From assembly GCA_903813345.2 (NCBI GenBank), contig CAIIXF020000011.1:28946166-29010165 (forward strand): a DNA stretch of 64,000 nucleotides, given 5' to 3'. The stretch comes from Owenia fusiformis. Taxonomy: Eukaryota > Annelida > Polychaeta > Sabellida > Oweniidae. This document shows, piece after piece, positions 1 through 64,000 of this stretch. Position 1 is the first letter of the stretch; each line of letters begins with the position of its first letter. Made by a program: the position numbers and the translations under genes. The notes below the pieces were generated by a model that was given only the letters and a program-made list of their open reading frames with translations, searched no databases and was not told the origin of the DNA.

Positions 1-323
1 TGGACCATGCTGTTTAAAGTGCTGTAACATTGTGACTATCAGTCTGATTGTCATGAAATACCATAGTAGGCCAGTAGGAAATTAAATGATGTTCATGTGT
101 GCCAAATATCAGAGAGTTATTATCTAAAATGACAAAGATATGGTGAAAATAATGACAGGGTTGCCATTTTTTGACCACCCTGTATATCATATGAAAGATA
201 GTTAATTCTGGACTTTCACTACAAAATGTGTCCATTTGATCCATGACATACAATTGAACAGCTACAATTTCTAAAGAAATATGAAACACCCTGTATTTTA
301 TCCTTGTGTTGGAATATTATATA
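1..323. repeat. Transposon remnants in an MRPS31 intron
   Basis: Two outward ends of the CACCCTG|TA type are seen, near 179-188 (gaccaccctgta) and 289-297 (acaccctgta). They are compatible with 3' ends of TA-flanked Tc1/mariner-like elements. The 5' parts are missing or off the window. No exon is seen here. Confidence 0.4.
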
Positions 324-1349
324 CGAGGGTATATCATAAAGTTCTCATAATATCTCTCTTATTTTTTTATTTTTCAATATATTCTGATGAATTTTTCACA
401 GAATGTGTAGTATAGAATGCTGTATTAATATATCAATAAATATTTGGTATAACGGAAATATTATTTAAGAAATGGTTGCCATAGTAACCGGAAATCAAGG
501 CACCCGGGGCAAATAAAAAATTGTGCAAGAATAGCCCCAACTAACCATGTTTAAATGCATAATAAGTTATCAAATAAGCCATGAAACACATTAAATTGTT
601 AAATATCATGTGTTCCTGACTGTTTTGAATAATTATAATGGTCATGTAAATTGTGTGATCTCATAATGGATGATTGTAATGCTTCATTAGAAGTGATGTT
701 AGACACTACAACTGTTTTGTCAAATATTCTATGGAAGGTCGATTTTCCCTCTTTAGTTCATCTTAAATATGTTTAGACTACAATTAGTGGGGTAATTTTG
801 TTGATATCTTTGCAACATATTTGTTTTAGATCATCTTTGGTATAAGCAAAAGGATTTTTTGAACTTATCTAGACTTTTTGTAGGTATGAATTTTATTTTT
901 CTGATGATCTTTGCATCTATGCATGATCTTATTCAGTCATTTCTGATCATTAAGCTTTGATTCTCAGAGTCTGGTATCACATCTAATGAAGCATGTAAGC
1001 ATCCCCTATGACATCACACAATTCACATGATCAATTTATTTTATAGTAAAAGCATTTAGCAACATGTTCAAGATAACATTTTAATGTGTTCGATAATTTA
1101 TGAGAGTTTATTATGTATGTAAACATGGTTAATTAAGCTCATTTTCTCAATTATTTTTATTTGCCCCGGGTGCCTTGATTTCCGGTTACTATGGAAACCA
1201 TTACTTATCTAATATTTCTGTAATACCAAATATTTTTTGATAGATTAATAGAGTGTTCTATACTGCAGATTTCATGAAAATTTCATTAGAATATATTGAA
1301 AAATAAAAAAGTTAGAGAGATATTATGAGAACTTTATGATATACCCTCG
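324..1349. mobile_element. Tc1/mariner-like element with long terminal inverted repeats
   Basis: The ends are CGAGGGTATATC and its inverse (GATATACCCTCG), each flanked by TA (322-323 and 1350-1351). The inverted arms extend well over 150 bp, for example ATAAAGTTCTCATAATATCT at both ends and a CCGGAAATCAAGGCACCCGG block inside. There is no significant open reading frame, so it is non-autonomous. It fills the MRPS31 intron up to 20 nt before the exon at 1370. Confidence 0.8.
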
Positions 1350-1369
1350 TATTCTATATACCTTTGTAG

Positions 1370-1461
1370 GAGCACTGGGAAGTCTGGCTTGTTTGAAGGT
1401 TCAGATCTATCAATATTTGACGCTGCCTCAAAGTCTGAAGCTTTGACCCACATAGAAACAG
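1370..1461 (+). CDS. MRPS31: MRPS31 internal exon (LFxxxxLxIFD segment)
   Basis: 92 nt between acceptor cctttgtag and donor AG|gtacc. It encodes [20 protein letters not shown] and onward. The human protein has a comparable KRLNIFD segment just before its SLWD motif, which supports this weaker exon, as does the phase match with 2746-2886. Confidence 0.75.
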
Positions 1462-3660
1462 GTACCAGTTCATTTTAGTCTTGCATCAACACCCTCTCCC
1501 CCTTCATTCTTCCAACACAGGCTGAGGAGACCAGGGAATAGAGACTTGATGCTAGATTAAATAGAATAACTGAAAGAGATCTACATGTTCAGTTGGTGTC
1601 AGATATCCTCAGTTGATTTAACCTGATAAGGAAAACTGTATTGAACTTGAGACTGTTGTCTCCTTAGCAACCAGATTCTGATTTGCACCGGTAGAATTCA
1701 TGCATGATCATTATTGGAACATGTATATGAGCCATGATTCAGGCCAGGTTACCAGATTAAATCTAGCATATTTTACGGTTTTCATGTAATAATATATTAA
1801 ATGATAAAAACTGAAGAAATGAGGCACACTTTGGACTTCTTGAGTTGTACTTTTACTTGAAGATGGCACATTTTTTATCTGCAAATTAATATTACTGTTT
1901 TATCACTGCACCCTTAGATGCTCTGTTGTGATCAGTTTGCCAGGCAGATGGCCTGAAATCTTGTTGATATATAATCAGAATTACTCCCATGTAAAATGTG
2001 AATGCTGCATATGTATTGTATTGTACATGCACCCTATGCTAATGGAGCTTGCAGAAATGCTAGATGCAGATATCATGCATGTGCTATGTGGAATTATGTT
2101 CACATTTGAATTTGTGATATTTTATAAACTAAACCATGTTGGGTATTCAATCATATCCATATATGTGTAGATGATACTTTAATCAAAGGGAAATTATGTA
2201 AATAGTTGTGTATTCCATTCTATTAGTAGTGCAAGGATTTAATTTGTGAAACCATTTGTCATGATCCAGGTCCATTCCTAATACAAAAAAATATCATGAT
2301 ATAAAATATGAATTCTAAATTCAGAGTTTATTGAGGTTATCCACACCAATTGTTTAGGGTTGACACAGGTCCAATATTTTTTCCATTTTTATATTCAAAG
2401 TAGGTGAAAAATATTTTGTATTGATAAAGGGTATCTTGATCACCAATACTGACGAAGGCTGTAAACAGTGTATAAAAGGGGCATTTTTTAAAATCTGTGC
2501 ATTAAAATGGGGCTTAATGCTTACAGGTACTGCCACACTATGAAATGAATATACTAGTACACAATTTCCTTTCTATTAGGTAACGTCTACACATAGGAAT
2601 ATAACTGAATACCAAGTTTATGATATATCACAACTTCAAATTAATAATTTACCGTTAACTCCACACCATGCATGCATAATATCCACACCAAGCGTTTTCT
2701 GCAAGCACCATCTGGATAGCGTGATATGTGGTCCATTATTTTCAGAACCAGTCCAGAAGTCACTGTGGGACACCATAGAGCAAGAAGAGAGAGAGAATCT
2801 TGCCCCACCCAATAATTTATTTGAGGAAATGATCACTTGGACCAAGCAAGAAAAACTTTGGAAGTTTCCTATCACCAATGAAGAAAGTATGACGCCAAAT
2901 TCAGTTTTAGCTTTTTGATATTAATTAATATGAAATGTGAATCTTGTTTTTTGACTTTTCCAAAAATATTAACTCTTTTGAAAATATAAGTAATACAAAA
3001 TGGTCATGGTCCTAAAAAAGGGAAATACATTGAGAGAAGAACTATGTCTAACTATGTAGGTTTGTCAAGCCATATATGATCATATACAGGGTGGCTCAAA
3101 AGTTGGTCAATATTCTGTAAACTGTAACTGTTAACCTACTTTCTTGCTACCCAGTCTAGTAAATAAACAAAATTTAGGAAATTTAACGATATTATGTGAA
3201 TGATACACTGATTTTTCTTCTTTTTGTTCTTATCCAATCTATTAATATATCCATTGTTGTTACCCTGGTTATCATGATGTCATAATTACATAGCTTCGTA
3301 ATTCTTCAATATAGGAATGCTTTACAGATAACTGTACCCCTGACCATCACCAATTTAAATCTCTTGCACACTTCTATTGTTTGCATTTCAGGGGCTCCAG
3401 ATAAAGATGTGCCGTTCCACGAACACATCTTTTTGGAAAAACACATTGAAGATTTCCCGAAACAAGGACCTATCAGAGTATTTATGGAACTAGTTTGTAT
3501 TGGACTATCAAAAAATCCCTACTTGTCAGTCGAGAAGAAAAAAGAATATATTCACTGGTTTCGTGAGTACTTTCAAGAACACCAGCAAGTCATTGATGAT
3601 GCTATAGAAGCTGCCAAAGAGGACAATGAACAAGTAGAGCTACAAAAAGTGCTTCAATAA
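1370..3660 (+). CDS. MRPS31: MRPS31, small mitoribosomal subunit protein mS31 (C-terminal three exons)
   Basis: Three exons join in phase: 1370-1461, 2746-2886 and 3392-3660 (TAA at 3658-3660), about 166 residues. The protein is a structural component of the mitochondrial small ribosomal subunit. The match to the family runs along the whole conserved C-terminus: [12 protein letters not shown], then [25 protein letters not shown], then [20 protein letters not shown] and [20 protein letters not shown]. Junction phases agree (1 nt left at 1461, completed by AA at 2746; 1 nt left at 2886, completed by GG at 3392). The N-terminal half, including the mitochondrial targeting peptide, is missing because the gene starts left of the window. 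A possible AATAAA lies at 4229-4234. The acceptor of the first exon seen is 20 nt from a transposon end. Family assignment is from remembered family sequence, not a search. Confidence 0.9.
2746..2886 (+). CDS. MRPS31: MRPS31 internal exon (SLWD...FEEMITWTK)
   Basis: 141 nt, acceptor ttattttcag, donor GAAA|gtatg. It carries the family signature SLWD followed by [20 protein letters not shown]. Confidence 0.9.
3083..3120. repeat. Solo CAGGGTGG-type transposon end
   Basis: TATACAGGGTGGCTCAAAAG resembles the ends of the TA-flanked MITEs elsewhere in the window. No facing end is found nearby, so this is probably a truncated copy inside the MRPS31 intron. Confidence 0.3.
3392..3660 (+). CDS. MRPS31: MRPS31 last coding exon
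   Basis: 269 nt from acceptor tgcatttcag to TAA. It encodes [20 protein letters not shown] and [18 protein letters not shown], the most conserved block of mS31, then an acidic tail. Confidence 0.93.
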
Positions 3661-3860
3661 CTAATCTGAGTCTTGTTTGTGGTTCTCAGGGGTGTCATAG
3701 ATTTCCAGTTTTCTCATTTGTATTGAATAACATGACGAATTCCTGTGTAATTTTCCTGCTGAAATATTTGAATACATTGAACTGTGACTACTGTCTCCAT
3801 GAAAGAATTGCCACTTATATATCATGTAAAAGTAAAATATCTTTTTAAGAAATAGGTGAA

Positions 3861-4016
3861 CAGTAAAACCTGTAAGTGGAACACCTCAATAAGTAGAATG
3901 TTTCTCTAAGTATTGAGAGTATTGACTTATTTTTGTTAAATTAACCTCTGTAAGTGGAACATATCCCAAGTGGAACAATTTTTAGAGGCACCAAAGGTGT
4001 TCCACTTACACAGGTA
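3861..4016. repeat. Small inverted-repeat element (GTAAGTGGAACACCT)
   Basis: CTGTAAGTGGAACACCT at about 3869 is mirrored by AGGTGTTCCACTTACACAG ending near 4014, with a further internal GTAAGTGGAACA copy. The outer CAGTAAAACC looks like a pogo/Tigger-type end, but its partner is not exact. It lies in the presumed MRPS31 3' UTR or just beyond. Confidence 0.4.
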
Positions 4017-4439
4017 TAAAATGAAAACTCTAAATTTCAATGGAATGATGTAATTTCAAATAGAGCGTGTGGTCCCTGGAATAGATGAATTTAGAATCTG
4101 CAGGGAGGTAGGCTGGAGTGCATCGAACAAATGCTTGTTATCAGTTCATTCAGCTCCCAAAAAGTTATGATATTAAATATTATATTAGTGAGGTGTTTTC
4201 ATATGTCATGAATAACTCGCAACTGGTAAATAAAAGTATAACAATGATTGAGTAGTAAGTTCTATTTATAAGCTACTTGACTTTTAAGAAAGTCATTTTT
4301 TCTTACTGTGTTTGTCATACTTTTAAGCGGCAATGACTTTAAGGAATAAATGAAGTTGGAATTTTCAATTTATGAATTTGTTAAAATAGATGTCAGGATG
4401 ATATAGTGTATCTTCAATATATTATTATCTTTTATTGCA

Positions 4440-4735
4440 AACTTACTGGTTGGTCCTCTGCTTGAGATGGAATTTTCAAGATGATTGTTTAATTCAAAAT
4501 GGCCACCATTCTTTTGTAAAAATTGTAATTCTCTCAAATATCAACTGTCAAAGTTTGATAAGGTGGTGCTTAAAAGCATAGGATCATTGCTTGAGGTGAT
4601 ATTTTCAAGATGGCCACTTGATTTAAATCTCAGCCATCTTTGTAAAACAAATGTAAGTCATGTATCTGTTGTTAGATTTGGTTTAATTTATTGGGCTAAT
4701 GGATTATGGTCATTTGTGAAGGAATATTTAAAGTG
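4440..4735 (+). repeat. Diverged HINE-like repeat fragment
   Basis: Two degenerate units of TTTTCAAGATGGCCAC plus GGTCCTCTGCTTGAG resemble the core of the element at 5832-6473 (GGACCTCTGCTCGAGAAG). There are no termini. The 3661-5831 spacer otherwise holds no recognisable gene. Confidence 0.45.
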
Positions 4736-5831
4736 ACTGCCAAACTTTATAATCTGACCAGGCCACAAAGTTCAGTAAAAAATTTAAAATTTTAATCTCT
4801 AATATATTGAATTTCAGAAAACCACACGTACAGTGCAAAATACACTATCGTACACTAGTGACATCTTTTATCCTTTTACTTGGATTTCAATATACCAATA
4901 TTGAATTGTCATTGAAATAACTGATATTATGATGATCATATGTGGATAGACTTGTATAGTTATAAAAGTTAACAAGTACAGCAATGTTCAAACAGAAAAT
5001 AAAGAAACTATTATCCAAGGCCCTATCGCAAGTATGACCTTAAAATTGCCCTATCATCATAATTTTGAAGGATCATATTTTTTTTACAAGACTTGGGAAA
5101 CTATGAATGGCCATAGAAACAAATTCTCAGAATAGAGAAATTGAAATAATTATTGAACACTCTCCTTAATTAGGAGCTAGACAAACAAAACAAAACTTCT
5201 TCCTATCCTTTTATTAGCACACTCATGCAAGAGGAAATGAATGAATAAATGCAGGGAGCTCACATGTCTTGAACTCACAACCTCATGGTTGCAGCAACAG
5301 CACCTAGCTTAGTGTGTTCTGTGTTCAAGATTGGCAGGCCACATTGACAACCCAAGAAAAGGTTGTTTAATCAGGCACACACCAGACAGCCAGAGGTAAC
5401 ATTCATACACAAATTCCAGGGGCATAGCCAGCAATTTTCAAGGGGTGCAATTTTTGGGTTTGCATCACCCCCCAAAAAGATTGGTACAGGGGTTCACCCC
5501 CTAAAAATTACATTGTATCTGGTGCACTCTAAGCATTTCAAACTTTGATTTGTAATTGTTTTTTCAACAAATTTTACAAATTGCTTTTTTCTAGCCCCCC
5601 TGGCTACACCCATGCATTCAAACACCGAACACATATGACAGACACATTCTCTTAAACACATTTTAATGAGAATATATAACACGCATGTAGAAACAATATC
5701 CGCGACTATTCTATTGTTCATCTCTGCCTTATGTAATTCCTGTAAATCCTTTCCCTCATATAGCTTCTCCCAAAGCTTGAGTTCAGCCAAAAGTTCCAGT
5801 CATTTATGAATCTCAGTTAGATAGAGTATAC

Positions 5832-6473
5832 TTATTATCCCACCAAACGAAGTTCGAGGGGGATATAGAAAAGCCGTCCGTCCGTTCATCCGTCCGTCTG
5901 TTCGTCCGTCCGTTCGTGTGTCCGGGCAATGACTCAAATACCGGTTGATGGATTTCATTCAAATTTTATAGGCTTATGCCTTATGGGTGTAGGACCTCTG
6001 CTCGAGAAGGAATTTTCAATATGGCCACTAAATTCAAAATGGTGGCCATTTTTCGGAAAAAATATAATCTTTGATTACTCAAATACTAGTGGATGGATTT
6101 GGTTCAAATTTTATATGCTGTTGCCCAGGTACAAAGGAGCCTTGCTGAAGAAGACATTTTCAAGATGGCCACCATATTTCAAAATGGTGGCCATTTTTTG
6201 TAAAAAAATGTTATCTTTGATAACTCAAGTACCATAGAATGGATTTGGATCAAATTTTATATGCTGTTGCCTGGGTATAAAGGAGCCTTGCTCAAGAAGA
6301 CATTTTCAAGATGGCCACCATATTTCAAAATACCATTTGATGGATTTGGATTAAATGTATATGCTGATGCCTTTGGTGAGGGATTTGGCTCAAATTTTAT
6401 ATGGCCGCTATTTACCAAAACATGTTTTGTTCGGTGGGATTTGCTACTCCGTGGAGTTGCTGTTTTTCTAGTT
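5832..6473 (-). mobile_element. HINE/Helentron-like element, family 1 (copy A)
   Basis: Read on the minus strand, the 5' end is AACTAGAAAAACAG, then a mini-hairpin (ACTCC-ACGGAGT), then the subterminal repeat TCCCACCGAAC. The core has about three ATTTTCAAGATGGCCACC units, followed by a (GGAC)n-type microsatellite at 5874-5925. The 3' hairpin at 5836-5866 has an arm (GTTTGGTGGGA) that is the near-exact inverse of the subterminal repeat. There is no open reading frame, long terminal repeat or target duplication, as expected for Helentron-type insertion. Confidence 0.65.
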
Positions 6474-7355
6474 TCTTAATATTCCAGGGCTCAGGGCCCC
6501 ACAGGTAGAGAGAGAAGTTAATACTCTTACACACCAATCTAATTGTAGATACAAATATCAATATACTTGATACTTTTTTATTAACACATTAATTATATAT
6601 CATCTTTTTAGAGTGTAACGAACATAACATAGAGCAATACATATAATTTTGCTGGCAACTGGATCTCTCATGTACAGTATGAGCTGTAATTATGAATTAA
6701 GGTGGTTTCTCAGCTTAATGGCAATAAAATCTAATAACAAAGAAATTGGGTTTAAGATTTCTTTAGGGATTTATTTAATTTTGAAAATTTCAAATAAAAA
6801 TTAATATAAGAGGTTTTTTACATACTAAAACAAAATATTTCAACTTCTTTATTTAAAGAATTTATTTATTTATTTGCACTACTTACAGTGACATATATTT
6901 GCTGCATTGCTTAGCATTACAAGAGCACCCTGTAACCAAGTGAACCATCAATTCTTTATTTAGAAATTTGACAGTTATTTATTCATTTTTTTCAATGAAC
7001 CATGGATAATTCTGAAAAGCACAGTGAATATTAAATATTCTGCAAAACACAATCATATATAATATACAGTTATACTGGGTCTTCAAAGTATTTTCACAGA
7101 TTCATTTTTATTTGCAAAAAGTTTATGTTGCCATAGATGTAACATAAAATTTCTAACACCCTGTAAATTTTCGGAATATACCAGTACTTGAGGTAGTGTC
7201 CAATTTTGCATGTTGGTTTAACATGTTGTTACTTGAAATGGCAAACACAGCATTTGAAATGTGTTTTTGCAATGTATGTATTGTTTTTGGCAATTTGAGT
7301 GTGCTTGGCAGTAAATTAATAACTGAATGCATGCATGCACTACCCCACAATAATA

Positions 7356-7434
7356 CAGGTTGTCCCAGAAGTAAGATTACACATTCTACACCTAGAAATA
7401 TTTGATTTTGTCATCTTACTTGTGGGACACCTTG
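7356..7434. mobile_element. Tiny TA-flanked MITE (79 bp)
   Basis: CAGGTTGTCCCAGAAGTAAG faces its imperfect inverse (CTTACTTGTGGGACACCTTG), with TA on both sides (7354-7355, 7435-7436). It is little more than two terminal repeats. Confidence 0.6.
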
Positions 7435-7854
7435 TAATTCTTAATAGAAAATATTTATCTTTAACCCAAAGTGGGTTTAAATTTTTTCAGCCTTTAAGGC
7501 AAGATAATAGCTGACATTATCCTCTCATAAGGCATTTTACAAACAATTTGTTAAGCAAATTCCCCTAAAACACTTATGAGAGTAAACATATATAATCTAA
7601 TTTGTATTATGTACACTACAGTATGTACATCACTTTTACAACTATGTGTATTTGAGACAAGTTCCTCCAAATATTGCTAAACAATATGTGTGTTTACATG
7701 TAAACTTCCGTAGACTTCAAAAGCATCAAATCTTGTTGTAGAATGTCAAAGGAAACCAGATTTGTTTGTTTCTGCTTTCAACTATTTCATTTTAGTTTTG
7801 CTCTAGGATGGAGAAAAGACTCTTTCTTCATCCTAGGTTTTGCATCAAGTTTCT

Positions 7855-7931
7855 GCCCCCCCCCCCCCCCTCTCTCTCTCTCTCTCTTTAACTACCTTTC
7901 CCCCCCCCTCTCTCTCTCTCTTTAACTACCT
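7855..7931. repeat. (C)n(TC)n compound microsatellite, duplicated unit
   Basis: A C-run, then (TC)n, then TTTAACTACCTTT, repeated twice. Simple sequence only. The rest of 6474-9225 is spacer with no gene recognised. Confidence 0.8.
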
Positions 7932-9225
7932 TTTTCCTCACTTGGTATGTTTTTTTTATCTTTTAGAGAGAATAGGAATTGGAGACAAGAATGATGCAAA
8001 ATTAATTTTTCTAATCTATATTCATCCTAGATATTACTAGAGAACTGTTGGTCATTGTGGAATGTGCAAGTTCTAAGATATTACCTAACTAGTTATAGAA
8101 TATGGTTCATGTATGACATCACAGAGGCCATATATGACATCATTAACAGTCAGTTCCTCCGAGGTCTTGCTTATAGCAGTAATGGCTTCAATAGCTTAAA
8201 CATCTCAGAATTGTCCAACCAATAATGTATATCTAATATATGTATATAAGAAAAATGACTGATCTCTGCAAAAAATCATCTATTTTGGTTTGGGAACAAT
8301 ATCCAGGTTTAATGGATATATGTGTACCTTAGAATTGAAATGATAATTTAAAGAGATTAAAGCTTCCAAACCATAACTACATGGTTTGCAGCCCTTGATT
8401 AAGTTACTTTCCTGCTCACAAGGCTGGAAAGTCATCATCAATATAGACTAAAATGCATGTCATACATGAACCACATTTGTTGTCAGTAGTTCCTACTTCA
8501 ATTAGTTTACAGTTGAAAATAGAATTTGAAATCTTTACATAGGCCTAGTATTATCTTCATTCAAAATATTATGCATTGTTCACAATTTATTACTATGTAC
8601 ATAAATAGATAATTGCACCATTTTACAATGAATTTAACATGCAAATAATATATCCTTTCATTCGGATTTCATCTACAGTCACATCTACATTTGATTTTTA
8701 CATCGAGATTTTCTACCTCCTCTACATTGACTTGTGCAGCAATATATCTTATATATCCCATAATATTTTGTAAATATTATGGGATATGAATTCAAATTGC
8801 AATGCATTGTCAAAACTGCATCATTTTATGTCACTTTTTGTCACTCTCACTATTGCATGTCATGGACTCAATTTATTTACAAATATTTTAACCTTTGAGA
8901 TAATGACTTAATATATATATAAGGCCCACTCGAGCACAGCAGAGAAATGTAGTTTCGGGCTGAATTCTTAATATAAACAATTAAATATGTACTCTAGTGT
9001 GTTGAAAGAATATGGTAAAGATTTATCTATAAGTTCCGGCATGTTCTCTTAGATCTGATTGCTACATCACAGTGATCTCTAGTTAAAATGAATACTTTTT
9101 ATAAATGCTATCTTCCCAGATCATCTTTCTTCCAAAACCCACATTTGTAGTGTAGGCGATATGAATGCTAAATATCTTAAATATAAAAATAAATCTAAAG
9201 CGCCATATTTGATGAAAAAGCTTCA

Positions 9226-9494
9226 TTAGAAATCACTAGATTTGAACATGTCGACGAGTAAACGTCCCATTGGAATGTTACCAACAGTTTTCCTGAAGAA
9301 TAGTTCCTCTATAGTGTTGCCAGTGATTGTCTTAAGTGTGGGTAGCATGAGGAGGAGCTTGCCAAAACGGAATGGCTGTGTAGGATAGGCTGTTATAATA
9401 TACTTGTTTAGTGTCAATTGTGCCTGATCTTGTAAGCTATTAACAGTATGGAAGTCTCTTAGAGATTTCATTTCAGTTGGCGAACTTTCAAACA
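9226..9494 (-). CDS. NR2E1: NR2E1 last coding exon (helices 9-12)
   Basis: 269 nt from acceptor tctattttcag to TAA (9226-9228). It encodes [44 protein letters not shown] and the terminal [11 protein letters not shown]. The AF-2 end is present and not truncated. Confidence 0.96.
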
Positions 9495-12400
9495 CTGAAA
9501 ATAGAAAATGAATCAATATGTTGTTAAAACTCATGTTTCCTTGTTAAACATATGTACTTTTAAACATGTACAAGTATAAAATTTTAATACGTAAAGGCTC
9601 ACATGGACACACCCAATTTGTGTGCTTCTGCTTTAAAATCGTAGTGTCCAAATAAATAAAGAAATAAAATAAATGCTCAATTCAGTTGTAGCAAACAATT
9701 TAAATTGTAAAATGAACTCATCAAAGATGAAAATACACGATACACTTGAAGATATATATACTAGTTCATGCACATGAGTATGTGTAGAAAAAAAAATAGA
9801 TTTTTAGAATTAATGCTAAATATGTTAAAGCCCCCATATACAGGCTTTTTTAGAAAATTAAGTTTTTTTCTTTTATCTCCAACTCAGCTTAATCTTTTTG
9901 GCCACACAGATGGTATTATCACCTTTCATGATTAACACATTTTAAGGAAACTAATAATTTTTTTAATATATATTTTTTTTTTATTCTGTACTTAGCACTT
10001 TGAAATGTTCATTTTGAATACATAAACTGCTCTAATATGAAATATATAACAAAATCTGAAATGCCTTGAAAATACATGATATGAATTCTGGAAAATCAGT
10101 TGTAATGCATATAAGAGGAAAATATTCAAAATTATATTTATAAGAATTTACCATTTAGTTTTTTGTAGTGTCACATTTGACATATTTGGAGGGTCAATTC
10201 CTCAATATGTATTTCCTTTTCATTTTTGAATAGATGATATTAACATTTTGTATGTTTGTCTCTTGCAGTAACTGGTTTCTGTATTTAATCCTATTTTATT
10301 TACCTGTTTTGAAGATGACTATGCCTTTAAGACATGCATATTCTGTAGGGTCCACCTGCATTGCTTTAAACTTTGTTATTATTTCTTGTAGTGTACGTAT
10401 TTCTGTCATGATAGATACTACTTTTTCTGGCTGGCCCTGGTCTGCAGTTATACCTATAATAGAGAGAGCAATATGTCAAATTGTTTTGGAAGATTCGAGA
10501 ATAAATCAAAGTACATTGGCAATAAAAATTGATTAAAATGGATTCCATAAATATTGCCTTAACTTATATGGTCAATGAAATAAGATATTTGATGTTTGAA
10601 ATAACATCATTTATGACAAAAAAATGATGTATTAGTGGATTTAGCAATAACCTACCTGCTGCTGCTAACAGGGGGCCTGCCTCTATGGGCATCTGAAACT
10701 GGGCTGCTCCAAGGACAAACAATTCTCTCCATCCTTCTTCTAATAGCACTATCTGGTCCCGGAATGGCAAACTAAGAAATGCTGGCACATTTTTTATCCA
10801 TCGCACGCTCATGAAGAGTAACCTGGCAGCTGCCTCGCATATTGCCTCAGGGTTATTAAAGTATGCTTGGGCGATTTCATGTGGGTACTGAAAAATAGTG
10901 AAACATGAGTTATTTTTCACTTGAACTTTGTGGCTTGCTCTGTTGATCAAAGATTTATTTTGTCATTTATATGTGTTTTTCACAATTGGTTCAGATGAAT
11001 AATAGGGGTTTGTTTTATCTTGTTGATCAAATTTGTCATTACACATTTACTGACAAAGAAGGGCTATGATAAAAGGCAAATTGACCAAATGCTATAAAAA
11101 CGTTCTATTTTAAAAGTGCGTGCTAAATGGAATGCATGCCATTGAGGCTGCCCTTTCAAATATTTCCAATATAACGCCATTTGAATTTTCAATTTATGGC
11201 ACACCGAACGGTGAATTTCATAAAAAATTATCTATTTCTCTCATTGAAATCCATTTTATATGTGGAATTTTTACAATAAATATTTTTAAATTCCAGATTG
11301 TAAAAAGTTACATATCCGGTAGTTGTTTTATATAGGGTACACGGGTATGATGTTTACAAAGCGGGTCATAAAAGTAGTGAAAGAGTTGATCACACATCCG
11401 TTACATGAGCATCTTTTTTAAGATTATAAACATCATAGCAATAGCTTATTCATTTATTTTTTTACAACATAATGACAAAAAAATCTTGAAGACCCAGTTT
11501 CAAAAAAGGTTACTTTTAAGTGTTTAAGTATTGGTTTTACAATGAACGTGAAAAGTTGCAGTTATGTCAAGTATTTACTCGAGAAAAAATCAGAGTCATT
11601 TTAAACAAATAACTTTCAGAGATCAGAAGCAAATCTTTTATATGCCGATAAACATGAATGACAAAAATATGAAATGATAAAAATTCCAAACCAATGTCTA
11701 TCAATATTTTCGGTTATTTTTAAACATCGAGTGGAAGAAAGGAGACATACCTTTGGCGTTGGTTGGCAAATGACTCCGGGGTGAGGTTGTGGAGGGGGGT
11801 CAACTGCACTCACTGTTATACCGTCATTCACATGCTCAACACCTATGTGATAATACATATGCATGTATAATGTACAGAACCACAATGATATATAAATGTG
11901 TTGGGTCATTTTTTCAACCAACATAAATCACATGATTAGGATACCCAAATGTCCAAATTGACGTTTTTTATCCTGAACTGTTGTTTTTTTGAAGAAAATA
12001 TATGACATGGTATTCCTTCAACTCTATTTGTTGCACCTTTCACTAACATATTCTTAAATTGTTTTGACCACTGACCGTATAGTGTCATGAGAGATAAGAC
12101 AAACATACCTAGTGCTCCATTGACAAATGAGGGGCGAAATGGGGAGATCCCAAGTTCTGTGCTTTCCTTAAGGTACATGGCTACTTGCCGACGAATTGTT
12201 GAATTGCGAGGTCCTCTCTCATGCTGCACAGCTGAAGATATATAAGAATAAACTTTCTAGATGTTCATCGTTCCAGTTTAAATATAGAGAACGATTACTT
12301 TTTAGAAAGTACAGTGGACACCCAGTATTAAATATATATAATAAATATAGTATTTTTATTCCATCGCCATAGTAACCAGGAGGTTATTATCAGAAACTTC

Positions 12401-15400
12401 ATAAGGTTAACAATTTGTAAATCACTTTAATTTACAAAAGTTTCTGTTGATGACTCCCACCTCCCTCTTCAAAATACATAGCAACTAGAACGATTTATGA
12501 TGAATAAGCTACCTATATAAGTAAAAACAATAGCAACTGATAACAATGGGTAGCTATAGAAAAAACTTAAGTAGGCCTACAGGTAAATTAAAACCATGAC
12601 AACAACCCTTCTAAACAAATAACATTGCTTGACAAATTAACTTTTCTAAAAAAAACTAGTTGTAAAAAAAACAATGGCAACTGATAAAAATAGGTAGCAA
12701 TAGAAAATACAAAAAAGTAAAAGTGCAGGTAAATAAAAACCATGACAACACATATATGTGTTTAACGTTTCTAATACAAACTTGGATGTAAACTTAGTTA
12801 TTATTATGATGATCATTTCAGCCCAATGATATTGTATTCAAATGTACATGTAAGAAACGGTACTCTTATTGGATACACTCCATATGAATAAAACCTATGT
12901 ATGTAGAAAACGTTACTTTTAATTTTATATATTTTCCATGTGTTAAACAGTCCTATTAATTTAATATACTAGTATTTCAGATTGTTCATTGGACTTTTCA
13001 TGTATTTGATTTGAACTCCATTTGAATTTACCCATGTTGGATTTTGGGGTAAAAATGCCAAAACTTGGTTCTACCTTTAATAGTACAGGTATTAAAAATA
13101 GGTAATTATTTTAACAATATTGAAATCTAATTAAGTGCATCATTAAAGATGAAAATAAATCCATTGGTTAGATACTGGTCACATCCCAAGGTCAACCATG
13201 GGTTCATATATTTTCAGAATGGCAGCCACATTGGCATTTAAAACTATTTTTCATTAATTCAACTCCATAGGACTATGGGAAACGCCAGCTTGACTGATGG
13301 ACACCTAAGAAACAAGTTGAACATCCAAGTCATAATACCAAATTAATAACTCCAATTATATCATGTCCATTCCATTCCTAATAAACTTGAAGTTAATACA
13401 CTGATAACAATAAAAACAGGGAAAATAATGAAGAACATCATGGGTTTTCAATTAGCCTTTACACAAAGGTCAGAATACAATATTGACAGAATGTTTATTT
13501 CCCAAGATTTCTAAACTAGTCATTGTTAAGTTGGCTTTGGAGCCTCGGGGGGTCATCACGCTATTCAGAAAATTTGCTGGCTTACTAGTGTATCAATACG
13601 GCTCTTTAATTTTTGCACTCTCAGTTATTATTGGCATGAATGATTCTAAAGGTGGAAAGGTACCACAATAGGAGTTCTGACAGTGTTTCTGATACATTCA
13701 TGGGATGCTAGTTAGTAGAGTCTCAACTTTCATCAAAGGTATTGTTAAGAAATGTTAGCTTTGTGTAAAATATCATAGAAGCCCTATAATTAAGTTTTAG
13801 ACTTTTACAAAAGTACATAGTTTAATTGAAGTTGTTTATGATTTGGTTTTGATTTTTTAAATGACAGGCGTTTTTAAAGGGCATTTGGTGATGTTAAAAA
13901 AACATTCGAATCTACTTGAAGGAATTAAACATATTGATATATAAAAAGCATATTTTACTCTAGATTCAAATAAAATATTAAAATAACATGTCAGTTCATT
14001 TGAAGTTTTAATAATCATTTTGCATTTAGAATATATCTGCTCTTGAGTGAAAAAATAATATTCATGTGTTCCTTGTTTGGTTTCCTTCCTGTGTTGTTAA
14101 TGTTACAATATTCTTAACATTATACATATACTCCCACCTTGCTTAGTGCCCCACATTGGCCAAGTATACCCATAATTCTGACTGAAATGGTCTTATAAGG
14201 ATGAACACAGCCCATCAGTCAATTGAAACCAAATTAATTGATACCCTAGCCATGGGCTACACAGGAAATGATCTAATAATCATAATACCCGAGTAGATTC
14301 ACAATAAAAACCACCCCATAGTAAACCTCATTGTTCAACTCAATTATTATTACATGGTCAAATGCTTTCAAAAAGTCCAGAAAACTGACATGGGTTTGTA
14401 TTCAGATATACCATCCAATGTGCACTGAGGCAAAATGTTTCCTCCTTGTAGTAACCACTAATTGGGGAATGATTAACTGTAGTAAGATATCACTTGAGAG
14501 TCTTTGATCTATGGGTTGTCATTTCTCTCTTGATATTAAACTTGGCGCCTTTCAGTTTTAACAACAGGGTGCCCACTCAAGACAAATTATTACAAATTGA
14601 GGCTATGGGTACAGGTTTGGATTCAAGTTAGATAATATGAATAAGCACTTCACTGTGGCCCCAGCATTAAATGACTTTTCGATTATATCATTCAAAGTGT
14701 CAATTTTCAAGATTTTCTTTGAATTTCCCCCTTGTATTTAGCGATCGCAGCTGAAGTTATATAGATTGGTTTTTAAAGAATAGGTGACACTCTGGTTGTG
14801 CGGTGAGATAGTTTCAAATGTTTCAACAGAATATGACTCAGGTGCACGATCTGTATTTGTTGTATCTCATGCTTCTTTTGAAATGTCAAAATGACAGTTT
14901 AGTTTATTCCATCATGCCATAATGTCACTTCAGTTTATTCACATATGATACACCGTGTTACTTGATTATTAGGCGCAGAAGATATATTTTTTATTATTAG
15001 ACTCCAGATGAAAATCTGGAGTCTATTGCTTTTGCCAGTTTTCTTATTATTATTATTCTTTCTTCCTCTTCCTCCTTCCCAGATTTCTCACCAACTAGAA
15101 GAGCTTACTTTAAGCTGCTTACATGATCAACTAGGGAATGTATCTGGGATGATGGGAAATTAGGTCAAATTTTTATCTAGGTCAAAGGTCAAGAACTAGG
15201 TCAAATCCAGTACTTTGTCACTTTTTTCAATTTTCTCGGTCGTCCTTCAATATTTTCAATCCGGGTTTTTTTCATTGTGTTCCTCATAAAAAAGTAGAAA
15301 ACCTAGGGTCGATTTAGTTTTTTGGTATCTCAAACCGATTTCGAGATATCAGTGTCCGAAAACGAGGTCCAAAAAAAAGTTCTCCGAATCCAATGTCCAG

Positions 15401-18400
15401 GATATCAGTCTTATAGGAAATTTTCTCAGGATTCCGAATCTGAAAACCAAATTTCGATCTGACTTCCGGTTCAGAAGTTATGGCGTTTTGAAAATTCAAA
15501 AATCGCTAAATTTGGTGCCCCATGTTAATTCAATGGGAAAAAATATTTTTTTGAAGTGTAAAATACGAGATATAGACTAAGCACAGCTAAACATAATGGA
15601 AGCCCATAAAAGAAAGGGACCTCAAGACCTTCTTTTCATAAAATTTTGGACACCAAAATGCCTAGGTCAAAATCTAGGTCAAATTCAAAGTTTTTCCTTA
15701 TTTTTGCGATTCTGACACTACAGATTAATTATATTCTTCGAAATTTTGTATACATAAGCCAAGAGTGTGCTTATAGTGGTAGCCTTTTGCCGTCAGAAAG
15801 TATTTTGACCCACTTTTGAGATATGGTGTCCGAAAAGTAGGTCAAAATAAAAATTTCTCCAAACTCAACGTGTGAGTTATGAATTAAGGAAAGAATTTTC
15901 TCAGGAATCCGAATCTGCAAACCAAATTTCGATCCGACTTCCCGTTCGGAAGTTATGGCGTTTTGAAATTTCGAGAAAAATCGATCTGATGGTATCCTGA
16001 TAGAAAGTCAAGAAAAAAAGATATTTTTTTGAAGTGTAAAATACGAGATATAGACTGAGTACAGCTTAAGATAATGAATTCCTATAAAAGAAGGGGACCT
16101 CAAAGGCAACCTAGTTTCAATATTTGGACACCAAAATGCCTAGGTCAAAATCTAGGTCAAATTCATAATTTTTCCTTATTTTTACGATTCTGGCACTACA
16201 CTTTTAGGATTTGCTTCGAAATTTTGTATACAGGTAGAAAAGAGTGTGCTAATAGTGATAGCCTTTTGCCGTCAGAAAGTATTTTGACCCATTTTTGAGA
16301 AATGGCATCCTAAAAGTGGGTCAAAATAAAAAAATCTCCAAATTTAATGTATGAGTTATGAAATAAGGGTAGAATTTTCCCAGGAATCTGAATCTGCAAA
16401 CCAAATTTCAATCCGACTTTCGGTCAAAAATTCCTACTTACCTACCTACCTACATACCTACTCGGCTACCTACTTAGCTACCTACTTCTCGGCTACCTAC
16501 TCAGCTACTTACTCAGCTACCTACTCAGCTGCTTACTCAGCTTCCTTCTCAGCTACCTACTCAGCTACTCACTCAATTACTTAATCATCTACTTACTCAG
16601 CTTGCTACTCAGTTACTTACTCAGCTACCTACTCAAGTAAATCAATCTGGAGTCTTAAATTGAACTTTGTTCAATTTACAAATCTAGTTCCAATTATTAT
16701 CTCTTTGAAAGTGTCATGCCAGCATGTCATCTGCAATATTCCTCAATGGCCTCATTCAGTAACTTAAATAGTAGAGTTCAATTGGCAAAGAAGAAGCTGA
16801 AAGAAGCATAGATGTTTATGTCCTTATGGCCCTAATGAAACTAATCAAACGTACTACGGTGGTTAAGTCTCCCTAAGGCAAGCTAAAAGTTACAAAAGTT
16901 TTGCCCAAGTTCATAATTGTTCAGTCAGGTGTTAAAATATAGGGGCGGATTGAATTTAAAGATCATAATGTTAATTGGTTTTTGGCTTGATCGACTTTCA
17001 ATAAGCTTCATTGATTTAAAATGTGGCTGTGACTCGAAGACAATGACATAGTTGAAGATAGACTTGTAGTAGAAGTCACTATGAATGCTGGTGTTGACAA
17101 TATACTAATTATTCACACAGAAATGAATTTATATTCCAATATGGCCGCACATCGCTGTAGTTTGAGATGAATCTGCTCTGCCATTTTTATTCATATTGGT
17201 CTTCTAAAAACATCTTTACAAATTTTCATTTCATTTCTTTTTTATTGAATTACTGATATATTAATATTTTATAAAGCGCATGAATGGAAATTTGAAATCA
17301 CAATGAACAAAAGGCATAACAAACACTCCGTATAATGTTCAAGAATGCATCAACGTTTATATATATCAGTCTTTGATTCACACCAGGCCACCGTAGACCA
17401 CCATGTTCTCTGTCAAATGAGAAGTTAATCTCCACCAACAGTCCATGATTGAGACAAATATTTTCAACATTGGCTTCACAATAAGGAATTAACTGCTAGA
17501 ATTACTTGAATTCAAACGACACTATCTCATATTTACCATACAACAACATATGTTTATTGTACTACATCATACGTGATTATCTCGCCAAAATTTGGCCCTC
17601 CCATATGGGTCTATGTACCATTTACAGTTTTCTATAGAAAGAATTGGCAGGTTTGTTTATACATGTATTAAGGAGGAGACCTGGTTTGTGTGGAAACTAT
17701 TGTCTACAAATTGGAATAGAAAAAGTTAAATTCGTGTCTATAGAAAATTGCTTGTGATTTCGAAGTCATCGTGAGGTGTCACTAAAACCTAAATATAATG
17801 CCAGTTTTAACAGTAAGACAAAATGCCAAGAATTAGCCAGTATTTTTTATTGACACAGCTGCACTGTGAGCGGATTTATCCGAATCAAAAATCTTGTCTC
17901 ACTTAGTGCATTTTGGACTTATTTTGATTGTTCTATTTTGTAGGCTCAGTTGGTAAATATGCCTTTTTGGACTCTTTTAAATGCTTTTAGTCCATGTAGA
18001 AAGGATTGGTGTTAAAGTTATTCTCTCGATTTGATTTTCGTGTATACCCTGGTTTGGCTATTGACTATTTATTGATAATTTATGAAGAATTTATTGACAA
18101 AGCTTTCAAAGGTGTTGGCCTCTTCTCACATAGAAATCAGTGGTTCTTTAAGTTGAAATATAGCACCCACTCAAGAACACCCCTCGAGTTGGTATTATCT
18201 CTTTTGAAATTTTTCAAATCCTCACTCTTGCAATTTTTTGCATCCCATTCTAGTGAATCTTTGGTTTTTATCTGTCTTCAGCTAACTGTTCTGGTTTTAT
18301 TGCATGTATTTATTGTTACTATTGAGATGTTTATGATTCCGTCTTGTTTGTGTTGTTTTTGAGTCTTTATAGGTGTTGTATATTGGAAATTAATCCCAGC

Positions 18401-21400
18401 AGTGAATTGAAATTTGCCTGCATTGACATGTTCTTTAGTAGAAACTCAATTAACTTTCTGAAAGCTTAGCAAATGGCTCACCAAACGAAATTAAAATTTA
18501 ACAATTGCCATTTGATTTTTTAGACTAAGAAAATAAATACAAGTGTTTGTCATAGGGTATAGAGACATACTTTGTTGTTATTGGAGCCTCTCTGGGACAA
18601 ATAATTTATGATTTCAATAGCAGGCTTACCATACGTCGATTGAAGAATTGTAAATGTGAGTTTGGTTGTAATTATGGAGTGAATAGTTGGATCCTATATG
18701 TCCAAGATTTCAAAAATATGACATTTGAGATTTTCTATAAGTCTACCCAGAAGCTATTTAAGTGTTATTGTTATCACATTGTAATCGCATACCAACTTTG
18801 ATTTTCCTAAAATTAATTGAAATTTTTATTAATAAAGACTTTTCAAGAGGCAAAAAAGACATGAATGGAAAAAGCTTTGGTAACAACTCAAGTATCCTTG
18901 GTTGAAAAGAATTGTAATGTTGATTTTTTGCTTAAAGATTTTGCACATTCCACTTTTAGACCCTTATATCTTAATGCAAAATCTATTCCTTTTCACTCTT
19001 TGTTTCTTTTTAAAGAGTCTAGCTCTTCTCGGGGGCAACTTCAGAGGGATCTTGGGCTGTTTACCCAACAATGATATTATTTAGTTTTGACAAAAATGTA
19101 AATCATATCACATACCTCGGGATTTCCATTCAGCCATGGTCTTTGAGTGGGATCAAGTATTGAATAGGTACACTCAATTTTAATGTTTGTTCCAAAAGTC
19201 TTTTTTCTTTTCAAAAAAAGTTCAATTTCATTTTTTTAATTATTTAGAAATCATTTAATGTACTCAGTGAACTATTTTTCTATTTAGTTTATGTGTAATT
19301 TATTAAAAGAATTTTTTGACTCTGGATGTTTGGGCGTTTAGAGTTAGGTGCTGGTTTGCTGAATAAAGGATTGTATTTAAAAGATTTGTATCACATCTCA
19401 AATATAATTCTTTTTATGACTGAACCACCCTGCTGTGGCTTAAGACTGCCTTGTTTGGTATATTTGTCATAATGTAGACATTAATTGTCTTAATGTGAAT
19501 AAATACCACTTATGTTTTTACCTCAGGTGTGAAAATGGGAACCACTGACACATGGAAAAATTGAAAAACATACTGGAGATCAATATTTGCTTAGACTAAG
19601 TCGACAAATGTTATGAATGCATAAAGTCAGGAAGCAAATTAAGACATGACTCAAATTGTGACACACAAACAAAAATAATGAAATTGAATTTACGTTCTTA
19701 TTTGATAGTGACAAATTGAAATATTTGATGTGGTAATATGCAACAAAAATCGCTAATCTCTCCAATATGTTGCCGTTTGTTCATATTGCCTGGGGAATTA
19801 ACCATATTTTGATTCTTGTTCAATGAAATAAGTAAAATGCCCAAAACATAACCATTGAGGTATATCACATTGGAGTCAACCCAATGATCAAAGCAGTATT
19901 AAGTGATTTGTTGCACAACTGTTACAGGATAAACAATGTCAAGGGCCCTCTGTCGCCCCATTAATTATGAAAAAGAACAAACATATAGGTCTGCTGACCA
20001 CTTGAGAGGGCTGAAGGTCCTTCAAACCTCTTGCCCGTGTCTTATCCCACCTCAAGCTCCACTTTCGAAACGTAATCCTGTTTGCAACAAACTAAAACTT
20101 GATCAGTTGGAAAATCAGAAGCTAAAATCATGAACAAAGCCAACTTAAAAGTAGCTAAAAGTTAATCGTGTTTTTCGTGCAATCTATTAACCCGTCAAAA
20201 CTTATCATGATTTGGTTATAAGTTAATCCTATTGGTGAAAATGAGAATGGATTTACAGAAATGTCGTAAGCTGATCAGACTGAATTTAAACTTTCACCCT
20301 AAGTGTTAAGCTCATCACTACCCTTAATTAAAAGGTAAGAAATGTATTGTCCTCTAATGAAAAAATATTATTACAAATGACAGTTGTTTAAGTAAAGCAT
20401 TCACATATAATTTATCGCGTTGGAGTCATACCACACAATGGAGTTATCAATTTAGGCACTGGATGTGCTTAATAAATTCCCATGTTGGGTTTTGGCTCTG
20501 TTGCAAGGGAACCTTCTGTTTGGTATATAACACCCATGTAACATGTGAGTGTTATTTCCCAACCAATATAGACTTATTCAATTGGGGAACAAAAACTTGA
20601 TCATGCACTTATAATACTCAATTGCATTCTGATTTGTTAATCTGGTCTTACTGGGGCAGACTTGACTTTCCTTTGAGGAGCTCTTATGGCGGATTTATCA
20701 ATACTTTTGTTGTCTTCACAAACCTCCAAAACAGACAGACTTAGTTAAGATTTAAATGTATGAACTGGTTAATCTTGTTATGAAGGTGTTGTAAAACATA
20801 ATACTCAGTCATTTGACACATTGACATTTTTATATTGGATCTCACAATTGCTGAATTACTTGTATTAAGACAAGTCCTTTGGATTTACAAGTTGTCACCT
20901 ATCAATTATAGAATCTTAAGAAGATATGAATGTCTGTGTGTAATAGTATGGCCAATGTGTGTTTGGGTTCTATGAGGGAGACCAAAGCAAGCTGTGAAAG
21001 TGTTATCCTTGTTAATAATGAATGTGGAGTTAATACTGGTCACAATTCCCAGGTGCTGATTAGTATAATGGTGGCAGGGGTGGGAGTTTTGGGAATTGTG
21101 GAGTGATGTCCCAGTTCATCATTCCTTTGCATTTTCATTCATTTCTAGACTAGAGTAGTTTTATGCTACTTCAAATGCTTCAAATGCATCACGCAGTATT
21201 TTTGTAGGTACTCAAAAATGTGTTCAGATATCTTTTATTTCTCCTCGTGACTTGTTCATTGACTGAATATGTTCACAATCTACCTAAGTGTCAACGCCAA
21301 AATTAAATGCATTTCTGAAATCAGATTGACAATTATGGTAGACTAAGTCCATTATTCAGGCAAAAGTTACAGGGAGGATTTTGCATAACATTGCTTTTAA

Positions 21401-24400
21401 TTTCTAACTCCTGCATATTGTCAGAAAATTGTTCTTTTGATAATTACATTCTGCTCAGATGCATTTAACAAATTCTTTTGAGCACCTTGACGGTTATATG
21501 ATATTACAAAGTGAGATTTAAATATATTTTTATAGTCCCTTGCAGTTGGGGTGTAGGTTTATTGCTAAGTCACCAGGCTTTTTGAAAATCCATGTAGAAT
21601 TTGTTATTTTGTTTACTTATGGGTACCTTTGTATGGTTATTGATGTGAAAAGGTTACACCAAAGAAGTCATGCTTGGTTAAAGGCTTATTTCGGGAACTT
21701 GTCAGGGGATATCTAAGTTCCAAGTTTTTTAAAGTAATGTACATAATGACGAAACCTTATCTGATATAAATTGTAACTTCTTTTGTCACTTATGCTATAA
21801 CAATGCCATGGCTTTTCTGCATGTACAATTCAAAATGGAACGGGATTTAGATAAATGCATTTTTGATATTATTTCATATACAAAATAGATAATAATATCT
21901 AGATAATAGATAATATTGTAATGTGGTTATTATGATTCATATGCGTTACGTTTGTTTTTCAAATGTTGCCCTTTGTGCTTTGTCATGAATAACAATGACA
22001 TTTCGGTCAGTGGACTCTTTTCCTTAATATGAAGTAACTTGGATCAACAAAAAACAGTTAAGAAATACATAACTGCACGATACGGCTCCTTACAGGTAGA
22101 TTTCTACAACTAAAATACTTCAGTGAAAAGCCAAAAACCAATATACTGTTTAGTTAAAATGTGGTAAGTAAATTCCATCTGTATTTGCATGGTCACAATA
22201 ACCAAGGTTGTACATTCAAATAACAAGGTTAAAAATTATGAATGAAATATGTATTGTATACTTTAATTATTTTATTTTATATTATTCAAACTAATTTTGT
22301 TATGTCAAATTCTTGTGAGCGAATAAGAAAACTGACAAATAAACGTCTCCTTTAAGATGGAGTGTGGCAGATATTTCTAAAAACCCTAATAGCTGCCATC
22401 ATCCAATCAGCAATGAGAGCACTTTGTAAATATTTAATAAGTATCAACTTCCAAGAAACCAAGCAAGTCTTGAAAACTAACTTAAGCAATGTATAGGTAT
22501 AAATAATGAAATTAATATGTAAAACATGACTTTACATATTTTAATTAATGAAGTCAAATATCGTTGTGTAGATACGAGTTTGTTGAAATAAATACCTCTA
22601 TCTCTACCTTCTGGTTAATTAAAGAAGCAATTGAGAGATTGTTGTCATAAGAAATTCATAAATTTTCTAACAATACATGGCCATTTTAAAAACTAAATTG
22701 GGAAGTCATCAGAAAGATTCTTAAGTCATATGCACTAAGATTTGCTTGTTTAATTTCTTAAAGTCATGAAAATGGACAATTTTTGTGTAAAGAATAAACA
22801 ACAGTTTGCTTTTATAACCTTCTTGTGTTATTTAAGTCATATTTTCTTTGGATTCAAATACTTTCCTTTGGGGTCTTTGTTATACCTGGTTATATCTATA
22901 GTTCTGATTTAAATCAACTTTCTTTAGCAATGTCTACACTTTGGATTAAGCCATTACATAAGGCTTAGTTGGACTTGTGAGTCTGATGTGAGGCATGGTT
23001 ATTAGATCTGACATATTACATTCAAATTAAGCACCATTGGTACTGAGTCTATTAACTTTTCAAAGGTTAAGTATCAAAAGTCACAAATTGTTATGTTTTA
23101 TGCAGCCACTTAAGTATGTATTAAATTATCTTTGAAACCTGAAACCGTTTTGGAAATTTAATCAAATTTTAGAATGATTCATAATCCTGTAATAGGCCAT
23201 TGAACTGACATCATAAACTGTCTCAATATGCGGTAATGGTAACTGAACCATTTTAACCATCATATTGATATTTGATGCTTACATTCAAAATATAATTTTT
23301 CTAGTATTGGTGAGCTCAGTACATGCAGTAGCAATCACTTTAGAGGATTTGTACAAAGTAAACATTTAAAGTACCCTGTCAAGTTTACTATCAATAAAAC
23401 CCAACTATGAATATATTAAATTTGTACCGTTAAAATATGGAAAATTTAATGATTTTCCATTTGGATTCTAAGTGTGCGTTTGATAGCACAGCTTTTTGCT
23501 GGAGTACGCAAAGGTGCCTTTTTGGATCACATATTGTTATCTGCTGGTTATATTACCCATCTGCGTTTCCAAAAGAATCGATGCTGTTCATAATAAAATC
23601 TAGCCTTCAAAATCGTGCATTATTGAATTATATTTTGAACATTATCATGCATGTTTGCCATCCCAATATTACACAATGACTAGGAAAAGATTGAAACAAA
23701 CAAAAATGCCATGATTTGATCTGATCTGATCAAAAATTCAATGTTGAATGAGATACTTACCATCTTTATTCATGCCAGCTTCACAGCATTTCTTTAGTCG
23801 GCACGCTCTGCATTGATTCCTATGTGTCTTGTCTACGGGACATGTTCCCTGGCCCCTAGACTTGCAGATATACTGTCTGTTTCTCCGTATGGAACGCTTG
23901 AAGAATCCAGCACATCTGAGAAAAACATCATCATTAGCACTCATCAAAACTAAGTATTTTTCGCACTTGATTTTATGCCCTATTTAATTGGTTTTGGTAA
24001 ATAGCTCATTTGATTACGATTAATAAAAGCACTATTGGTATGAACATATAGTACTGTTGCTAATGAACAATACTATTTGTTGTGATACTAGAACTATTGG
24101 TAAACTAACTATTGATAATTATTAAAGCCCTGTTGGAAATTACTATATCACTATTGGTAATTATAAGAGCACTATTGGTAGTTATAAGGGCACTATTTGT
24201 ATGGTTATTGATAAATATTATATTATTTATAAATATAACTAATTTGTGATGACAGGTCAGTTATAGATAAAAGTACTAATATTGTTAATGATAGATAGTA
24301 TTAGTGATGTATAATGTACATGTATAAATTATGTTTTATTAAAACAATTATAATATATAGATAGCATTATGCCATATATATAATAGTATCTTACCCGTCA

Positions 24401-27400
24401 CATGCGTAGATGCCGTAATGTTTTCCCGATGAGTGATCCTGACAGACCTTACATGGGATATCCATTAATATTCGACCTGAAATTAATAAAGTTATTGTGA
24501 GTCAAAAAAAGATATCTCTCAAGATTTGAGAGATATTTGGCAATTTTCTCATATGGAACGCTACAATATCGGACAGGGACAGTGGGGGCCCAAGAGAATT
24601 GTATAAATTGGGAAGATACAAAGACGGAATTGATTTTGCGATTTTTGGAATAGTTTTGGAATTTAAATGTAAAAAACCAAATAAATTGTCGTTTTGTCTA
24701 TTAATGTTTATAAAGCTTTATGAATGGCTAGGCGTAGTTCCCATATCTTTTTTCGAAATTCTTCTTAAATTGATTCTGTGACTGTCACATGGTAGGCATA
24801 AATATATGTTTTGTTGAATGAATAGAGTTGTACTAAAGCTATTAATTAACCGGGGGACAAGGTTTTTTCTAAATTTGCGTGACTTCATCTTTAACTTGTC
24901 GCTAAAATCATCACAACGTTTGTCATCTGTGAAATTAGCGTCTGAAACTTGTCAAAGAAGAACATGCAACTTTTCAATTTTTCTATTCGTTATTTATTTG
25001 ACTAAAAAAATGAAAAGAGCTACTTTGAGATGCAATTCATCGGAATGTATAGGGCCCCGTGCACATGGCTGAAGCGGTTCATTTAAATCGCTAATTGCTT
25101 GACGCTTCAGAATAGAGAAGGATAAATTTCAGCCTGCATTCATATCAGGGAATTTTTGTGAATTGTAGATGTCTAAAAGTTGAAGTCAAAAGAAGTTTCA
25201 ATCCTTTTTGACTTGATTTCAAACCCATGACGCATTTCTTAAATAAATAATGAAACACGCAAATTTATTTTATGTAGTAAACAAATTATTCTTTGGTGGC
25301 AACAGCATCATCCGTCAAAAAGTGCGTCTATGGTAGGTTTTCAAACTGAGTTAATTCTAAGGCATACAATTTTTAGAACTGCACCACATTATTAGAGAGA
25401 TTAATGTTCTTTTCATTGTTTTCATATGGGTTACATTTATTTCATATAAATGCATTAACAATTCGCATTATTTCATCTTTAAAGGTCAGATGTCGTTCAG
25501 TGTGTTATGCAAAACCAATTTGCCAACTAGGGGAAGAAAAACAGCGGTAACCTGTCACCATTCAATAACGCAAGAAGATCACGACAGCGTTGTTTTAATA
25601 TATTAAATGACATATTGACGTTGTCACATCATAAATTGATAATTTACCACAAGTTAAAGTTGAGTTTGTCTATGCGCCATTGTTTCATTCAATTATCATT
25701 TTGTTTCCAGCACGTTTTGATTCCCCAACAGTGTCTGTCTCAGCATACACGCTAATCATTTCAAACTGAGGTATGCTTTTTACTGAAGTTAACCCGAACC
25801 ACAGCCATTAGGTAACTTATATACATTCCAGCGAATTAAAATAATGTTTTCTGAAGTTAAGTGGACCAATTGAAAATCCGAAACAAGTTTTTGTTGCATG
25901 TTAAGTCAAATTTTAGATGGATTTGATACAAGCTGCAGACAACAGTTTATTAACGCAGTATGAAACATATAACTCTCAAACTTTTACTTTTAAATTAATT
26001 GAAATTTATTATTCAGGGGTCAAATGAATGAACTAAATACTAGTGACTCTGGATATTATCACGAAAGTGGGTTCTGAGCGAGAGGAGGTGGTAAAGAAAG
26101 ACACATTTTAAATAAGTATAAATGTAAAGATTTAATTTCGTTTAATGAAAAGGAACGGAAAATGTTATGAATACAAATCAATCATCTATTTAAAAGTTTG
26201 AAAGATCCTCGCGTGGTTTATTGCATCATTCTCAACAAGGTGAAGGTCTGTATGAGGTACAATGGAGCTACTAAACAACAGGTTGCTACCATTTCTGAAT
26301 ACGAACGCCACATCTTAAACTATTCGATTTCTGTAATGTTATGTCATTTTAAGAACATCCGCATTATCAAAGAAACAGTCGGGGCATCACAGAAAATAAA
26401 TTAAGTTAATTCTGAAGAATCATATGGAGAGCCAGGTGCGATTAAAGATTTTCTTTGAAATAATTACCTAATTTAAGTTTAATGCAGTGTGAGAAAATAT
26501 TCCCAAAATATTAAATTTCGTCATTTATGCTGTAATTTTGCGCGATATCGTATTTTTGAAATGAGAATCCCTTGCACATATCGACCTTATCACCTAGTGT
26601 TAAAATGTGCGACCCAGAAGTTCCTCGTGTCATTACATTCAATATTGTGACATTATATTGACCCTTAGGTTGATTTTGCCAAAATAAAATTGACCTGTAT
26701 TGTAACCAGTATTGTTCCTGAAATATTTTCTTAATTGCAACATTAAAATTTTGGCAGTGGATCTATCGAATTTGCTTGTTAAGAAAATAGAAAACACTTG
26801 AAAAGTGTCGCTGGGGATGAGTAAGTCATGGCTCACACGATATTTTAGTCTTTATCCTCAGTTTCTCTCTCCGTTTATTTTATGTAACGAGTTGTTTTCC
26901 TCTTGTCAATTACCTAGACTGGGCTACAATAATGTTATTATTGAAATTTGATTACTTCCCGCCAACGTTAAGCCAAATTTGCAACAAAAAGCTTTTAACA
27001 CATGACTCTCTGCCAACGAGTGTCACGTTATTATCAATTTACTTAAATATTTTATCAAAACTCGTTAAAGTTTAAGGAAAAAATGTGAGAGAAAGTGGTT
27101 GTTGCTTTTCGTTTCAGTCACCCGAATTCCCGACCCGGTATGCCCCCGTGAGAAACTCAAAAGTTGCATTGAAGGAATTTTCTCATCGGGATTTTGCCAA
27201 TTTAAGTGAATCATCAAAGAACTATAATATTAGTTATTTATTTAACAAGTATAACAAAATCAATTCCAACAATGAGGTTATGTCATTGGTATAGTCTCTG
27301 GTAAGTACTACTAATACTAGCCTCCCATTACCCCTAGCTCCACCCAATCATCCACGTGTACTCTGGACTCCTCAAATGAACCCATACTTCATAAATCCAG

Positions 27401-30400
27401 TGTGGGATATCAACAATTGTTTCTGAGGTTCAACAATTTGCGCTCACCGACCCGTAATATGGATGTTAATTAAGACTATTATAAGCGATCAAAATGCAAT
27501 TACAATCGATCAATCTGTTAAAGTCTCAGCGTTAAAACCAATGGTTTTGATTAATGATAATCAAGACGATCCATTTCGAGTTAATCACCGCCTCTACTGC
27601 TATTCATAAAGTTATTCAAACAAAACGATAAGTTTTTTTAAGATTAAGGGATTTAAAGACAGAGGTTGTCATGGAAACGGGATTAAAATTACCTGGCGGT
27701 TCCAGTTAAATAAACTTGTTCCTACAAACCATTATTTATTTTCAATAACTTGTCGTCTTAAAGTTGTTAAGAAAGCGTCTAACGGAGATTTACCGACAAG
27801 CGGCCCATCCGTTTATGGAGGGTCGAGCTTATGGGATTATACTCTGCAAACATTCGTATTAATATTCACCGGTAAGCACTTATGTCATTTCGCGATTATC
27901 GTCAACAAAATCAACAAGTGAGACAATCCGTTTACACTGAAGAATCGATAATCTTTAATTAATATCAATGAATCAATTAAATAGGTCTGAATAAAAGCGC
28001 AATAGAAAGCTAAGCCCGAGTGAGGAAGATAATACGAAGACTTCAATCGACGAGGGATTAGCTCTGTATTCAGGGATCGACGAAACTGATCTCCCGTAAA
28101 AGAGTCGTCTTTTAGCACCTGTCCATTCTCATCCTTCCTTCATCGCTAGAACGCTCCTAACTAAATTATGATTAGAACCACCATAGTCAATACCATATTC
28201 TATGTTTCCAATTAATTGAAGAAGCATCCATATTTCAATGAAAGTAATCACAATTGTCGTTTAGAATGATAATAGATCATGAAGTTTACCAATTATACCT
28301 CCAACATAAATGAAATTATTAAACGTTAAAATGCAAAATGTATATATTATTGTTAAACCTCGATAAGGAGAGGTATCGCTGAAGCGTAATGAACCGACCG
28401 TGGGTTACATTTCTGAAGTTATCTGTTGTTTTTCAGATGTTCTATATTCAGAAATATAGGTCGTTTATGACGTAACAGAACGCTAGATCATATATACCTT
28501 AATCATAAAAGTTCACATCTAACATATAGTCTTAATTATGATTTACATCTTTTGTGTGGTAGGTCAATGTTCAATGTGGACATTGCATGACTTGTTTGTG
28601 GGGTAAGATATTTCATTTGCTTGTAAGGTTGTTTAAATTGTGTCAAGTATACTTGGCGAATACGTTTGTTTGTCCTATTGCCTCATAATAGGAGCAGGAA
28701 CAAATTTTAGCGTTTTTTTTAATTGGTGAATTTTCATAATTTTTGTCTGTAATTAAGTTGGCGTTTAGGTTGTTTTATTAACTTCGATTTGAACAAATCT
28801 GCTCAGGTGTCAACGCCGTTGTTTACCCTGATTGTATGCTTTTTATTTCTTGTACAAAATGCTTGAAAAAGACTTAAGTCACTTAAGAATTGCTGAGTTA
28901 AACTGATCCCCCTATCCTAGAACGAAGAAAAGAGGTGTTTATTAACATCGTCTAAGTAGATCCCATTGATGTCTTTATAAATTATTAAATAATGGAAGCG
29001 TATAAGTTATATTTTCACCTGCTCGAGTCCATCATATATTCCTAGAAACGCTTCCCTTTTATTATAAAAAATTAACAAGCTTTGTATCAACGTTTTGACT
29101 TAATTACGAAAATGTCGAGATTTTATTCATTCAAATGAATGGTTTATTCTTTTACTCAGCTTAATCAAACTATCGGAAATTAACTCAGACATAATTTGTA
29201 GGATTTTGACGGGAATTGACTATTTCACAAAATGATCTCTTCCGATATTGAGAATAAATGATCGTGTTTTAATAATTTATATTCAATCGGGTTGTAAGTG
29301 TCTATTCTTCCATTCTCCATCGATCAATTACGAATGAGCATCGAAGTAGTATTTGAGCTAGGGTCTTGGTTTAAATTGAGTTCTAGGACTGGTAGATCTA
29401 TAACCCTACATCTCCTGGACCTTCCCTAGTGTTTCTGAACGACGATGCAGTATAAGGCCAGGAAACAGGGGCTCGATGTTAGACTGATTAGTTTTGAGGC
29501 CTTGCGATAAAATCGTATACCTTACTTCACATGTACGTTAAGCCAAAATTACCAATATTCTTATTTTTTAAAATACCAGGGTATGAACATAGATAGACAT
29601 TTTAGTAGGCCTACTATAAGTTATAACATTTTCCCGTACTTTATAGAGCTTATGTATCCTGAAGGACAGTGCCTATAGTAGACGAAACGCTCTTTTCGAA
29701 GCGATATCAAACTATTGAAAATGATATCGATGTGCTTCAGTCCGTATTGCAATATTGGTTTAGGTACAGGTTTATATGATTTAAGGGGTTTTCATTACTT
29801 TGTCACTGTGTCTATTGGGCTTTCTTCACAAGTATCAAATGGAGATGCTATATGGAAATATGAAACATATTGTATTGTATTGTATTTCCTCATATGACTA
29901 ACTTCTCAGCCGTCTTTACCCCAGAAAGGTACATATACCATTCATCCTAAAAAGTCACATATGTAAGATGAAATGTACATGTGACTTGTGAATTAAAGTG
30001 ACGTATTAACGTGACGGATATTTATCTTCGTGGGAATATATGATAATTATTTCACCAAATATAATGATATAGTATTTTTTAGTCTTGATAATTTGTGATA
30101 ATGATGAACTTTGATAACCACTAACTAAATTAAATCGGCACCTAGCAACCGATTGGGGATGTTTTGCGAAACAAGGAACAAATGTCTAAATTTAGGTTTT
30201 AATTTTCACATTTACTGTTTCGACTAATTTAGGAAGATTATGATTCCAGTGAAAGAAATTGATAACCACTAATTAAATTAGCTCGGCACCTAGCAACCGA
30301 TTGGGGATGTTTAGCGAAACAAGGAACAAATGTCTAAATTTGGGTTTGAATTTTCACATTTACTGTTCAGACTAATTTATGCAGATTATGAGTCCAGTGA

Positions 30401-31237
30401 GACAAATTGTGTACAAGATAGATGGTTTATCAAGTTTTTACCTTTTTGATTGTTCAAAAAATCATGTCAAAAAGGTAAAACTCATTGTTTTGCCTGCGAC
30501 ACATCACAGATATACATACGCTGTAATTTACCTCGCATATTAACAAAAATTATATAACAACGCCAAACTAAAACGTAAATTTCGTAATTTATTTCGCATA
30601 TTTGAATCAGGTTTACGCATGAATATGTAAATGTCCACTGAGTTTTTTCGCCTTAACCGAAAACCCAGCGATCTTGTTGATTATTGTACGCACCTTTTGG
30701 CTTTTAACTTAGAAGTCAATGTTAAGTACAATTAGATTATATAAAACGAGGCTTTATTACAGGCCACAAAGATATAAACACAGTGTTCATACACGGAGGT
30801 CCTTTTTAGCTTTTTCAGATCAAATTGAGCAAGACTGGATGTCCAGGAGGTGTAATAAAGTTTGCTTGTACCTCAAAATATCAAGCCAGATCCATTTATA
30901 ATGATTTTCTCATTTTTTAGATTATATTTTAGAATAATATTACAATTCTATTTTATAGATAAATATGTATTTAGATTGAACTGCTGAAGTTGTATTATAC
31001 ATGTAACTAGGTTTATATCAATTTATTATTAGGATGTATTGAACTAGGTGATGATTATTGGAAACCTGTTACTTAACTCATTTTTGAAATATTTTGAAAT
31101 AAACTATGAATCGAAAATGTTTTAATAATCTTCGACTAATCAACTTAACATGATTATTTGATAACTTTAATAAAATTTCATGAAATTGTAAAATTGTCGT
31201 AAAATTGTAAAATATCCTTACTTGATACGCCTGCCAT
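9226..31237 (-). CDS. NR2E1: NR2E1/tailless (TLX) orphan nuclear receptor, complete coding sequence
   Basis: Eight coding exons in transcription order: 31222-31237, 24395-24476, 23761-23915, 12109-12231, 11751-11842, 10656-10887, 10304-10453, 9226-9494. They sum to 1119 nt, 372 residues plus TAA; human TLX is about 385. It is a nuclear DNA-binding transcription factor, in known animals mainly a repressor in brain, eye and embryonic-terminus development. Zinc-finger cysteines fall at 14, 17, 31, 34 and 50, 58, 68, 71. The P-box region reads [11 protein letters not shown], with the Ala found in fly tailless. The second finger has the long 7-residue D-box (KSRGQGT) of this class, then the C-terminal extension [19 protein letters not shown]. 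The ligand-binding domain spans about 157-372, with [49 protein letters not shown] and an intact helix-12 end ([11 protein letters not shown]). All phases match. NR2E3/fax-1 is excluded by the finger sequence; a dissatisfaction-type paralog is less likely. A possible AATAAA (minus strand) is at 8872-8877. Confidence 0.95.
10304..10453 (-). CDS. NR2E1: NR2E1 exon 7 (mid ligand-binding domain)
   Basis: 150 nt, acceptor ctattatag, donor CAG|gtaaa. It encodes [20 protein letters not shown] and [13 protein letters not shown], matching the D-x-TE-ACLK-IV-FK segment of TLX. Confidence 0.94.
10656..10887 (-). CDS. NR2E1: NR2E1 exon 6 (ligand-binding domain helices 3-5)
   Basis: 232 nt, acceptor ctatttttcag, donor AG|gtagg. 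It encodes [20 protein letters not shown] and [20 protein letters not shown], the nuclear receptor signature region. Confidence 0.96.
11751..11842 (-). CDS. NR2E1: NR2E1 exon 5 (hinge)
   Basis: 92 nt, acceptor atcacatag, donor AAG|gtatg. It encodes a Pro-rich hinge ([17 protein letters not shown]). It has low conservation by itself; it is supported by both splice sites and by restoring the phase between exons 4 and 6. Confidence 0.82.
12109..12231 (-). CDS. NR2E1: NR2E1 exon 4 (C-terminal extension and hinge)
   Basis: 123 nt, acceptor atcttcag, donor G|gtatg. It encodes [20 protein letters not shown], the DNA-binding extension diagnostic for tailless-class receptors, then hinge sequence. Confidence 0.95.
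15555..16430. repeat. Tandem pair of about 480-bp units inside the family-2 element
   Basis: GAAGTGTAAAATACGAGATA occurs at about 15554 and 16031. Matching blocks follow in the same order: GGGACCTCAA, CACCAAAATGCCTAGGTCAA, GCCTTTTGCCGTCAGAAAGT and GAATCTGCAAACCAAATTTC. Confidence 0.8.
16433..16633. repeat. CTAC-type minisatellite
   Basis: Degenerate repeats of CTACCTACTCAG-like units of 4-12 bp. A translated ATYSATYSA-like open frame across it is only a repeat artefact. Confidence 0.9.
17950..19190 (+). pseudogene. Possible decayed non-LTR reverse transcriptase fragment
   Basis: In several frames, in order: DKAFKGV (18093 on), [20 protein letters not shown] near 19000-19055, and HITYLGISI near 19106-19132. 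These resemble the D-AF-V, (DD)LVLF-ESSSGLQ-L and YLG blocks of LINE reverse transcriptases, but frames shift and stops interrupt. It is on the opposite strand to the host gene. Confidence 0.3.
23761..23915 (-). CDS. NR2E1: NR2E1 exon 3 (P-box end and second zinc finger)
   Basis: 155 nt, acceptor tttttctcag, donor G|gtaagt. It encodes [19 protein letters not shown], the 7-residue D-box, [19 protein letters not shown] and MNKD. The intron inside the GG-A glycine codon of CDGCAG splits the P-box. Confidence 0.96.
24010..24235. repeat. Degenerate ACTATTGGTAA tandem array
   Basis: About ten loosely spaced copies of (C)ACTATTGGTA-like words, every 20-40 bp, in NR2E1 intron 2. Low-complexity repeat of unknown meaning. 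Confidence 0.5.
24395..24476 (-). CDS. NR2E1: NR2E1 exon 2 (first zinc finger)
   Basis: 82 nt, acceptor aatttcag, donor GG|gtaag. It encodes [20 protein letters not shown] and GIYACDG: the first finger up to the middle of the P-box. Confidence 0.95.
24477..31221 (-). other. NR2E1 intron 1 (6.7 kb)
   Basis: This intron separates the 16-nt start exon from the first zinc finger. I see no delimited transposon except the 148-bp tandem duplication near its start (30113-30408). The relative lack of mobile DNA compared with the rest of the window fits constrained regulatory sequence, but that is inference. Confidence 0.6.
30113..30408. repeat. 148-bp direct tandem duplication
   Basis: Two adjacent copies starting GATAACCACTAA (30113 and 30261) share CGGCACCTAGCAACCGATTG and CGAAACAAGGAACAAATGTC with few differences. 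It lies within NR2E1 intron 1, about 0.8-1.1 kb from the start exon. Confidence 0.9.
31222..31237 (-). CDS. NR2E1: NR2E1 first coding exon (16 nt, start codon)
   Basis: The exon reads MAGVS plus one base, then donor A|gtaagg. Joining to 24476 gives [17 protein letters not shown], in frame and similar to the SSRIL-PCKVC start of fly tailless. The ATG is the only one that works with this donor and phase. Sequence upstream would be 5' UTR. Confidence 0.85.
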
Positions 31238-31539
31238 AGTTGCTACCGCTATCTTCCTATTGTGAATAACGGCTAGACTGACCTTCTTCGGGCTGATGAA
31301 TTCACTTTTCTGTTTCTATGAATCCTTGTGTAACAGTCACTAATACGAGTTGAAATGTCTTCAAGTGGAACATCAACGTGGGTCTCTACTCAAATATCAT
31401 GTCATCGATTATGTCCACCTGATTGTCGAAGATCCAAAAGAAATCTTAACTTTTTAAGTTGATGCTCTGCATCTGCATCGTTTTTAGACGATTCCAATCG
31501 GTTGCAGTTCGTAATATCACAAGTTGATAAACAGTCTTA

Positions 31540-31670
31540 ACTTATCTATATTGAATGGTCTTAATTCCCCAGCAACTCGTATATATATATTGTATTAATC
31601 GAACACATGTAAAATGTAAATGTGGGAAATACCTATACAAGGTAATTGGAGAACGCCGTTTGATTGGCTG
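31540..31670 (-). promoter_or_regulatory. Candidate NR2E1 core promoter (TATA and CCAAT)
   Basis: On the minus strand a TATA-like run (ATATATATATAC, 31579-31592) lies about 340 nt upstream of the ATG. CCAAT boxes lie a further 55-85 nt upstream (31644-31648 and 31663-31667, the latter within CAGCCAATC). The spacing is plausible, but AT-rich sequence makes chance TATA likely. No transcript evidence is available. Confidence 0.35.
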
Positions 31671-34600
31671 TGTGATTATAATACGAGAAAGGAAATACAA
31701 CCAATACGATTGATTTCTTCTGTATGGTGTTATTTGCATGTACTCCAATAAGACCTCAAATCACAATGCATTGAATGACTTTAGTCACAAATTCTTCGAC
31801 TTCCAGTGCAATAATATTGGTACTCAAAGTTTTGTATATATGTTTACACCATATCGAAATTCGAATGAAGATATAAGGTCCCATCTACTACTTTATTTGC
31901 CTTTATATTGTCTCTTTTGGATTATGATGGCTTTTCGATTGATTTACAATTTTAAAATGAATTCTAATGATGCCATTGACCATATATTTTGAGTCCTCAA
32001 ATACGCATTATAAAATGACTAAGGAACGATAACATGTAGTTTGCACTCATTTCAATACAATGAACATGTATTTTGCACTTTGTCAAAATAAAGCAGTGTA
32101 TTTGAATTGGTCATTCTTGGGGAGGGGCTAATCCAAGCTGCGGTTTAAAAGCAAGTGAAAAAACCAAGTGCTTGTCCCTTCCCAATATAGTACCACAAAA
32201 TAGTATTTTTATTCCTTTAATTGAAATAAATTTGCCACAACTATAGACGCTACTCTCTTGCACCTATTTAATTTTTGACATCTCTTGACACAGGTTGAAA
32301 ACAGTCTTAATAAGGAAACGTTAATCGTGCGGTGATGTGGTAATCCATTAACAACTTCTCAGTGTGGAGGGTTAGACCTATAGCTGTTGGTGCATTCGAG
32401 GGAAACTGGGTACATTTTGATTTATGTTGACTTACACTCCAACTGGCTATCGTTCTTTAAGCCAAGCTATGCAATTGAGGCACCCCCAGGAGCAACTAGC
32501 AACAACAAAATCCCAATAGCTCCTACCTTTGCTATGTACATAATAAACCTTTTTTTATTTTTATGAATTTCAGCAAACTACAAAGTTCTACATTTTGAAA
32601 GATGCGGTATAAATGAAAAATATAAATACGCAAAACGCTATAAATAGTATTCTAACCACGGTAATACTATGATTAATACATATATGTATTCATTGACTTC
32701 CTCAATATAGATCGACAACATAAAAAGCCACAATGGTTAAAAGTTAAATGCCAAAAGAAACCAGTTTCCGACCAGAAACTGACAGATGATGAAGACTAAC
32801 AGTCACTGACCAAATGTCACAAATAATTAAAAAATTAGAATAGTAAAACGTTGTTTGTAGACCGAACTTCCATTTTGTATAAAGGATTGGTATTTGCCAT
32901 TTGAAATTGATATTTTCTTTGATTAAAAAATATTTTTGATAATTGAATGATGATTCTCTTCATATGGTAGCTTTATCTACATTGATATTTAGAATATAAG
33001 TAATCCTATGTTCTAAGATTGAATATATCGATAGCACCGGGTCACTATAAACAATAGTTTTTCCTTTCGGTTTATCATTCTTTATGTATATATTGAACAA
33101 GTGGATCAATTTTCCAGTTGAACAAAAACAAGAGATGTCAGAGATGTCAGAAGTGAATAAAAGGAGAAATAGAGAAATTCGCTTATGAATTTTAATTAAT
33201 TCCAGAGTAAACGAAAGCTCCTCTGTACATTGCATAAATAATACTTTATCCTAGTTAGCAACTATTACTCTTTCTAGTGTCTATATGCTGCACATTAATG
33301 TTGAGCGTGATCATTTTATGATTTTTTAGTTGATGTAATTAAAAATGGTCTCAGTGATATAAATTCATTATTGTTATCACCTAAGAATATGCGAAATTAG
33401 ATATTCATTTGGTTGTAGTTCAATTTAGGCTGATCTTTAACTTTACTTTACAGTCATTTTATACTGACACCCGGACAAAAGAAATGAATAAAGTGTCCAA
33501 CCCATCTCATAAAAGTTTCGAGTACATCTTTTTGAGTTTTTAAATAGACTTATAAAATGCTCAAAAATAAATAAACACGTTAGAAAAGAAAGAGTGAATG
33601 AAGCTTTACAAATTTCTAATGAATTTTCAGTGACATTTGAATACATTGGATGACACTAATGAGGAGGTGCAGTGACTCTTCACCCAGAATGCACTCTGTT
33701 GTCTGATCTCTCAATTCTTATTGGTCAAGCTAACCATAAAATCTTTTAAATATCCACTGGGAGTTCTTCACTTTCTATAAGACATATCGCCATATTTGTT
33801 CGGTATTTGTAACTTATGACTGCTTGGGAACTAATGGTGACAAATATTATTAAGTCAGTTGAGAATCAATGATTAATGCCCCACTTATTCACATAGAATT
33901 GGAAATTTTAATAAAATTCAAAATAAATCTATATTTTGGATTAGGTATATCGAAGTCCAATTTGGCTCTTTGTAGTTCTCTGAACATACTTTTCTTCATT
34001 CTTAAGTACACAATGGACCAAATTAAAAAGAATAGATTTACAGGAGTATTTCACGACTACATTTGAATGGATTCGGTTTTTGATATCTTATAGTTTATGA
34101 GGAGCTAAATTGTATTTGTTTTCTAATATTGCCACATGAAATCTTATTTAGGTTAACATTTTGGGTCATAGGCTAGAATAACTAACTATATAGCTTAAAT
34201 GATAGAAGATTGCCAATGGTATACCTATTAAGTGTTTATTAAGTAGTTTTGAATAAAACTACGGGATCAATAATGACAGATAAATCCGAAAAAGACAACT
34301 TAAAGCAAACACCTGTAGATTCTCAGAGACTCTACTACGTTACCTAAAGGTAGCTTTCCGTAAACATTATCCGCAAATCACTTTACGTCTTATTGAGTTT
34401 ATCCTATTTTGCGTAGGGGGTCATATCACAATGTTCTAGATTAAGAAAATATAATTTCCATAGAGAACAGCACAAATCACTTGCTTTGATTTCTTGTTTC
34501 AATAAATCATTTTATGGACGAGTTTTATTTATTTGAAATTCCTCCTCCAACATTATTTCGCGCATACAATTTCTCTCCTGGCACGTAAAGCTTACTTATT

Positions 34601-35137
34601 TTCGACGATTTAAAAAAAACTTATTTATATATATTTTATATAACTGTTTTTAGTTTTTGTTTTTTAGTGCAATTGTTTTTTGTTACTTTCTACTAATTCT
34701 TGAGAATGAAATAAAATGTCTTTCCGAACCTTGTTGGAACGAAATAGCATATACAACATTTAGACCTCTCAATATTACAGTTATACAAAGGAAATTTTGT
34801 TTGATTAAACAAAAGGTATGCAAAAACAAAACCCCCAAAATAGATAAAATTAAGATAAACATTTTATTTCATTAATAAGATACATTTTTAAAATCAACCA
34901 AACTTTCCTTTGTACAATTACAATATTTAGAGACCTAAACACATTTAACTGGTTTAAGAGAAACGCGTGAAGATCACCATATCGATACCACTCCTTTCCA
35001 AACTATTAAGTAAGAAATTAAGATTTAAACTTTTACAGGCTTTGATGTTCTACCTACTGAAAACTTCAGGTTGCCAAACTTAGTGAGGGGAGTGTACATG
35101 TCACTTGTCAATCAATCATCATTATGGTCATATACTA

Positions 35138-35759
35138 CAGGGTGGGCCAAAAAAAACGCCACTTTTTTTCAAGACACCACAACTTTTTTATTTATCCAAC
35201 CTACATACCCCAGATCTGCAGTTATATAGTGCCAGGGGTTCTTAGTAATAACATAATGTAACAAGTGCTTCAACTTGGATTATATTTGATCTAAAAGGGG
35301 AGTTCAATTGGTCCGCCACCCTAATCGATGATATGTTTTAGTTTTAGTCGCCTTGCTGATATAGCAGTATCAATGAAATGTTAGCTAAGTTTTTTTCAAC
35401 CTGTCTTAATTGCCAGCTTTAGTTGAGCATCTTTTTTAGATTGGGTGCCTTCATACAATCTCCTTGTGACCTCCCCATACCCTATACTCACTGTTGTTTG
35501 CATCAGGGCTATTAGCTTGGCGATCATCAGGCCGTATCAGTTCAGGAACATTTTGCAAATTATGCTTATTTCTCATGGCACACCACATGTTTAAGTGAGA
35601 CGCTGGTGACATATTTTATTCAAGTAAAAGTGTATAATTCATGATCCATGGCTAGATAACAACCCCAAGTTTCATTTGGTATGCAAATTATAATTTTATA
35701 TCAAAAATTTAAAAAGTTATAGCATTTTGAAAAAAAGTGGCGTTTTTTGGCCCACCCTG
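35138..35759. mobile_element. TA-flanked mariner-type MITE (622 bp)
   Basis: The ends CAGGGTGGGCCAAAAAA and TTTTTTGGCCCACCCTG continue into ACGCCACTTTTTTTC at both sides. TA flanks both ends (35136-35137, 35760-35761). No coding capacity. Confidence 0.85.
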
Positions 35760-36785
35760 TACAAATATGCAAACAAGTAAAAGTTACAGTTTTTCAATAA
35801 TTGTCTTACACCATCAGCATCTTGTTTTAATAAATTCTATGCTTTCAAGATAACTGTTATACATAATTTGAAAAAGATTTACTGGACAGACCTTTTCCAT
35901 ATTCACACTTGCAACGACTCTTCTTCCTTGAGTTTACATCAATGATATTTAATAAGATTAGTCTCATTTTTGTTTTCATCTAATTTAATTTGTGCTTTAA
36001 AATTATTGAATTCTCTTTCTTCATTTTCTTCTTTCTCTGGCATTTAAAAAAAATCAATCTCGATAATGTGTACGTAGGACCTCGTTAATAGTTGCATCTT
36101 TTTTTCAGTGTGTTTTTTACACAATTACATCTCTTGGATGGCCTCATAGATAGTACTTTTTTTTATTGTTTTATTGCATACAAGTACTTTGCATTTTAAC
36201 CAGTTCTCATGACGATCATGTCTAAAGCCAAACATATAGAATAACATCCTGAACGAAGGAATCCGACCATTTCCGTATGGATGCCATGCTGTAATGGAGG
36301 AGAAATGGCGGCAAACCTTGAAGATGTCCTATAAACAGTTATTTTATATTTGGAAAGTATACACTTTATTTACCTCGTGCTGGCCTGTGACCCAGTGCAC
36401 TGATGCAAGACACTATCCTTGATTAGATTTGTCATGTTAGAAACATCCATACTTAAAAGTGAAACAGATTCGGAATGTTTCCCGTTTGAAATACTCAATT
36501 ATACAAGGGGACACTAGGGGATGACCCTGTCAATGTACCTGTTGTGATGAATCAAGAAATTGTTGGTTGTCAAACGTATAAACCGAGGTTTTAAAGAAAA
36601 ACAACCTGAAAAATTTCAGCTTTGTATTATATAATTCTACAAATTTACACCCGATTGTTAGTAGTTGGCATGGTCACCACTTACTACTCGAACAGCAGCT
36701 TATTTGGATGGATATGCTTTCAATAAAGATTCAAATAAAGGTGTAGCCTTGCAATATTGCATCCTTTGAGCACTTTCCTCACATT

Positions 36786-37326
36786 CACTGGTGATCCGCT
36801 CGATTACGCTGGTTACCGAAACGGTTCGTTTTGGTTACAAAATGTCGGAACGTCGAAGGTACGATTTTTCTTTTTTCCTTATTTCACGCGTTGTAGGCAG
36901 AATCCCCACGACGTTTTTTCTCACAAACGTATATCAGTATCATATGTTTTAGAAAATGTATATGTTTGCGAAAAATAGCTCAGATGACAACCCAATCGTC
37001 GATCTAATTCCTCACTTAAGTTACATAAACGGTTTGGGTTAAAAGTGCAGATCTTAACTGTTTTTCGAAATACCGTTTATGTAACTTAAGTGAGGAATTA
37101 AATCGACGATTCCGTTGTCTTCTGAACTATTTGTTCGCAAATATGTACATTTTCTTAAACATATGATACTGATACACGTTTGTGATAAAAAAAATGTCAT
37201 GGGAATTCTGCCTACAACGTGTGAAATAAGGAAAAAAGAAAATTCGTACCTTCGATGTTCGTTCCGACATTTTGTTACCAAAACGAACTGTTTCGGTAAC
37301 CAGCGTAATCGAGTGGATCACCAGTG
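36786..37326. mobile_element. Near-perfect palindromic element, CACTGG ends, 5-bp target duplication
   Basis: The arms are about 250 bp each, starting CACTGGTGATCC and ending GGATCACCAGTG. The direct repeat ACATT flanks both sides (36781-36785, 37327-37331). The spacer is only about 40 bp. Open frames on both strands are mirror shadows. A 5-bp duplication with a CAC start suggests a Transib-type transposase in trans; CMC/Chapaev (CAC start, 2-4 bp) is the alternative. Confidence 0.8.
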
Positions 37327-38610
37327 ACATTCTTAATCAATATTCTTATTCAATATACACTAAAAAGGCTACCCTATTGTTACATAATTCTAAATAAAAA
37401 AGAAAGTTGAGGATTTCACATGGAAAACACACGAGGAAGCCAGGAAGGCATAGGTGTTCAGATTAAGTTATTTTTTATACAAACCCTTGCATATGTATTT
37501 TTAGTCACTGATCCCCGTTGACAGCGTAATCCACTGCGTTATTGTTATAATATACTCATAATAAATATCACCAATAAAACCTTTTTAACAAGTCATATTA
37601 AATATCGTTCTGTTGTGTTTCCTTTGTCTCTACCAAGTGGTTACGCATCATTTACAAAACATTTTACATAACCACAATATGTGTTGAATGTCGGATGGGA
37701 TTTGAGGGATTAATGTATTAGACTAAAGCTACTTTGGTAAATATTCCATCTCATTAAAGCATGAATAAAATCATTATTCTCCCAGGGCGATTGATTTGCA
37801 AGTATCCGTTACAGTACTTCACGTCCGTCAATATTATACTAGAAATATATCAACAAGTGATCGCAAACGCTACTTCGTTAATTCGTTGCATGCCATAATG
37901 ATATTAAAACATGCTTGATTTGGAAAATGCCTGGCCCTTTTGACGGGCAACTACTGAAAAAGTGAAAGATCAAAAATTACACTTAATAAAAAAAACTTAT
38001 GTAATATATAATAATTATTTTGTGCATAATCTAGTCTTTGTTGGGGCGTTTAATTGACGCATTGAAAAATGGATTCGACTAACTAAGCAAGCGTTCAATA
38101 AGGCCATTTCCCTCTGGATGATAGGGACATAATCCTCGGTCAACATATTAGAATGTGTTCTTTCTCCTGGAGGATGATAAAACATTGACAAGGTTCACGA
38201 ACTTTGATTTGTCTTGATTTTCAACCCATTCGTCAAAATAAAGGACACAAAGACTGGAATGAAAATATTTGTAAACGTCTAATGACTGAAAATTGAATAC
38301 CCAACTGGTAAACGGAACAAATTCGCTTGGAAAATGAGCTAAATTAAACGTGATTCAAAGGTCATAGTAACAAAAGAAAACTATAGAATAGTTCTGGTGG
38401 TATTGTTTGCGTCCAGTTCGTAGTCAAAGTTATATTTCAAGGTCGGAAGTTGGTAACATAAAGTTAACATTCAGACTGAATTGATTGTTTGCCCAGCTAC
38501 TTGACTTAGGCTATATTCACAACTTCCCGGAGAAATCATTCCCGTTTGTTGTCTGGATATTGTATAACTATTTCAGGGGCGTCATAACGACATATTCACC
38601 ATAATCATTC

Positions 38611-38728
38611 ATTGGTCCGAACCCAATACCTCAGAAATCTGCTCGTCCGAAACCCAATAGTCCAAAAACCATTCTTCCGAACCCTATGGTCCGACTTCTC
38701 TGAATCTAATGGTCTGAAATTCATATAT
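38611..38728. repeat. GGTCCGAACCCAAT-type minisatellite
   Basis: Four or five degenerate units around TCCGAACCCAATA and ATGGTCCGA, each 25-30 bp. Confidence 0.55.
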
Positions 38729-39946
38729 TCAACAAGGTGAAGTTGAATTGACTTTAAAATGTCAACATGAAAACAGTGCCTACTGAAATTGAACTGATAT
38801 TACATGTCGGCAATGCGTTTTAACGTAAAAAAACGCAAAAGAAAAATATTTGGAAGTCTGGACGACCAGGGGAATACATTTTACACGAAAATGACTAGGT
38901 GAACACGATTTTCTAAGAAAGATTTTTCATTTTTGATTATATTCTCTGGTGTTACACACCGGTAAATAATAGTATCAAGGTATAAAACATTATTTCCAGA
39001 ACGAAACGGCACAGCAGTGACAGAGCCACCTCCATTCAGAAAATTGCACTTAAGACGTACACCAAAAAATATCATAAAGCGAATCCCATACGCAATAGTC
39101 AAGGGAGTGATTTTTCACAACCATGTGTGGTAATCTAATACAAGTGTGCTAATCATATTTTTTACAAGTATGTGTTAATTATGTTTTTTATTATGCAAAA
39201 CATATTTATTGCATTATACTGTACTATATGCATCCGATTTCCTATGATTTTACTAGCAATTTTATCCAGAAGTTGATATCAATATCTGTACGAGCTGGAA
39301 ATTCGAAGCAAGTTCCATCAATGTCAACATTATATTCTTTTTCATATCAAAATAACTCAAAACTACTATATAGTCCTTTAAAACTTTTATTTCATAGCGT
39401 GAATCTATAAGCTAGACCTCAGATATTTTCAGAAAGACCAACGTAAATTCTCTGTACAAACCATAGGTACTTATAGCCCATTGCCTCTAATGCTATTACG
39501 GCACTGAATTAGAAAGTTAACTTAAAAATCTCAGAAGGTTAAATAGTAAAGTGTTCATTCAACACCCGTAGGTGTACTTACCAGCTCTCTTGGCGAATTT
39601 TAGTCACTTAAAAGTCAAAATAATTTTCCCTTGAATAATCACTTCTGTAAGACCGACGGCTAGATTCATTGTCCGCTTGGAATTGTTATCAAGAGTTCTC
39701 AAGTCTTATAAGAGGAGATCAGAGTTTTGTTTACTCAAACTTGACTTTTCAATACCGTAAAAGATTTCAGATAACCCTCGTATTTGCTCTAAAGCTAAAT
39801 ATGTAACAAATAATGGAAACAAATACTTCTTGAACGTACACCATCAATTTAGTTGGGAACTCGTCTAGACAACCATCTAACACTGAATTTATATGTAAAC
39901 TGATAATAAAGCCCCTTTTTCTTTTTGTTCCAGTCTTGATATAAGC

Positions 39947-39982
39947 ATGGGCTTTCAACTGGAGCTAATTGAAAGCCCATGA
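39947..39982. repeat. Isolated perfect hairpin
   Basis: ATGGGCTTTCAA and TTGAAAGCCCAT enclose about 12 bases. GGGCTTTCA also occurs at about 42912. Possibly a transposon end; not otherwise delimited. Confidence 0.4.
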
Positions 39983-40708
39983 TATAAGACAGCTCTGTGT
40001 GAGATTACCTCATACTTTTTATCAGATATCTCTGATTGTTTGGGTGCATTCAATATATTGGAGGCATGATGAAAACAAAGTTTCTCTGCAACGTTTTGCA
40101 GGTTGTATCATTTATAGCCTCTGTATGCTTATGTACAATACACGAGTATCCAGGAAATGGGAAATCGCAGTCATTATGTATGTCTGTAACTTATCTCGCC
40201 ATAAACCTTGATGTTTCGTAACAATTATTATCAGAACTGTAAACAACCATAAACAATTTTGCAATTTTGTTATTTGATCATCAGCTACGATCATAATTTC
40301 CGTAGTAAATGAATTCTGATTTGAATGTGATTTCAACTACATGTAAATGTGTGAGAAAATGCGTTGCAGTTTGGGCCAATGCAACGGTCGTGTTCATTTT
40401 CACTTCCACATTCCATGTCATGCCTTTATTTAAAAATACCGAACAGTTCTAACTTTTATATCAAAATATAACTTTAATTTTAAAGTTTATTTGTACACGA
40501 TGAGAAAGACAGGACGCTCTCTTTTTAAATTCTGATGACTTCTGCATCGTGTTGCTACTTGTATATTCCGCGTTCTTTGACATTTTGACAATTTCAACCA
40601 AAGAAATGGAAGTAGAAATGATAGAGAGTTGGAACTGTTGGAAGCAATATGTAAGAAATGATTTTTTCGATTCTTTTTTTCAGACAATGAAATTAGGATT
40701 TGAAATGA

Positions 40709-40981
40709 AGGAGGATTGGCTCCCAGGGATGCAACTCGATATTTCCAAATGAAAATGTCAGAATGTTATTATTGTCTGACATAAAACTGCATGTTATCAA
40801 TTCATAATCACCAAAAATGGATTCGAGCTAATGTATTGATCACTTCTTGAGTTTTTAATTTTTTGTTTAAAATTAAGACTTAAACTCAAAATTCAATGAT
40901 TCGATTCAAAATTTGACATCCTTAAAAATCGGATTCATTGTTTGAAAATATCGAGATTGCATTCTGGGAGCCAATCCTCCT
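40709..40981. mobile_element. 273-bp MITE with AGGAGGATTGGC ends
   Basis: AGGAGGATTGGCTCCCAG and its inverse CTGGGAGCCAATCCTCCT continue inward through a CGATATTT(T) block. TGA flanks both sides (40706-40708, 40982-40984), which would suit a 3-bp target duplication (PIF/Harbinger-like), but 3 bp is weak. Confidence 0.65.
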
Positions 40982-42958
40982 TGATTGGAAAGAAAACGTT
41001 GTGAATATTTCTTCCAACATTATACTCTCAGCCTTTCTTTCAGTCGCCGGGAATTATTTTTAAAAAATGTCATTAATGAGGATGGAATGACAACTTAAGT
41101 GTCTAATTATAGGCTCTGGAAAAACTTTCGAAACAGATGGAAATGAAAATTGTGAACGTGATTATATTACAATAGTAAAACAAAGTAATTACCACCTTTT
41201 TTGTTAACGTTAATAGATTTGATTTAAAAGCCATTTTAGGTTATTGTTAACCATTTGTTTTACATTATTGAAAGGGATATGAAATATTCAATAGCTGAGG
41301 TGCAGCTATTGTGGTCGATCTCTGGGAATGAGGCAAGTGATAAAGTATCTCTTAGGATTCGTCCGAAAAGTCTGAAGAGACAATCGGCGGAGAACAAAAA
41401 AAAACGTTATATGCATTTTACCTAGAAATAGAAATAAAATTGATATCTGACTTCATTAGTGTTTCACATGATAGGTGGCCAAACTGCGCGCACAATCAAG
41501 AGACAATGTAATTTACGACATTTAGTATTTTAAATTCAGAGAATATCACCAGAACAGCTAACCTTGTGATAGAAGCCTTTTTGATACACATGTTTTTGGA
41601 CAATCACAAAACGATTTTTTACCTCAAGCAAAATTTTGAGTTTTTCGACCATAGATTCGAGTTGGCCGCCATTGCATCTTGCGATGTTCTTTAAGTTCTA
41701 TAAAAAAAATGCAATTACATGTACCACACGTTGTGTTATATTCCAGTTGCATCAAAAGTATTGAGCCTTTTAAACTTTAGATATCCGTTTGACAATATAA
41801 CAATATTCTAAAGCCATAAACCAAATAGTGAAATCAAACAAAGATAGCCATTATCACCCTGGGATTTCAATCTATTTTTTTACATTTTTTCTCTGCCGTA
41901 TCCCTCTGATCATCTATAACTGTAATGCAAAACTTGTGGTGATGCTTATTGTGTTGGCACAATCCGACAGATTGCGGTTTTGTTTAGACTAGCACAATCA
42001 AACATATGTATCATTACATGCTATTATTTATGGAGCTAGTTATGTTGCACCTTAGTTGAGATGTGATCTAGGCCTTCCAAACTATTGTGCATCTAATCTT
42101 TTAGAATTAACCAAATACAGGAAAACTAAAAATGGCTTCGAACATGCATCTGCATCGTTGATCTTTGTAACAAAGCAATTTAACTCTGCTGTTCACAGAT
42201 ACCATATATGTACAGTAACATAGACACACATATGGGTGGTAGATCATTATTGTCCTAGAATAGATTTAAATGAACCACACTAGTTCGTTAGTCTCAGGTC
42301 TTATAAATGATTCTTATGAGAAATATATTTGGTTGTGCCAGTCCAACCAATAGCACAATTATGTTTGACGTAATTTTATTACCAACCATTTGACCGTAAC
42401 AAGTTTTACACGATTTTACTCTCGGCTTAAAAGTTCGAATCTATTCCAATTTTTGTGGCTTTTTGATCTAGATTTTGTCTATTGGAATCTGATAAATCAA
42501 ACATAATTTACAACACATTCAACATGCTTCATCACTACTCTTCACACGTACAGGGCTATTTTGAATCACTTCTCGCAATCAGATTTATTCTTCATGGTTT
42601 TATGAATAGTAATTTATCGAAGATGTGAAATTGTAGACACAGTCAATATTGAATGGGATCATCGTCTGAACACCAAATTGGCCGTACTCAAGATTCTGTA
42701 ATCTATATATTTACACGAAACAATTGTAAACACAAAAACCGAAACAAAAGTAAAATAAAAGTCACTTGACTCCGATGGCTGTCTTTGTCATCTCACAACT
42801 CTCGTGTTGAAACAGCGCTCGGTGGTGTTTTCTGGTTATATTTGATCACGTATGTATGTGGTAGGTATGCCACGGGAACATATTGAAATCACAGACACGT
42901 TAAAAAACCATGGGCTTTCACTTGAAAAATAACAGTGACTTTGGTCACTAGGCCTCTA

Positions 42959-44738
42959 CACTGGGGATGAACTGGAAACGAGGGAGGTTTTGCCTCGTAT
43001 CAAAATGGCGGCGCGTGAAAAAATTTCTTTAGGTAAGATTTTTGTTTTTTACAATTTTCGTGCTTTTATCCTTCAAATTAAAACTTAATATTTGGCAAGT
43101 AAATAGTTTATAAGTTCCGGTTTTATAATATGATTGCAAATTAGAAATCAATACAGACATTGCTGAGATATTTACATTTCAATTCTCTCACTTAGGAAAC
43201 GAGGCACCTGTCTACATTTTGTAACAATGAAACGAGGCAATGTTTGACTTGCAACGAGGCAACTATTCTTTCTGTGATAGTGTCTACATTTAATGATCTT
43301 ATTTCCACCGTTCTGGTCACATACGACCGATTACGTTTTACACGATATACATGATTATATATGTAAGAGTTAAAGGGATCCACCACCTAACAAAACTTCT
43401 TAACGGAGAGGAATAAGGGAAAATGCTTGCCGAATTCTGAATCTGTGTATTTTTTAATAATTTTTCACCGTCTTAGAATTTCAATTTTTTTCCTTTGAAA
43501 AAATGAGATTTGCCTTGTTTTCCAATTAGAAAAATGAGTAAACATGAATAGCTCGAAATCTAACGGTGAGATTTTGTTTTAATAAATCATGGATATCAAG
43601 GCTAAATATAGCTATACTGTCAGTAAACATAAAAAAGCAATGCTTGAACTCTTCATATTCACACAAAAAATTAATTAGTAAATGAGGTTTGATATTTGTG
43701 AGAATAAGTTGTACGAGGTGAAATGCTCTACAAACACCAGACTACAGGGTGGATTAGGATCAATGACACACATAAAAATTAATCTAAAAATATTTCATGA
43801 TAATTATCTCAAACAAAAGCAGTTAGCGAAGGATACATTTCATTACACTCAATAAATAGTGATCACTTTTTACTATATATACATATCTCATGGGAATGTA
43901 TTTCCATCTGCTCAAGATATCATATTTTAGCTTCGAAAATCACAATCGTTGGATAATACATTTGTCTCAGAATGATAGGCCACCCTGTAGCAATGTAGCT
44001 TTCACTTGAAGTGTACCCTTGAGAATAATGAACTTACTTTCAAATTGGTCTTGCTTTTGTGGTGTATGTGGCTTTTTAGCAAATCTGCCACGCTCATTTC
44101 TTTCCAGAACCATCTTGTTCAAATGTATCACTATACGCGCATGTATAGACTGATGACATAAATTTTATGTTAGGCCAGGGTAATTAAATTAGTTGTTTCT
44201 CTTTCTTCTATTTTTCAAAATTGATACGGGAATGACGGTTTTTATATTACCTTTTTGTCTATCTAAAATGCTGATGAGGGACGGGATGATATTTTTCTTT
44301 AAAATAACTGTAAAAAACTAATTTTGAAGGAAATAAACTAAAAATACATGCCACATGGTGATTTTAAATGAACAGGGACGCTTCTTTTTATAGGCCCCGT
44401 TCTGTAAAAACAAAACATTTTTAATTAAATATGGTTGCCTCGTTTCATTCTTAAGAATGCTATATAGCTGCCTCGTTTCCTTGAGAAACATGCCTCGTTT
44501 CCTAAGTGAGAGAATTGATATGTAAATATCTCAGCAATGCCAGTATTGATTTCTAATTTGTAATCATATTATAAAACCGGAACTTATGAACTATTTACTT
44601 GCCAAATATTAAGTTTTAATTTGAAGGACAAAAGCACGAAAATTGTAAAAAACAAAAATCTTACCGAATGAAATTTTTTCACGCTCCGCCATTTTGATAC
44701 GAGGCAAAACCTCCCTCGTTTCCAGTTCATCCCCAGTG
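42959..44738. mobile_element. 1.8-kb element, CACTGG ends, about 300-bp inverted repeats, 5-bp duplication
   Basis: The ends are CACTGGGGATGAACTGGAAA and the inverse TTTCCAGTTCATCCCCAGTG. CTCTA is duplicated on both sides (42954-42958, 44739-44743). Each arm carries three GAAACGAGGCA-like motifs (43196-43262; 44444-44502), perhaps transposase-binding repeats. A smaller TA-flanked MITE is nested inside. No transposase frame is seen. Confidence 0.85.
43745..43987. mobile_element. Nested TA-flanked MITE (243 bp)
   Basis: CAGGGTGG... faces ...CCACCCTG, with TA on both sides (43743-43744, 43988-43989). It inserted into the 42959-44738 element and so is younger. Confidence 0.7.
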
Positions 44739-47682
44739 CTCTAGCCTATTGACTAGGATATACCAATAGAGGACTCTTTTAATGCGTCAATTTTCTATTT
44801 CGTAAATAAGATTTTATAAGATCCTTGCCATTAACTATTAAACATGGCTCAATTATAGTTATAAACAGTTGATTCGAGCTTCCACAGATTATAAAACGTT
44901 TTAGCTGAGCTCTGAATAGGTGTTGACTCGATGCGTTCATCTTAAATATCCATAAAAATATCAACAAAAACTGCGCTTCTTTAGGTTGCCATCTCTAAAT
45001 AATACTAGTATGCTAAAATCAGTCCACGTGCAAATGGAAAGTTTGAAGATATCGATCGTACAAAGTGTATTTCCCACGAATTAAAAACTGTTTTACGAAA
45101 AAAGGCGTTGATGTTCAATTTCCAAGTATTTGCATTTCCCGCCATTTTAGCAGGAAAAGCTACATCAGATAAAACAGAATAAATCAGAAAGGAACAGTAC
45201 ACCCTGTAAATATGCATGCACAAGGGACAAAAGTGAAAATACAAAAAGTGTTACAAAACAGAGCTTGAAAATGAAACGACCAAAATAATGCAACAGATCA
45301 CAATGAAAACAAACCCCAAATATCCCAAACTAAGATCCGTAAAATAAATTATTTTCTCCGATTTTGAACAAAAACTTAATGCTAAAAGAAACAAGTGGGT
45401 GTATTGGTGCAAAGAGTGCAATCAACAGAGAGTCTGGATCTACTGAATTTACTAATTATACTTACAAAAGAAATATTTTTTTCACTGATTTTTCAAGAGA
45501 CCTCGGTGACCTTTTAGAGTCATATCCCTGTAACTATAGAGTATTTGCTTTGTTTTTCTGCTTTGCCTCACCATGCATATAAATAAAAAGCTAACTCTGA
45601 TGTATTGAACCCCTGCATGTTATACCACAAAATATTGAATTACTTTTTGATTTTTCATTGTCAAATATTAACAAACCTTTTTGAAACTGGAGTGCCTTTA
45701 AATATTGTTGCATTGTTTGGTATAATGGAAGTTGTTTTATATTCAATAAAAGTTAAAGAGCATTCGGGAGAATGTGCCACACACAATCCATATATGTCTA
45801 ACCCCAAATTAAAAACGTGCTTAGAAATGTTGGTAAAAATATAGCTCAGGTGAAACATTAATACAACACACAAAATCAACATCAAATTTGATCTGTTGGA
45901 TTGCAATACCTTGTTCAGCTAATTCACTTTGTAACTAAAACTATTCGCAAACGTATTTTCCCATGGATATGCGAATTTGTCTCATTCAAAGTCCGAACAT
46001 GTGTTCACTTTGACCCCTGACCTCTATATTCAGAGTTAATTCCTACATAAGCGTTTAATAATCCTATGGATATGTAGACATGGATAAGTAAGCTGGATTG
46101 ATACCTATATAGATTCACAATTCACATAAACCCACACTTAAAGAGTATCTCTTTGGTAGTTTCTATTTCAAACATTTTCTGGGGAAAAAGTGAACGAGTT
46201 GCCAGATTTTCCAGAATTTCTATATAATTTAGAGTGTCGACTTCATGCATGTTTACTTTATTCAAACAAATTCCTCTCATTTTGCTATATTTTCTATTAA
46301 GAAGCATGACCACCGAGACTTTATCTTCAGGTGCACAGAACATCCATTTACATTAACATGACAGCTGGGCTTCTTTGGAATAAGTAGGTCAAGTGCAACT
46401 TGAATATTTCATACAGAATTTATAAGCTAAACAGAAAATAGTTAAACGACTGTAGTTTGATCAATTCTTCAATTCTTAGGAAGTTTCTCAATTGAACAAT
46501 TCTCTCTACCTGAAGAATAGGCATATACAAGTAACAAAAGTGAACCAAAAGAAAATGGCACATTATTTTGTCATTCCTTATTTGCTCATCCTGGACTCGA
46601 GTCGAAAAATTAATCTTGAAACATGCAAGTACACACATTTAAGATATTACCAACTTCACAAACTTTGCTAACGCATTAGAGAAAATTTGTAAAAGGTTTA
46701 AATAGATTTATCTATAATGATTTTCACTATAAGTTAGTTCAAAGCAATCCCTTTTTGTTTACTTTGTGCAAGTTTTCTCATGACAGTCAGGACAATGCAG
46801 ACAGCGTTTCGCCAAAATAACAATGACATTTTAGGATATACTTTTCTCTGACCATGATGAATGGCATAACATAAATTTTTGAACAACGGGCGATTACTAA
46901 AATATTGTATCACACACTTGTAGCTTACCGTGGTATGTGCAAATACATGTCTTGAAATTGAGATCAGAGTCTATAATAACAAAGCAACTATTATTTTAAC
47001 CAGTATTCTGATTTTTTAACTCAACAAGCAGACAAGTCAGTTTCACTGGACTGAATTCCTCAACCTTTTGTCATTCTAAAATTCTTTGACAATATTTAGC
47101 CCTTTGATTCTAAAACCTTCCAATTCCTTTTTGGCAGTATAATTATAATAAAATCAAAAATACCTTGTCAATTGTAATGAAATGAAGGAGATACATTGAT
47201 TCTCTAGTATAGGGAAAAATCCTTTATTTAAGGAAGTTTATCTGGCTTAACTACAAAAATGATGATAATTTATACAAGTCATGTACAAAACAAGTCTACT
47301 TTGTTTACAGCCTTTATTGTTTTACAGAATGCATGTTGCAAAATTCTTGAGATTTTGTTGATTGCAGATGGTCACTACTCCACATATATAAATGAGAATA
47401 ACCAAATATAAATATACAAAATTTCTAGTGATATAGATTGGAGGTTCAATTTTCTGAAGCAATAGAGTAAAGCCAACATATGTGAACACATTTCTAATGG
47501 AAACACCTTATAAAATGTGAACACTTATATGGCCATTTGTTCACATTTATAAATACAGGAGGTACTGAAACTTCCGAATATTATTTTGAATTTAAATCTA
47601 GCTCTAGCAGATGTTCCAAAATCAAAGAATATGAGTCACACACTGTACCATTTTTCTTCAAACTTAAAGTATAAGACTATAA

Positions 47683-48235
47683 GTTATTGAATGATTTGAA
47701 GTGCAATACAAGATATATTCTGCTCAAGAAATTCTGTATTGGAACGAGACTAAGTCGAGTGCCAATACAGAATATCGAGAGCAGATTATATCCTGTATTG
47801 CACTTCAAATCATTCTATAACGTTTTTATTGTGTGATTCTCTGTATTGCTATTGAGAATGTCCCTTCCGTACCAATATTTTCTGTATTGCGACGGAGATG
47901 ATCAATGGGGACAATCTTGGTATCAATATGGACTGGTACAGCACAGGAACTGACCAATCAGAAGGCTTAATTTTACAGATCATACAATAATATAAGTTAA
48001 TATATTCTATATAATATGAATGATTTGAAGTGCAATACAAGATATATTTTGCTCGAGAAATTCTCTATTAGTACGAGTATTCTCTGTATCGCTACTGACA
48101 TTGTCCCCTCTGTACCAATATTTTCTGTTTTGCTACGTAGATGATCAATGGGGGCAATCTCGGTATCAATACGGACTGGTACAGCACAGGAACTGACCAA
48201 TCAGAGGACATTATTTTACAGATCAAACGATAAAA
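47683..48235. repeat. Palindrome plus duplicated unit
   Basis: A palindrome of about 138 bp (47683-47820; GAATGATTTGAAGTGCAATA and its inverse) is followed by a unit starting ATTCTCTGTATTGCT at about 47837. That unit is repeated at about 48078 with the shared tail GACTGGTACAGCACAGGAAC. The left arm of the palindrome recurs between the copies at about 48018. A compound repeat; no coding content. Confidence 0.75.
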
Positions 48236-48963
48236 AACAAACAAGCTTTCCAGTATATTGCTTCCCAAGAAGTCTACTTCAGGCTTGATTGTTTTGTCAG
48301 TAAAGTATTTTTAGACATTGTATTTAATAAGCCATTAGAACCAATGAAGTGTACTGTATAGTACTTTATATACATTGTACTAAAACTTGCTCTAAGAATC
48401 AATGTAGTGTGCAGTACATTACATACATTGTACTTAAACCACAATTCTTTACATACATTGCACTTCATGGCCAGTCCATGTAATCGATGAAATAGTGTAC
48501 AGTATACAACACACACTGTACTAAACCAGTCCACACGAGCCATGTAGTATAGAGAATATTATACACTATAATATTACACTGTAGTATCAGGGCAGGCAAT
48601 TACTGGATGTAAATCTCTAAGTTGAAATCAAATTATGTGATCAGGTCTCAGATGAGTTCAACATCCAAACTCCATCGTTCCTGGATTTCACCAAACTAAG
48701 GGAGGATTAGTTGTATGTAATATTACATATGTGTTTCATACAATTATCACTGTCAAGCTTGTATGAAGAAAAAGTCAGTGATCATGCTCATAAAATTAGA
48801 CAACCATTGAATAACTATCGGTAGTCATTTCTCTCAAAAATCTTCAAAGAAGGTCCAGGATATAATGACACATGTAAACAGAAGTTAAAACCTGTAATAT
48901 CTGTATGTTTAGAATTTAAAATTGAGTATTGTAAGCTTGACAGTAATATAATAAAACAAACAT

Positions 48964-48969
48964 TTTATT
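48964..48969 (-). terminator. Candidate NUDC polyadenylation signal
   Basis: AATAAA on the minus strand 82 nt past the TAG. It is the first canonical hexamer seen downstream. Confidence 0.4.
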
Positions 48970-49050
48970 CTTCTGCGGTGAATGCCTGTGCCACTTGTGA
49001 TTATCCACGAAGCCCTTCTCCTTTGGAGAATGAAATAATTGTCTAATCTC

Positions 49051-49102
49051 CTAATTAAATTTACAGTTTGAGAAGTCCATTTCGGGATGTTGGGTCATGA
49101 AC
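49051..49102 (-). CDS. NUDC: NUDC last coding exon
   Basis: 52 nt from acceptor attcttttcag to TAG (49051-49053). It encodes [16 protein letters not shown], the family's exact C-terminal signature. Confidence 0.94.
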
Positions 49103-52100
49103 CTGAAAAGAATATAGAAGATTAAATAAGTTGCTTTATACAGGGTGATCATAAAGTAAGATCAAAAGTGCTCTAACTTTTGTAAACATTAATGAATTTA
49201 GCTCATTTTCTCACAGAATGTTGATCTATTAATTATACATACACAACATAAATTTTAATATGTTGCATTTAATATTGTGCGTTCTATGGTAACCATTGCA
49301 ACCCGTGTCAAGGGTACCCGGAACAGTCAAAAAAAGAAAGAAAATATTGCAATGTTTTCTTTCTTAATGGTTTTATATACTGGGACTACATACATATTTT
49401 GTTACATTCAATGCATTCTTCAATCTTGTACATCATCATTTTTTCAGATGTTCATTCTAGGCGTTCTATATATTTGCCATTATGTTCAATCCTTTTTGGC
49501 TCACCCAGTGAGCCTATGGGATCTACCAGGCGTCCGTCCGTTGGTTCGTCCGTCAATCCATCCGTTGGTCCATCCGTCCGTCAACATTGGCCGCACAAAT
49601 TAAAACTGCTATTCGGATTGAGTCATATTCACATTCATTTATGCATATCCATAATGCCTATTTGACCTATCATCGCCATTTCCCAAGTTCGCCCGGTTTC
49701 CGAGAAATTGCTGATTTTGACGTCAAAAAGTCAAATTTTCTGTAAATACTAGACACTTTGTTGAAGTAGAACTTTCAAATAACTTGTAGTAGTTGCTGTA
49801 CATGTAACTTATGTCCTCTGAAGATTTCAAAGCTCTTGGAATTACACTTTTTGGTGTTTACTCTATAAAATTTGACAAAAAGTAGGACTTGTCTTTTCAG
49901 GAAACTTTCTCATGTATAAAGTCAATGGCAGGTATTGTGATTGACAAGTTTCTCAAAGTTTGCCTTATACTTGATCATTTCTTGCAATGAATTACATCAT
50001 TACTAGATTTAAGCATTCCCTACATATTGCTCAATATATGTCAGCATCACATTTTTACCATTTTTGAGATATTTGACGTCAAAAAACAGTAAAAATAAGT
50101 TATTTTTCAACTTGCTTCAATTTAACCAAGTTCTTTTTTGAAAATCATCTACAAGTTGCCAGGAGTTCAAATCTGGCATTAGTTTTAGGATTTGACCTTT
50201 ACTTGACCTTCAGTGACCTTCGAAAGGTAAAAAAAGTTGAATTTTCAAATTGATTTTTGAAAGTAAATCTTGGTCAGCTTAATCACAAAAGAACTTACTG
50301 AGCTCTGAATAAGTAAAATTTTCAAGGTCAAAGCTCATCAAACTAGGTCACACAACTGTGCTATCTAAGTGTCTCAAAGTCCGAGACAACAAATCCAAAT
50401 CAATATTTATGTTTGAAAGTCAGGATATACATTCCTCTGAAGGTTCCAAACTGTGTGAGCACAGGACCGTGGGTCCTTTATTAAGGATTTTTAATCCATG
50501 AAGTCCATGAACACATGCTTGAAGCCACCTTCACTTATCACATGCATTCCGACAAATACCACCTTTTTAGATCCTCGTCTGTCATGAAAAAACCTCTTCA
50601 TAGTTCATATTTTAAGTCCCAAAATAAAACTGAGTGAGTCATGTCTGGTGAGTAAGGGGCAATACCAAGTTGTTCAAACCCTTAAAGCAGATATGAAATG
50701 GTATTTTTAACCTAAAGGAATCAATATAATTTTTTGATAGATGTATTTGGACATGTTTTCTCATCAGTAGTGTGAAAACTATTTCACTCTAACGATCGTT
50801 ATAGCTGCTTAATAAGCAATATTCGAATTGGTTGTGACGTTATTGGCCCCCACGTGATCTCTCACTGGTCCCCACGTGGCCCGTTTTGGTCCATTAGATC
50901 ATGACGTCATAATGCCAAAATGTTTTGTTATTTGTTTATACAACAATCCTATGGTTGCCGTGACGTTGTGATTACTATGGAACCAATAAACCAAATCTAA
51001 TATTTTGTATATGACGTTACTAATCACGTGGGGGCCAATTTGATTTATCAGTTAGTTTTATTTCGTTATCTATGACCGTTAGCAGTTATCTAACATTTAC
51101 TTTACAATGGCTATCGCAAGAACTCTACGATGGGCTTACAATGGAGAAAACCGCATTCTTGTAGCTGCAAGTTGAGAAAAGCTATTTCACTAATTTCAGT
51201 TGTCCTTTAACTTTCCATTTGCTTCTTTGTTAGACTTGGCAAGGTACATTATCCCAATGCAGGATGAAGTGATCTACCAACTTTGGTCTTTTCTTGCGAT
51301 TGGCATTCAAACATGTATTCATAGACTGGATTAAACGTCATGAAAAGTGTGTTGAACTTGATAGCAAATAGTATAACACCTAAAATGAACATCTGAGAAA
51401 ATAATATTAAAGATGAATGGAACAAAATATGGTGGTATTCCCAAAGTATAAACCAATTAAGAAAGAAAACATTTCATTATTTTCTTTCTTATTTTGACTG
51501 CTCCGAGTACCCTTGACTTGGGTTGCCATGTTTACCATAGAACGCAGAATATTAAATGTAACATGTTGACATTTTGTGCATGTATAATTAGTAGATCAAC
51601 ATTCTGTGAGAAAATGAGCCAGATTCATTAATATTTACAAAAGTTATAGCACTTTTGATCTTACTTTATGATCACCCTGTAGTGTCATTGATTCATTCTC
51701 ATCGATATCTAGGGATTTGAAGAATTCAAATTATCTCTATTATTGTTCATTAACAGTTTCTTTATCATGTGTTAATGTGCATGTATACTTTTTTGAACGT
51801 GCTCTCACATAATATCCTGTTTCTTTATCATGTGTTAATATAAATGTATGCTTCTTTGAAAATGCTCTCCCAGGGTAATTTATTAATGACATCATACTAT
51901 TCACTCACTTTTTCATCATATCCTGTTTTTTCTGATCATCTGAAGTTGGCAGACCCATTTCTTTCTGGCGTTGGTCATACATCATTTTCTCCACCATACC
52001 TCTTGTTTCACCATCTAAATCTGAAAGCTATATACCCAGATGGTTTACCTCATGTTAAGAAAGGTTAATAATAAGAAGAACATGTACACATTTCTTAGTA

Positions 52101-55100
52101 TAGAGAGAGGTGTTCACTAAGACAGGTATTGTTCAGGGCTATCGTAGCACCACACTCTTTTAGCTCATTTAGCTCCCATCACCAATTGCCAAATCATGAT
52201 TATAAATATGATTTATCACTGAACGGTTATGCTGGAGATATTTCCACAATACCTAAATATTCCCTGGTGATATCACTTTTACTATATATTTATTGAATAA
52301 CCTCCCAAGTTCAGACCCCATGAATTCCATATGGACATGGAGGTATTTACATTTGGATTAACATTTTCTAAAATTTACCAAGTACAAAGGATAATAATGA
52401 GTCTGCTATATTCCAAATAGTTCTTCTAAAGAATTCCTTTGGTTTGATGCATAAATCAGTTCAAACTAGTTGTTTTCGACCTAAAATGTCAAAATGTCTA
52501 AATAATGATATTTGATGAACTAACAGAGGTTCTTATGTGGCATTAAAGAATAGCCTATAGAATGTCATAATAATGGAACTTTGAGTGTGATGGGTACTGT
52601 CTCATCTTGTATCTGTTGTCATTTTCCTCTTTAATATGAGTTGTCTAAGAAATACATGAAGCTTCATGTTAGTTTGATATCAATTGCTCATATAATCTAT
52701 ATCTGGATAAAGTATGAGTCAACAACAAATTTGTGTACAACAGCAACGGTGACATCAGATGCCATTGTCCAAAATGGTGGACATATCCGCCGCATGAACT
52801 CTTTAATTGTTTGGTTCTCATTTCATATGACCTAATTAGCGCTAATTCTGTGCAAGTATTAAGCTCTTGTGATGGTGTATTATATAAAATGCTAATTAAC
52901 ACAGGGACTCAACATATTAACAAGGCACAGGGTGAACAATATCATATCTAAAACATAGCAGTGTGGAATCACAATGACAAGATTTATCCAAAAACTTCCA
53001 AGATGGCCACCAGAATCCAAGATGGCCACCGAAAAATTAATCAGCTCTTAAACTTCTTACCATGTAACATGCGTAAATCCGATTTCAGGTTTTCATGGAA
53101 TCGCGATGACAAGAAAGTGAGGACTGGGACTGAATTCCCTGAAGTGAGGACTGGAGACTGTTGTCTTGTGAGACAAAATGGTGGTCAATTTAAATTTGGA
53201 AGTTGATCAGATATTGCAAAGCTATAAACCATAATGATATCAAATCTGAATCAATTTGGTCAGGGGATATTCAATAGTATTTGAATGAAGTGACCATACT
53301 TAATATTCCTTCCTTATTAGATGTCCTAAGCTGATAAGACATCAGCATACAGAATTTTAACCTTTGACGACTGGCATCCGTGTTATTCCCCAGTCAAAAG
53401 TATAGACAAACAAACGAAAGGAAAACTCTCTATCAATACACTAGTTTTGTTGGAGAAATCTTAAATGTTTTACATGTCTCTGTTTTGTTTTGCAACAAAG
53501 GTACAACGTTCTATAGTTGAACTACTTACTTTGGAATTTTCTGGGGAAACCTTTTTAGTGTTTATTTCAGGATCAGTTGTGACTACTCTACTCCACCATT
53601 CCATCTTGTTCACCTGAAAATAAAGAAATAATCAGATTGTTATTGGTCATCAACTGATTTTTGTGTTCTGATGATGGAAAAATGACACTACAAGGTGACA
53701 AGCATCCTAAATTTTGAGTCACGTCAACAACTACAAGAAGAGAAGTAAAATTGATTTCTGTTTAAGCATGTTCTTGTGTTAAATCATAGAAATGTTCAAA
53801 AATGCAATTTCTGAATATGAGATTTCTGACATTGCAATTATTTGAGTCATTTCTGGTTTGCCATCATATTGTATGATGTTAGTTTATATCTACATTTTTA
53901 TGGAATGATTTGTAAATTATGACTCGTTTATTTGGCAAAAGCTGACAAAGACAGATTCATGAACTTGCCTTTTTGAGTGATTTGGTCTTACCTCACCAAA
54001 AAAATGATCACTTCCAAAATATTTAACAGAAAAGAAGTTAATCAGCTGTAGCAGTATTTTCAAATTGAAGTCTTAAGAGATTATTTGCTGGTAGTAGTTA
54101 GTTAGAGCATAACAACTTACTTTTTCTATTGAAAGAATAACTTCTTTCCTGTCTTGTATCGTCCAAGTACACTCTTCCAATTTGATATTGTTGAATAGTT
54201 CGCCATCTATGACTGGTGGCATACCCTTGAGACCGGCTTTTATATGCTGAAAATAAAATGAATATTGCATTATTTGATATCTTCGTGAATGTTGAATGTC
54301 TTGCTTGTAATTCTCAATTGTACTTTATCATTTTACTGTTCAATAAAGCATCAAAATTTCAATAAAGCACCTATGGTCTTTAACATTTCAAAAGTGTTCA
54401 GATAAGACAGGTAATAGACAAGTCTTAGTTAGGAGAACGAAGTTCATCAGTCGCACAATTTTGATTTTTTTCCATATTGTAGATTTAAATGTCCTCTTTT
54501 GAATATTCATAATTTAATTTGGGTGTTATTTCTATATTTTCTATAAAATAAATTATTAGCCCAGTGTAGACTGTTCTCCAAGTTCTCCAAACCGAGACTT
54601 GTCCTTTTTCATTCGCCAAAGCAGATAAACATACATATTTCTTATAAACACAATCTGTAGTCTATATCCTTTTCCAATATGACAAATACTGTCACAATAA
54701 AAACATTTAGATTGATAGCTTTTTGGCTTCTTTATCATGTTAAAATTGCAACAAAGGCTTCAATTCTATGATTCATGGCTTACATATATTCTGTAAAATA
54801 ATGTAAGAAAAAAAATAATGTACTTACTTTTTTGTGAAACTCCACGACCACATCTTTAGATTTGATAGGGAATGTAACTTTAAATGGTATTCGCACCTAA
54901 AATAACCAATCAATGGTAACAAAACATGGCATAAATAATTGTACAAAGGAAAAGAAAGTCATAGATGAGTATTGTTTTCAGTTTTAAAATTGTGAATGAA
55001 CATCTTATTGTCTCAGGTTAAAATGTGCTGCCATCTATAAATGATAGAATAGTTAAGAAAATCTAAATACATGTGTTACCGTATATTCTTATGAGACTTG

Positions 55101-58100
55101 GAAAGAGTGTTATTCCAAATCTTTCTCTTGTATGCAGTAAGTACATGTACTATGATTTGTGCCTACTACCAAGTCAGTTGATAAAAGAACAAATAAATCT
55201 TAATCATATTCCCTTATATACAAATAGATGTAAAAGGGTTTCTTACTTCTAATTCTTCTAGCGTTTGAGTCCAGCAGTATTTGTCCATATCTGCTCCATT
55301 ACCAGAGTTGGGTTTTAATTTTCCCTTGTCTTTTTCATCTTCTTCATCTGAATCAACCTAGGAGTGAAAAGGTACATGCTTAGGTTATGGTACATAAATA
55401 CAGGGTTGCTATAATAAGAGGGCATTAACATGACAAAATTAACCAGAACAACGGCAACGCCAAAGCGTAGCGAATCCCATCGAACAGAAATGGCTGGCAT
55501 TTTTACAAACGAATAGCAAATATCATAAAACAACACACCAGAAAGGCCACCATTTTCAAAATGGTTGCTCACGAGCCAAGTTGTCATCAGAAGAAATAAT
55601 ATGCTTTTAAGTAGCCACCTCTAAAATTTTGGAAAAATCGCACACTTACTTGTAAAATAACAAACATAAAAATGGTGGCCATTTTTCAAAATGGCCGACT
55701 ACTCCCCAAAGTTTTATTAGACAATGTGCCATGCTTAAAGTATTCACATATCAAATATGAACAAAATCGCTCCACTACTTTTCGAGTTATAGTAAAATAC
55801 GTTAAAATGGCGGCCATTTTTCAAAATGGCCACTGTCTACCAAAAGTGTCATTAGAAATAGACAGTGTGCCATGCTTATAGTATTCACATACCAAATATG
55901 AACAAAATCACTCCACTACTTTTCGAATCATTGTAAAATACATTAAAATGGCAGCCATTTTCCCAAATTTTTTTCAAAATGGCCGCCTTCTACCAAAAGT
56001 GTCATAGGACAGTGTGCCATGCTTATAGTATTCACATACCAAATATGAACAAAATCGCTCCACTACTTTTCGAGTTATAGTAAAACATGTTAAAATGGCG
56101 GCCATTTTTCAAAATGGCCGCCTTCTACCAAAAGTGTCTTTAGACAGTGTTCAATGCTTATAGTATTCACATACCAAATATGAACAAAATCGCTCTACTA
56201 TTTTTTGAGTTATAGCAAAAATCGTAAAATGACGAGAAAAGGCCGCCATTTTTCAAGATGGCTGCCATGCGCTTCTTTAATATCTACATTTGTAGCATTA
56301 TTAATGTCCTTTATAATTTTTTTACATTTAAAACATATTGCTATTACAGTTTTACATGTTACACCTAAATTACTGTAAAATCGGCACTAAAATGGCCACC
56401 ATTTTGAAATGAGCAGCCATTTTGAAAATCGGCTTTCGAGCAGAACTTCTACTCCCATAGGGTATATGTGTACAAAATATGAACAAAATCGGGCCAACGG
56501 TATTTGAGTTATTGCCCGGACGGACGGACGGACAGACGGACGGACGGACGGACGTATGTACGGACGTACGTACGGACGGACGGACGGACGGACGGACGGA
56601 GGCGTTCCCTATATCCCTCCGAACTTCGTTCGATGGGATAAAAAACATGTCAGGCATACCATTCCTTTTCAACATTGTACTTAAAAGTAAATAATATTAT
56701 ATGGCCTATGTGTATGCTGTATTTATGGAAAATTCAAGCCTATGAGAAATGATGAGAGCAAAAGCAAAAATCATTGTAAATTGTGGACAGAATTAAAAAT
56801 TTACTGTCACCCAGTCTCTATCCCTTCAATTCCTTAAATGAAAAAATGTTTGATTTTTCATGTCCCACTCGCCTAAGATTAAGCCACTAGATAGGGGACT
56901 AAACATTTAATTTACTTTGAATGGTCTAATATATATTTAGTAGGGGTGAGACGACAACCCGATGAGTCGAGGACTCGCGGGTTTGGGGCTTCGAGTCGAG
57001 TCGAATCGAATCGAAGTTGATGAATCGAATCATTTTCGAGTTGAGAAAAAAATTCGAAAAAATAAAAAAATTCAGAAAAATACTGTCAATATGCATGTTT
57101 TTACTCGATATTGCGTTGAATATATAAGTTTCAATGACTTGGATATGCTTGTATTAAATTATTATATTGTATGTACACATAAATGAAAGAATATATGTAA
57201 TAAAATCAGAATAAACTTACGACGAATTGTGTTTGTTTATATTTCCGGCTTTCCACCATTGACCGCATTAAAAATACGAACGGTCAAAAGCGATGTTGTT
57301 CGCACTTCGCGCGACTCGAACGGATTCGAAACTCGAATCGTCATTTTCTGACTCGAATCAGATTTGACTCGAATTGGATTTTTTCGACTCGTCTCACCCC
57401 TAATATTTAGGCAAAAAATTTATTAACTGAATATTGAATAAGGATGTGTTAGTGGATGAGCTCGGACCATATTTTTACTCACACTATTGCATTTTTATAA
57501 TTATGTTTATTATTTGTAGTTTATCATTTGTCATTGATTTTGAAAATAATAGGGTCTAGTTTTTCAGCCTCTTCGAATAATTGCCATTTATACCCCCCCT
57601 TGCTACTTTTATGAGGGGGTAATACGATAAGCATTAATAATTTATGTTCTATATCTCCAATCAAATTTATATTTCTAGGGAGTATGTATCTATATATAAC
57701 AAGTTTCCATGACAAGTTTGATCATGCTTGGTCAAGTGGTTGCCATGGCAACACAACTTAAGTGTGAAAAATTGTAAATATTTCGGATAAATCCACAAGT
57801 TCTTTAAAAGGTAAACAACTGGTAATCTCTTCGGATTGTTCCAATCAACATGAAGTTGACTTTGAAAACATATTTAAGGAGTTTTGAATGAGAGAATGTG
57901 ACTAAAATGATTAATTTTATGATATCTATGACTCTAGTTAATATTCCTATTTGGTCACTATCATTCAAACTACTTAAAAGTGGACATGGCTCCTTTAGAT
58001 AACAATCTTAAATAACTTCTGTTATGTACCTCCAATCATGTTCATACTTTCAGGAACTATGTATATACATATAGTGAGTTGATATAGCAAGTCTGATCAT

Positions 58101-61100
58101 GTTTGATTAAATGGTTGCCATGGAAACGTGCATGCAAACAATTGTAGCTATTTCAGATTAACAAGTAACTGCTGATCGATCTCTTAAACCAATCAAAATA
58201 AAGTTGTGTTCAAAACCATTTTTGGTCAATAAAACAGCATGATTCAGATGATTATTGGTAATTGGTTGCTATGGTAACACAAATGAATGGCATTGTTCTT
58301 TGTAAATATACTTGTTTGGCTTGTGTGGTTCATTTAGATTCATTTTTGTATTGTTCACTGTTTTTCTTTAAAATACTATTTTAATTTCTATGATATATAC
58401 ATATTTACAACATCATATTATGTCCTTATTTAATTAGCTGAACTACAGGGTGTCCCAAAAGTATGCCCCCACCGGGGCCCCCACTATGCAGACATATACC
58501 AATATCTCCATAGTATGTGTCCTATATCATTTTGATTTTGATCATGATTTGTGTCTCCCTAGGCCATGTTAACAGCAGCAATGTTTTTCATATATGACCC
58601 TTAACGCGCTTCAAATAGGGATGTGGCATTTTGTAATCCTCAAAAAATTTTGTTAAGCCATTTTAGAAGAGTTTCATTGGAGTATCTACCCTTAATGTCC
58701 TCTTTTTCGAACTCAATATCCATCCTATATTCGTCAATAGCACCCATATTAATGGTCACATTCAGGTCAGGGCTGTTTCCAGGATACTAAAATGAACTAT
58801 ATTTTTGGCTGAACATTATTAAGTTTTGAAATACCTGTAACTTTTTACCATTTGTGAGCTGAACCATGATATTTGGCAAATCAATGTAACTTTGGATAAG
58901 CTTTAAAATGATATATGGAACATACCATGGAAACATTGTATACGTCTGCCTAGGGGGCTCATACTTTCGGGACACCTTGTACATATTAGTATGGTGAGGT
59001 AAGTTAGAAACATTGTTCTGTATGTCTTCACAGCCTGCTGTTTCGATTTGCATCACCTCAGTGTAGGCCAGACAATGTCTATTACGATTCATTAATGTAA
59101 CGTAGTGTCTGGGCTAGTAAATAATGTTTTGGCATGTTGCGAGACAAATATCTTGTCCAATAGAATGCACCAGCCGCTGTTGTTTCTCATTTAATGTCTT
59201 GTTCTCATTGCCCTGGAGGAGATTCATTAAAAATTCCTTAGGAGCATTTGGTATGGATTTGTACATTCTATTTGAAGTTCTGATGTTCTTGGGGGCCAAT
59301 TCAATGAGGGGTATTTTGTTTTGGCATTTAATATGATGTGTCTTAGATGCGACCCAGCATTGGTCAATAGATCTTGTTCTGAATTGATATTCTTATGAAA
59401 AGCCTCTGCATTAGATTTTTCAGGGATGCCCCTTAAATTAGCAAATACAAGTTCATTTTTAAATGAAGATTCTTTTGGGCAATAGAAATTGAGTTTATTC
59501 CCTAAATGAATACTAAGTCCATTTTTGAAGTTATTTAATAACCTTCTGTACTTTGGTGCAGGTTTGGTTGGATTATGTTCACTCATGTGTTTGGAACATA
59601 TTGTGAAGAGAGTCTAATATAACAATTACGGGACCACCGTTTCATTTATATATTTGCAAATAAATGTGAATGATGAATCAATTACTTTTTCACATGTATT
59701 TGTGTTTTGGCGTTTACTGGCCAGGTAATATTTTCTGCATGAATTATGGTACATTGCTTTTGCAGAAACTGTGCAACGTCTACTGATTTTTGCATGCAGA
59801 GTCCAGTCTTTTTCAATGACTGCATTCAATATTGACTTTGATGCAGTATCAGTTTGACGTTTTGCTAGAGTTTCTCTTGTATTTCCCTTTTGATATTTCT
59901 TTTATTTATCACAAAACAGGTACGCTATAGAAGGCTGAATATGTTAAGATCTATCAATATAAGAACACAGAGTAGGTTCTGTTAATTAATCAACCATGAG
60001 TTGATATCATTGACTAATAGATGAATTCAGTCATGTTTTCTTAAAACCAACTCCTATGACATGTTTTCAAAGTCAACCTTTTATTGATTGGTACAATCTG
60101 GAACTATGTGTATATTTATCAAATTGTTTATACTTCTTTACAAGTAAGTTGTGTTTCCATGGCAATAATTTCACCAAGCATGATCAGACTTGCTATATCA
60201 ACTAATTATATATACATACATACTCACTGAAAGTATGAATGTGGTTGGAAGTATATAACATGAATTACTCAAGATAGTTACTTAAAAGTGCCACGCCCAC
60301 TTTTGAGCAATGTGAATGGTAGTGACCAAATAGAGTTATGGACTAGAGTCATAGATATCATTAAATTAATTATTTTAATCATGTTATTTCATTGAAAACT
60401 CCTTAAATATGTTTTTAAAGTCAGCTTCATGCTGATTGGTGCAATCCAAAGAGATTAGCAGTCGTTTACCTTTTAAAGAACTGGTGGATTTATTCGAAAT
60501 ATTTACAATTTTTCACAGTTAAGTTGTGTTGCCATGGCAACCACTTGACCAAGCATGATCAAACTTGTCATGGAAACTTGTTATATATAAATACATACTC
60601 CATAGAAATATAAATTTGATTGGAGATATAGAACATAAATTATTGATGCTTATCGTATTACCCCCTCATAAAAGTAGCTTGGGGGGTATAAATGGCAATT
60701 ATTCGAAGAGGCTGAAAAACTAGACCCTATTATTTTCAAAATCAATGGCAAATGATAAACTACAAATAATTAACATAATTATAAAAATGCAATAGTGTGA
60801 GTAAAAATATGGTCCGAGCTCATCCACTATGTGATTATAAAAAATATGTGAACTGTTATCAATAAGAACTTACCCCTTCTTTCCCATCTTCAGGTTTATC
60901 TTTTGGTTTATCATCAGGAGTGCCCTAAAATCAGACAAATAAATATTCAGATTGTATAAATTGAAACAAACCTAAATATTCATTAGTTCCAGAGGACCAA
61001 TTTTCATGTTTCCATTATGTATCTGATTAAAGTTATCTGTCCAATACAAAAAATTTTTTTTTTCACATGTAGATTTCAAATCACTTTATCACTGATTAAA

Positions 61101-62170
61101 TTTTGAATATTAAAGTTAGTATCTATATATATATAGTAGAGTACATGTAGATACATTAGGGAGTTTAGCTTGCAATATTTTTCACAACCTAAACGTGAAC
61201 GGAAAATATTTAAGCGATGCATTTGTATGGGCAATTGGTCATACATTTAGGTTGGCGTTTCAATTCAATATGCAACCTTAAACTGCCTATTGTTTGATTA
61301 TCAACTTATGTTCACATGAATAGAAAATATCTTAGAAATATGAAAATGAAAAAATGACTCATCAATTCATTATTAATTCAATAAAATATGACATGCTCTG
61401 TTAAATAATTTGTCAAAACATTAAAGACTTAAATGTTGAACCCATCATGGTTTTAGACAAAAAAAAAATATATAATTTGGGTATAAGACAGATCGACACA
61501 TACTTTCAATGCCTGTTACCCATGCCCTTACATCTCAAAAAACCCTATACAATTTGTACAAAGTAGAAATTGGACTGAAAGCCTATGACTATTATGTAGA
61601 AGCCTTTGTACTCTTACATTACTGATTTCTTTTTGCATCTGCTCAGCTTCTTCATCTGTAATTTCTTTAATTTTTGGCTCTTCCATTTGCTTGCGTTCCT
61701 CTTCTTCTTTCTTCTTTTGGCGTTCCTTTCTTCGTCTCTCTGCCTCTTCACGCTCCTTCTTTGCCTGCTCTTTGGTTTCTAGGGCTGATTTTTGAAATTT
61801 CTTGAAATTTTTCATGATTAGCTGCAATGAAATATTTCTTAAAATTTATTACTTAATTCTGTGTTCACCATCAATTGTTTCAATAAAACATGAAAAAAAC
61901 ATTGAAAAGGATGTCAAATCATTATTTATTACGTCTGGGATTCTGAAATCTAATTGAACACCAAACACCAAATTAACAAAACACATATAAGTTAGACTGA
62001 TTTGATTCTAAATGATAATTTGGTGAAAGTAGATTTCACTTTTCATGAATTTAAACATGGAGTGGAAAATTATTTTTAATATCTACCTCTTCAGCTTGGT
62101 TTGAGTCCAGGCCAGTCCCAGTATAGAAGTCTGTTTTTCTGGCAAGGAAACTAAATATCACCTCTAGCAT
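49051..62170 (-). CDS. NUDC: NUDC, nuclear distribution protein C (all but the N-terminal exon)
   Basis: Nine coding exons in transcription order: 62087-62170, 61618-61821, 60874-60924, 55247-55357, 54828-54896, 54121-54246, 53530-53613, 51909-52027, 49051-49102. They total 900 nt (299 residues plus TAG); the first seven are exact multiples of three. NUDC is a cytosolic Hsp90-linked chaperone that stabilises dynein/LIS1 components and serves nuclear migration and mitosis. Visible in order: N-terminal helix [13 protein letters not shown]; a charged K/E-rich coiled coil; [17 protein letters not shown]; acidic linker [15 protein letters not shown]; the CS (p23-like) domain from WTQTLEELE through [13 protein letters not shown] to KMEWWSRVV; and the tail [20 protein letters not shown] then [11 protein letters not shown]. 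About 25 N-terminal residues are missing, presumably in an exon right of 64000; I find no start exon in 62171-64000. A minus-strand AATAAA at 48964-48969 suggests a 3' UTR of about 100 nt. Confidence 0.95.
49494..50485 (-). mobile_element. HINE-like element, family 3 (copy F), nested
   Basis: Read on the minus strand: mini-hairpin GGACC-CAC-GGTCC, subterminal TGCTCACACAG, a core without open frames, a GGAC-type microsatellite (49530-49580), then the 3' hairpin GGCTCAC-TGG-GTGAGCC followed by A-run. GCTCAC is shared between the subterminal repeat and the hairpin arm. Confidence 0.55.
50841..51043. repeat. Nested inverted-repeat element (CACGTG ends)
   Basis: TTGGCCCCCACGTGAT and ATCACGTGGGGGCCAA face each other about 200 bp apart, with a further CCCCACGTGG inside. 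It is nested in the 49141-51679 element. Confidence 0.6.
51909..52027 (-). CDS. NUDC: NUDC exon (conserved tail)
   Basis: 119 nt, acceptor gggtatatag, donor AA|gtgag. It encodes [20 protein letters not shown] and [18 protein letters not shown]. The two leftover bases are completed by G at 49102. Confidence 0.94.
53530..53613 (-). CDS. NUDC: NUDC exon (end of CS domain)
   Basis: 84 nt, phase 0; acceptor ttattttcag, donor AAA|gtaag. It encodes [20 protein letters not shown] and the following PENSK. Confidence 0.95.
54121..54246 (-). CDS. NUDC: NUDC exon (CS domain core)
   Basis: 126 nt, phase 0; acceptor tattttcag, donor AAA|gtaag. It encodes [20 protein letters not shown] and [14 protein letters not shown], the GLKG...IDGEL core. 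Confidence 0.95.
54828..54896 (-). CDS. NUDC: NUDC exon (CS domain)
   Basis: 69 nt, phase 0; acceptor gttattttag, donor AAA|gtaag. It encodes [20 protein letters not shown], a beta strand pair of the CS fold. Confidence 0.93.
55247..55357 (-). CDS. NUDC: NUDC exon (acidic linker and start of CS domain)
   Basis: 111 nt, phase 0; acceptor cactcctag, donor GAA|gtaag. It encodes [20 protein letters not shown] and [11 protein letters not shown], near-identical in pattern to vertebrate NUDC. Confidence 0.95.
55441..56645 (+). mobile_element. HINE-like element, family 1 (copy B) with tandem core
   Basis: Starts AACCAGAACAACGGC, mini-hairpin ACGCC-AAA-GCGT, subterminal TCCCATCGAAC. A tandem core follows, then a (GGAC)n microsatellite (56517-56600) and the 3' hairpin whose arm GTTCGATGGGA is the exact inverse of the subterminal repeat. 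It lies in the NUDC intron 55358-60873. Confidence 0.72.
55743..56250. repeat. Tandem 134-147-bp repeats with GGCCAT pairs
   Basis: TTCACATAYCAAATATGAAC recurs at 55743, 55884, 56031 and 56165. Each unit carries ATGGCGGCCAT-type and AAAATGGCCGCC-type motifs in inverted arrangement. Confidence 0.9.
56941..57402. mobile_element. hAT-type MITE (462 bp)
   Basis: The ends TAGGGGTGAGACGA and TCGTCTCACCCCTA are flanked by an exact 8-bp duplication, ATATTTAG (56933-56940, 57403-57410). Subterminal regions are rich in ACTCGA/TCGAGT repeats, typical of hAT ends. No coding capacity. Confidence 0.9.
58446..58979. mobile_element. Nested TA-flanked MITE (534 bp)
   Basis: CAGGGTGTCCCAAAAGTATG faces CATACTTTCGGGACACCTTG. 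TA lies on both sides (58444-58445, 58980-58981). Confidence 0.8.
59114..59829 (-). pseudogene. Decayed protein of a fold-back transposon
   Basis: Three minus-strand fragments, N- to C-terminal: 59626-59829 ([19 protein letters not shown]), 59227-59586 ([18 protein letters not shown]) and 59114-59299 in another frame ([27 protein letters not shown]). The AxYHxxC-R-Y and NWPP...FL-LL-G...QR--SI-QDI patterns recall a long uncharacterised protein common in repeat-rich invertebrate and cnidarian genomes. A frameshift lies near 59230-59290 and stops separate the first two parts. No transposase catalytic motif is seen. Confidence 0.55.
60874..60924 (-). CDS. NUDC: NUDC short linker exon
   Basis: 51 nt, phase 0; acceptor ctgattttag, donor GGG|gtaag. 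It encodes [17 protein letters not shown], a low-complexity charged linker. It rests on splice sites, phase and position; it could be alternatively included. Confidence 0.75.
61618..61821 (-). CDS. NUDC: NUDC exon (coiled coil)
   Basis: 204 nt, phase 0; acceptor ttcattgcag, donor AAT|gtaag. It encodes a Lys/Glu/Arg-rich coiled coil and the family motif [17 protein letters not shown]. Confidence 0.95.
62087..62170 (-). CDS. NUDC: NUDC exon (N-terminal domain)
   Basis: 84 nt, phase 0 on both sides; acceptor gcttttacag, donor GAG|gtaga. It encodes [20 protein letters not shown]. The leading ATG is an internal Met by homology, not the start. A HINE-like element begins 19 nt upstream of this acceptor. 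Confidence 0.93.
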
Positions 62171-62189
62171 CTGTAAAAGCAGAAAGTGT

Positions 62190-62896
62190 AACTAGATAGC
62201 TGCAACTCCGCGGAGTAGCAAATCCCAACGAACAAAATATCAATTACCGAATTCTAATCAATTATACTCATTACTTTGGTTAAAATTGAAAAATTTAGAT
62301 TTTAGAATTGCGAATTCCTGCAAAGCAGCCATTTTGACTTTTCTGAGGTACAAATCTGAAAAATAATACCATAATAATTGTGATCTACTCCAAAATTCCT
62401 TCAATTTGAGTATTATATAGCCATACTTTGAAGGGATCGAAAAATTAAATGCGAAATCGTACATTAGACGGCCATTTTGAATTTTACAAGGCTCGAATCA
62501 GAAAAAAAAGATACAATATTTGCCTCTTATTGCCTTTCATTTGAGTATAATAAAGCTATACCTCAGAAAAATCTAAAAATTAGCGAAAATTTTTGTTTTC
62601 CTGACCCCCCATACACGGCCCCTGGGGGTCAGGATGAAAAACACAGAATATATGTGAAATAGATAGATGTTGCGAATATACTACCAAAATTTCAAACAAT
62701 AATATCAATTGCTTTGGTTTAGAATGAAAAATTTATGATTTTTTTTTGCGTAAAGCTATTTATCAATATACATCTTTCCACCAAATATGAAGAAAATCCG
62801 TCAACTAATATTTGAGTTATCTTCCGGATGGACGGACGGACTGACGGACGGAGGGCTTCACTATATCCCTACCGAACTTCGTTCGTTGGGATAATA
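62190..62896 (+). mobile_element. HINE-like element, family 1 (copy C)
   Basis: Starts AACTAGATAGCTG, mini-hairpin ACTCC-GCGGAGT, subterminal TCCCAACGAAC. A short GGAC microsatellite (62828-62852) and a 3' hairpin with arm GTTCGTTGGGA, the exact inverse, then ATAATAA. The core diverges from copies A and B. Its 5' end is 19 nt from the NUDC acceptor. Confidence 0.7.
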
Positions 62897-63517
62897 ATAG
62901 GCTAAGGTCTAGAAATACTATTTAAATAAAGATGGCATGGTTATCAATCTGTGTTTATTCATATTTCTCTTGAAATAATAATTTAGGTGCTGCTATCTTT
63001 ATATCAGCGCAGAACCTATGTGTAATATGCTTCTAAGTAGGCAAATATAAAATTTCAACAAAACATACATGTAAAAGTGTCATAAGACAGTGTGCCATGC
63101 TTATAAGTATTCTAATATCAAAAATGAACAAAATCGTTCTTTTACTTTTTGAGCAACATCACTCCATATAAAAAATCAATTTCATTAATTATTCAATCAT
63201 AGATGTTGGCCATATCGGTTTGTAGTAGGATCTCATAGGCTCAAAGAATAATTCAGAAGATGAGTCACCAAATTGGAAAACTTCAAAAAAGTCCTATGGA
63301 CGCAGTAATTTGACTTTTAATGCGGCAAATATTTTTCACTTGATCCGGGCTCTTGTGTGTCCAAATATTGTATGTAATTCTAACGTCACATTTCTGGAAT
63401 CCTAGGAGCACCATTCAGATTTAGACAGACAAGAGACTGCCAATAAAATATACTGTTTTGCCCTCTTATCAACGTAGTATTGCTTGAATAACGTTCCTTT
63501 TAGTGATAAAAAAGTTT

Positions 63518-63945
63518 AACCAGAACAACGGCAATGCAAAAGCGTAGCGAATCCCATCGAACAGAAATGGCTGGCATTTTTACAAATGAAATATATAGCA
63601 AATATCATAAAACAACACACCAGAAAGGCCACCATTTTCAAAATGGTTGCTCACTAGCCAAGTTGTCATCAGAAGAAAAAATAATATGCTTTTAAGTAGC
63701 CACCTTTAAAATTTTTGAAAAATCACACACATGTACTTGTAAAATAACACACATAAAAATGGTGGCCATGTTTCAAAATGGCCGACTACTCCCCAAAGTT
63801 TTATTAGACAATGTGCCATGCTTAGAGTATTCACATATCAAATATGAACAAAATCGCTCCACTACTTTTCGAGTTATAGTAAAATACGTTAAAATGGCGG
63901 CCATTTTTCAAAATGCCCGCCTTCTACCAAAAGTGTCTTTAGACA
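63518..63945 (+). mobile_element. HINE-like element, family 1 (copy D), 3'-truncated or chimeric
   Basis: It matches copy B from AACCAGAACAACGGC through the first tandem unit (GCGAATCCCATCGAACAGAA, GGTGGCCATG, CACTACTTTTCGAGTTATAG). It leaves the alignment near 63945 before any 3' hairpin. The interval 62897-63517 holds nothing I recognise except a short copy-B-like patch near 63068-63150. Confidence 0.65.
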
Positions 63946-64000
63946 GCGCAGGGGTTTCAATAAATATTTTTTCAACAGGCTTTTTGGCAATTTCAACAGG

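Follow-up and report, generated by a model that had tools for sequence, protein, structure and literature searches.

HINE copies in the window

The window, a stretch of 64,000 nucleotides from Owenia fusiformis, contains five short elements, copies A, B, C, E and F (Table 1). All five are HINEs, non-autonomous members of the Helentron/Helitron2 group, a familiar class of rolling-circle mobile elements. Their subterminal inverted repeats (subTIRs), 3′ palindrome and insertion at TT support the affinity to HINEs and Helentrons proposed in an earlier sequence-only reading. The 5′ end consists of TTA or a T-run and then the ATIR, which folds into a hairpin with the sequence just downstream. The 3′ end carries the inverse ATIR, a short terminator hairpin and CTnG followed by T (in F, a T-run). 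TTA precedes TCCC in 27 of the 28 T-, A- and C-type copies parsed in our end census, and 24 of the 28 have CTnG and then T at the 3′ end. The census parsed 28 of 30 loci (without L062 and L063); the end table orients 28 of 30 (without L015 and L062). With cmscan at gathering thresholds, the window gives no match to an RNA family.

Table 1. Coordinates of the HINE copies and protein-coding Helentrons. ATIR positions of copies on the minus strand are given on the plus strand.
Feature	Position	Strand	Sequence and remarks
HINE copy A ('C-type' ATIR)	5835..6471	+	from sequence, other copies and TRF
A, 5′ ATIR	5837-5848		ATCCCACCAAAC; within 5′ hairpin; other C-type copies ATCCCACCGAAC
A, microsatellite	5874-5917
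A, 3′ ATIR	6429-6440		GTTCGGTGGGAT; 3′ hairpin 6443-6460; end CTAG, then T
HINE copy B ('T-type')	55443..56641	-
B, 5′ ATIR	56628-56639		ATCCCATCGAAC; microsatellite 56517-56600
B, 3′ ATIR	55474-55485		plus strand ATCCCATCGAAC; 3′ hairpin 55454-55471; end CTGG, then T
HINE copy C ('A-type')	62192..62894	-
C, 5′ ATIR	62881-62892		ATCCCAACGAAC
C, 3′ ATIR	62222-62233		3′ hairpin 62202-62219; end CTAG, then T
HINE copy E	14994..16687	+
E, 5′ ATIR	14999-15009		AGACTCCAGAT; hairpin 14998-15023; other copies AGACTCCAGATTGA, 14 bp
E, 12-bp repeat array	16433-16635		adjoins 3′ end
E, 3′ ATIR	16645-16655		ATCTGGAGTCT; 3′ hairpin 16657-16677; end CTAG, then T
HINE copy F	49493..50478	+
F, 5′ ATIR	49499-49509		GCTCACCCAGT; hairpin 49498-49514; 6 of 6 fetched copies GCTCACACAGT
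F, microsatellite	49533-49578
F, 3′ ATIR	50450-50460		ACTGTGTGAGC; 3′ hairpin 50463-50477; T-run end
Helentron H	C11:29198329-29210187		11.9 kb; inserted in B-type HINE
OTU Helentron, C6 copy	C6:36015152-36054471		39.3 kb; loci L087, L077, L026, L021, L022, L079
OTU Helentron, C1 copy	C1:21095499-21130675		35.2 kb; middle part not fetched

The published 5′ end is the motif that folds with downstream sequence and is followed by a microsatellite; A, E and F are therefore plus-strand copies, and B and C minus-strand ones. At the 3′ end, published descriptions of Helitron2, DINE-1 and HINE termini place the inverse motif and then a hairpin (PMC3627910, PMC2374699, PMC4067079, PMC7492417). Against this convention the sequence-only reading had the elements reversed. 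What it called the 3′ hairpin is the known 5′ end, the ATIR/subTIR with its partial inverted repeat, and its '5′ mini-hairpin' is the known 3′ terminator hairpin. The single order of parts that it assigned to all copies holds for A, B and F, in which a microsatellite sits beside the 5′ motif (and by eye for C); it breaks down in E, where the repeat array sits beside the 3′ motif. Nor are the cores unrelated, as had been claimed. Copies A, B and C have 66-70 bp in common at the 5′ end (80-90% identity) and 36-52 bp at the 3′ end (78-87%), and A and B share a further 178 bp (78%). Over 379-392 bp the core of F shares 77-78% identity with sequences close to both termini of the OTU Helentron described below, and that of E is 69-72% identical to the same element over 134-190 bp.

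Boundaries and target sites

Three empty sites were seen, all with a TT target. The first is a B-type HINE that Helentron H interrupts at C11, of which window copy B is the empty form. For the second, the insertion at L003, 39 places among the matches listed span the joined flanks with three fewer bases; one of the 39, L082, was read. The third belongs to L059, which is inserted in a minisatellite. Counting from the A before the motif to CTnG, each of the three insertions leaves two extra T at a TT. These may be element-borne or a 2-bp duplication, and the account of DINE-1 termini by Yang & Barbash (2008; PMC2374699) states the same TT ambiguity. The empty sites led us to reject canonical Helitron ends (TC to CTRR, between A and T) for A, B and C: the flanks joined on that basis are 3 bases longer than these sites. 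The elements also depart from the Helitron1 description (5′-TC to CTRR-3′ between A and T, without inverted repeats), since inverted repeats are present. In a dimer of E, CTAG is directly followed by TTATTAGACTCC. Judged by the empty sites, this junction and the breaks in homology, the ends of the elements coincide with the hairpins, as the sequence-only reading had supposed.

Arrays of E (L033 with L034, C5:33378700-33393300, and L036, C12:22256880-22257260) contain tandem 5′ ends of ~54-60 bp with TTATTA between them, and three units without the first ~53 bp stand directly after CTAG. The arrays fit two origins: E landing repeatedly in the TTATT tract immediately downstream of its 5′ hairpin, or duplication driven by microhomology. 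In the right flank of L002, ~40 bp past a B-type HINE, there is an H-like 5′ end in a decayed state (ATGCCACCACCAAGAAGTGGTGACAC).

Correspondence between the two ends

Inverted motifs lie near both ends of all five window copies. Compared as terminal 60-mers, the two ends share a perfect inverted match of at most 8 bp in A, 12 bp in B and C, 11 bp in E and 6 bp in F; for random pairs of 60-mers from the window, 500-1,700 apart, matches of at least 11 bp occurred in 53 of 19,679 draws. Copies A and F look weak because they are decayed. When C-type ends are typed from other copies the inverted match is 12 bp, and all six fetched F copies carry GCTCACACAGT/ACTGTGTGAGC, an 11 bp match.

The genome (498 Mb, 525 contigs) holds 4,705 forward and 4,666 reverse matches to TCCCANCGAAC, a pattern with one variable base; read backwards, the pattern gives 217 and 210. 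Two counts were made of how often this base agrees between the ends. The first took the first 100 matches listed (C1 0-5.3 Mb) and neighbours within 3.5 kb; the base was equal in 29 of 33 plus/minus neighbours, one mismatched pair only 104 bp apart being included (20,000 shuffles: mean 14.6, maximum 24). The second used looser, separate end patterns over C1 0-9.05 Mb, with 82 5′ ends and 99 3′ ends, and omits the last 3′ place and the last 18 5′ places among those listed, the two lists ending at different positions. Here the base was equal in 52 of 58 pairs (shuffles: mean 26.2, maximum 40) and differed in the other 6; four bases agreed in 48 of the 58, and 24 of the 82 5′ ends lacked a 3′ partner within range. 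The counts overlap in place and are not independent. They agree with the earlier proposal that the ends change together, as does the way in which the motifs track each other across families.

Agreement inside a family is largely inheritance, and the independent evidence is the number of lineages, not of copies. Matched inverted ATIRs are found in seven lineages (T, A, C, E, F, H and OTU), two of which are protein-coding. The inverted repeats are 12 bp long in T, A and C and 11-14 bp long in E; those of F and H measure 11 bp, and those of the OTU Helentron only 8-9 bp. Hairpins are predicted at both ends, as in the ATIR description of Helitron2; the 3′ hairpin has at least 4 predicted pairs in each of the seven lineages and is weak in H (-2.8).

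Among T, A and C the base at the far end tracks the variable base exactly, whereas the opposite arm of the 5′ hairpin in the same element does not. The predicted hairpin partner of the variable base is G in T (a wobble pair), none in A, and G across a bulge in C. The relation that has been kept is thus end-to-end, with the proviso that in C the local hairpin could also pair. A fourth form of the variable base, G, is rare, with 11 places genome-wide when counted in the hairpin form. Six of the 11 were fetched and a 3′ end was found in five; in none of the five was it complementary, as expected for decay after insertion. Matching is therefore a property of the founders, and the mismatches look like later decay.

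Protein-coding Helentrons

The Rep family PF14214 has 58 matches in the genome, many in frames of 2,000-3,400 codons. Two Helentrons with a Rep and a helicase share the end design of the window copies. In Helentron H the Rep and Pif1 domains score over the cut-off. Its C-terminal part is 25% identical to the endonuclease of the OTU Helentron (E 7e-14, a single comparison), and this endonuclease-like part is below the cut-off in Pfam. All three copies whose 5′ end was seen have ATGTCACCACC there, and all four whose 3′ end was seen have GGTGGTGACAT and a hairpin; of the C47 copy only the 3′ end was seen.

The T-type 5′ and 3′ ends that flank H at C11 had suggested an autonomous partner of B. We reject this because three other copies of H (C6, C10 and C47) lose homology just inside those ends, and also because window copy B is the empty site of the insertion. 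The seemingly perfect partner of B is another Helentron inside a B-type HINE, a case in which a nested insertion mimics an autonomous partner. At C11 H has two tandem 5′ ends of ~50 bp each, joined at a T-run, the same kind of feature as the E arrays; the 5′ end is single in C6 and C10.

A relative of H at C1:4.667 Mb has a 2,053-codon frame, and its protein shares 51-58% identity with the H protein. Its 5′ end (L039:500-553, C1:4658500) is 81% identical to H over 54 bp and has the same ATIR, ATGTCACCACC. In its fetched 3′ flank the best inverse (L040:2813) is GGTGGGGACAT, with one mismatch and no clear hairpin behind it. The element may be autonomous with mismatched ATIRs, and so a counterexample, or incomplete; it was left out of the lineage count.

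The OTU Helentron has OTU, Rep, Pif1 and Exo_endo_phos domains over the cut-off, in one frame of 3,200 codons antisense to the orientation of the element. It also contains long tandem arrays of 154-308 bp, and the C6 copy has a B-like HINE inside. Its 5′ end was placed where the two copies stop being alike. From this end it was predicted beforehand that the other would consist of the inverse of AGGAGGCCCC, a hairpin and CTnG. At the homology break both copies read GGGCCTCCGTAAGATTGCTTGCAATCTTCTAG followed by TT, with 8 of 10 motif letters as predicted, a hairpin, and CTAG before TT. The resulting ATIR pair is GGAGGCCC/GGGCCTCC. As a control, GGAGGCCC or its inverse is at 8 places listed in 271,036 fetched bases, and 7 of the 8 are at such ends. 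The match between the two ATIRs is 8 bp (9 bp beside the E dimer), shorter than the 10-11 bp 5′ hairpin of the element. Two predictions were registered in all. The other one, on a putative 'I-type' ATIR, is void, as the motif arose at the join of two unrelated flanks in a concatenated query.

E and the OTU Helentron have subterminal sequence in common (score 81, at most 31 in 300 letter shuffles), and the similarity extends beyond the simple TTATT tract (score 62, at most 25 in 200 near-dinucleotide shuffles). The ATIRs of E and of F nevertheless differ from those of the OTU Helentron at both ends while matching within each element.

An autonomous element was sought, as proposed with the earlier reading: the two Helentrons above agree in end design, but their termini are not those of A, B, C, E or F, and no autonomous element with such ends was found in the fetched flanks of Rep loci. 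No ends were recognised in the flanks of the Rep locus at C5:12.4 Mb, none of the known motifs at C2:24.6 Mb, and no ends at C12:19.5 Mb, where there is one loose match to the H motif (L024:2538). Two long pairs of ends on C1, L029 (C1:88526-94687) and L032 (C1:766245-776220), contain no match to the protein of the C11 Helentron and have other frames inside. Both are HINE copies enlarged by other sequence that starts in the CCGT microsatellite. L029 has an 807-codon frame without Pfam or NCBIfam match, which may resemble a Penelope-like reverse transcriptase; L032 has a YqaJ frame (SWIM below the cut-off) and a DDE_Tnp_4 transposase.

Relation to known elements

The blueprint, the turnover of subTIRs and the compensatory changes have all been described in published work (Yang & Barbash 2008; Bao & Jurka 2013; Thomas 2014; Coates 2015). 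The '5′ mini-hairpin' and the covariation across families, put forward as new in the sequence-only reading, are likewise in print in the first two of these papers. For DINE-1, Yang & Barbash (2008; PMC2374699) report 13-bp subTIRs that vary from one Drosophila species to another; next to the 5′ subTIR lies a partial inverted repeat, the microsatellite is (CCGT)n(CTGT)n, and the central repeats are unrelated. In the same paper the 3′ hairpin is maintained through compensatory changes, and insertion is in TT. Bao & Jurka (2013; PMC3627910) give compensatory changes in the ATIR and hairpin of two related elements, and Thomas et al. (2014; PMC4067079) describe Helentron partners and subTIR-based family rules. 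SubTIR lengths given in the HINE and Helentron literature are 11-15 bp.

Like the DINE-1 and HINE elements of these accounts (PMC2374699, PMC4067079), the Owenia copies have subTIRs of lineage-specific sequence (the 5′ one with a partial inverted repeat next to it), a GTCY-type microsatellite, a variable core, a 3′ hairpin and TT insertion. They differ in the subTIR sequences themselves and in the repeat array on the 3′ side of E; whereas DINE-1 is described as lacking Helitron termini (PMC2374699), 24 of the 28 parsed T/A/C copies in Owenia have CTnG before T. With Helitron2 as described in PMC3627910 they share terminal inverted repeats that are asymmetric, a hairpin at each end, compensatory changes and a Rep that is sometimes in reverse orientation, but the Owenia coding elements carry an endonuclease-like domain, as Helentrons do. 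The Cg_HINE elements of Crassostrea gigas (PMC7492417) are alike in the 5′ subTIR, inverted repeat and microsatellite (GTCY and similar in several), in the 3′ subTIR and palindrome, and in the preference for TT. That account describes its HINEs as not relatable to autonomous elements, whereas Owenia has two autonomous Helentrons with the same end design, though neither carries the termini of any of the five window copies. Coates (2015; PMC4344730) shows much the same layout in lepidopteran Hel-2, with a 5′ inverted repeat, an inverted repeat in subterminal position, (CTGT)n downstream of the 5′ motif, a 3′ stem-loop and a 3′ CTAG; that element is described with 5′-TC and A/T flanks, unlike the Owenia elements, whose empty sites leave two extra T. 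New here are two autonomous Helentrons whose ends match, a prediction that agreed in 8 of 10 letters, and natural sets of relatives with exchanged ATIRs. The paired-end rule of Helentron-type elements is thereby supported for protein-coding elements with unrelated motifs in one genome.

Interpretation of the matched ends

That the mobilising protein would pair or read both ends, as suggested in the sequence-only reading, is plausible. Our preferred interpretation, to which we assign a probability of roughly 0.7, is that the 5′ and 3′ ATIRs are one Rep-helicase recognition site, present in inverted orientation and read at each end, and that the pair changes as a unit. We infer Rep recognition, strand peeling and selection on the pair. 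A lineage-specific Rep-helicase would nick the 5′ site and peel off a single strand from it; the end of the element would be found at the matching 3′ ATIR and hairpin, and the peeled strand would then be inserted at TT. An element would multiply only if one enzyme fits both of its sites, and each switch of a lineage to a new site would therefore change the pair as a unit. With about seven lineages it is difficult to tell selection from shared descent.

In the model proposed by Bao & Jurka (2013; PMC3627910), the strands themselves pair: the 5′ ATIR comes out of its hairpin to form a duplex with the 3′ ATIR, and this marks the end point of replication. Predicted DNA energies favour the ATIR:ATIR duplex over the 5′ hairpin in six of the seven lineages: -16.8 vs -7.6 in T, -16.6 vs -8.3 in A, -17.4 vs -8.7 in C, -17.2 vs -12.0 in E (-13.3 vs -11.6 in the window copy), -15.3 vs -7.1 in F and -15.8 vs -11.0 in H. 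The variable base in T, A and C is also complementary end to end and not consistently so within the hairpin. The OTU Helentron is the exception, with -13.5 for the hairpin and -12.8 for the duplex (-14.6 with the 3′ end beside the E dimer), and the duplex energies omit the cost of bringing distant ends together. In inverted repeats identity amounts to complementarity, so that sequence alone cannot tell pairing from protein reading. We consider strand pairing unlikely; reading by a protein is the likelier of the two because it needs no further assumption.

It is improbable, in our view, that the copies match simply since each family goes back to one founder, without selection on the pair. Most parsed copies within a type are near-identical at their ends and the mismatches behave like post-insertion decay, both of which such descent would explain. 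However, the founders themselves match in seven lineages, and relatives (T/A/C, E with the OTU Helentron, F with the OTU Helentron) differ at both ends and still match internally.

Concerted evolution is comparably doubtful. Here the ends would adjoin in a circular intermediate and fold back, and repair would copy one ATIR onto the other, so that both ends change together without a selected intermediate. In T, A and C one position has changed at both ends with no matching change in the neighbouring hairpin arm, which is consistent with this, as is the direct end-to-end junction in the E dimer, although the dimer can also be two adjacent insertions. It is a long shot that related Helentrons swap the whole ATIR pair by such copying of one end onto the other in a circular intermediate; a swap of this kind would change the recognition code in one step and provide an escape from competition by an element's own non-autonomous parasites.

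Terminal-inverted-repeat MITEs moved by a DDE transposase would also be short, non-coding and bounded by inverted repeats, and a 2-bp TT duplication is indistinguishable from element-borne TT, but here the ends are asymmetric, the 3′ motif lies in a subterminal position, and a Rep-helicase is encoded by both of the protein-coding elements of this blueprint, all of which makes this explanation very improbable.

Our preferred interpretation, a Rep that reads both ends, and the pairing of ends could be compared directly on the T/A/C set and on E with the OTU Helentron, which are ready substrates for this purpose. A further subfamily has the T-type motif with TTTGCTAC outside it; it is represented at L074:642, with a CTAG end, and by 14 of the 99 3′ ends of the second count.
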